The translations under genes were made by a program, and so were the position numbers. A stretch of 64,000 bases of DNA from Haliclystus octoradiatus (taxonomy: Eukaryota > Cnidaria > Staurozoa > Stauromedusae > Haliclystidae). Below the pieces are notes generated by a model. The model saw only the letters and a program-made list of their open reading frames with translations. It had not been told where the DNA came from and made no database searches. The stretch covers positions 3,212,146 through 3,276,145 of the forward strand of contig OU744447.1 in NCBI GenBank assembly GCA_916610825.1, written 5' to 3'. Below, piece after piece: positions 1 to 64,000 of this stretch (positions within the stretch are counted from its first letter, which is position 1; each line of letters opens with the position of its first letter).

Positions 1-329
1 ATAGACAGGTGGTCGCTGTACAGGTGGCTGTTATAACATGTTGACTGTATAACCTTGGCGGACCTTGGTCAATATCAGTCGATATTCATTGAAGGCATTG
101 AAGTTATTTTCATGAATTGTTTGTGCACTGCTATTAAAATAAATAAACAGTTCCCGACAGGATTGTATACTAGCTAGAATGCCAAACAAATATTGAGTAG
201 TTTATGAACATGTCATAAAAAAGTTCATGGAAAAAGACCATTTAGAGTCCTTGAACTGTTCATGAACAGTCCAGGAACTCAACACGCATTGGTTACATTT
301 GAATACAATGCTAGATTTGATGTACTTAC

Positions 330-593
330 ATGCAGTACCAAGTTCAAATGGTACAGCTTGTACGACACTACCGGCTGAATTTGTTGCTTTGCATTTATAA
401 AATCTAGTATAAGGCGCCTCTGACGCTGTTGTTATAGTATATACTGCAGAAGAAGCCAGTACTTTATTTGTTTCATCAAGCCATTGATATGAAGGTAAAG
501 GCACGCCACTAACGGAACAAAAGAAAACAACTTGCGTGCCAACTTGAGCAAAGTTATTCGGTGGAGACATTTGTGATTGAATAGAATCAATAT
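330..593 (-). CDS. Gene B exon 32: Ig-like domain 25 (last exon in window)
   Basis: 88 codons. Core: FFC, YQWLDE, RFYKCKATNSAG. Ends T|GTAAGT in phase 1, so the reading frame must continue left of the window. There is no stop codon and no poly(A) signal candidate here. Confidence 0.85.
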
Positions 594-3500
594 CTAGAAA
601 TAAATAAAAACAGTGAATAAATTATTCAATTGTTAAACGGAATATATACTACGGACACCAAAACCACTGAAAAATCTGTGATGTTTTTTCGTGGCGTTTT
701 CATGGAATTTCATGGAATTTTCACATCATGAATATGAATGTTTTCATGGTTTCATGGTTATAATTCTTTCATGACTTAAAATTGTGTGGTTTTCACCTTT
801 TTGCATTTTCATGCTGTTTTCATGGAATTTTCACATCGTGAATATGGATGTGTTTTCATGGTTTCATAGTTCCATGGTTCAAACTCTTTCATGACTTAAA
901 CAATGTGTGGTTTTCACATTTTTACATTTTCATGGAATTTTCATGGTTTTGGGTGTTGCTAGTGATATATAGAGTAGCCTAGTAGTACACACTGATTCAA
1001 CAGAAAATGTTCATGAACTCATGGATTATTCAAAGAGTAAGAATAAAATGTCCAATAAAATATTATGCCGTAAATCTATAAAGATTTGGGACTCTTTTCT
1101 GTTACTACAGTCGAGCTTGCTTAATATCCCCCCTCTGGTACAGATGAAAAGTGGGACATTAAGCAAGGTGGGATACTAAGAGAGGTAGGCTTATGAGAGT
1201 TTTTATGGAAAATGGAAAATAGAAATCAGTTTTATGTGGGGATATTAAGCAAGGTGTGCTATTAAAAGAGGGGATATTAACCGAGTTTGACTGTAATACA
1301 AAACACCCTAAAAATGGAATTGTTCAAGAGTTCTGATGTCTGCGAGATTTCATGAACTCTTCATGAACATTGGGGCCATTTAACGTTCATGAACTGTTCA
1401 GGAACTCTTCATGAACATTGGGGCCATTTAACGTCCATGAACTGTTCAGGAACTCTTCATGAACATTGGGGCCATTTAACGTTCATGAACTGTTCAGGAA
1501 CTCCTGAACTGCTTTTTGCAGGTGTAAACTTGATATCCTGTAATACGCTAAACATCGATAAAGAGTACAAAGACCAAACATTATTTGTAATTTCACAATG
1601 TCACTTACAGTTGACAATTACTTGAACTCTTCCAATTTCTCTGTTTCTGACTCTATCTTTACAGACATACGTTGTTCTATCTTGTTGTCTTTTTATTGAA
1701 GGGATCGTTAATTTTGTATTCTCAACATCTGTGTCTAAATCCCAGTAAATAGCAGGAGATGGTATACCACTGGCACGACATTCAATACTTAAAGTATCTC
1801 CTTCATTCAGAGTTTGTGTCTGAGATACAAAATCAACTTGAAAATCTGTAGAAAAAAAGAAAGGAATAGCAATAAACTCATCAAAAGTTTATAAATATAC
1901 ATTATAATCCATGCTGAAAAATTTTATTGAAAAATTAAATGAAATCGGTTTTCTCAAATAGATGTTTAATTAAAACAAACAGCTAGTGTTATGCTATTGA
2001 TTCTGAATGAAGAACAATGTTTCGTTGTTGTTACCAACACAGCAAGCGTAAAATTTTATATCAAGATAATAATAGCAAATTTATACAAAGTAGTGTAATG
2101 GTTTTGGTTAGGGAGTTGGAAATGTCCCCTGCGAAAAAAGTTCAGGAGTTCATGAACAGTTCATGAACGTTAAATGATCCCAAATTGGAGCCATTTAACT
2201 TTTGTGAACTGTTCCTGAAATGTTTTTCGCAGGACAGCCCGCATGGTCTTGGGTTCAATCATCTAATGATTACAATCAGGAAGGGAATCCGGCCTTCCCT
2301 TGCAAAAAACAGTTCAAGAGTTCATGAACGTTAAATTGCTCCAAATTTTTATGAACTGTCCGTGAAGGTTCATGAACTGTTCATGAACAGTTCATGAAAA
2401 TTTGTAGCCATTTAACGTTCATGAACTCCTGGACTGTTACCAACTGAAAACTACCCTGTTTGTGTTAAAATTTACGTAGCTTCCTAATAATGTGCAGAAT
2501 ACCAAAATAACCTTTTTGATACACAAGAAATCTTATTTTGATATATAACATGTTGTTCCAAATTGGTAAGAAAACTGAATTAGAGTTCATTATATACTCA
2601 CAGTTGACGACAAGAACAAGAGCATTGGCCAGAACTGTAGTCCCTGCATCATTTGTTGTTTTGCATACATAGCTACCTGCATCCGACCGACTAGTTTGAA
2701 AACTATGCAATGCTGATGTTGAAAGAGATGTATCGCTATCAGTTTTAAGCCATTGATATGAAGGTGATGGAGAAGCACTTCCAACGCAACTCAATTGGAC
2801 TGTCGCACCTTCATTTACAGTCAAAACAGACGGAGTGGAAGTGGCCGTTGGAACGTCAATATCTAAACAAGAATATAAATGTAGGATGTATAATCAAGTT
2901 AAAAATATTTGATGTATCTGTTTTCAATGAACATAAACAGTATTTACTCAATACCCCTGCGAAAACAGTTCAGGAGTTCATGAACGTTAAATTGCCCCAA
3001 ATTTTCATGAACTGTCTGTGAGGGTTCATGAACAGTTCAGGAAAATTGGAGCCATTTCACGTCCATGAGCTGTTCATGAACTCCTGAACTGTTTTTCGCA
3101 GGGGTAGAATTTGGCCTATTGTCTAAATCGACATACACAAAACGTAATTAGTGAGACAAGAGAAAAGAGTATTAAAACACAATCCCTTAGTGTTATCTTC
3201 CATAACCCTTGCAAAAACAGTTCAGGAGTTCATGAATCTTTCATGAACTGTTCATGAACAGTCTGTGAAGGTTTATGAACTGTTCATGAACTCCTGGACT
3301 GTTTTTGCAAAGGAAAGATATAGTACCTGTGAAATATTTGATTAAAAATTAATCAATACAATTCATGAACAAAACATAATACATAATACGGTGTAACATA
3401 TAAGTCAAATAAGGATAAGTCAAATTCCCGCTTATCTGCAACCTGGCTTTGAAACCTGTTTTCTGGTCAAGTCCTTGCTTAACAATTTCGGATAACTGCA

Positions 3501-6500
3501 AATTCGAATAAACACAATTTTGACTTGCTCTTAAGAGGGTTACACTGAACATGATATAAACGCAAAAACAGACATTATATTTTCTACTAAGAGCTTTACG
3601 CCTTTGGCGATAATCAAGCAATTTAATCTATGAAAAATAAATGTGCTACCTCCTTTATGGTGTATATATACAAGAAGATAATTTTATTAAGCTTTATATT
3701 AGGTAACTACATTGTTCTTATAGCGAATAGCTCATGTTTATTGTTAAGTTTTGAAGTTTGATAAATAGAATTTGTTTTCATAACGGCATTTGCTGATTAT
3801 CTGTTTTATATTTAATCTCAAAAAATAATATGGTAGTTCTCAGAGAGGCAATGGTCACGCTCTTTCATTTGTTGTTAGCTATATTGCTGTGGCAGAGGCT
3901 TGTATATATACCATTGAAGGTATCACACCTATTTTTAAAGATTAAATTGCCCGATGATCGCCAAAGACCTGAACCTAATAGTAGCAAATACAAAACTTTT
4001 TGTCTGATTTTTGCCTTTATATACTGTTAAATATCTCTGCATTTATGGCATTGAGTACTATTAAAACAGCAAAGACTACACAAGTACATTTATAATATTA
4101 ATCAATATATAAAGTTTTCTATCCATAAAAGATATTTTTCTTCACAATAATATTTTGCTTGATTAGTGTTGACGTTCGAAAAACTATTTGGTAACCATAG
4201 TAATAATCGATTGGTCAAACTTACAGTTTACAATTATAGAACCTGTTCCAATAACTTGATTTTTTCTTGCTGCATCAGTACATGTGTAGCTCCCAGCTTT
4301 ATTTCTTGTAATCGAAGAAAATGTTAGTTGTTGAGTAGATTGTATAGGATCTGTATTCCATTGTACATTTGGTGTTGGAATACCTTCAATTTCACATCTA
4401 AGAACTGCTTGGTCACCTTCCTTAACCGTTACAACAGTATCAACAGCAATAACTTTCAAATCTATAGAAAAAATCCAGATAAATTACATATGAAATCACG
4501 TCACTACTCTGACATAGAAACCATGAAAAAAAGTGTCTTCAAATCTAAATATCATGTTGTTTTCATGGCATTTCACATTTTAATATCGAGAATATGGATG
4601 TTTTCATGGTTTCCAAACATTACATGGCCTAAAATTGTTTTCGTTTTCGCTTTTTTACATTACGTTTATGGTATTGGTATTGGTAGTGTAATTCTGTCAT
4701 CAATGTTGTAAGTTTCAAATGTGTCTATCAATAAACAAGCACATTTTGCCTATGTTATGACACAAACCATTTGCACATAGCATATTGAAAATATCAAATG
4801 TTTTATTCATATGTGGTTGAAATTAAATAATATTTTAATAACATATGAGTGGTGATTGAATGACAACAACTATGTATGAACTTTAATTACAACAAAGTTA
4901 CGCATACATTAATTACCCTAATAAAATGCTGAACTAAACTTACATTGTACAATAAGACATATTTCAGTATCTCCGCCAGAATTAGGTGTTTTGATTTCAA
5001 ATGTATTTGTTGCTTCGCACGAGAAACATCTTGGAGGTGATGTAGGTAAAGTAGGTCGATTAGTTTGAAATGTCAAAGTATCACCAAATGATTTGCTATC
5101 ATAAGCACCACTTGGTCCTGATAATATTTCAAAAGTTGGTTCAGGATAGCCTTTTGTTTCACATGTAAATGTCACTGAAACTCCTTCATTAACAGTTGAA
5201 CTTGGACTCATTGAAATTGTTGGGACATCCAAATCTAAATTACAAAATCAAATTCGGTTAATAATCACGAATTTGCAATGGCTTAGCCCCTGTGAAAAAC
5301 AGTTCATGAACTCCTGAACTGTTTTTCGCGGGGGGTGATACCAGTTATTAAATCACATTACAAATTTTGAAAACTGAAATCATACTTTATTACGAAGACG
5401 GATAATGATTACTTACAATTGACAATCAATTGAACTGTTCCTAATTGTTGACCACCTCTTGCGTTATCAGTGACAGTGTATACGGCAGCATCAGATGGTG
5501 TCGCAGAAGCAAAAGTAAGTGTAGGTCCTAATGTTGATTGTGAATCAGACCATTTCAGTTGCGGTGTTGGATTGCCTGTTGCTGTGAATTGTAAAACCGC
5601 TGATTGACCACTATTCACTGTTACAACTGGTGTATTTGAGCCAATCGTTATGTCTGAAACAAAACATTCAAACATTACAATTTATGTTGTTTATATTAGC
5701 AAGTCGTAGTAGTATGTAGTGTATCCGCTTAAATGAAAGTCACAATACAAACGGTTTTCAATGCATTTCTGCAAATTTTCACTTACTTAAAATTTTTTAA
5801 CAGGGACTTGACGTTGACCACAACATAGTTTACATTATAGTTCCCCTGATAAGCATATATTTTGTTGGAAATATCATTCATCCACAAACTGAGTAAGCTA
5901 ATAGCTTTTTTTCACTGAGGTGCCCTTGCGAAAAACATTTCATGAGTTCATGAACAGTTCAAGAACAGTTCATGAACATTTCATAGAAATTGGGGCCATT
6001 TAACGTTCATGCACTGTTCATGAACTCCTGAACTGTTTTTCGAAGGGTGGTTGGTTAGTTTGTTAGTGTTTTTTATGTGCATATGAATTTTAATGACCAG
6101 ATGCCGTTGCTGATACCAACCAATATTGCTATTGCCAAGGATTGAACCCAAGACCTTGTGGGCTGAAGGCGAATTCCCTAACCACTACACAGAGGCTGCA
6201 CACTTGTCTGGATTAAACTTAAGCAGGTACACTGTATAATATTATATATATAGCTCATTACAATTTATGCCATTAAACTAAAATATAACCATCAATAATT
6301 AACCAAGATACGAACATTATGTTAAATTGTGCAAAACCTCCCAAAGATACTCCAAGAACAGTCTATAAAGACTTCATGAAAAGTCCATGAAAATTAATGT
6401 CTCAACATAATGAACTCAACATTTATTATTTACAGGCAGAGCAGCTGTTAATAGAAATATAGAACAATTTTACATCAATAAGCATGTGAATTGTTCAGAC

Positions 6501-9500
6501 TAAAGAGTATAGAGTTGTCTATTTACAGCTAAGATCTTAGCATCGGAGCAAGAATTTCAATGCTAATCGGGGCCCTTCTGGGCCATTTACGTTTTCAACT
6601 AAATCCAGCCGCAGTACAGGAGAAAAGTAACAAAAACGGTGCTTGCAGTTGCACTATTATATGATTTGAAATATAACTTTGCAGCACAAATGATAAACTT
6701 TGTGGTTGATGCACAATACCCTATGTAAGATATACTTGAGTTCATGAGCTATCATGAATGTCAACTTTCATGAACATTTTTCACAAACCGTTTATCAACT
6801 GTTCACTTAGATTTAAAAAAAAAATCAGGTCATTTAACGTTCATGAACTGATTTCACTGGGGCTTTTCATAAACTCGTAATCATTTTTTACATGGAATAG
6901 CACAACAATAAATGCTGCTAAAGATTCTTTGAATAGAGTTAACCTGTTTTATGAAAACTAAACAAAGATAAAATATCATCTTACAAAGTATTTCAAGTCT
7001 TTGCGTATCAGCAGTCTCCACACCAGCTTCACCTGACGCTGTACATGAGTATTGACCGTCATTTTCTGCAGCAACTGAATTTAGCTCCAGAATAGTACCA
7101 GATTCATTTGGTATAGGATTGCCATTGAATTTCCATATAAATGTTGGCTCAGGATTTGCAGCAGTGACGCAGGCAATCGTTACATCTTCATCTTCACTAG
7201 CAGGGTTGTTGTCAAAGCTTAAAACAGGTTTTGTCAAGACTGCGAAATAAAATAAACACAAATGCTGAGTATCGCATTCTCTGGGAAGAGCCACAGGCCT
7301 TATATTCTGCCCCACGAGAGTCACGGCATACCTGCTAGAGAAAGTTTGAAAAAATCGTTATCCTGTATTTGAGAAATGCCAATCAGATGCAACCTTGAGC
7401 AATCAACATTTCACTTATTGTTCATTTAAATTTTCCTTTTATTTTGCGTTTCAAAAGAAATGTCATTTCACACACTGATTGTGTTTTGACTTTTGGAAGC
7501 CACCATGCTACGACATGCCTCGCTGCTTCGTGTTTCTATTTTTTGATATCAAATTGAGATGTTCTCCAATTTTATATAGAAAATAATTTTCCACATTAAA
7601 GTAATTATTTGTTTGTCACCAGATACCAGACAATATCAGAGGTAGCTTTTAATTCTGTCAAAATTAACCCAGCAACGCAGGTAAAACATTGCTACGCCTG
7701 CTAAAGACAGTTCCGGAGTTCATGAGCAGTTCATGAACGTTAAATGGCCCAAGTTTTTATTAACTGTTCATGAACTCCTGAACTGTTTTTTGCAGGGGTA
7801 GTAGTACAATAATTAGCAACACATTATTATACAAGATTTTTCCAGATTTGAGCTGTCAATGGGGAGATGGGATGAAAATGTTTATTCTCAGCGCATGTAA
7901 ACCCCTTCAAAAAAATGTGTTATGTTCATGAACTGTCCATGAACTTAGTCAACAATGCATGAACAGTTCATGAACATTGGCTATTAACATTCATGAACTG
8001 TTTTCACAAGGGTTGTCATGTTCTGCCCCTGCAAAAAACCTTTCAGGAGTTCATGAACTCCTGAGCTGTTTTTCGCAGGAGTTAAGTTTAGATTAAGTCA
8101 ATTAAATTTTGTTTAACTGAACAACACTTGAACTTTGTAAGCTTTTTGCTATCTGAGTGGTGTATATTTTTATTTCAGGTCATATTTCTTATATCGTTCC
8201 GATCCGGCCAAATCCATATCCGAATATTCAACTTAGCAAATAATTTCCACAAATAATTTGATTAATGGAAAACTTGTTTTTCTTATGCCAAGCGCTTTCT
8301 TCTGCCAAATTTCACATGACATCTGTGCACAAAATACTATCCAGTTTAGTTTGACCGCAGCAGACTCCAGGAAGAGCCATATTTTTCTCTTTGCCAAATA
8401 TCTTCCGCTTAACATACATGTTTTCCAGACAGGATAATATGCACACAAACTTTTGAATCTGAAAACTGTAATTTCTTAACATATATGGCATACCGTAGTA
8501 AAATAATGCTGAAAAATATTTTATTCGATCAATTAACTAAAAAAGAGTAATTGTCAAATAAATTATTAACATTTTCAAGGAAATCTGAAAACTGATCCAA
8601 CGATAAAAAATTCAATCCGACAAAAATCCCATTGGATCATATCAGATGCAGATTTCAAGTCATTACTCAGACCTTACACTCTTTTTTTTTTTTTTTTTTT
8701 GGATTTATCATTTATCCACAAACCGGGTAAGCTTGCAGCTTTTTTTCACTGGGGTGGTTGGTTAAATTGGTTAGTATTTTGAAGCTTGTGTGAGTTTATA
8801 GCCGGATGCCCTTCCTGACGCCAACCTATAGTGCTCTGGCCAGGGATTGAACCTGAGACCCTGCGGGCCGTGGTCCAACGCTCTAACCACTACACCAAGG
8901 CCGCACACTTCAAATCTATCATATCTATCATATCATATCTTTGCTAGTACTTACAATATGCCTCTAATTTAACAAGCAATGAAATGAGTGTCCCTTGAGA
9001 ATTTGATGCTTCACAATGATACATGCCATCGTGAGATGTTTGAGTTGATGAAATCGTAAACGTATCATCTGTACCACCATTGATTGGTATATTATTTCTG
9101 TACCATTGAAAACTTGCTACTGGTCGAGAGTTGACTGTACATGAGAATGTTACTGCTTTATTTTGTATAACATATTGCGTTGTAGATGGTGAGATGATTG
9201 GTGATTCAATATCTTGAATAGAAATGCAAAAATAAAATACACATTACATCTTTCAACTTGAAACGTAGCAAGTATGCCGTTACCCCGTAATAAGGAGTAT
9301 TAGCTCAGAATAATTCCCCTGTAAAATAATCCATGAGTTCATGAACAGTTCATGAAAATTTTCTTGTGAATTCATGAACAAGTTGATGAACGTTGAATCG
9401 CATTTTGGCAATTTCACATTCATGAAATCATAAACTTTTTTTACAGGGGAATAGACAGAGCAATCAGACTTCAGATCTGATCATATCTATTTGACTGTTG

Positions 9501-12500
9501 TTCATACCCCCCCCCCCCCAAAGGTCAGCTCAGTCAACTCCGATTACCATATTCTGATGGCGGATGGAATGGTTCAAAGGGAATGAATTATAAGTAGCTT
9601 GACAAGTGATGCCATTCTGCCATGAAATCTGTTGAAATTAATCTGCAGTGTCATGGCATAGATCAATAAAGAACATTTACAATCATTGCTCTTATCGAAA
9701 AGACCCACTCCTCTATAAATAGAAGAAAGGTACAGGGACCTTCGGTAGGGTACCGTCTCACTTACTCAATATCCTTTAATCCTTTTACTTCAGAGCAATT
9801 ATTCTTAGCTACAATTTTTGCAACCTTAAAGACACCCTGATAAAATAATTATAACAAATTGCATTTCACGTAGTTTAGTTAACCCAATTGTGAGATTTTT
9901 TGACCAGCCCAAATGTTGAATCATATCATTCACATAAATCATTACCATTGAATAATGTTGAAAACAAGATCTGTACCCCATATTTTCTCTGTATCCAAAC
10001 GAGAAAGTTTAAAAATATAGAAAACCCTTTATTGTCAATAATTTTTCTCAAAAATTATATAAATACAATAGAATTACATTCTTGTGACTATTTTGAAATT
10101 AGGTCAACAATGACAGAATTTTGAGAATGTCATTACCATCGGCCGAAGAAGCTACTTTCAGATTTGAATTGTTCAATGTTTGAAGATGTTAATTACAGTT
10201 TAGGTTGAATTATTTACCCAAAAGTTAAGATAATATTATGACCTCTTTCAAACTCTTGAAAACACAAAATTTGAGCTGTTTTGTATCTTAGTTCTCCCCC
10301 TGCGAAAACAGTTCAGGAGTTCATGAGCAGTTCATGAACGTTAAATAGCCCCAAATTTTCATGAACTGTTATTGAACTGTTCATGAACTATCTGTGAGGG
10401 TTCATGAACAGTCAGGAAAATTGGAGCCATTTAACGTTCATGAACTGTTCATGAATTCTGTTCATGAACTCCTGAACTGTTTTTCGTTGGGTTCATTAAA
10501 ATAATTTGGTTCATTTGATTGTCTTTTTTCAAACTGATGTTCAGCTAAGGCCTTAAAAACTAGACTCTTAATTATACACTATAAGATTTCAAAGTACAGA
10601 TAATACATTGGAAATATTCTGAAAAAGTACTGAAATATCAGTAAATATTCAGCCCTTTTTCAGTACTTCTTCAAAAAAGTACTGAAAAAATCTGTATTAT
10701 TTCTGTACATTTTCAGTAGCCTTGTCTTCTTTAGTACTTTTTCAGTATATTTTCAGTATATTTCCAGTACTTTAAAATCCCATAGTGATACTAGATACTT
10801 ACATAGTATGTTGAGGCTAATTGGATCAGATAACTTTGATTCATACGATGTGACAACAGTACACTTATATACGCCATGATGATTCTTTGTTAAAGTAGAT
10901 ATTGTAAATGTTTTCGATGTTTCTGTTGAAAGTTCCACAGCGTCTTTATGCCATTTGTAAGATGTAATTCCAGGTGCAGTGACAGCATTACATGTGAAAA
11001 TAATGAAGCGTCCGACTGGTTGTGATAATTGAACTGGATTCGATGTGATTGGTTGCATAGTTATATCTATAAAGAAGAAGAACGACATAAGTCATATTAT
11101 TGAATGCCTGTATAAAGTTGATTGGCCTAATCATAGACTGTTCATGAACGCAAAGATTTCTTTCGCAGGAGTTATGCTCTATGTATTTTTTAGCGGTTTA
11201 GAGCTAGTTGGAAGAAGAACGACTGGTTGGTTTTGCGATTCTGAATGGGAGTTGTACTTTGTGTCGGTTTAGCAATTTTGATTTGCACTTAATTAAGGGA
11301 TTACACTAATTGCAATAATAACAATACTAATTGGATAAACAGTTTTGGAGGATTTTGCTAAGAAATTTTCTTATCAGATTCAGACTGAATTTAAATTATG
11401 AAATTTTGATTGGGTTTGGGTTTGGATTCTAAATATTTCATAATGTTGACTGATCGTTATTCAACAAATCTAATTCGACGCACAAAGTTAGAATTATCCC
11501 TCAGCCGTAATTCAATAAGATACTCACAATAGACATTAATGGTCATTGGCGCTGCGGCAGGGAGATTTGTAGAAACAACATTTGTTGCACGGCATTCATA
11601 ACTACCAGTATCACTTGGTTTAAGACCAGCTTTGATGTAAGATACGCTTGTTACTTTCTGACCATCTACAGGCGCAGTTGATGCCACAACATTACCTCCA
11701 TAATACCATTCAATTAACGCAGGTGGATTTGCTGTCACAAAACATCCCAGGGATAATTGCGTATTTTCTGATAGCCATTGTGTAGATATATACGGGGCAA
11801 TAATTGGTGTATCCAAGTCTGAGTAAAAATTGAAATTGAATTAAAATTGGCAGTCGTTGATTAGTGGCTTAAAAAAAATAACCAATGCATTTATAAGGGT
11901 GGGTGATTATTTCAAGGGTATTAGTATATTTGAAGGGCTTTCCGGAAATTTCTATTTGATAATTAGCCTATTATCTGGTGAAACGTGTTTATAGAATAAG
12001 GAAAAGCGATATCATTCAATTAACAAAAGAATATTAAAGAATAATATTTTACCAGATGTTGCTGTAACTCAGTGAAGAAATCAAAATTTGTATAGTTTAA
12101 CGGTTTGGTGCAATCAAAAAGTCTAGCAACCATAGACTTTTGTTCACATCCTTCAAATGTATGCTACAAATTTGAATCATTTGAAATCTTACTGGAAACA
12201 CTGAATCGGAAAGAATTGGGCATTTAAATTTTCAGTAGATTTCCACTAGATTTCCAGTAGATTTCCAGTAGGCCTTCAGTTCTTTTGAAATTTCTAGGTA
12301 TTGTGAAAACTGTTCATGAAAGTTAAATGGCCGAATTTCAAAAACTGTTCATGAATTGTTTATGAAAAAGTTATTAATTGTTCATGAAAATTTGGCATTT
12401 TAATATCTATATTCCATTTATGAACTGTTCATGAACAATATCATGGACAGTTCATGAACTCAACACATTTTCTTAGCAGGAATAGCTTACATTGTACATC

Positions 12501-15500
12501 AACAACAACAGCATCAGATGTCTTCTCTCCTAGAATATTTGAAGCTGTACATGTATAGCTTCCAGCTGTATTTTTAGTTGTGGATTTGATCATCAGCGTA
12601 TTTCCAGTTATACCAATTGGATTGCCATTGAAATTCCATTTGAATGATCCTTCTGGAAAGCTAGATACTGAACATGTAATTATTAACGTGTTGCCTTCGT
12701 GGACAATAGTTGCATCAGCCGGAACAATTTCTGGTACATCGAGATCTGTTAACAAAGAAATAATGAACTAAATATATTGAAACATCAACAGTTTCAATAC
12801 AGCAGAGGGATTAACTAACTTGCCCCTGTGAAGACAGTTCATAATTTTTTTGGCAGAGGGAGGGATAAATTAACTTGCCCCTGTGAAAACAGTCCATTAA
12901 TGTTTTGGCAGGTGGAGGGATTAACTAACTTGCCCTTGTCAAAACACTTCATGAAGTTTTTTGCAGGGGGAGGGATTAACTAACTTGTCCCTGTGAAAAC
13001 ACTTCACCGATCTAAGTCGTTTAGAGCTGCCGAAGAGGATGATAAATAGTCTCTATCTAAAATTATTCTTGCTGCTTTATTTTGTAAAGTTTGTAATTGA
13101 CCCATCAGACAGGAATTCCCTTTATCGCCCCACACAATGCTGGCATAGTCAAAATGGGGCTTTCCATTGTGTTATAATAAAAGATTATTGAAAATGTAGG
13201 TAAGTAGGTCTTGATGTGTTTTAACATAGCTAATCTGTTTTATTTTAGACAGAATGTGAGCAATGTGTTCTTTCCGTGTCAAATGTTTGTTTAGTATTCC
13301 TCCAAAGTATTTGGAATGTTCAACATTATCAATAGATTTATCGTAAACTGTAAGCGTGACAAGTTTGTGAGGAATTTCAATACACATGAGTTTTGAATTG
13401 TGATAGACTGTGGTTTAAATATTCAGGAAGTCAATTCAGCCTTAAGTTTATTTAAATATGATTAAAATTTGACACTGAGTTTGGTGAAACCAGAATAGGA
13501 CTCTACTGCATACAATATGTCCTTAAAGGGTTAAAGATTTCAAAAAATGTATAGCTTTGAAATACATTCATACATACATACATACAAACATACGTACATA
13601 CATACCCATGCGAAAAACAGTTCAGGAGTTCATGAACAATTCATGAACATTTGGGGCCATTTAACTTTCAGGGACTGTTCATGAACTCCTGAACTGTTTT
13701 CGCAGGGGTACATACATACATACATACATACATACATACATAAATGTAAACAGTATTTATAGGTATAGATAGATCTATAATTCCGTAATAACACTTACAT
13801 TGAATGAGGAGGGTCACCCGGTTGGATATTAATTCAGATACTTCGTTTTCACTGCGACATTCAAATACACCACTATGCTCTCGATTTAGTATTTGCAGAC
13901 TATAAGTGTTGGCTGTTGCACCAGATAACTCTTTACTGTCTTTATACCATTTGAATGTGTTAGGGATTGGATTACCACTTGGAGTGCATGTAAAAGTGAA
14001 ACTATTTCCTTCAAGACGTTGTTGGATACCAGCAGGGGTGACATTTGGGGGGTCTTGCCCTGTTAACAAAAAGTTACAGCCAAACCTGTTATAACAATCA
14101 CCACTATACAGTGACCACCCTTGCAATGTCTAAAATAGCATTTTCTATTGAATCACCCTGTATACAAAGGTCACCTGCATATAGTGGTCAACTTATCTAT
14201 CTCTAATAAGCGGGCTGTTATATACAGGTTTCATTGTATATTGCAATATGAATTTCTAAACCCTTAAATCTTACTGAAACATTACTGAGTAGGGTATTAA
14301 AATGGGCATAATACTGGGGTTTCTTATGAAATTCGCCTTCAAGTAAATGATTAATTGTGATTTGAAATACCTGAAAAATTGATTGGTTAAAGTTTGAAGC
14401 TGACAGAGATACCAATATCTTAAAACGTTTATTCTATCGCACATTCATTTTTGTGAAATCACCATTCAAAAATTTTTCAAACTACGTAAACAAAATATAT
14501 TGAGTAGTGAATTTTAGTAGTACAATTTCAGTATCCAATATCATTCCAGTATGCTTTAATGATTCAGTCTATCCGAGATTCCCCTTATGAAAATATATGC
14601 GAATAGTTCATGAACATTTCCTAATTGGTTCATGAACACGTTGATCCTTTTCATGGACGTTGAATTGTCCAAAATCTTCATGAACATTTAAAGTGTATAT
14701 CCCGGATATTGGGAGATTGCTTCTTTAGAAAGAGAAATATTTTCTATCAGTACATGTTCTTCTTGTATTTTTACTTTACGCAAGCATTTCCCCCTCAAAA
14801 ATGCAATCAAAGTTACGCTTTTGTGTCTCACTCTTTCTCCTCGAACAGGGACCCACTTATTTTCCACAAGAGAGCTTACACCGGAAAAGACACTAAACAT
14901 TTTACTTATTTGTCTCTAAATAAAAAAGCGCTAAACCAAATGACAATCTGCTTTCGGAATAAAATTTTCAACGTTCAGCTGATGATTTAGAGCTATATTT
15001 GATCAATATTCAAGATTCAGGTAAAGAGATATAAGCCTCTAAAGTCAAAAGTTTTTAGTTTTGGATTTTTCTCACTTAAGTGCTCACGCGATTAGCACCT
15101 CTTTGCGACTTCGTCTAAGCAGGTTATCGCTGCTGGTTATTGAAGGTGTGTGACTATTTTTAATACGCATCAACTATGCCGACTATGCTTAGACGAAGCC
15201 GCAAAGAGGTGTTAATCGTGTGAGCATTTGAGTGAGAAAAATCCAAAACTAAAAACTTTTGACTTTAGAGGCTTATATCTTTTTACCTGGATCTTGACTA
15301 ATGAGATCAAATAAGCTTCAAATCTTCAGCTGAACGTTAAAAATTTCATACCGAAAGCAGATTGTCCTTTGGTTAAGCTGTTTTTCATTTAGAGACAAAT
15401 AAGTAAAAAGTTTAGTGATTTTTCCGGTGTAAACTCTCTTGTTGAAAATAAACGGGTTCCTGTTCGAGGAAAAAGAGTGAGACACAAAATTAACCCAAAA

Positions 15501-18500
15501 TCGTCACTTTGACTGCATTTTTGAAGGAGAAATGATCGCGCAAAGTAAAAACACAAGAAGATCATGTACGAATAGAAAATTTTTCTCTATCTAAAGAAGC
15601 AATCTCCCAATATCCGGGATATACACTTTAATATAAATTTCATGAACTGTTCATCGACATCCCTTATTGATTCATGGACAGTTCATCAACAGTTCGATCC
15701 GTTTCATGGACGCGAAGTTGCCAAAAAGTTTCATGAACATTTGATGTACATTTCATGAATAATGTTCATGAACATTTGGACAGTAATTTCCCATTAATGA
15801 ACTAATTCACTTTCTTCGCACGTTTCCCAGTGTTGTATAACACTATCTATTTCTAAATCGTTATTTAAGACATCAAATGAGTACCATCTAAGGAAAGAAG
15901 ATGGAATGGTCCAGGGGGAATCGCATTGTAGGCTAAATAGCTGAGGCGCATCGTTGCGCATTGAGAATCGAGGCCTTAAATCTGCCATGAATTCTGTTGA
16001 AATTGATTAGCAGTGTCGCGGCTGAGATCAATAAAGAGCAATTAACATGATTGCTCTTAGCAAAAAAAGTCACTCATCTAGAAATAGAGGAATGGTGCGG
16101 GTGCATTCAGTAGGACGATACCGTCTCAATTACTATATTTTTAATCAAAGCATACAAATACTTACATAAAACTGTAAGATGATATTTTGATCCGGTGCTT
16201 GAGATGTATTCATTTTCTGCTTTACAAGAGTAATCATCATCATTGGTTGTTAAAACATTAGCAATTGTGTAAGATTTTGTTGATACCGCATCGATTTCTA
16301 CATTATTTTTATACCATGTATATTTTGTAATGTCTGGTTTAGCATTTGTTTCACATATCATTGTTACTGAGGCACCACGATGAATGCGGTGATTAGGATT
16401 AAACAATATAGAATTAACATCGATATCTGAGAAGAAATATAATATTATTATTAATGGCAAGTTTTTTCGAGCTGTTCCATGCTTCCTATTTGGTTAATCG
16501 TGTTATCTGCCTTGGCCTGATAATTCTCAGTGTCACACTCAATCTTGTTTAATAATTATTAAATGGTTATTCAATTTGATTTGGTAAAGAACCTCCAGAT
16601 AGCATGTACTTTCAATCTCATTTTTATCTTATCATTTTACATGTACATGTAACAAGCTATTACATGTTTTCATCGGAGTTGTTGGTTAATTTGTTAATTT
16701 TTTTAAGCATGTATGATGGCCGGATGCCTTTTCTGACGTCAAGCAATAGTGCACCTGTGGGCTGAGGTCCAAATCCCTAGCCACTACACTAAAGCCTCAT
16801 GTTGTTGCAGCATGTTGAGAGTTGAATAATAAATATTAAAACAAAAATATGTAAATATGTTTTTTACATTTTTTATTTCATGTGCATCTGATTGGATGCA
16901 TTTTTCATCAATTTAACCCCTTGGCTGCACCTTGCGTATTTCAATAAAGTTAAATGTAAAATAAAAATCTTTCAATCATAATATGATTTGAAAATATTGG
17001 GATATTGTATTTAATTATTGAATAATTACGTTTTCACACCTTGGTAATCATTCAGTTTTTCTTTCTCAATGAAGAAGATCTGTTTGCATGTCAAATATAT
17101 AACAACCTTATGTTGAATATTTCTAGCAACATCATCTTTTGTTTTGTAAAAATGTTAATATTTGATAAGTTGTTTTTTGAATATAAATTGTTTACCCAAT
17201 GCGATATTGCACGTGAAGATTATCTTTATTATGTGAATATTAAAGGATGTGACACTGTTTTTATATTGTATTGCAGCTTAGTGTTAATGACTTAAAGGAA
17301 TTTTAAATGTAGTTTAAATGTAATAGTTATATGTTGATCAGTGAATCACTTGCAGACTGCAATACGAAGCACACAGAATATATTGTAGTACTAGAAGAAG
17401 TGCTTCGTTTTCTGTCTCTCTCACGACGACCCAAAGTCTTACAGCTTGATTCAGAGAAAGGACACAACATGAACATTTACTTACAATACACAAATATTTT
17501 AATTGAGCTTGCAGCAGGTATGTTAGAAGCAGCATCATTTGTTGCTTTGCATGTAAAATCACCAGCATCGTTAGCAGCAACAGGATTTAAAGCTAAAATA
17601 GTACCACTTGAATAAAATAAAGTATCTCGATACCATGAAATTGATGCCGGTGGGTTCGATACACTCGTACATGTGATGATCAATGTTGATCCTCTCGCAA
17701 TCCATTTCGGTGTTTCTGGTTGGTCAACTACAGGTATGGCAATGTCTACAATAACAACAAATGTTGAAAAAATTTTAAAACTGTGATATGCTGTAACACT
17801 ATCCCTATGAAAACAATTCATGAATATTAAATGGCCTAACTTACATGAACTGTTCATGAACATTGGGCCATTTAAATTTCATAAACTGTTCATGAACTGG
17901 TTATAAGGTGTTCATGAACAGTTTATGAAGTTTGTAAAGTTTCCATAATGTTCATGAACTGTTTATAAGGTGTTCATGGACACTTCATGAAGTTTGTAAA
18001 GTTCACGTAATGTGAACAGTTCATGAACTCAGCTAAATTTTTCACAGGTGCGTGATTTTCAAAAGGACTGAAATCCTACTAAAAATACTTTGAGTTATAT
18101 CACAAAACTTTTCCCAAATATTGATTAATCCACTGTTATGTTCTCATTAAGAACAATAATAATTAGTGATCAAATATATAAGTTGGTAAACGTAATGATA
18201 TATTGATGACAATTGACAAACAACACGAAGGTGTTAAAACAATATTTATATACATTATATTATAAGATCTAGAGATTAGTGTCTAGATCCCAACAATCAC
18301 TGAATATCATTTGAAAACACATTTAAATTTTCAATCGTAAGTAACCTATTTAGTAAGTTTGTAATAAGTTTTTAATAATATTTCAGTGTTTCAAAATTTC
18401 AAGTCTACACAATAAGTCAACATCGCCTGTAGGTAATTTACACAGTATCAAGTGCCATGTATACTTATCTGATTCAATCAAAACCATACACTTATTCTTT

Positions 18501-21500
18501 TAGACAAAAATTATTTTTAGTAAATTTTATTCGGGACTCTACTTTGTCCGACCCTCCTAAAAGTATGTGTATTCTCTTATAATCTATGTTTCAAAGCGAA
18601 AAACCACAATACATTTATAATAGACAGTCTTCACAGAAAATAGCAAGTCGTAAAACAGAAAGTCGTAAAAACATTACGTCTGGCATCAATAGGTAACTTA
18701 CGGTATACACTAATCAATGTTGACGGCGAAGGAGAGATGCCTGCTGCATTCTTTGCTCTGCAAACATAATTTCCTTGTTGTGATTTAGCAGCGGATGCAA
18801 TTGTATAAGTAGATGTTGTTTCACTAAGGGGAGCACCAGCAAATTCCCATTCAAAAGTAGGAGATGGATTGCCGCTAGCTTGACATGTTAAAACTATTGA
18901 TTGACCTTCAATGACATAAGGTTGGGTTGGATACGTTAAACTACACCCACCAATCCCTATAAGAAAACGATCATAAAATAACATATGGAATATGACAAAC
19001 AAGAATTAGAGAGAAATTGTTATTAAATTGTGTACAGTTGAACTTACTTAATATCCCATTCTGATACGGATGAAAGGTGGGACAATGAACAATATTAATT
19101 AATAATTAATAATTAATTAATATTAAACAGTTATTGGTCAAAGGCGAGGTGAATATTGGCTGATAGTGACCGATATCTGCCAAGGTCATTATGGCAATAT
19201 CTATAGATCAATGACTGTTTTAGTCAAGGATTAACAGGTCAATTTGTAAGATAAATTGCTTCGTTTTGTATCAACCTGTTAGTCAATGTTAGCAATATTT
19301 AACAATCTGTCCATTCGTATCTAAGCAATTATAAAATGAAAACCCCAATGTGATAGGAGTGAGCCTCTACCTCTAGTATGCAATATTTTCTTCTATTAAT
19401 GGTTCAAGTCAGACTTTTGAGCTTTAATTTATTTTGCATTATCAATTCAATGAAATACACAATCATATGACAATAATATATAATATAAGTTCTGCCTATT
19501 TGCTGTGAAATTTTGTTTGTTGATGTTCAGAACTTCAAAATGCAAAACACTCTATTTTCTAGTTGCAAAAGTGCCACAAATACAAAAGTATTATTTTTAT
19601 CGACATAGTGAGAATTAAATACTAATTAAGCATAAAAAACTGTGGATTGATGCAAAATTAAATTATCGATAAGCTATACATTAGGTGTTGCTTTGCATCA
19701 TTTTTGCGAACAATCAAAAATTTGTCTTGCAGTGCCAAAAATAACAGCTTTTCAACATTATATCAGATATTGAATTAGGAGGATTAGATCAGATAGCAGG
19801 GCATTCAAACTTCAAATTGATCATATATGTTTGACTGTGGCTCAAATCCCCCGAAGGTCAACTCAGCCTTGACTTTATCTAAAACATCAAATAAGACCAT
19901 CTAAGGATGGCGGATGGAATGGTGCAGAGAAATTGCATTGTGATTAGCTGCGGCACATTGTTGCCCATTGACTATCAAGGCCTATATTCGCAGATGAGAT
20001 TAATAAAGAGCATTTAATATTATTGCTCTCAGCAAAAGGCGCCACTCTTCTAGAAATAGAGGAGTGGTACGGGTATCTTCGGTAGGGTGTTACTGTCTCA
20101 ATTTTTTATTTTACTAATCAGATATTCGCATTATTAGAATACTTATACTTACAATGTACCTCTAACTCTAATTCTTCAGACACGCTCCTTTGGACTGTAT
20201 TTGTCGCAGCACAAACATAAAGTCCAGCATTTGCCTTGGTCACACCACTGATTGTCAATACAAATTCTGTATTATCCAACGTGTCATCATCAAAAAACCA
20301 TTCATATTTAAAAGGAAGAGGAAACGCATTGATTGTACATGTTATTATGACATCATCGCCACTGGTTATTGGATTTGTATTGATCATAAGGAAAGGTTTA
20401 TCAATATCTGTAAAAAGAGACATACAAAACCTCATATGTCCAAGGATTAACAAAAAAAGGGTAACTCCACATTTGCCATGTTTATATTCATATAGCTTTA
20501 TGTCGCAGGAAAGGGAATGTAAGGAAACGACGGGAAGGCACCAGAAAATCATGAGCAGCAACGGCGAGTGATGTTCGTCTTCAAATTTTCTACAGAAATG
20601 ACTCGAGTGCGCCAAATATCAATAGCTCATGGGAAATAGTGTGCCAATTGCTTTGTATTATAACTAGCACATTTTTTACAAGCACTTGCATGACTTAAAT
20701 CTTGTTCATGAAATGTTTTTATGATGTTGTGTTCATCATTGTGATGTCAAGTTTGAATTGTCAAGATCAATAGTATTTTCAAACCTAGTTTTGCTATGGT
20801 GAATTGGCGTCAAAATTCTAAACCAATCAATTGATCGAATCATTTTCGTTGTAATACAAAGACAAATGGTTGTTATATAAACATGACTGAGGACAGTGTC
20901 TAAAAACGTAATTAGAATTTATAAAAAAATAAAACTTACATTCAACTATGATGGAGATAAAATCTGATACTTCTGCTCCTGCAGTATTCTTTACATGACA
21001 AGTATAATCTCCAGTATCTATTGACTGTGCGCTCGTAATGGTATGACTATCTCCGGTTGATGAAAGTAGAGTACCATCTATGTACCATTCGTAAGTGGCA
21101 GCTGGAAAAGCATCTGTTTCACATGTTAACGTGTGATCTGTAGATTGTTGGATAGTTGTTGGTCCAGCAGGAGTAACAACTGGTTTATCTAACCCTAAAA
21201 AAAAATAAGAAAAATAGATACAGTGATTAATTTCCCCTAATAGAAACAGTTGAGTTCATGAACTGTTTGTGAACCTCCTGAATTATCCATGAACAGTTCA
21301 TAAACAGCTCATGAACTTTACAAACTTTTAAGTACTGTTCATTAACACCTCATAAAACATCATAAACAGTTCATGAACATTAAATGACCTCCTGGACTAT
21401 TTATTTAACATTCATGTACTTATTTCATAGAGGTTATGGAGAACTTTTAACAATAAACAAGTTGTAAAGAAGAAATGGTATTTTTAATGTGATGCATAGG

Positions 21501-24500
21501 AATAGAGTTAAAGATAAGACGTTGTTTCCGATAATCAGAGTTTTGTGCGATTGATAATGTGATATTATTATTAATATCTACGCTTATCTATTTAATAGCA
21601 TTGAGCATTAGAACATATCAAGGATCTGCTACGATTTATTCTTGCAATTTGATTGGTTAACGCCAATAACGCCATTTCATCATAGCCGAGCTTGACCCCA
21701 TCGATTTCAAGAAATTTATGAAAATACCAAACAACCGATAATTATTTAAATAGGGCATTATAAACAGCAAGTAATTAAATGTAAAAAGCAAATACAGTGA
21801 ATATTTGTAGAGTCATATACAATTTCATTTTCTAAGTTGTTCAAAATAAATGAAATGGCTTGCAGGAGAAATATCTGAGCCAGTAAACAAACATGCTTAA
21901 AGTGTATAGAAATATTTTGCACAAATTAACAATTCAAAAACAATTTGCATAACTTTACTTTATTGACAATTGTGAAAACATAGCATAACATAACTTCATT
22001 TCATTAATACATCCCCTTATATTTTAATGGTCAAATTTCTGCAAGTTCCAATCACTAAAATTTCAAATAATTGAACATTGCTCGATATCAAATTTTCCTA
22101 GCAGCTTTTAGCTGATTTAAAAAAGCCAAATATTATTATTTTTAAATATTATTATTGTACACATTATATTTGTATAATAAACGAAAACTTCAGACGTTCA
22201 TATTAGCTGTTATTTAAGTTTCGAGCCAAGGAAATCATCAGGCAATATAATCTGTAATATTTAATTTATAATTTAATAATTAATCTGCAATCTTTATTAA
22301 ATTAATTATATCCATACTCACATGTCACAATAACTGTTACAGTTGGTGAAACTTTCTTGAATTCAAAAACAGTATTTGAGACATCACAATGATATTGACC
22401 AGCATGTGTTTCATCAACAGGATCATATGCTAGAACACCTGAGTTGATACCAAGGTCTTCGTTTGGTTCGCCTTCTTTGATCCATGTAACACGTAATGTT
22501 GGCGAGGCAGCGGAATTACAAACAAGAACTAATTCTTGTCCTCTTATAATTGTTAATGATGGCGTGGCAACAATCCTTGCATCATCCAAATCTAATTACA
22601 AACAAATAAAAAGCCTTTTTTAAAACAATTTTAACAAATGTCATTGACAATATTGCATTTTAATTTGAACAATGTTTCAATTTCGGTTGCGTTTGTTAGC
22701 CATTTTCATGTTATGATTTGCAACAATCCTTGCATCATCCAAATCTAGTTACAAACAAACATTCTGACACTACGGAAACCAAAACCATGAAAAAAGCTAG
22801 AAATTTCAATGAATTTTGATGACATTTTTAGGGCATATTAACATTTCAATATTAATATTTTTGGTTTTCACTTTTTTACATTTTCAAGGTGCTTTTACAA
22901 CACTTTCATGACATTTTCATGGTTTTAGTGTTGTTAGTGTGAAAGCTTTTTCGTAAAACACATAAAGTGTCACAAACGTCAGTGGCAATATTGAATTTTT
23001 TATTTGAACAATGTTTCGGTTGTATTCGTTAGCCATTTCCACGTTATGAGTTACACAACAGAATATCTATTATACATTAACATGGGTGAAATTGAAAAGG
23101 GTTAAATGTTAAAAAAGATACTTAAAATACCTCTGCTTTGTGTAGCTGGATTGCCTGTTTAGGGACGGCTTGATTTCTTTGATAAACAGAATTTTGTAAA
23201 CATTGTTATTATCTCAAAATACTTGAGGTTCCTTTCTGATTGATCAAAATCAGATCAGTTTTTAAGTTTGTTCTGAATTTCAAGTGTTGCTTATTTCAAA
23301 GAGTGTTCAAATTAATATCATTCTCACAGAAATAGTGTCTCGAGTCAACAACTTGATAGCTTGCGCGCAGACCCAAATCTTTTTTTTATGATTAGTAGGG
23401 TCTGCGTAATATGGACAGAAAGCTTGCGTTGGGCGAAAGTTGGAGGGAGTGGCGGAACGTCATTATATTTTAACTCCTGCTGTTCAGCGTTGTTCAACTA
23501 CAGATGGCGTAACAAACAGCATTTCTGCAAGTTCGATTTTCGTAAATAACAAAACTTTTCACAATCAAAATTGACACTTATTATTTACGAAATAAGATGA
23601 GTTGATTCATAACCACAATCAAATGATTAATACTAACTTAATACAACGTACTATTTCTGTTCAATATGAAATGATCTAAGTTGTCCAATGTTTTTAATGC
23701 ATTTGTTTTTGACAAAGAAACTCGAAAATTGACATCAGTGATGAGAATTAGTCATTTGTAAAGAAATATTTTTGTAATCCATTGCCATGGCGCAGCGAAA
23801 AAAAATCTAGAGATTAAATCGTTCTATATCTAATAAAATGATTTGTTTTTTCGATATTACCCATGATAAATTGGCTTTTACGACGAGCACAAACACAAAC
23901 CAAATGAATTTCAGTATCTTGAAATCAAGTCTTTGTTGGCCGATGCTGCATGTAAAATAGCATGTCATGTAAAATACTTGAAAAGGAATGCGTCAAAAAC
24001 TTATATTTATCAACCAATCATGTTCTGGTTCTAGTTTTGGAGAACTCGCTAGCGATTGGCTGATGAACAATAGACAAACAATAGATTTCACACATTTCTG
24101 CCACTCCCCCTAATTCAGTCCAGCGCAAGCTTTCTGTCGATATTACGCAGACCCTACTAATCATAAAAAAAAGATTTGGGTCTGCGCGCAGGCTAACAAC
24201 TTGAATAATTCACAGAAAATAGAATATTTGTTCGCAAAATCAATAAATTTTACAGAACCCTAGAAATAGAGATGAATATCGATTGGATGTGGCAATATTT
24301 AAAGCTTCAATGCTTACAGTAAACAGATAAAGTCAATGCAGTAGATGATGTGGTTTCATCAACGTCAGTCGTAGCTTTACAAGTGTATCTTCCATGTCTT
24401 CCGCGTTGAACAGAAGTATCATCAATTGAGCCTCCATCAGGAACTTCTTCGCCATCCATATAAAGTTGAACGGTTGGGGTTGGCGATCCACTTACTGTAC

Positions 24501-27500
24501 ATACCAATGTAAAGGGATCACCTTCGTTAACTATTAATTCTCCTGTGGGATTTAAAACGGGTTCTTGTAAATCTAAAATATAAAGAAATTGTTAACTTTA
24601 TTCAATAATTGATGTAAATCAGTTTGTTGATCACAGTGAATATTTAAATTTGTATCACAAACAGATAAAATTAATACATAAGAGAAATTGGAAACACTGA
24701 ATTGCCACTTGCTAGTACCCTGCTGTAAACATACAGTAATGGTATTGACAAGACAATATAACGAGAACTAAGATATCCCCCAACCAACAGTTCAGGAATT
24801 CATGAAAAGTCCATGGACATAAAATGGTCCAATTTTCATGAACTCTTCATGAACTCCTGAACTGTTTCTCGCAGGAGAGTACAACACCACAAATTAACGT
24901 TTTCCAGAGTTTATAAAGGTCATAATAGTATCTTACGTTTTCGTAAATAATCCAATTAAACTGTGATTAATCTCTTCAAACATAAATAATTCAAATCTAA
25001 AAACAACTTCAATCGGCCAATGTCAATCACATACTAAATATGTTTTGTTGATCTCAGTTACGGAATTTTTACTATTTTTTGCGCAGAATTATTCACAAGG
25101 AGGGGTTTTCTGTATTGCTAGACTAGATTTCTAATTGGATACAAAAAAAGTATAGAGAACAGATTTTGTTTTCAATATTGTTCAACGGTAATGAAATGAT
25201 TTACGTGAATTAAATGCTTTGACATGTCAAAACCAGGTAAACTAAGCCGAGCGAAATGCAATTTGTTTGAATAGTTTATAAGGATATTCTTAAAAGTTGC
25301 AAAAAGTCTAGACTAAATGAAGAATAATTGTCCTCCGTATTTTTTTGCATCCAAACGAAAAAATCTGAAAATACCGAAAGTCCCTCATTATGAATAATTC
25401 TGTGTGAAAATAGTGATATGTTTTTGTGAAAATGCTGTAAAAAATTGAGCTCAACAAAACATATTAATGAGGATGTTATTGATATTGGCTGATTGAAGCT
25501 GTTTTTAGATTTGAATTACTCAATGCTTGAAGATGTTGATTACATTTTAGTTGGATTATTTACACAGAAGGTAAGATGATAACCTTTTCGAAACTTGTGA
25601 ATATGCAAATTTGAATTGTACTATCTTGAGTTCTTATTACACTATCTTGGTATTGGGTATGAAATGGTGCTGAAATTTTGCAACATGGATGAATAAAATT
25701 TTACTGAAATTGCTTCACTTAAACTGAACTTAGGGCATTGATCTTTGACCTGCAGGGTCTTCAGTTCAATCCCTGGCAGAAGCACTATTGGTTGGGGTCA
25801 TGAAGGGTATACTAATCAATTGACCAACCACCCCGGAGAAAGAAAGCTACTGTAGCTTACCCGGTTTGTGTTAAAATGAAGAATCCAAAGGGATAAAATT
25901 GTTTTCACAGGGGATAGTATGAAATTTCATGAACAACGTGCAATTTCATGTCCATGAACATATTTTGCAGTACCAGTAGTACTTCAACACATTTAAAAAT
26001 AATAATTACCTCTGAAAATGATTGTTATATGTGTTGAGCATTTTTCATCTGTGTTATCTGTTTCAGTACAACACCGATAATCACCACCAGTAACTGATGT
26101 AGAAGTTAATATATACGTAGCACTATTTGCTCCCTGTATGTCATCATAATTAACTTCACCCTCGTGCTTTACTTTCCATGTAATAGTTGGTATTGTATCG
26201 CTTGTTGTTGCAGAGCAAGTAAAAGTGACAGCAGCATTTAACGGTGCATAAATTGTTGCATTAGTTTTAATGCTGTTGATATCTTCTGTTGCAGTTATAC
26301 TGGGGGTGTCCACAACTATGAAAAACAGCAATAAATAATAATTTTAAATGGAATATTATGAAATTTCACAGAGGTTAAACCCTTGTCCCTGAATCCCGCT
26401 GTACAAGCTGTTGCTCCTGTTCATTGCCACACAATCTACTTATAGACAGCCTTATAATTACATTACCAACACTAAAACCATGAAAATGCCATGAAAGTGT
26501 TGTGAAAACACCGTGGAAATGTAAAAAAGTGAAAATCACACATTTTGTAGGTCATGAAAAGTTTGAAAACATCCATATTTACGATATTAAAATGTGAATA
26601 TGCCATGAAAATGTTATGAAAATGTCATGAAATCTCACACTTTCTTCGTGGTTTTAGTGTCAGTAGTGTGCCTTGGTGCTGAATTGAGTTCATGTCATAA
26701 CATGACTTTGGTAAATCTACTTCTAAGGATCCTATACTCAGCTAGTAATCAATTCAGGGCTATTCTGTCTTTGTGTCAACGCGCCACTGAATGGTTTATG
26801 ATAATTCAACATTAACTGTAAGGATGATATACTTTAATTAAACGGTATGTTTTGTCTGTGAGAGTATGGATGCCGAACACCTGTAAATCATCAAGCCGAT
26901 CATTTCAGTAAGTGATGTCAAGTTTGTACTTGATCACAAATCTGGTTGGTGGTGTCAAGCATAATATTGTTCAAAGAGTTCCTTTTACTGTCAATCTCCC
27001 ATCAGCCAAACACCCAGGTCAAATTATTATGATGCTGACCCCTGCGAAAAACAGTTCAGGAGTTCATGAACAATTCATGAACAGTTCATGAATGTTAAAT
27101 GGCCCAATTTTTTATGAACACTCGCAGAAAGTTCATAAACACTTCATGAACACTTCATGACCTGTTCATGAACTCCTGAACTGTTTTTGGCAAGGGAAAT
27201 ATGTAATAAGGAAAATGAAAACAATTTATCGATGTCACAACAGCTTTATAAATGTTCAACTGATCAGCATATACAGTGTAAGCCGTCACCGTCGTTTAAG
27301 TGCAATTTGGAAAAGAGGATTATATCCGCTCATCTGCAACCTTGGTATGAAATCCTATAAATTATTATGGATTACGTCCTTATTGAATAATTACGAATAA
27401 ATGCAAATGCGGTTAAATGCAACGAAAAGTGTTTGCAATTTTGATGTGCACTTAATTAAGCCGGTTTTACTGTAGCACCAGTACTATTCGCTCTATACCT

Positions 27501-30500
27501 GCTGTTATTCGGACATAGAATCATGTTTAAAATTTTACAAAATTTTACAGTCTGTTACATAACTTTTCCACTCACATTCGATAGTAATTGTAAGCGTGCT
27601 AGATGTTTCAAGATCAGGGACATCTGTGCATGTTATTTTACGAGTACATCCATATACTCCCGAATTTTCTCTTGAAATTGGTAAAGTAAAATAACTTCCA
27701 GTTTGATCTGAAACAATAGAGTCTTTTGTCCATATATATGATGATATAGCACTATCTTGATCTTGACTTTGACTTTGCTGTTGACAATCCAATATAAAGG
27801 ATTGACCATGATCTTCTGTTAACTCAGATAAAATTGGACTTCGTAGGATAACTTCTGTAATATCAAGCCCTATCAAAAATCAAAGATGTAAATACATTTG
27901 GTATCTTTATTTAAACTAGTAACTCCTGCGAGTTCAGGAGTTTATGAACGTTAAATGGCCCTGAATCTTTATGAACTATGTGTGAACTGTGGGTGAAGGT
28001 TAATAAACTGTTTGTGATGTTTCATGAACTGTTTATGAACAGTTCATGAGCAGTTCATGAAAAATTGTGCTATTTAACATTCAAGAACTGTTCATGAACT
28101 CCTTAACTGTTTTTAGCAAGAGAAGTCAATCATTGTTCTTCCCTGGTGCCCTTGAAATTTAACAAAATATTTACAATGTGAATTAATATATGAATTAATA
28201 AATATGAACTATAATGTACATGAATAAATATTAAAAGGGTAACATATATTACAGGATACGATTAAAACAAAATAATATTTGAAATGTGGTAATAAAGTAA
28301 TAAATAAAAATGCTGGTTGATATACATTATTTTAAAATTGTCATTATCCAATGAGCTACTGTTTCTTAGCTTGGGGTTAGGTAGGGTTAGGGTTAGGGTT
28401 AGGGTCCGATCATGTGATAACCACTCTGTTGAGTTTTTAATAGTTTCTGTTTCATAATCTTTTGTCGGCATAGCTCATTTGATAGTGCACATCATGCTGG
28501 TTCAAGTCCAGCTTGTTCCAAATTTTTAATTTATATTTTCATTATTATGTGTTCTAAAGTGTTTATAAGTTATTGCTTGTTCATGATACGCATGCGTTGC
28601 TATTCATAATGGCTGCGACTGCTGGTCAAATACTGACAGCGATTAAAATACTTACATAATATATCAATAGTAAGACTTGCATCTAACTTCGTTGTATATC
28701 CTTCTGTTAATACTTCACATTTGTGAGTTCCAGCATTTTCTTTATCCCGTGGTATTAAATAGGTGGCTGTAGTATCAAAAGATGTTGTTGCAAATGTCCA
28801 ATCAAATACTGGTGGAGAAGGGAAAGATACAGAAGCACATGTCAATTCTATACTCAAACCATTTGCCGCACAATATTCGTCTGTTAATGGCGTGATTGTC
28901 GGTGACTCCAAATCTGACAATGAATCAAAATAAATACATACATGTTAATTGTAAGGAGCGATACATTCAAAGATATTATAACGGTCATCCCTATATAGCA
29001 GTCACCTGTCTATAGTGGTCACCCTTGCAATGTCTAAAACATATTTTCTATTGAATCAACCTTGTATATAAAGGCCACCTGCATAAAGTGGTCAAAAAGG
29101 TCACCTGCAATAGTGGTCAATTTATATACCTTTCATAGGTGGCTGTTATGTATAGGTTTCCCGCCAAGTTGAGCTTTGATAATTGACTATGGGCAATTAT
29201 GTATCGGTACTGATATTTTCATTTCAGAAAGCAATTCCGAATTGATATAGTTTGAATTGGTTTTAAAATTTTGATGACTGCATTCACTGATGTTATAATA
29301 AATAATATTACTTACAATGAACAACCAATGGCATAGAGTCTGTAATAGATCCAACATCATTTGTAACTTCACATAATATATTCACACCATTATCTGCTTT
29401 GGTAATTGGAAATGATGATGTATCTAATACCAATTGTCCAGTCTTTGAACCAGTCGAGATACTGACACCAGGATCACCATTTGTTAATTCTGTCGTCCCT
29501 TTGAACCATTTTATGTCTTCATTGCCGTCATCATCGTTGGCTAAATAGCTACATTCTATTGTAGTTGTGAGGGATTGGCCAACGGCTAGAAATGGTGAAC
29601 CTGCTATGTTGGAAATTGCAAGCGTATGAAGGTCTATGGAATAGAGATATAAGATAATCGTATAAAAACCCTTTGATGTGAAGAAAAAAAAGGATGTCCA
29701 GGAACTAGTTCATGGAATCCCCATAGTAGTAGTATAGACAGTCACAATATAGGAATGTGCCGTCCATCTTACACCTTACGTATTTGCTACACAAAGAACG
29801 CCACAAATCACGGTCAGACCTAGCTGACAAAGAAACATGATCCCCATAAACAATTAATGAACGTTGAATGGCCAAAAATTTTCATGAACTGTTCGTAAAG
29901 GTTCATGAACTGTTAACAATTCATGAACAGTTTATGAACAACTCCTGAATTGTTTTTCTCTGTGGATGTTCATGAACTGTTTAAAAGATGGTTCATGAAC
30001 TGTTTAAAAGGTGCTCAATTTTCATGAACCATTCATGAAATTTTCGAATTTCATGAACTTGTCCATGGACTTTCATAAACTGTCTATAAAGTGTTCATGA
30101 ACAGTTCATGAAAGTTCATGAACTAGTTAATGGAATATTCATAATTTGTTTATAAGGTGGTTCATGAACTGTTTATAAGGTGCTCAATGCTCATTAACAG
30201 TTTATGAAATTTGTGAAATTCAAGAACTAGTCCATCGACTGTTTATGAACTGTCTATTAGGTTTTCATGAACATTTCATGAAAGTTTGTAAAGTTCATGA
30301 ACAGTTAACAAACATTTTACGAACTCAACAAATTTTTTTTACAAGTGTATTCTATAGAGTTTAAAAGGTTTATGTAAATAAATAATAAATATAAAAATAC
30401 TGGAAACCAACATCTTATCTTGTACAAGCATCTTGTACCGCTCCAAGCATTACAAACGCAAAAACACATATAGAACCACAGGTTAGAGCTCATCAGTTGA

Positions 30501-33500
30501 TGCGCTTAACACCATTAGTAGTAACTAATTTATCTCTCATTTTTCTCTAGATGTTTTAATTAAGCACTACGTCAATAACTTGATTGTACAGTTATTTCTA
30601 TAAAATTTCGTTACAAACTTAAATTTGGAATTGATGTTATTAAAATCAAACTGAGCTACAAGCAATCATTTTTGATAATTCTTCAGACTTTTACTTTCAA
30701 GACTTTAGAGGTTTGCTTATTCTTCAAACCTGATTTTTCAAAACTAGCACTATGTCTTCGTACGTGGTACTCTGTCTGTGAAGATATACTCCACGCATTA
30801 ATTTATGACTAATACAAACAAAATTATGCTAAGTGCTACGGTACTAAATACTAAATACCTACATGTAACGTGTTTAATGGTATACTGAAAACATTAAAAA
30901 AATATTTGAGGTTTCGAGTATCACAGAGCACACAGCAGGAACATCTTAATTTTGGCATTCAAACTGTGTTAATAAATTAACCAAGCTCCAGGCCCACAGT
31001 TCTTGAACGTTGAATTGCCCAAATCAAAAATTCCTGTTAACATGAACTGTTTATGAACTCTCTTTGTGAAAATTTTTATAAAAATTGGGCCATTTAACGT
31101 TCATGAAAGGTAAATGAACTATTTATATGGTGTTCAAAACAGTTCGTGAAAGTTTGTAAAGATTTGTTCATGAAAACGATTTTTGAAAGTTTGTAAATTT
31201 GTTTGTTTGCTAGTCTGTAAAGTTTTTTTGTATTTGTTTTTACTCAAGTCACTTGTTCATGAACTGCATGTGAAGTGTTCATGGGAACAGTTCAAGAATT
31301 TATGAACAGTTCATGAACTCAACACATTTTATCGCAGGAGAGACAATAAGCTTAAGTTTGAAATTAACTTACAGTATGTTACAAATACAAAGGTTTTAGT
31401 AATTGAATATGTGTTATCATTGCCGTGCGTTACAACACAGATATGTTGATCATCATAGACTTTCCCTGAGCCACCACCAAGACTGAGTTGAAAAGCAGAG
31501 GTACCAGATTGTCCGTCCCAAGTATATCCTGGCTGAGGACATCCACTTTCACATGTTGTTGTACATGATAATGTCTCAGAAGAGCTAGTTTGGCCAGCAG
31601 TTATAATAAAAGTTTCTTCAATAGTAATCGGTGCAATAATTTCCGAACGCTTTTTATTGTCAAGATCTGCAAAGGTATATTCAATTAACATGATTAACAC
31701 AATAAATAAATAGTCCAACAATTATAATATCATGTATTGCGATAATTTTGATGAACTCATGTAATTACTCTATGAATTTTGAAAATCTGAAAACATACTG
31801 AAAAAGTATTGAAAACGTATTGGACAGGCTTCTGAAATGGACACTTTTCAGCAGGTTTCAAAGGTGTGCTTCAGTAGTTTTTCAGTAGAATGAGGAAAAA
31901 TCTAGATTATATTTAATTGTTTGATGTGTTTCAGTATGATTTCAGCAGCAATTCAGTTTATCCAAGATTCATAGTGTATTATATATGATGAAAATAAAAT
32001 TGAATCAAGTATATCCAGAGTAAACGATTGAACCAATATTAATATCGTAGTCATAACAAACAGTAAGAATGAAATATAAAAAATACGAATCACAAAGATC
32101 ACCACCTTTTCCTTTGATAACTCCAAACAACTAACAATGAAGTGTTACAAAGCATATGACTTTGTGTCAACTTAACATATATGACTATGACGTAATAATT
32201 ACAATTCCAATAATGTATACTTGATATTGCAGTATCATACTAGCATAGCCATAAATTCATCTTGAATTAGTTAAAAGAATCTACTCTAGATTTTGTTCTT
32301 CTATTATGCTCTTAGCCTGTGTGCAGACAGAACTTTTCTTCATATAGTCTGTTTGCGCATTAGCGCCCAATTTAGCGTACTGATTGTTCTTTCCACTGCC
32401 ACTTTTTTGGCAGCAAATTGTGATTGGCTAATAAAATATATGAACAATTGGCCAGTATTTTAAAATAAAGGAAATTGAGTAATAACAGGAAATCACATTG
32501 GGTAAATATTTGATTTAATATGAATTCAGTACAAACACTTGGTATGCGATACTCAGTGCCAATACGCAAACGGACTATACGAAGGAAAAGAACAGTTCAG
32601 GAAGTTTATGAACAGTTCATGAGTTCATGAAGAGTTCATGAACTGTATAGGAAGTGCTCATTAACGTGTTCATGAACTGCACGTGAAGTGATTATGAAAT
32701 GTTCTGCCAAATAAAGACACACATATATGTGAATTGGAGGTGGCGTCGAATCAGATTTTACGGAAATTGACCATGGGTACGAGCTATGTGAAATCTGAAT
32801 CGGATGCGAATTTCAAGATTAAAAAATAATAAAATCCGCTCCAAATTTTATTATCCAAAACCCGAAAAGAATCCAAAATTTTTTGCTTTTTAAAAAAGAT
32901 TTTCAATGTCACAATTTGACTGTTATCGACATTAATTATTACTCAAATTGCCACTACAGCTTCTTAATCATGAGACTGATCATGAACATTGTTTGATTAA
33001 ATATTGTGACAAATGTTGTTGAACTGCTAAAACAATGTGAAAAAAATTCAAAATCCGAATTAATCCGACAGAAAAATGTTGATACTATTTGACCCAAAAG
33101 CTGTGTGTCAATGCGGATCTCTATGGTGTTTTCATAACATTTTAAATTAACACTTTATTATATTATATTTATACTGTACTTTAAAATGACTGTAAAGCGC
33201 CTGGATTCATGTTTAGAAGTGACACTATATAAATACCATTATCATTATTATTATTATTATTATTACTTTCATGCTGTTTTGGTGTTGGCAGTGCTGTATT
33301 GAATTTTGCATGAGATTATAAACTTACGGATAATTTGTAAGGAAAATGAAAATGTTGCATCTGGATTATTAAAATTGCTAGCGACAGATGATTCGCATAG
33401 ATATTGTCCAGTGTTTGCTGATGTAGCTGGATTAACAATCATATTATTGGATGTTAGACCATCCCACTGCGATGGTGATTGAGGATTGGCTGTATCTCGA

Positions 33501-36500
33501 CATTGATATGTTTCATCATCTCCAACGACTAGATACACTTGAGAAATAATTGGTGTGTTTGTAATGTCACTTGCCGCTGTAATCTTTATACTTCCAACTA
33601 ATTAAAAGAAAAGAAAAGAAAGAGGAACCATCTCAAAGATAATGATCACAGATAATCTATTTTCATGAGTTCAGTGACATTTGTTCATGAAACTGACAAG
33701 ACAAAATGTTTGTGAACTGTTCATGAACTTGTGAATTCAATTTGTGAGCTATTTGAAAATTACTTAATCACGACTTACCTGGTGATGTAATTTGAAGCAT
33801 ATTAATTTTGCTGGTAATATTACGCGGATCGGTAAACAAATGAAAATTTGCTGTAAAAAACAACAAGAAATTTAAAACTTTCAAATTATTGATTAGAGGT
33901 GTAATGTCTCCACATCATATAGATGAATCTTGGAAACGCTGTATCAGAATAATAAGTGGACTCAAGCTGACAGTTATATTTTAGTTATTAAATACAGTGA
34001 AACCTCAGTAGATACAGGCCAGCTATGAGAGGTAGGTAAATTGACCACTATATGCAGGTGGCCTTTATAATACAGGGTTGGTTAAATAGAAAATACTACC
34101 GTGAAACCTGTATATATAGAACCCAGCCTAAAAAGCTAGATAACTTGATCACTATATGCAAGCTAGCCTTTAGATTTTGGATTGAAATTTTTGAGTGTTT
34201 TCCCCATTGACTTTGTGTATTAATTTTGAGGGGCATTGAGTGCTCATTACCCAATATTCTTTTGAACTAAAATTTTGAACTTATGATTTTCTTATCGATT
34301 AGAACAATAAAATCGAGAATGAAATTCAACTTTCAAACTTTCATTTATTTTGGATCAATCGAATCTTTATATAGAGAGTTGACTCAATGGAAAGTACTGT
34401 TATAGATATACCAATAGTGACTACTATAAACAGCTGACCACTGTAGGTCTATAAAGGTGGTTATAAGATGTTTGACTGTATCCAGATGTTATTTACAACT
34501 TGACACCTTTCTTCACAGCCCTAAATACCAACTTCAGATTCTATTAAACTCGACCAAGCCCCCTGGTTAATTCCACCATTAGCTTATCATTAAGAGGTTT
34601 TGGTGCACCAGGCCAATGATAGGAAGGAAAATAAACTATAGGCCTACAAGCTCAATATAGAAGAAACTGTCTATAACGACACCTCTAGGGAGACTTTCAG
34701 AAAGAAGGCCTATATTATGGACGATGTGCCGTTATAACGAATATTTATAGCCTAAGGAGAAAGATCAAATTTAACCAGGAACATCAGTACGTTATTGACA
34801 GTAATCCATTAAAAAAGGTGAAGCTATAACCAGTTTCTAGTCTATTATAAAAAGCTCCAAGAGAAGAGTTCAGTGTAGAATTATTACATATCTATTAGTT
34901 AGACATATCTATTGTACAAAAAAATTATATTAAATTGCAAACTTTTGAAGAACGCATGTTTTTTTGAAGAGTTGATAAACAGTTCATGAGTTTTCAATTT
35001 CACATTCATGGATGCTGAAATAATTAGTAATCAAATGAAATGTTGAGCTCATTTGTAACTCCTGCACTTTGATAGGTTATTTCATATGTTTTGAAAGATT
35101 AGAATGCCTTCAACAATTCCTTCCTGTCTCCCAAAATATATTGTGTAGTGAAGATGAATAAATATGTAGCAAGTATATCGTCATTCTTTAATGTAACAAT
35201 GATGAGATAACGTATTATTATGGTATCAACTTACGTCTGACTCCAATACCAGCCATGAGAAAAAGATTGTGAAGATCTTCAAACTCAAACATGTATGGAC
35301 CAATGGATTGAATTCTCCTATTCCATCTGAAATGAAATAAAATGACAATTAATGATAGTTAATAGTTAATGATAGTTAATAGTTTGTTTACGATATTGAT
35401 CATCTAGATCAATATTACAACGGATATCGTTATAAGTTATAAAACAGTTGAGATATTGTTTACATTAGATTTTGTATAGCTGAGTAACAAACAGTCGTGT
35501 TTTAGATAAATGTTCTTTAACTTCATAGTATATCATTTATTCGTTTACTTACTTTTATCTCACAACTACAACTATATATACATTGGTATAAGTCGCTTTG
35601 TGACAAAAATAAAATGAAATGTTGTTACGTCTAGTTAGTAATTGGGACTTTATCACCCTACCGAAGGCGCCTATCCCATACAACTCTTCTATTGCTAGAT
35701 GAAAGGCTCTTCTCGCTAAGCACAATTATTGTCATTTATATTCCTAAGAAGTTACTCTTAATTGGAAAAGGCTTTTGCTTCATTTCTGTGTCTATTCTAT
35801 ATGGTAAATATTATAATTATCTATTATAAACATGCAACTTAGTTGAAGTTAGTTAAAGTTTAACAATTTAAAAAAATTATTAGAAGGGTTAGCTGTATAT
35901 TATGTATTATTTATCTCGCTTCCCTTGGGAGGATTAGCTCAAATGGGAGAGCAACCGAACTTCAGATCGGATGATATCTGATCGACCGTGGTTCAAATCC
36001 CCCTAAGGTCAACTCAGCCTTGACTTTATCTGAAACATCAAATGAGTACCATCTGAGGATGGCGGATGGAATGGTCCAGAGGGAATTGCATTGTGAGTAG
36101 CTGCGGCGCATCGTTGCGCATTGACAATCAAGACTTATCTGCTATGAAATCTGTTGAAATTGATCTGCAGTGTCGCGGCTGAGATCAACAAAGAGCGTTT
36201 AAAATCATTGCTCTCAGCGAAAAAAGCCACTCATCTAGAAATAGAGGAGTGGTACGGGTGCCTTTGGTAGGGCGACACCGTCTACATTACTTTTACTTAA
36301 AGTTGTAAAGCGCCATTGGATTATTCAAGAAATCAGTCAATCATATCTGAATCATATAATAAGATCTGTCATCTAAGCTAATACTCCATATACTGTTACA
36401 TGACCAAATAGTTGGTAGACCTGCCGATGAAACTGATAGATCGAAATTGAACGCTTTACATTGATTTATGGTGACTTCAGGTTTATAAATTACTATTGAG

Positions 36501-39500
36501 AAAAGAAGATTAGGACTTCCCAAATTATTTCTTTTGATGTAAATAGCAACTATGTAATTCTAGTTTTGCATTTTGTGTGAGATCTAAATTTACTTACTGA
36601 AAACATTTGATATGCTTACCTTACGTATCAAATTTGAGTACACAAACAAATGAATTATGATTGAAATATTAGTAGAAGAAAATAAATTTGAAACAAGAGA
36701 AACAATTAATCAGACGGTGTAAATTGTAGACTATTTTGAAGCATGTGATATGGATTTATATATGTCTTTGTTATGAATCGTATGTGTGATGTTTAAATTT
36801 GACTATGGTAGACACTGCAAACAAATTGTCGAGTTCATGAACTGTTCATGAGCTATTCATGAACTCTTGAACTGTTAATGAACTTTATAAATTTCCATGA
36901 ACTGTTTATGTACAGTTCAATGACACCTTATTAACAGTTGAAGAACAGTTCTGTAGGATTTAGTTTTGATATTGTTTATGGTAACATGTCTTTCTGGTCT
37001 CAGTTATATATCTGTGTGAAGTGTTGTCTTTAGAATGAGTTGAATGTATGACGTCATGTGGTATTTTAGGTATTGTGCATGTTGCTCATGTGATTGTACT
37101 GTTTGAGTGCATGTGAATTGCCATGTGATAATTAGTGATGTATTGTGATTGGTGCTTCTTATTGTCATGTGTGATTAGTAACTGTTACGTGTATTTTGCA
37201 TGAGTGCCGTTTCTCTCTCTTGCTTGTTGATCTCCATACAAAATTTATTGTTTTATATCATTGTTTCAGGATTTCTCACTCTGATTCCCTCTCTCAAGTT
37301 GAGATGCCTGTAACAATAACATTAGTATCTGAGGACTATTTGTAAACAGGGCCATATAAAGTTCATATAATAAAGTGCTTATGAACAGTCCGCAAATGTT
37401 TGTAAAGATCATGAACGCAGTGAATTTTTTGAACTGTTTTTACAGGGGAATTGTAGGATACTAGGTTCGTACTCATTAAAAGAAAGAAGATACTTTGTGA
37501 ACAACAAGGATTTATCAAATTAGTGAAACATCTCCATTATATCATGATACCTAGCGAGAATAATTATCAAAAGTTTGTGACATACCGGCAAACCATGTAT
37601 TCTGAATCAGCAGAAAACTCAGCTTCAATTTCACTAAGAGCAGACTAGAATGCAAAATTAACCAAATAGATAAACACTATTGATGTACAAGGTTACCATG
37701 AAAACATTTCTTTCAGATTCTATAGCAAAACAGTGTATCCCTCTTAAGTAATATCTATCATAATACCGCTAAATATGAAGTCTATATGAAGTTGATTTTA
37801 CGGGTATAGACAGTCCATCTGATGTACAATGAACGTTATTTTTAATGATTGAACTCAAAGTTAATCTTAATTTATTGTTAGACTATCTTACCCCATCAAA
37901 CGATGCTGTCATAAAACCATTATTGTACGTGAACGGGTATATAAGGGGATTACTTGCATCATCAACATCAATAAAGCACAATTCTCCTCCCATATTATCA
38001 AAGCTGAACTACAAACAAATAAAAAGAAATGAAATATAAACAATGAATTCATGGTCTATTAAGTTAGATGTTTCATTACAGGTCTGACGTAAAAAATTTC
38101 ATGAATCACAAAATTCGGTTCAGTCGCTGTCAAATCAAACAGCTTCGTTCAAAACAAAATAAAAACTTCACTCTTAAACACGGAATAGAAAATTCAGGAA
38201 ATTGTCAAATAAACAATTAATTATTATTAATAACAATAACATTAGTATTTGAGGACTATTTGTAAACAGGGCCATATAATTAATGTTCATATAAAAAGTG
38301 CTTATGAACAGTACGCAAATCTTTGTAAAGATCATGAACGCAGTGATTTTTTAACCAAATGTTTTCAGGAATTACAGGACTCAAGCACGGGTATCTATTC
38401 CGGGATTCTGGTTTTGTCATTTTCTGCTGTTGAGATGCCCTAATCTCCTGTGAAAAACAGTTCAGGAGTTCATGAATAGTTCTTGAAAATTGGAGCCATT
38501 TAAAGTTCATGAACTGTTCATGAACTCTTGAACTGTTTTTACGGGGGAGAACAATTTTAATTTTCAATTTAATACTTGCATGCCTTATCCAAAACAGTAT
38601 AATGTTAAATTACTTATAGCAAAACATTAACAAAAGTAAACGTTAAGAAATTTAAGAAATCAAAATGTTGGTAGTGCTTTTCATAGTCTTTTTTTCAGCA
38701 AATAATTGAACTAATTTTATTTTATATTTTTTAAGTGAAGAAATGTTATAGATCATTTATGGCTGATTCTTAGTAATAAATTTGATGTGTTGCAAAATAC
38801 CCTTGGAATGCTATATGGCATAAATTCATATGTAGTTATGAAATTAAGCTAATACTGGCTTCGAAAAGCACCTACATAAATCCTTTTTTAAAACATTTAC
38901 AAAATTTGCTTAGATCTACCTCTTTTAAACGGCATTTAAATAGATTTAGAGACATTGAATTTACAACATTTTCTGGTAATACATTCCACATATTTACAAC
39001 ACGAAATGAAAAAAAATGACTTCTATAAGGGGGTCGGGCCATCAGGGGACAGTGTTTCCCTGGAAGAAGTAGTGGGGGCAGAACGCTGTTATCTGTGTTC
39101 CCCCATCGAAACTTGGCATGTCATGCAATATGCCTACATCCAATAGAAGAAAATTTCTTTGTTTCAGGTTTCAATGGAAACAAATTTCAATCGTTTGCAC
39201 CCCCTGGCTGCATTCGGCAGTATTGTAGGACCTACCCAGTGCCCACAACCCATTTTTCCAGTTGTTTTCATTTATTATTATGTATATTATAGTGCTATAT
39301 AGTATTTGGCTGATCAATTGGCTGTAGTTAATTATCCTGGATTTGGATAAATGATATCATGAAACCATCCCTGCTTCCATGAACCATACTTTAGACCAAA
39401 TGTTTTGATAAAAATAATATCGATTTCATCCATAGTAGGCCTATCTATCCAATTCAAATTTTCAAAGTAGTCAATGATATGATAACTATTATACAGCATT

Positions 39501-42500
39501 CTGAAAATTAAATCTTTCTTGGATATTAAACTGATCATTTATATACAATATAATGCTGGTTGGATGGATGTAATCAACTTGACTTGGAAGTAAATAATAA
39601 AATAAATCATCGAAGAAATCTCAGCTATTATTACAGTTTGTCAGCCATGTTGGCAAGATGCCCGCGAAAAATTTGAGTGATGATTCAGGCCTGCGTATTA
39701 GCCTGCTTGCAGGCTCTTTATTGCCTGCTTGCTAGAGGCCAGATAATAGATTATAGAATCTTTCGTAACTTGCATACTATAATATCCTACGTTGCTCAAT
39801 ATTTTTTATTGTCGTGATCGAAAAATTAATCTACAAATACACTTATAACTAACAAATCAAAATCAAGCTTAAATGTTCACTAAAAAATAATTGCGCTTAT
39901 TCTAAATGACAGGAATACAGTTTAAAGCTTGGCGGCCTTTATAGGTCTACGACAAGTAGCACAAAATACACTCAACAATTTTCATCACATAACAAATAAT
40001 CCGTATAGTGTATGTATCACAGCAGAGGGAATGAATACATTACAAAAATTTAGCAAGCAATACACAGAATGAACAAGATATGGTGCAAATATCGATAACT
40101 GGTTTGGTAAATTGAAACACTTGTAAAAACATTCAGTGTCGATGAATTACATTTATAATTACGTTATGTTACACTCACATTTACAATGAATTTTATACAA
40201 TATCAAATTATGGATGTTCACATTATTATTCAAATTAATGTTGAATTGCTGTTACTTTAAAGTTTGAATTTTCTTTTAATTTGTTTCTTAGCGATTTCTT
40301 TTTCAATTCCAGTTTCTCTAAGTTACAAGCAGTAAGCCCATGCCGTTCGTGTACGAAAATTATCACACTCCATATAATAAATTATATTACCTTGTAGACA
40401 AATAAAAAATAAAATCATCAGTATTGATTGTTATCTTCTAAACCAGAGTGTTGTGCTGCTACATCCCAGGTAGATTAAACTTTTGGGATTTGCAAAAAAT
40501 TCAAGCGTGTTTGCTTCAAGAGTCCATCTGATCTCCTTATGGATAAATTACGAAATTCTTTTTCACAGTTCCACAACAATAATAAATAGACTTTCCGAAG
40601 GTGCTCATCCACGCAATGAATTTCAGATAGATGTTTTATCACTGCCGAGCAGATTTGTAGGGAGTAGATCAAAATTGTTGAATATATTTGACACATCTTT
40701 TGAGAAGAGTAGATTCATTTGGTCGTCAATAAATAAAGTTGATAAACTTTTATCTTCATCGATTCGATGGATAATTTTATATCAGTGTGTTTTGATCGTG
40801 TGTGAAGGGTTACTGGCACCGTTAATAAACCACCTTTAGTTTTCCAAATCCTTAAGCAATATTAACATTAGTGTAAACTTCTCTGTAGGCGCTCTTTTCT
40901 AAACTTTCACCGATAGAGTTCGCCATTTTCTTCATGGCCTTTCACGTTTAAGAAATTCGAGGTACTGAAAATCATTGCTATTTAGTTGACCATCCATTGC
41001 AAAATAATGAAATAATCAAGCGTACTTTTACTAGCCAGCTTGAAGATATGAACGATGATGATAAAATGAGTAGAACAGTCGACCGCGTTGTTGTAATGAC
41101 CCTTGTGAAAATTTGTCACAAAATTCTGTGTCGGCTCAAGAACACGTGTTTCCGGTAAATCTCAAACAAAAACATAATTCGTGCCCAGGCCTTAGTTGCC
41201 AATCCCTGTATTCTATGGCCAGATTAATATTTTCAACGATCAATGTGAGTCATTGCTTCCCAAGCTCCCATGGCTTCAAACTGCAAGTTCGACTAGTTCG
41301 AGCATGGTTTCAGCCTTCAGACACAGAAACAATACGAGCGACAACTTCATCTAGACTAGATACGAAAGTAAATCTAAGCGCGCGTAGAGCCCAAGAGACA
41401 TTTTTACTCCTTTTAATTATAAAATTGACCATTTCGCCTTGCGGGACTAAAGTTGAAAAATGAATATCATTTTTCAAGCTGCAAGTAGTGTTGTGAATTG
41501 ATGCATAAGCGAAAAGGCCGCTGGTCAATTTTATGATCTTATATGAGCTACTGTACTCACTTGCTGATTAAATGCAAGATAGCTAAATATCGTTCCGTCT
41601 GTAGTTGAAACCTTTGTCCTTGTTGTAAATTTAACAACGGTTTCAATAAGAGAAGGTTCGTAATATATCTCAAATGCACAATCCGATCCACCAAAAGTGC
41701 ATGACGTTGTTGCACCAATATCATCAAATTTGAGACAACCGATTGTGACACCACACTCAGCAACAAGGGGAATGTGTATAGTCTATGAGTAAAATAAAAA
41801 AAGTAAAATAGTGACGGTTTCGCCCTACCGAAGGAACACGTACTACTCCTATATTTCTAGATGAGTGGCTTTTTTTCGCTAAGAGCAATGATTTTAATAG
41901 ACCGAGCGCCACAGAACTGAAACGGCAGGTTTCTCCTGGCAACTTGAAAATTCCATAAAAGTGGCATAAAAATATGCTAAACAATTCCCTATTTCTTGTT
42001 TTAATTGAATTTTATTGTAAACCGTTCAAAAATCCAATTTATATTTCATGATTCACGATCAAAGCAATCTTGTTATTTTGAGAAAATGCTGCATGCGAGC
42101 TTCATGGTCTTCGATTCATTGTTCCACAAGATTTTGCGAATCCATAGAAGCATGACGACAACACAAAATGTATGAATTAAGAGGGCTCTGACTGTGAAAT
42201 GATTTATAAATTCATCTCTGGTGAGCTCCACAATAAAATTTGACTAAAACAAGGAACGGGAGAGAAATTCATAGTATTTTTGTATTTTTACATTTTATGT
42301 GAATTTTGAATTAAACCTGCCGTTTTATTTATGTGGCGCTCGGCCTATAAACATCATTGCATTGCTCTCAGTGAAAAGAGCCGCTCTTCTACAAATAGAG
42401 GATTGGTACGACGGGTGCCTTCGGTAGGGCGATACCGTCTAAATTACTAATTTTTACGAGAGGTATACAGATTGACCACTATGCAGGTGGTTTTATATAC

Positions 42501-45459
42501 AGGGTTGGTTTCCAATAGAAAATATTACAGTGAAAACTGTATATAGCAACCAGCTACGAGAGGTAGATGGATTAACCATTATATGCAGGTGGCCTTTATA
42601 TACAGGGTTGGTTTTCAATAGAAAATATTACAGTGAAACCTGTATATAACAACCATCTACGAGGGGTAGATAGATTAACCACTATATGTAGGTGTCCTTT
42701 ATATACAGTGTCGGTTCAATAGAAAATATTACAGTGAAACCTGTATATAGCAACCAGCTACGAGAGGTAGATAGATTAACCACTATATGCAGGTGGCCTT
42801 TATATACAGGGTTGATTCACTAGAAAATACTACAGTGTGAAACCTTTATATAACAGCCAAGTATAAGATGTAGATAAATTGACGACTATATACAGATGAT
42901 ATTTATATACAGGGATGATTGAATAAAAAAAATACCAATTTAGACGTACTAAGAGTGATTACTATTGACAGGTGATCGCTGTATAGAGGTGACCGTTATA
43001 TCAGGTATGACTATATTAATACTCAAATTTCATTAGGATAATATCATTCTTCATGAATAGAGCTGTAATTTTTACTTACTGGATGGAATGGGATCGGTGT
43101 GATTAAGCCTGGGATTAAGGCTAGTGCTTGCATCATTGATACCCACAAAGTTAGTATGACCTAAAATAGAAAGATCAAATAATATTACATAGCATTTGGT
43201 TTGAATTAAAAATCAAAATCGACAATTAAAATCTGGTTTCGTTTTTCAAATACAAGTAGAGTCAATAGACTACTTGAAATGCAATCATTTAAGTATTGTC
43301 TAGCTAAACAAATAATCGTGAAAAACAAACTACTTCAAAGGTGGAGTACTTTTTTAGACATTGATGAATCTCAGAAGTTTATTATTTTGTAATGAATTCA
43401 AAAATCAATTCATACAGTCCAACATAGCTGTGAAGCCCCTTCAGGGATGTTTGAAATATAAATTATTTGCCAAAAGGTTTTCATGACAAAATATGAAATA
43501 TAAATAAACATAACAACGTGTTTTTATTCTTGAGTTGTTCTCAACAATTACAGATATGAAAATGGATAATTTCAAATTTAAATATTTGTCGATGATTTTC
43601 GGAATGTAATATGAAACTTTGTTCGAATTTGATGTTCCAATTTGATCAGGAGTTTTCAAAACATTTTATGAGCAAGAAAGTCATGTAGATGCTTGTAAAA
43701 GTTGGGCAAGTTATAATAAAAAGGAATTGGCCCACAGTTTTCTATGAGCTATTGATATTTGGCGCACGAGAGGCACGTAAGGAGAAAACAAAAAGGCATC
43801 AGAAATTACGAGCCGCTCTAACTTATTGTTGTGTAAGTGCATAGCAAGGAAAACGATATTGAATCAAAATCTATTTGTTGTTTCTAGCCAAACTTTCTCG
43901 TCAGTTACATCCAATTTGATGCTTTGACTTACATGCAAATGAACGATACTTCTAAGCTCAAACTAAGAATAAGAGAATAGACGCTGAATATAATTATATC
44001 TTTTGCAAGAAACACATTTTTCCTCGCAGTAGTGATGTATTCTGGTAATTATTTTCATCAATTATTTGCCCGAATCAGAAAACGAGAATTCATCAAACAA
44101 TAACTTTTGCACCGTCAAGTCTAGCTATCACCACTGCATCTCCACTGCATAATATCTTTCCGTAACCCATGAAAAGCAGCCTTTAATATTTAGCAAAGCT
44201 AATTGATTCGCGTTGGAGACTGACTTCTATCAGTATGATGAACTCATTGAGCTCAATTGCTGATTTGTTATTCCTTGTATCTTCATATCACCGACTGATA
44301 TATGTACTCTTCCTACTACTGACACCAAAACCATGGTGAAAAAATCGTAAAATTTTAATTGCGTTTTCATGGCATTTTCGTGAATATGGATGTTTTCATG
44401 GTTTTCTAACTTTTTCATGGCTTAAAAAATTTGTGATTTTCACTTTTTACATTTTCATGGTGTTTTCACAACACTTTCATGACTTTGATGTTCGTATTGT
44501 ATATATAGTGCTTAGCATCATACTTGGTGATGTATCTTGTGATAACTTCATGATAAAAATGAGCAGCGAAAACAAGTCGAATGGCTTGACGTCTCAATGG
44601 ATGGAATTGGAAAGCACAGGGTGGCATGTTAATGAAAGTATGACAAAACTTTCGCAAGAGTAGCGCTTCTAAATATATGGCCCAACATAAGCCGGCTGTA
44701 AATTATTTCTATAGTACGGTTTGCTACTGTATGAAAGTACGTCATAAGTTGAATATGCTATGTCAGTCTTGTGGAACAAATATAATTTTAACTTAAATAA
44801 GGGCAACATGCAACTGACTTAGTGGAATAGTAACTAATAACTTGGCAAAACTATGACACTATTTGCGTTCATCGTTCGCGGTAACAAGGAGGTTGATTTA
44901 GTTCCAGTGTGATGTTCGTTACATACTAGTTTTCTTAACAATTTATAAACTTAATTGACAAAACGGCTGGTCGGACACGTGTTTCGTCCCTGTCAAGAAG
45001 CTCATCAGGCATCGCGCCTAAAGTCCCGCTAACGAATTGTATAGATTGTGACAACCTCGATGCATAAATTCGTAAATTATAACTATATTATATCAATTCA
45101 GTGAGATCAAGTCTTCGTAAAGCTTATAAGATTTTCCTACTTTATGATTGATATGTTAATGATCTTAATCAAATAGTACGGTGATCAAATAGTATTTGGA
45201 ATAGTATCATCGAATAAATTGTGACATTCCTTGAAAGTATTATATGACGGCCAAATGAAAGGAAAGAATCAAATTCCTCTACTGTGTTATTATTTTATTT
45301 TTTCATGTATCATATCTAATTCTATATCACTTTCCTCAATCGAATTATACAGTAAAGTTGAAAGTAATAGATTATAAATTAATAGAAATAAATTCTATTA
45401 GCTATTGTAGATATTTAATAATAATAGAATCTACTTACTCTGAAAGGTATTTTCCACAT
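330..45459 (-). CDS. Gene B: secreted/cell-surface DOMON-multi-Ig protein (3' partial; 32 exons in window)
   Basis: Gene-level entry; the exons are listed separately. Seen: an ATG exon, a signal-peptide exon, five exons forming a DOMON domain (residues about 42-219), then 25 single-exon Ig-like domains. All exons are flanked by AG and GT on the minus strand, and the phases (0,0,0,0,2,1, then 1 throughout) join without a stop for about 2440 residues. The signal peptide puts the product in the secretory pathway. The anchor is not visible because the gene runs off the left edge. Inferred from the neighbouring gene A: the missing C-terminus may carry EGF-SEA-EGF-TM. I know no named family with DOMON plus a long Ig array, so the function is open; extracellular adhesion or recognition is the likeliest class. 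Confidence 0.85.
651..960. mobile_element. Family-2 MITE (CACCAAAACCATG ends)
   Basis: Inverted ends ACGGACACCAAAACCACTG and CATGGTTTTGGGTGTTGCT; AT-rich interior with repeated TTTCATGGTTTCATGG and TTTTCACATCGTGAATATG, partly duplicated internally. Confidence 0.65.
1361..1512. repeat. 48-bp tandem repeat derived from GTTCATGAAC element
   Basis: Three near-identical 48-bp units, each GTTCATGAACTGTTCAGGAA, CTCTTCATGAACATTGGGGC, CATTTAAC. Tandem amplification of the MITE interior. It creates a spurious plus-strand ORF. Confidence 0.8.
1609..1845 (-). CDS. Gene B exon 31: Ig-like domain 24 (short type)
   Basis: 79 codons. Core: IEC, IYWDLD, TTYVCKD. Ending IGRVQVIVN matches domains 20 and 22. 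No conventional ORF marks it because it has no Met. Confidence 0.83.
2128..2440. mobile_element. Two adjacent GTTCATGAAC-family copies
   Basis: First copy about 2128-2234 (CCCCTGCGAAAAAAG to TTTTTCGCAGGA), second about 2297-2440 (CCCTTGCAAAAAACAG, right end truncated). A SINE-A scrap lies between them. Confidence 0.65.
2602..2862 (-). CDS. Gene B exon 30: Ig-like domain 23 (long type)
   Basis: 87 codons. Core: LSC, YQWLKTD, DAGSYVCKTTND. Begins with DVPTATSTPS and TVNEG, resembling domain 21. Confidence 0.86.
2954..3104. mobile_element. GTTCATGAAC-family MITE, complete
   Basis: Ends CCCCTGCGAAAACAGTTC and GAACTGTTTTTCGCAGGGG are inverted repeats, flanked by TA on both sides. The interior consists of GTTCATGAAC palindromes and the block GGAGCCATTTCACGTCCATG. 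A TA duplication suggests a Tc1/mariner-type transposase acting in trans. Confidence 0.8.
3205..3313. mobile_element. GTTCATGAAC-family MITE
   Basis: ACCCTTGCAAAAACAG left end and CTGTTTTTGCAAAGG right end flank three GTTCATGAAC-like palindromes. Confidence 0.65.
4225..4461 (-). CDS. Gene B exon 29: Ig-like domain 22 (short type)
   Basis: 79 codons. Core: LRC, VQWNTD, KAGSYTC. Same length and ending (GTGSIIVN) as domains 20 and 24. Confidence 0.85.
4944..5234 (-). CDS. Gene B exon 28: Ig-like domain 21 (long type, no core Trp)
   Basis: 97 codons. Cysteines FTC and FSCEATN; the C-strand Trp is replaced (FEILSG). Extra cysteines: one in PPRCFSC and one in TEICLIV, which could pair with each other. 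Begins DVPTISMSPSS, like domain 23. Confidence 0.83.
5287..5335. mobile_element. Minimal 49-bp GTTCATGAAC-family element
   Basis: Only the terminal repeats remain: CCCCTGTGAAAAACAGTTC, ATGAACTCC, TGAACTGTTTTTCGCGGGG. It is a near-perfect hairpin. Confidence 0.72.
5417..5653 (-). CDS. Gene B exon 27: Ig-like domain 20, both core cysteines lost (short type)
   Basis: 79 codons. The Ig fold signature is clear (SGQSAVLQF, GNPTPQLKW, DAAVYTVTDNA), but B-strand Cys is Phe and F-strand Cys is Thr, so no intradomain disulfide can form. Length and the ending GTVQLIVN group it with domains 22 and 24. Confidence 0.83.
5870..6200 (-). mobile_element. SINE-A copy split by a MITE
   Basis: The SINE body is continuous between 5870-5922 and 6048-6200 when compared with the copy at 8682-8908. 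A GTTCATGAAC MITE (5923-6047) lies between, flanked by TG on both sides. The MITE therefore inserted after the SINE. Confidence 0.7.
5923..6047. mobile_element. GTTCATGAAC-family MITE nested in SINE-A
   Basis: CCCTTGCGAAAAACA and TGTTTTTCGAAGGG ends; interior includes GGGGCCATTTAACGTTCATG. Flanked by TG/TG rather than TA. Confidence 0.75.
6985..7239 (-). CDS. Gene B exon 26: Ig-like domain 19
   Basis: 85 codons. Core: IAC, FIWKFNG, NDGQYSCTASGEAG. Acceptor is TTCGCAG. Confidence 0.86.
7695..7798. mobile_element. GTTCATGAAC-family MITE
   Basis: TA-flanked; left end degenerate (CGCCTGCTAAAGACAG), right end GAACTGTTTTTTGCAGGGG intact. Confidence 0.75.
8026..8081. mobile_element. Short GTTCATGAAC-family element
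   Basis: CCCCTGCAAAAAACC left end, TTTTTCGCAGGA right end, one central palindrome. A second, degenerate copy lies at about 7895-8015. Confidence 0.68.
8682..8908 (-). mobile_element. SINE-A (tRNA-derived), near-complete
   Basis: On the minus strand it starts GCGGCCTTGGTGTAGTGGTT (box A-like) and carries GGTTCAATCCC (box B), followed by a body GGCGTCAGGAAGGGCATCC and ending in a 19-nt poly(A) (plus-strand T8682-8700). Best copy of the family; others at 5870-6200, 16672-16800, 25733-25870, 56908-57072 and about 62490-62670. Confidence 0.8.
8955..9212 (-). CDS. Gene B exon 25: Ig-like domain 18
   Basis: 86 codons. Core: FSC, FQWYRNN, HDGMYHCEASN. It lacks a nearby Met and so is missed by ORF calling. 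A SINE-A copy sits 47 bp past the donor. Confidence 0.85.
9468..9775 (+). mobile_element. SINE-B copy
   Basis: GGTCAGCTCAGTCAACTC, then GATGGCGGATGGAATGGTTC and the terminal GGTAGGGTACCGTCTC. A poly(C) run of about 13 at 9508-9520 replaces part of box B. Confidence 0.65.
10296..10491. mobile_element. GTTCATGAAC-family MITE, long form
   Basis: CCCCCTGCGAAAACAG to CTGTTTTTCGTTGGG, with an expanded interior (five palindromes, both GGCC-ATTT blocks). Confidence 0.7.
10600..10795. repeat. CAGTACTTTTTCAGTA repeat cluster
   Basis: Direct and inverted copies of TTCAGTACTTTTTCAGTA. Similar clusters with TTTCAGTAG occur at 12180-12300, 31780-31970 and 59140-59640, suggesting another short interspersed family. 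Confidence 0.55.
10803..11066 (-). CDS. Gene B exon 24: Ig-like domain 17
   Basis: 88 codons. Core: FTC, YKWHKD, HHGVYKC. A CAGTACTTTTTCAGTA-type repeat cluster lies immediately past the donor (10600-10790). Confidence 0.85.
11528..11818 (-). CDS. Gene B exon 23: Ig-like domain 16
   Basis: 97 codons. Core: LGC, IEWYYGG, DTGSYECRATN. The C'-E region is longer than in its neighbours (VASTAPVDGQ). Confidence 0.86.
12298..12480. mobile_element. GTTCATGAAC-family repeat, degenerate
   Basis: Several ATGAACTGTTCATGAAC-type units with eroded ends (TTTTCTTAGCAGGAAT on the right). Abuts the donor of Ig exon 15. Confidence 0.55.
12491..12745 (-). CDS. Gene B exon 22: Ig-like domain 15
   Basis: 85 codons. 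Core: ITC, FKWNFNG, TAGSYTCTASN. The donor abuts the end of a GTTCATGAAC element (about 12298-12480), leaving only some ten bases between transposon and splice site. Confidence 0.86.
12801..13006. repeat. Tandem repeat of about 60 bp, 3-4 copies
   Basis: Units built from GGGATTAACTAACTTGCCCC, TGTGAAAACAGTTCAT and TTTTTTGCAGGGGGA; a GTTCATGAAC-family end amplified in tandem. Confidence 0.7.
13010..13390 (-). pseudogene. Non-LTR retrotransposon reverse-transcriptase fragment
   Basis: The minus strand reads VEHSKYFGGILNKHLTRKEH and, after a frameshift, HFDYASIVWGDKGNSC and LQTLQNKAARIILDRD, the thumb and C-terminal region of LINE reverse transcriptases ('yLGv.ld..L.w..Hi', 'lqkLQNraaRiI'). Frameshifted and truncated on both sides. 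Lies in a gene B intron in the same orientation. Clade (CR1/L2-like?) not determined. Confidence 0.7.
13560..13743. repeat. (CATA)n microsatellite interrupted by a MITE
   Basis: CATACATACATACAAACATA on the left, CATACATACATACATACATA on the right of the element at 13605-13708. Confidence 0.85.
13605..13708. mobile_element. GTTCATGAAC-family MITE inside a CATA microsatellite
   Basis: Terminal repeats CCCATGCGAAAAACAGTTC and GAACTGTTTTCGCAGGGG, flanked by TA. (CATA)n sequence continues on both sides (13560-13604 and 13709-13743), giving a clear view of the empty site. Confidence 0.82.
13799..14059 (-). CDS. Gene B exon 21: Ig-like domain 14
   Basis: 87 codons. Core: FTC, FKWYKDS, HSGVFECRSEN. 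The junction residue with domain 13 is Trp (T|GG). Confidence 0.86.
14692..15627. mobile_element. 936-bp fold-back element flanked by TTAA
   Basis: Arms of about 400 bp read AGTGTATATCCCGGATATTG from the left and its complement at the right, diverged by scattered substitutions; the centre includes GCACCTCTTTGCGACTTCGTC and its inverse. TTAA at 14688-14691 and 15628-15631. No transposase reading frame. It splits a GTTCATGAAC repeat (14585-14690 and 15640-15790). TTAA duplication is typical of piggyBac-like transposition. Confidence 0.8.
15795..16135 (+). mobile_element. SINE-B copy, 5'-truncated
   Basis: GATGGAATGGTCCAGGGGGA through TAGAAATAGAGGAATGGTGC and GACGATACCGTCTC. Lacks the tRNA head. 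Ends about 30 bp from the donor of Ig exon 13. Confidence 0.65.
16166..16426 (-). CDS. Gene B exon 20: Ig-like domain 13
   Basis: 87 codons. Core: MIC, YTWYKNN, NDDDYSCKAENE. A SINE-B copy ends about 30 bp past its donor site. Confidence 0.86.
16672..16800 (-). mobile_element. SINE-A fragment
   Basis: GGATGCCTTTTCTGACGTCA and the CCACTACACTAAAGCC tRNA-like end on the plus strand match the family in minus orientation, with internal deletion of the box B region. Confidence 0.6.
17485..17745 (-). CDS. Gene B exon 19: Ig-like domain 12
   Basis: 87 codons. Core: ITC, ISWYRD, DAGDFTCKATND. The C-terminal strand reads IKIFVY before the split codon. Confidence 0.86.
17803..18050. mobile_element. 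GTTCATGAAC-family repeat, long degenerate
   Basis: CCCTATGAAAACAATTCATG to ATTTTTCACAGGTG, with a roughly 50-bp internal duplication containing ATGAACTGTTTATAAGGTGT. Confidence 0.6.
18702..18956 (-). CDS. Gene B exon 18: Ig-like domain 11
   Basis: 85 codons. Core: LTC, FEWEFAG, QGNYVCRAKNAAG. An extra cysteine (GGCSLTYP) lies in the A strand. The strong I-set consensus (GNPSPTFEW) makes this one of the clearest domains. Confidence 0.87.
19775..20110 (+). mobile_element. SINE-B copy
   Basis: Degenerate head (AGGAGGATTAGATCAGATAG; GGCTCAAATCCCCC), the conserved GGATGGCGGATGGAATGG body, and the TAGAAATAGAGGAGTGGTAC tail. Confidence 0.7.
20153..20407 (-). CDS. Gene B exon 17: Ig-like domain 10
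   Basis: 85 codons. Core: IITC, YEWFFDD, NAGLYVCAATN. Only about 530 bp separate it from domain 9. A SINE-B end lies about 50 bp past its donor. Confidence 0.86.
20940..21194 (-). CDS. Gene B exon 16: Ig-like domain 9
   Basis: 85 codons. Core: LTC, YEWYIDG, DTGDYTC. I-set-like length and motifs. It has no internal Met near its start, so it would not appear as a conventional ORF. Confidence 0.86.
21230..21430. mobile_element. GTTCATGAAC-family repeat, degenerate
   Basis: CCCCTAATAGAAACAG start; repeated GTTCATGAAC and CACCTCATAAA motifs; weak right end (TTTCATAGAGG). Confidence 0.55.
22322..22591 (-). CDS. Gene B exon 15: Ig-like domain 8
   Basis: 90 codons. Core: LVC, VTWIKEG, HAGQYHC. The acceptor flank is CAAATCTAATTACAAACAA; a near-identical short stretch recurs at about 22723-22757, a partial duplication of this exon's 5' border. 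Confidence 0.85.
22766..22940. mobile_element. Family-2 MITE
   Basis: ACACTACGGAAACCAAAACCATG to ACATTTTCATGGTTTTAGTG. Lies just past the duplicated border of Ig exon 8. Confidence 0.62.
23357..24194. mobile_element. 838-bp fold-back element with 10-bp target duplication
   Basis: Ends AGCTTGCGCGCAGACCCAAA and the inverse of AGCCTGCGCGCAGACCC; arms of about 110 bp also share ATTAGTAGGGTCTGCGTAAT. AACAACTTGA is present directly on both sides (23347-23356, 24195-24204). The interior is unique AT-rich sequence with no transposase. Mutator-like or hAT-like size of duplication; superfamily unproven. Confidence 0.75.
24318..24572 (-). CDS. Gene B exon 14: Ig-like domain 7 (core Trp replaced)
   Basis: 85 codons. 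Cysteines are present (LVC, RYTC), but the C-strand tryptophan is leucine (VQLYMDG). The A strand carries LNPTGELIVNEGD. It sits within a 1.7-kb repeat-rich stretch but has clean splice sites. Confidence 0.84.
24776..24877. mobile_element. GTTCATGAAC-family MITE
   Basis: CCCCCAACCAACAGTTCAGG to CCTGAACTGTTTCTCGCAGG; flanked by TAT-like sequence. Confidence 0.65.
25733..25870 (+). mobile_element. SINE-A fragment, plus orientation
   Basis: Contains GGTCTTCAGTTCAATCCCTG (box B) and ends in CCACCCCGGAGAAAGAAAGC and CTTACCCGGTTTGTG, the 3' body of SINE-A. The tRNA 5' part is degraded. Confidence 0.6.
26010..26315 (-). CDS. Gene B exon 13: Ig-like domain 6
   Basis: 102 codons. Core: TFTC, ITWKVK, GGDYRCC; a further cysteine (DEKC) follows in the F-G turn. 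The donor is AGAG|GTAATT, so the junction residue is Asp rather than the usual Tyr or His. Confidence 0.83.
26463..26672. mobile_element. Family-2 MITE
   Basis: CATTACCAACACTAAAACCATG to TTCGTGGTTTTAGTGTCAGT; interior CATCCATATTTACGATATTA is the family hallmark. Confidence 0.7.
27039..27196. mobile_element. GTTCATGAAC-family MITE
   Basis: CCCCTGCGAAAAACAGTTCA to CTGAACTGTTTTTGGCAAGG with internal ATGGCCC block. Confidence 0.72.
27576..27869 (-). CDS. Gene B exon 12: Ig-like domain 5
   Basis: 98 codons. Core: ILDC, YIWTKD, NSGVYGC. The B-C loop is a Gln/Ser/Asp run (QQQSQSQDQDS), a low-complexity insertion. One additional cysteine (ITC) follows the F strand. Confidence 0.85.
27925..28115. 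mobile_element. GTTCATGAAC-family repeat
   Basis: Left end CTCCTGCGAGTTCAGG has lost the A-run; right end TTAACTGTTTTTAGCAAGAG. Six partial palindromes inside. Confidence 0.6.
28375..28405. repeat. Interstitial telomere-like (TTAGGG)4
   Basis: GGGTTAGGGTTAGGGTTAGG in an intron of gene B. The motif equals the common metazoan telomere repeat. Confidence 0.8.
28656..28913 (-). CDS. Gene B exon 11: Ig-like domain 4
   Basis: 86 codons. Core: ELTC, FDWTF, NAGTHKC. An unpaired extra cysteine (DEYCAANG) lies in the A' strand and may pair with one elsewhere in the array. Confidence 0.85.
28970..29165. mobile_element. Family-3 MITE
   Basis: GGTCATCCCTATATAGCAGT to GTGGCTGTTATGTATAGGTTTC; left end eroded. 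Similar copies: 1-55, 14080-14240, 33995-34170 and 34370-34480. Confidence 0.6.
29316..29633 (-). CDS. Gene B exon 10: Ig-like domain 3 (largest of the array)
   Basis: 106 codons, the longest Ig exon here. Core: TIEC, IKWFKG, NGVNILCEVTNDVG. An acidic loop (NDDDGNED) sits between B and C strands and a long C'-D region follows. It has no early in-frame Met, so it is easily overlooked; exon phases 1-1 and splice sites are intact. Confidence 0.82.
29838..30345. mobile_element. Expanded GTTCATGAAC-family array
   Basis: About 500 bp of repeated ATGAACTGTTTATAAGGTG and CATGAAAGTTCATGAACTAG units, with right end TTTTTTTACAAGTG. Longest array of the family in the window. Confidence 0.6.
30990..31340. 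mobile_element. GTTCATGAAC-family array, degenerate
   Basis: Contains GGGCCATTTAACGTTCATGA and repeated ATGAACTG units; ends TTTTATCGCAGGAG at 31327-31340, about 30 bp from the donor of Ig exon 2. Confidence 0.55.
31373..31666 (-). CDS. Gene B exon 9: Ig-like domain 2 with extra cysteines
   Basis: 98 codons. LSC and HICVV are the likely core cysteines, with YTWDG as C strand. Between B and C strands it has two more cysteines (TTCESGC), which could form an additional disulfide. A glycine-rich stretch (LGGGSGK) lies in the E-strand region. Confidence 0.8.
32331..32591. mobile_element. 260-bp MITE with TATAGTCTGTTTGCG inverted ends
   Basis: Left CTTCATATAGTCTGTTTGCG mirrors right CGCAAACGGACTATACGAAG, arms about 38 bp. 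Internal sequence AT-rich, no ORF. Lies between Ig exons 1 and 2 of gene B. Confidence 0.65.
33328..33597 (-). CDS. Gene B exon 8: Ig-like domain 1
   Basis: 90 codons. Core residues: TYQC (B strand), QWD (C strand), NTGQYLC (F strand). Immediately follows the DOMON domain. The upstream segment before the first Cys is long and contains IIS/YLVV strands. Flanks are AATTAG and GTAAGT. Confidence 0.85.
33779..33850 (-). CDS. Gene B exon 7: end of DOMON domain with candidate haem-ligand His
   Basis: 72 bp, phase 1-1, residues 198-221. PNFHLFTDPRNITSKIN resembles the 'l..H.....S..i.l' last strand of DOMON domains; His201 sits where the second axial haem ligand would be. This exon ends the domain, and the phase becomes 1, matching the Ig array that follows. 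Confidence 0.75.
35235..35326 (-). CDS. Gene B exon 6: DOMON domain, C-terminal strands
   Basis: 92 bp, phase 2-1, residues 167-197. RWNRRIQSIG is followed by FEFEDLHNLFLMAGIGV, which matches the 'fdL...yyllfA.G' end of DOMON domains. Acceptor TTTCAG and donor GTAAGT are both strong. Confidence 0.75.
35931..36300 (+). mobile_element. SINE-B (tRNA-derived), near-complete
   Basis: The head GGAGGATTAGCTCAAATGGG (box A) and GGTTCAAATCC (box B) form a tRNA-like unit of about 73 nt; the tail contains TAGAAATAGAGGAGTGGTAC and ends near GGCGACACCGTCT. The same tail recurs at 9505-9775, 15840-16135, 19775-20115, 42345-42450, 60590-60770 and 61640-61890. Confidence 0.78.
37586..37644 (-). CDS. Gene B exon 5: DOMON domain, strand before conserved Cys-x-W/F
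   Basis: 59 bp, phase 0-2, residues 148-166 plus two bases of Arg167. Ends in EYMVC; with the next exon this reads C-R-W-N-R-R, the counterpart of the DOMON 'i.C.f.R' strand. Donor is CCG|GTATGT. Confidence 0.72.
37892..38008 (-). CDS. Gene B exon 4: DOMON domain, Met-Gly motif
   Basis: 117 bp, phase 0-0, residues 109-147. FDNMGGELCFIDVDD corresponds to the D-x2-M-G-x3-V-x-C segment of DOMON domains. Met114 falls where the methionine haem ligand sits in haem-binding members such as cellobiose dehydrogenase cytochrome. Flanks are TTTGTAG and GTAAGA. Confidence 0.75.
38445..38547. mobile_element. GTTCATGAAC-family MITE
   Basis: CTCCTGTGAAAAACAGTTCA to TTGAACTGTTTTTACGGGGG; interior GGAGCCATTTAAAGTTCATG. 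Confidence 0.7.
38872..39020 (-). pseudogene. LINE ORF C-terminal tail fragment
   Basis: The minus strand encodes RVVNMWNVLPENVVNSMSLN, then LFKCRLKEVDL, ending at TAG 38872-38874. This is the typical C-terminus after the reverse transcriptase of non-LTR elements ('RvvnlWNsLPe.vv.a.s...Fk..L'). Only this tail survives, so it is a 5'-truncated insertion. Confidence 0.65.
41416..41540. mobile_element. Short MITE with ATAAAATTGACC ends
   Basis: TTATAAAATTGACCATTTCGC to GGTCAATTTTATGATCTTA. A second copy lies at about 53228-53325 with the same GCGCCTTGCAGG-type interior. Confidence 0.6.
41561..41782 (-). CDS. Gene B exon 3: DOMON domain, N-terminal part
   Basis: 222 bp, phase 0-0, residues 35-108. 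Contains ECGVTIGC (Cys44, Cys50), then Cys62 and Cys69, then a beta-rich stretch ending in FSYLAFNQQ. The C-G-x3-G-C opening, the two further cysteines and the following beta strands match the start of DOMON domains of the ferric-chelate-reductase-like group (FRRS1). No ORF longer than about 70 codons marks it, so it is easily missed by ORF finding. Confidence 0.75.
41795..42450. repeat. Nested palindrome: TIR element flanked by inverted SINE-B ends
   Basis: The core element is about 41900-42347 with ends ACCGAGCGCCACAGAACTGA and the inverse TTATGTGGCGCTCGG. On its left is a SINE-B 3' end in minus orientation (41810-41900), on its right a SINE-B 3' end in plus orientation (42350-42450), both meeting the element at the same SINE position. 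Confidence 0.65.
42455..43020. mobile_element. Family-3 MITE (CAGTGAAACCTGTATATA) amplified in tandem
   Basis: Units of about 101-103 bp starting CAGTGAAACCTGTATATAGC at 42528, 42631, 42732 and about 42832, each with CTACGAGAGGTAGATAGATT and GCAGGTGGCCTTTATATACA, then a complete right end TATAGAGGTGACCGTTATAT by 43017. Confidence 0.75.
43080..43160 (-). CDS. Gene B exon 2: hydrophobic core of signal peptide
   Basis: 81 bp, phase 0-0, residues 8-34. The hydrophobic run VILTLWVSMM followed by QALA gives an n-region (WK, R), an h-region and an A-x-A site, so cleavage after Ala21 is predicted. Flanked by TTTTAG and GTAAGT. An alternative reading frame is open but does not fit the phases of the neighbouring exons. 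Confidence 0.72.
44318..44505. mobile_element. Family-2 MITE in gene B intron 1
   Basis: CTACTGACACCAAAACCATG start; GAATATGGATGTTTTCATGG interior; right end eroded (TTTCATGACTTTGATGTTCG). Confidence 0.62.
44969..45008 (-). ncRNA. Hammerhead-ribozyme-like motif (probably degenerate)
   Basis: The minus strand reads CTGATGAG (45008-45001), a 13-nt possible stem-loop, CGAAAC (44986-44981), ACGU loop and GUC (44976-44974): the order and spacing of hammerhead catalytic cores. Stem II as written has mismatches, and stem I pairing is weak. Such motifs are known from Penelope-like elements and retrozymes. Confidence 0.35.
45439..45459 (-). CDS. Gene B exon 1: start codon and first 7 residues
   Basis: A 21-bp coding part, MWKIPFR, followed by a GTAAGT donor. 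The ATG has A at -3. It joins in phase 0 to exon 2, and together they form a signal peptide, which is why this start is preferred. The 5'UTR extends to the right with no recognisable boundary. Confidence 0.7.
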
Positions 45460-47839
45460 TTTGAAAATAGTTGAGAATACTTCTCTCCGATGATTTAAAT
45501 TTTAAAAAACATATGAATTCTACAGACAATCTTGACGACCTACGTTTTTTCTTTAAATGCTAATCGTGGTTATAAATATTGAAAACAATAATTAATAAAT
45601 ATCCGAGTAAGCTTCAAAACGGGACTTGCAAAGATTTTTTAACAAAAATTTCGACAGGTATAGTTGATTATAAAAATCTAAAATAACAAGCATTTTTGAA
45701 TTGATTGATTCATCGTAATTGATTGAATAAATTACGTAGGCTTGAATTAACTCCAAATAAACTTAGTTTATTATAGTTGTCATAGCAACCTTATGACAAT
45801 ATTGTCAAGGAGACATTACAGCGGTGCATATTTCCAAAAATGTTGAAAAACAAATAATATCGAGCAGCGGCCATTGCATGCGCTCTTTGAATACGTTATG
45901 TGATGCACTGATCGATTACTTGTCGCAATAATGGAGTATCTACTTTTGCAATATCACTACTTGTGATTGGGCCCAGGGGGAGACTTCCATACAGCAGCTA
46001 TACGGGGACGTGCCATTTTTATGGGGTGCCTATTACAAATTCTTGTGAAATGTTAGGGTGCCAATTTAGAGATTTTCGAAATTTTTAGAACTTTTCCTTT
46101 GTTTTACTCGTAAAAACATGAAATTTTAAGGTCTCCGTCCTCACTTGCTGTGAAATTTTAGGGGTTTGGAAAATGGCACATCCCAGTCTAAGAAATATCG
46201 AAGTACCCCCCCCGCTCGGGGGTTGGGTGAAATTGCTAGTTGCAACTCCCGGTGCAACTTTTATTTCGCTCCAGATAGCTAACGCGCTGCATTCCCGAGC
46301 CTGAGTACTGGTCAAGAGGTTTTTCCGAAACTATGATTTTAGAAAAAAAAAACAATAGGGACTTGTAAGCTGGCTATGCTTTCCACTGTCTTTGACCCAA
46401 TCAAGCTAATCCATGTAGTCAGATATATTTTGACTGAATTGTTTAGCCTATATTCAGATTTATCAAAACAAAAGTCATAAATGTACGTCCATACTTGTGT
46501 TGTAACTGCAACAAACGACCACCTCATCAATGCAATATGTTTTATTTGAATTCGTAGGTCAATGTGAGTAGTGATGCTCATTTACACTGGGACTAATAAT
46601 TGGCATTATTAGTAATAATTAATAGTAACATTTTAACAGTGAAAAATAACAGTAAGATGCGCAAGTCAAGAGTGGATATCAAGTCTATAAAGAGTGCATG
46701 ACGTTTTGTAGGGCTGTTTTAATACCATAAAAAACATATTTGTTTATAAGTTTGTGCTTGATTTTCTCTCTCATCTTTTAGGGTAATATATACGTCCTTT
46801 CTAAAAAACTTTTTGGGTATCTTATCCATGATTTGAAACTTTTTAAGGTCATTAAGGGTTTTTGATCAAGTTCTATTATAACAACCCCGTTGAAGTGCAA
46901 TGGAAGTTACCCCAGGGAAAATTACTTAAAGCCAATGTACTGCTTCTAATGCTTTGCTCTGGCTTTGCTGACAGGAGATACAGCCTGCTATAGATGGCTA
47001 TCTATAATCAAAATGCATACTCAGATAATCATATGATACACAGTATAATTGTTAATGCATTTGTACAGCTATAATTCTCAATTTCATAATCCAATATATA
47101 TTGTATCTAACTATTTATAATTCAAATTATCCCCAATAAAATGCTTGGTTCGACATGTTATATCTATTCGTCATACTATAATAATGGTTTATCTACATTT
47201 TTTATTCCATTGAAATACTACTATGAATTTATTATACAATTTACAAGTTTAATAATGCGAATATACATCATATATTTCTATTTATTTTACATCAATGTAC
47301 ATAATTTCAAGCCATTTTGTCTAATGGTCATAATTCAGTGAGATATTTGTAAAAACGTAATTTTAACTATCTTACAGTGATATCTTATATTTATTAGAGT
47401 AGAATTTACAAGTTTAATAATGCGAATATACATTATATATATTTATCTATTTTACAACCATGTACATAATCTCAAGCCATTTTGTCTAATGGTCATAATT
47501 CAGTGAGATATTTGTAAAAACGTAATTTTAACTATCTTACAGTGATATTTTATATTTATTAGAGTAGAATTTACAAGTTTAATAATGCGAATATACATTA
47601 TATATATTTATCTATTTTACAGCCATGTACATAATCTCAAGCCATGTTGTCTAATGGTCATTCAGTGAGATATTTGCGGTAAAGCAGCCAGCCATTCCAG
47701 CTATAATATTATACAGTTTAATCTGATATTTTATCTCATTAATTGGTGTCAGGAAGGCATCTTGTAAAAATAATAATAAATATTATAATAATAATAATTT
47801 TTCTTCGAGGGAAACAAAATTATTTGTAAAGACTATATG
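45460..47839. other. Intergenic region between gene A 3' end and gene B start
   Basis: About 2.4 kb with no supported exon. It must hold the gene B promoter and 5'UTR; no convincing TATA box or initiator could be placed. Contents: a 165-bp tandem repeat (47241-47676), a C-rich patch at 46207-46225 and AT-rich unique sequence. Short ORFs on both strands have no recognisable domain. Confidence 0.6.
47241..47676. repeat. 165-bp tandem repeat, about 2.7 copies
   Basis: TTACAAGTTTAATAATGCGA recurs at 47241, 47406 and 47571; the third copy stops within the unit. Lies between gene A and gene B. Confidence 0.88.
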
Positions 47840-47845
47840 TTTATT
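47840..47845 (-). promoter_or_regulatory. Candidate poly(A) signal of gene A
   Basis: AATAAA on the minus strand, about 123 bp past the gene A stop, followed within about 40 bp by a T-rich stretch. It is the first such hexamer after the stop. Confidence 0.5.
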
Positions 47846-47967
47846 GTAAAGTTATCTGTATAGATGATAAGAAGTTTGTAGTGGAAATCCTCCATGTCTA
47901 GTCCCAAATATTGTGATTATATCTCTCTTAAATTGTATTTCGTGTGCTGTGAGAAACAAAAGTGATA

Positions 47968-63382
<15,415 letters not shown>

Positions 63383-63540
63383 CTGTAAAAAAAACTTAAA
63401 ATCAGGAAAAGAATACAAATTTGTGCATTGCACCTTGGAGAGAGATGATTTGGAGAGCGACAGGTTTGCCATAGCAAGAGCAGCATACAACAAGCATGTA
63501 GAAGTTAAACACATAAAGCCAGTTAAGAGATGTTATTAAC

Positions 63541-63628
63541 GCAGAGAGCAAGCATTGAACATCAAGCATATAGATGCTTTTAATGCAGAGAGCAAGCATT
63601 GAACATCAAGCATATAGATGTTATTGAA
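63541..63628. repeat. 44-bp tandem duplication
   Basis: GCAGAGAGCAAGCATTGAAC plus ATCAAGCATATAGATG, two copies; a looser related AGCATATAGAAAGCATAAA repeat lies at 56820-56905. Confidence 0.75.
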
Positions 63629-63809
63629 GCTTATTAGTTGTGCATATAAATATCTAAATAGAGGCATGTAAATAGATATCCCACAAACCAAGCACCTAAC
63701 CCAAAGCTCATCATCAGATGAGTTTAATTAACAAGTGATTAGATATTTTTACATAATTAAGAAATTAGATAGATTATCCTTTGAAAGGTAGATTTTAAAT
63801 TTACAAGCA

Positions 63810-63990
63810 TTACCAGACATTAAAACCATGAAAATTCCATAAAGGTGTTGTGAAAACATCATGAAAAGTGCAAACCAAAAATTTTGTAAGCCATGAAAAC
63901 ATCCATATTCACGATATTAAAATGTGAAAATGCCATAAAAACGCAATGAAATTTCGATGGTTTTTTCATGGTTTTGGTGTCAATAGTGAA
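63810..63990. mobile_element. Family-2 MITE at right window edge
   Basis: CAGACATTAAAACCATGAAA to TTCATGGTTTTGGTGTCAATAGTG, with CATCCATATTCACGATATTA inside. Also related: 4505-4690. Confidence 0.68.
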
Positions 63991-64000
63991 ACATTGGGTG

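Follow-up and report, generated by a model that had tools for sequence, protein, structure and literature searches.

Organization of the locus

A single chain of 32 exons, here called gene A, runs on the minus strand from 45459 to 330 of the window, by which we mean the whole 64,000-nucleotide stretch of Haliclystus octoradiatus DNA that was analysed (C2:3212146-3276145). Its internal borders were set from splice sites, and all of them carry AG/GT signals in compatible phases. The length of 30 of the 32 exons is a multiple of 3, and the joined exons give 7,327 nt, or 2,442 codons with no stop. Two exons for a signal-peptide-like stretch are followed by five exons for a head region and then by 25 immunoglobulin (Ig) exons. 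An earlier, sequence-only reading of this DNA had proposed a signal peptide, a five-exon DOMON domain and 25 Ig exons joined in frame, and as an exon chain that proposal was correct, down to its endpoints at the ATG of exon 1 (45459) and the end of Ig exon 25 (330). A further 100 kb was fetched on each side of the window, negative coordinates denoting positions before its start, and genome searches covered 33 contigs totaling 261.86 Mb. Scans of the window for tRNA genes and Rfam families returned no matches. Elsewhere in this genome, the mitochondrial COX1 gene contains 8 in-frame TGA codons, as is expected for a cnidarian.

The 5' end of gene A was placed by splice signals. Exon 1 (45439..45459, minus strand, like all coordinates of gene A below), the weakest exon of the model, supplies the ATG and the start of the signal-peptide-like stretch (MWKIPFR) and ends at a GTAAGT donor, while exon 2 (43080..43160, AG/GT, phase 0-0) holds the hydrophobic core. 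The head exons are labeled B through F. Exon B (41561..41782, phase 0-0) encodes the N-terminal half of the head and four of its six cysteines; it has counterparts in four paralogous loci, B, C, D and E, and matches a profile of FRRS1-type DOMON exons discussed below. Exon C (37892..38008, phase 0-0) encodes SFDNMGGE, with a putative haem-ligating methionine, and is identical to its counterpart in paralog B at 19/39 positions. Exon D (37586..37644, phase 0-2) is identical at 6/17 positions and shows no clear constraint, exon E (35235..35326, phase 2-1) is identical at 20/30 with a dN/dS of 0.13, and exon F (33779..33850, phase 1-1), identical at 9/23, carries a putative haem histidine that paralog B keeps.

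The Ig array begins with Ig exon 1 (33328..33597), which is 48% identical to its counterpart in paralog B and has no further match in the genome at E <= 0.01. Ig-like exon 2 (31373..31666) is divergent, has extra cysteines, was bounded by splice sites, and shares 37/97 residues with paralog B. Exons 3 through 25 are all in phase 1-1, multiples of 3 in length and flanked by AG/GT. Exons 3-8 lie at 29633-29316, 28913-28656, 27869-27576, 26315-26010, 24572-24318 and 22591-22322; exons 9-14 at 21194-20940, 20407-20153, 18956-18702, 17745-17485, 16426-16166 and 14059-13799; exons 15-20 at 12745-12491, 11818-11528, 11066-10803, 9212-8955, 7239-6985 and 5653-5417; and exons 21-25 at 5234-4944, 4461-4225, 2862-2602, 1845-1609 and 593-330. 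The count of 25 comprises 24 exons detected by a hidden Markov model (HMM) plus Ig exon 2, which was added since paralog B has its counterpart. Because the HMM was itself built from 26 exons of the window, Pfam served as the independent check. In the 2,442-residue product it found 13 families at E <= 0.001, the foremost being Ig_3 with 649 bits over 19 stretches, above its cut-off, which places these domains in the immunoglobulin superfamily. When Ig1 and Ig2 were submitted singly, neither passed a Pfam cut-off (Ig1, E 0.044; Ig2, no match). The nearest PDB matches of Ig exon 11 are DSCAM, Robo and contactin.

Gene A continues past the window with three further Ig exons, reaching -4465, so that the in-window count of 25 stands and the whole gene has 28. 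The array is followed by an EGF exon, two SEA-like exons, an EGF_CA exon, a transmembrane (TM) exon starting at about -16827, and a short tail whose coding part runs to -17961; a stop comes next, and there is an AATAAA at -18144. The total span is about 64 kb. Pfam backs the EGF and EGF_CA domains. Its SEA family did not match the SEA-like halves of A or B, which were joined for this search without a missing small exon. Phases agree throughout the C-terminal part except between the two SEA-like exons, where an exit in phase 0 meets an entry in phase 2, and one small exon therefore appears to be absent from the model. The SEA-like module contains the motif GSIY in A, B and C, a putative GS-type SEA cleavage motif. 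In the same three loci the TM exon ends with basic residues. The tails contain tyrosines in differing contexts: that of A ends IITYIR, that of B has VTYGTL, which to our eye resembles an inhibitory ITIM, and that of C has DYYEWDNNGLYML. The giant adhesion-type stalk that had been proposed is thus supported, with the addition that it is anchored in the membrane by way of the EGF, SEA-like, EGF_CA, TM and tail exons.

An inverted paralog and selective constraint

Gene A has relatives on its chromosome, and the family numbers at least five loci (A, B, C, D and E). The first of its relatives, gene B, lies to the left of gene A in inverted orientation, tail to tail, with the coding ends about 12 kb apart and its DOMON exon at C2:3106163. 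Each of the two genes has 27 HMM-detected Ig exons plus Ig2, and the order of the C-terminal modules is common to A, B and C. The distance from exon B to Ig1 is about 8 kb in gene A and similar in gene B, with the same exon order. The exon chain of gene A is thereby confirmed as more than a chance alignment of frames, since corresponding exons recur, in unchanged order, in a paralog on the other strand. Between the two genes, at about -25705 on the minus strand, is a single-frame ORF of 487 residues with transporter-like hydrophobic stretches.

Comparison of A with B used 37 exon pairs (5 from the head, 28 Ig exons matched by their rank, and 4 C-terminal), the signal peptide, TM and tail exons being excluded. 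Amino acid identity is 92/181 in the head, 1348/2419 in the Ig array and 94/177 in the C-terminal part, and the corresponding dN/dS values are 0.30, 0.31 and 0.28, with synonymous sites saturated in six exons. The exceptions, without clear constraint, are head exon D (17 aa, 1.57) and the second SEA-like exon (55 aa, 0.72). All six head cysteines of A are kept in B.

Two features of this pair stand apart. Ig exon 20 (window 5689-5391 in A and -57875..-57577 in B) is identical at 77/78 residues and, in nucleotides, at 94.3% of 299 bp. The exons on either side are much less alike, and the similarity looks like an exon-sized gene conversion. Gene B also contains head exon C twice (L034, 5370-5501 and 6050-6181) with a run of N between the copies; an assembly gap, masking and a local duplication are alternative explanations.

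The Ig exons of both genes are in phase 1-1 and could be skipped without a frame shift, as would suit a Dscam-like generator of isoforms in which Ig exons are alternatively included and no 28-Ig main product exists. Symmetric exons are, however, also usual in constitutive Ig arrays. Moreover, every Ig exon of A has a partner of its own rank in B, and all 15 of the exonic matches seen when the two genes are compared as nucleotides join Ig exons of equal rank (the 869 other matches are non-exonic), which is unlike the pattern of freshly duplicated alternative exons. An isoform generator of this kind is accordingly improbable, and a 28-Ig chain is the reading retained here.

Paralogs with expanded Ig arrays

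The 3' end of paralog C, and not of gene A, occupies 47971..63383 of the window on the minus strand. It comprises Ig exons (63383-58608), an EGF-like exon (ORF from 56244), SEA-like exons with the GSIY motif (ORFs from 55358 and 52090), an EGF_CA exon (50530-50390), a TM exon (49279-49193) and a tail with stop (48120-47971). Long simple repeats, with poly-I/Y/L/N frames, lie at 53317-54469 of the window. From 58608 to 110862 in window coordinates, paralog C contains 106 Ig exons without stops, 89 of them in a tandem array that has a period of mostly 333 bp and encodes 34 distinct proteins. Candidates for its head exons C, D and F retain the phases seen in gene A; a counterpart of exon E was sought in paralog C and not found.

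Paralog D (window 141280-163990, plus strand) has at least 62 Ig exons, a lower bound because the array reaches the end of the fetched stretch; 61 are in the array, with 17 distinct proteins and no stops. Paralog E, at C2:2418660 and about 0.8 Mb away, was recognised by its head exon. The proteins of the head exons of C, D and E are 100% identical.

These loci bear on whether gene A is one gene or two, the second case being a gene for a secreted DOMON protein next to one for an Ig receptor, joined only by fitting phases. DOMON exons outside the family do exist on the same chromosome (L053, L054 and L056), and one of them, L054, has a signal-peptide-like stretch. Yet in gene A no stop precedes Ig1, and exon F exits in phase 1, the phase of Ig1; the order and the spacing of about 8 kb recur in the inverted paralog; and in C and D too the head exons precede the Ig arrays. 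A split into two adjacent genes is thus highly improbable, and head and array are treated below as parts of one product.

Identity of the head domain

The sequence-only reading called the head a DOMON domain and proposed the Pfam DOMON family, PF03351, as one check. That check failed: PF03351 matched none of the heads of A, B or C. Profiles of the MOX/DBH-type DOMON domains of this genome did no better, with hhalign E-values of 0.35 and 0.11 against the heads and HMM scores within those of shuffled sequences, and a PDB search with a profile of the A and B heads returned nothing relevant, only three chance-level matches. An AlphaFold model of exon B alone, a partial head, had low confidence (pLDDT 49.6). 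As a control, a MOX-type DOMON of this genome was compared with the PDB; human DBH came up at E 0.03 only, ranked behind an unrelated chain, and a missing match therefore says little for the DOMON family. The families treated in PMC4846438 are described there as distantly related in sequence.

Evidence on the positive side comes from the genome itself. PF03351 has 29 exon matches at E <= 0.001, on C4, C5, C7 and C11, several of them clustered, and those that were translated appear to be of MOX/DBH type. A whole-genome search with the head exon of paralog C found, beyond the family, three weak matches, all on C2 (E 0.1-0.5). Two of the three overlap weak matches that PF03351 gave independently in the same orientation (C2:8700059, E 0.003; C2:12250335, E 0.006); a PF03351 match at E 0.7 is situated 5 kb away from the third. 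In these three FRRS1-type exons outside the family (L053, L054 and L056, at 8.75, 12.25 and 8.70 Mb of C2), PF03351 is the best Pfam match, at E 0.017, 7.4e-5 and 1.7e-5, all below its cut-off; the signal-peptide-like stretch of L054 is just upstream. Head exon B and all three FRRS1-type exons are in phase 0-0.

Of 5,839 frames supplied to a profile built from the three exons, 5,241 were scored, and the heads of D (31.9 bits), C (31.0) and A (12.2) rank first to third; the B head falls outside this set. The next frame has 10.7 bits, leaving A a margin of 1.5 bits. None of 3000 shuffles of A or of C reached the observed score, whether the cysteines were free or fixed; for B, the figures were 33/3000 free and 66/3000 cysteine-fixed, a weak result. 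Nine accepted MOX/DBH-type DOMON sequences score 5.7-14.1 bits against the same profile, with A (11.8) inside this range and B (5.3) just under it. Against a joint profile of the A, B and C heads the match reaches E 3.5e-9, but this value and the scores of C and D are partly circular, because the three exons were found through the C head exon. With C left out, the A and B heads together match at E 3e-4 with a probability of 40%, and no column shuffle reached that score (0/300, and 0/300 with cysteine columns fixed). Restricting the profile to the two exons that overlap PF03351 matches gives E 2.1e-4 and a probability of 46%. Singly, the heads give 1.3e-4 (A) and 0.008 (B).

The head could instead be a six-cysteine beta domain that merely resembles DOMON, for example one of the DUF7057 family. 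The heads lack a PF03351 match, the strongest profile figure is partly circular, and DUF7057 is the sole Pfam family listed for the B head region, which is in turn the only match of DUF7057 in the whole genome at E <= 1. As an identification, however, DUF7057 is weak, with an E-value of 0.015, below its cut-off, for the B head and of 0.445 in the genome search. A look-alike must also contend with the FRRS1-type profile match obtained without C, the overlap of the genome hits with PF03351 matches, an exon phase shared with the FRRS1-type exons, and the weak showing of a MOX-type DOMON of this genome against human DBH. The spacing between methionine and histidine, about 87-88 residues, is also close to the 93 of fly CG8399, as given in the available part of PMC10691727. 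A mere resemblance is thus unlikely. Four things together make it very probable that the head of gene A is a DOMON domain: the overlap of genome hits with independent PF03351 matches, the moderate match of A and B, the homology of the A, B and C heads, and the shared phase 0-0. The earlier assignment survives in this form, through the FRRS1-type DOMON exons of the same genome and not through PF03351.

Haem binding and redox partners

The DOMON domains of CYBDOM proteins keep a methionine and a histidine (Met286 and His379 in the fly) and a motif SXDXXMGXD, according to the passages available from PMC10691727. The strict motif is absent from A and B. Gene A has SFDNMGGE with a histidine 87 residues past the methionine, and gene B has SVNGMGGE with a histidine about 88 residues past, a distance that may be off by one because the junction of exons E and F was set by hand in B. 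A relaxed motif, which was loosened after the A and B sequences had been seen, has a single occurrence in the frames of the region, 256,076 aa in all, and the motif with a downstream histidine arises in 30 and 9 of 200000 shuffles. In paralog C, the inferred exon reads SLAGQG, without a methionine, where the motif would stand. Of the haem-binding head suggested earlier, then, the part concerning A and B is plausible, given their Met/His pair in relaxed form, and haem binding by the heads of C, D and E is doubtful.

The relaxed motif and the similarly spaced histidine in A and B would also fit a redox-active reductase head of the kind seen in FRRS1/CYBDOM proteins, with an electron donor of its own. 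Against this, the strict motif is unmatched, paralog C replaces the methionine motif, no reeler domain appears among the Pfam matches of the in-window product, and matches to cytochrome b561 (PF03188) at E <= 0.01 in the genome are confined to C10 and C5, with none on this contig. A reductase of this type is quite improbable. No redox partner was seen among these matches, and redox activity of the gene A product is unsupported.

A candidate giant receptor

Taken together, the exon chain, its constraint, the domain order, and the TM and tail exons of the model suggest that the product of gene A is probably a giant receptor for adhesion or recognition, a type I membrane protein whose FRRS1-type DOMON head sits on 28 Ig domains. 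Such a protein would consist of a signal peptide, a six-cysteine DOMON domain, 28 adhesion-type Ig domains, EGF, SEA-like and EGF_CA modules, one TM helix and a short tail. At the cell surface, the Ig stalk would hold the head far from the membrane, at roughly 100 nm if extended, where the DOMON domain may bind a ligand, perhaps haem or a sugar, that belongs to another cell, a microbe or the matrix. Breakage or shedding of the ectodomain at the membrane could be mediated by the SEA-like module and its GSIY motif; the order of EGF, SEA-like, EGF_CA and TM modules together with GSIY suggests shedding or mechanical release. The tail tyrosines may signal.

A bolder version is conceivable but speculative: a new class of cnidarian recognition receptor with a haem-binding DOMON on an Ig stalk, an autocleaving SEA module and signalling by tail tyrosines, in which the length of the receptor is tuned from one individual to the next by minisatellite-like Ig exons of the C/D branch. 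In that branch, Ig exons present in scores of nearly identical copies would expand and contract, diversifying the receptors.

Comparison with known systems

Known settings of DOMON domains are monooxygenases, ferric reductases and membrane proteins that have no Ig stalk. The combination found here had been put forward as a new architecture, and no DOMON-Ig array appears among the open-access literature matches listed. A Xenopus FcR paper among the matches for DOMON has no DOMON passage in its text. A DOMON domain on a membrane stalk of 28 Ig domains would add a domain combination to the adhesion and recognition receptors of animals, and the Staurozoa gain a candidate receptor family whose five or more loci share one chromosome, two of them with arrays of more than 60 Ig exons.

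The head shares its cysteine pattern and phase 0-0 with the FRRS1-type DOMON exons of this genome, and the similar spacing of its Met and His with FRRS1/SDR2, CG8399 and CYBDOM, as described in the available passages of PMC10691727. Unlike FRRS1/CYBDOM proteins, which combine reeler, DOMON and cytochrome b561 domains, gene A lacks b561, has no reeler in its in-window product, and carries its DOMON on a stalk of Ig domains that has one TM helix. The nearest precedent among the literature matches listed is the Acropora B5 DOMON protein, also from a cnidarian, which the available passages of PMC3204972 give as a predicted type I membrane protein with DOMON outside and one C-terminal TM segment; those passages mention no Ig array, unlike gene A.

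On the Ig side, gene A resembles DSCAM, Robo and contactin in its arrays of I-set-like domains and differs from them in its DOMON head, its 28 Ig domains and its membrane-near EGF, SEA-like and EGF_CA modules; FN3 domains, which follow the Ig array in those receptors, are absent from the 13 Pfam families found in the in-window part, and the C-terminal exons are EGF, SEA-like, EGF_CA and TM. Hemicentin combines a VWA domain, a long Ig array, TSP1, G2F and EGF domains. Gene A shares with it the great length of the Ig array and the EGF-type domains that come next; it differs in lacking a VWA head in the Pfam scans, in its membrane anchor and in its SEA-like module. The Alr genes of Hydractinia encode allorecognition receptors with V-set and I-set Ig domains, and the passages available from PMC11999971 mention no DOMON head; as clustered IgSF genes of a cnidarian, they are like the present family and offer a candidate functional comparison.
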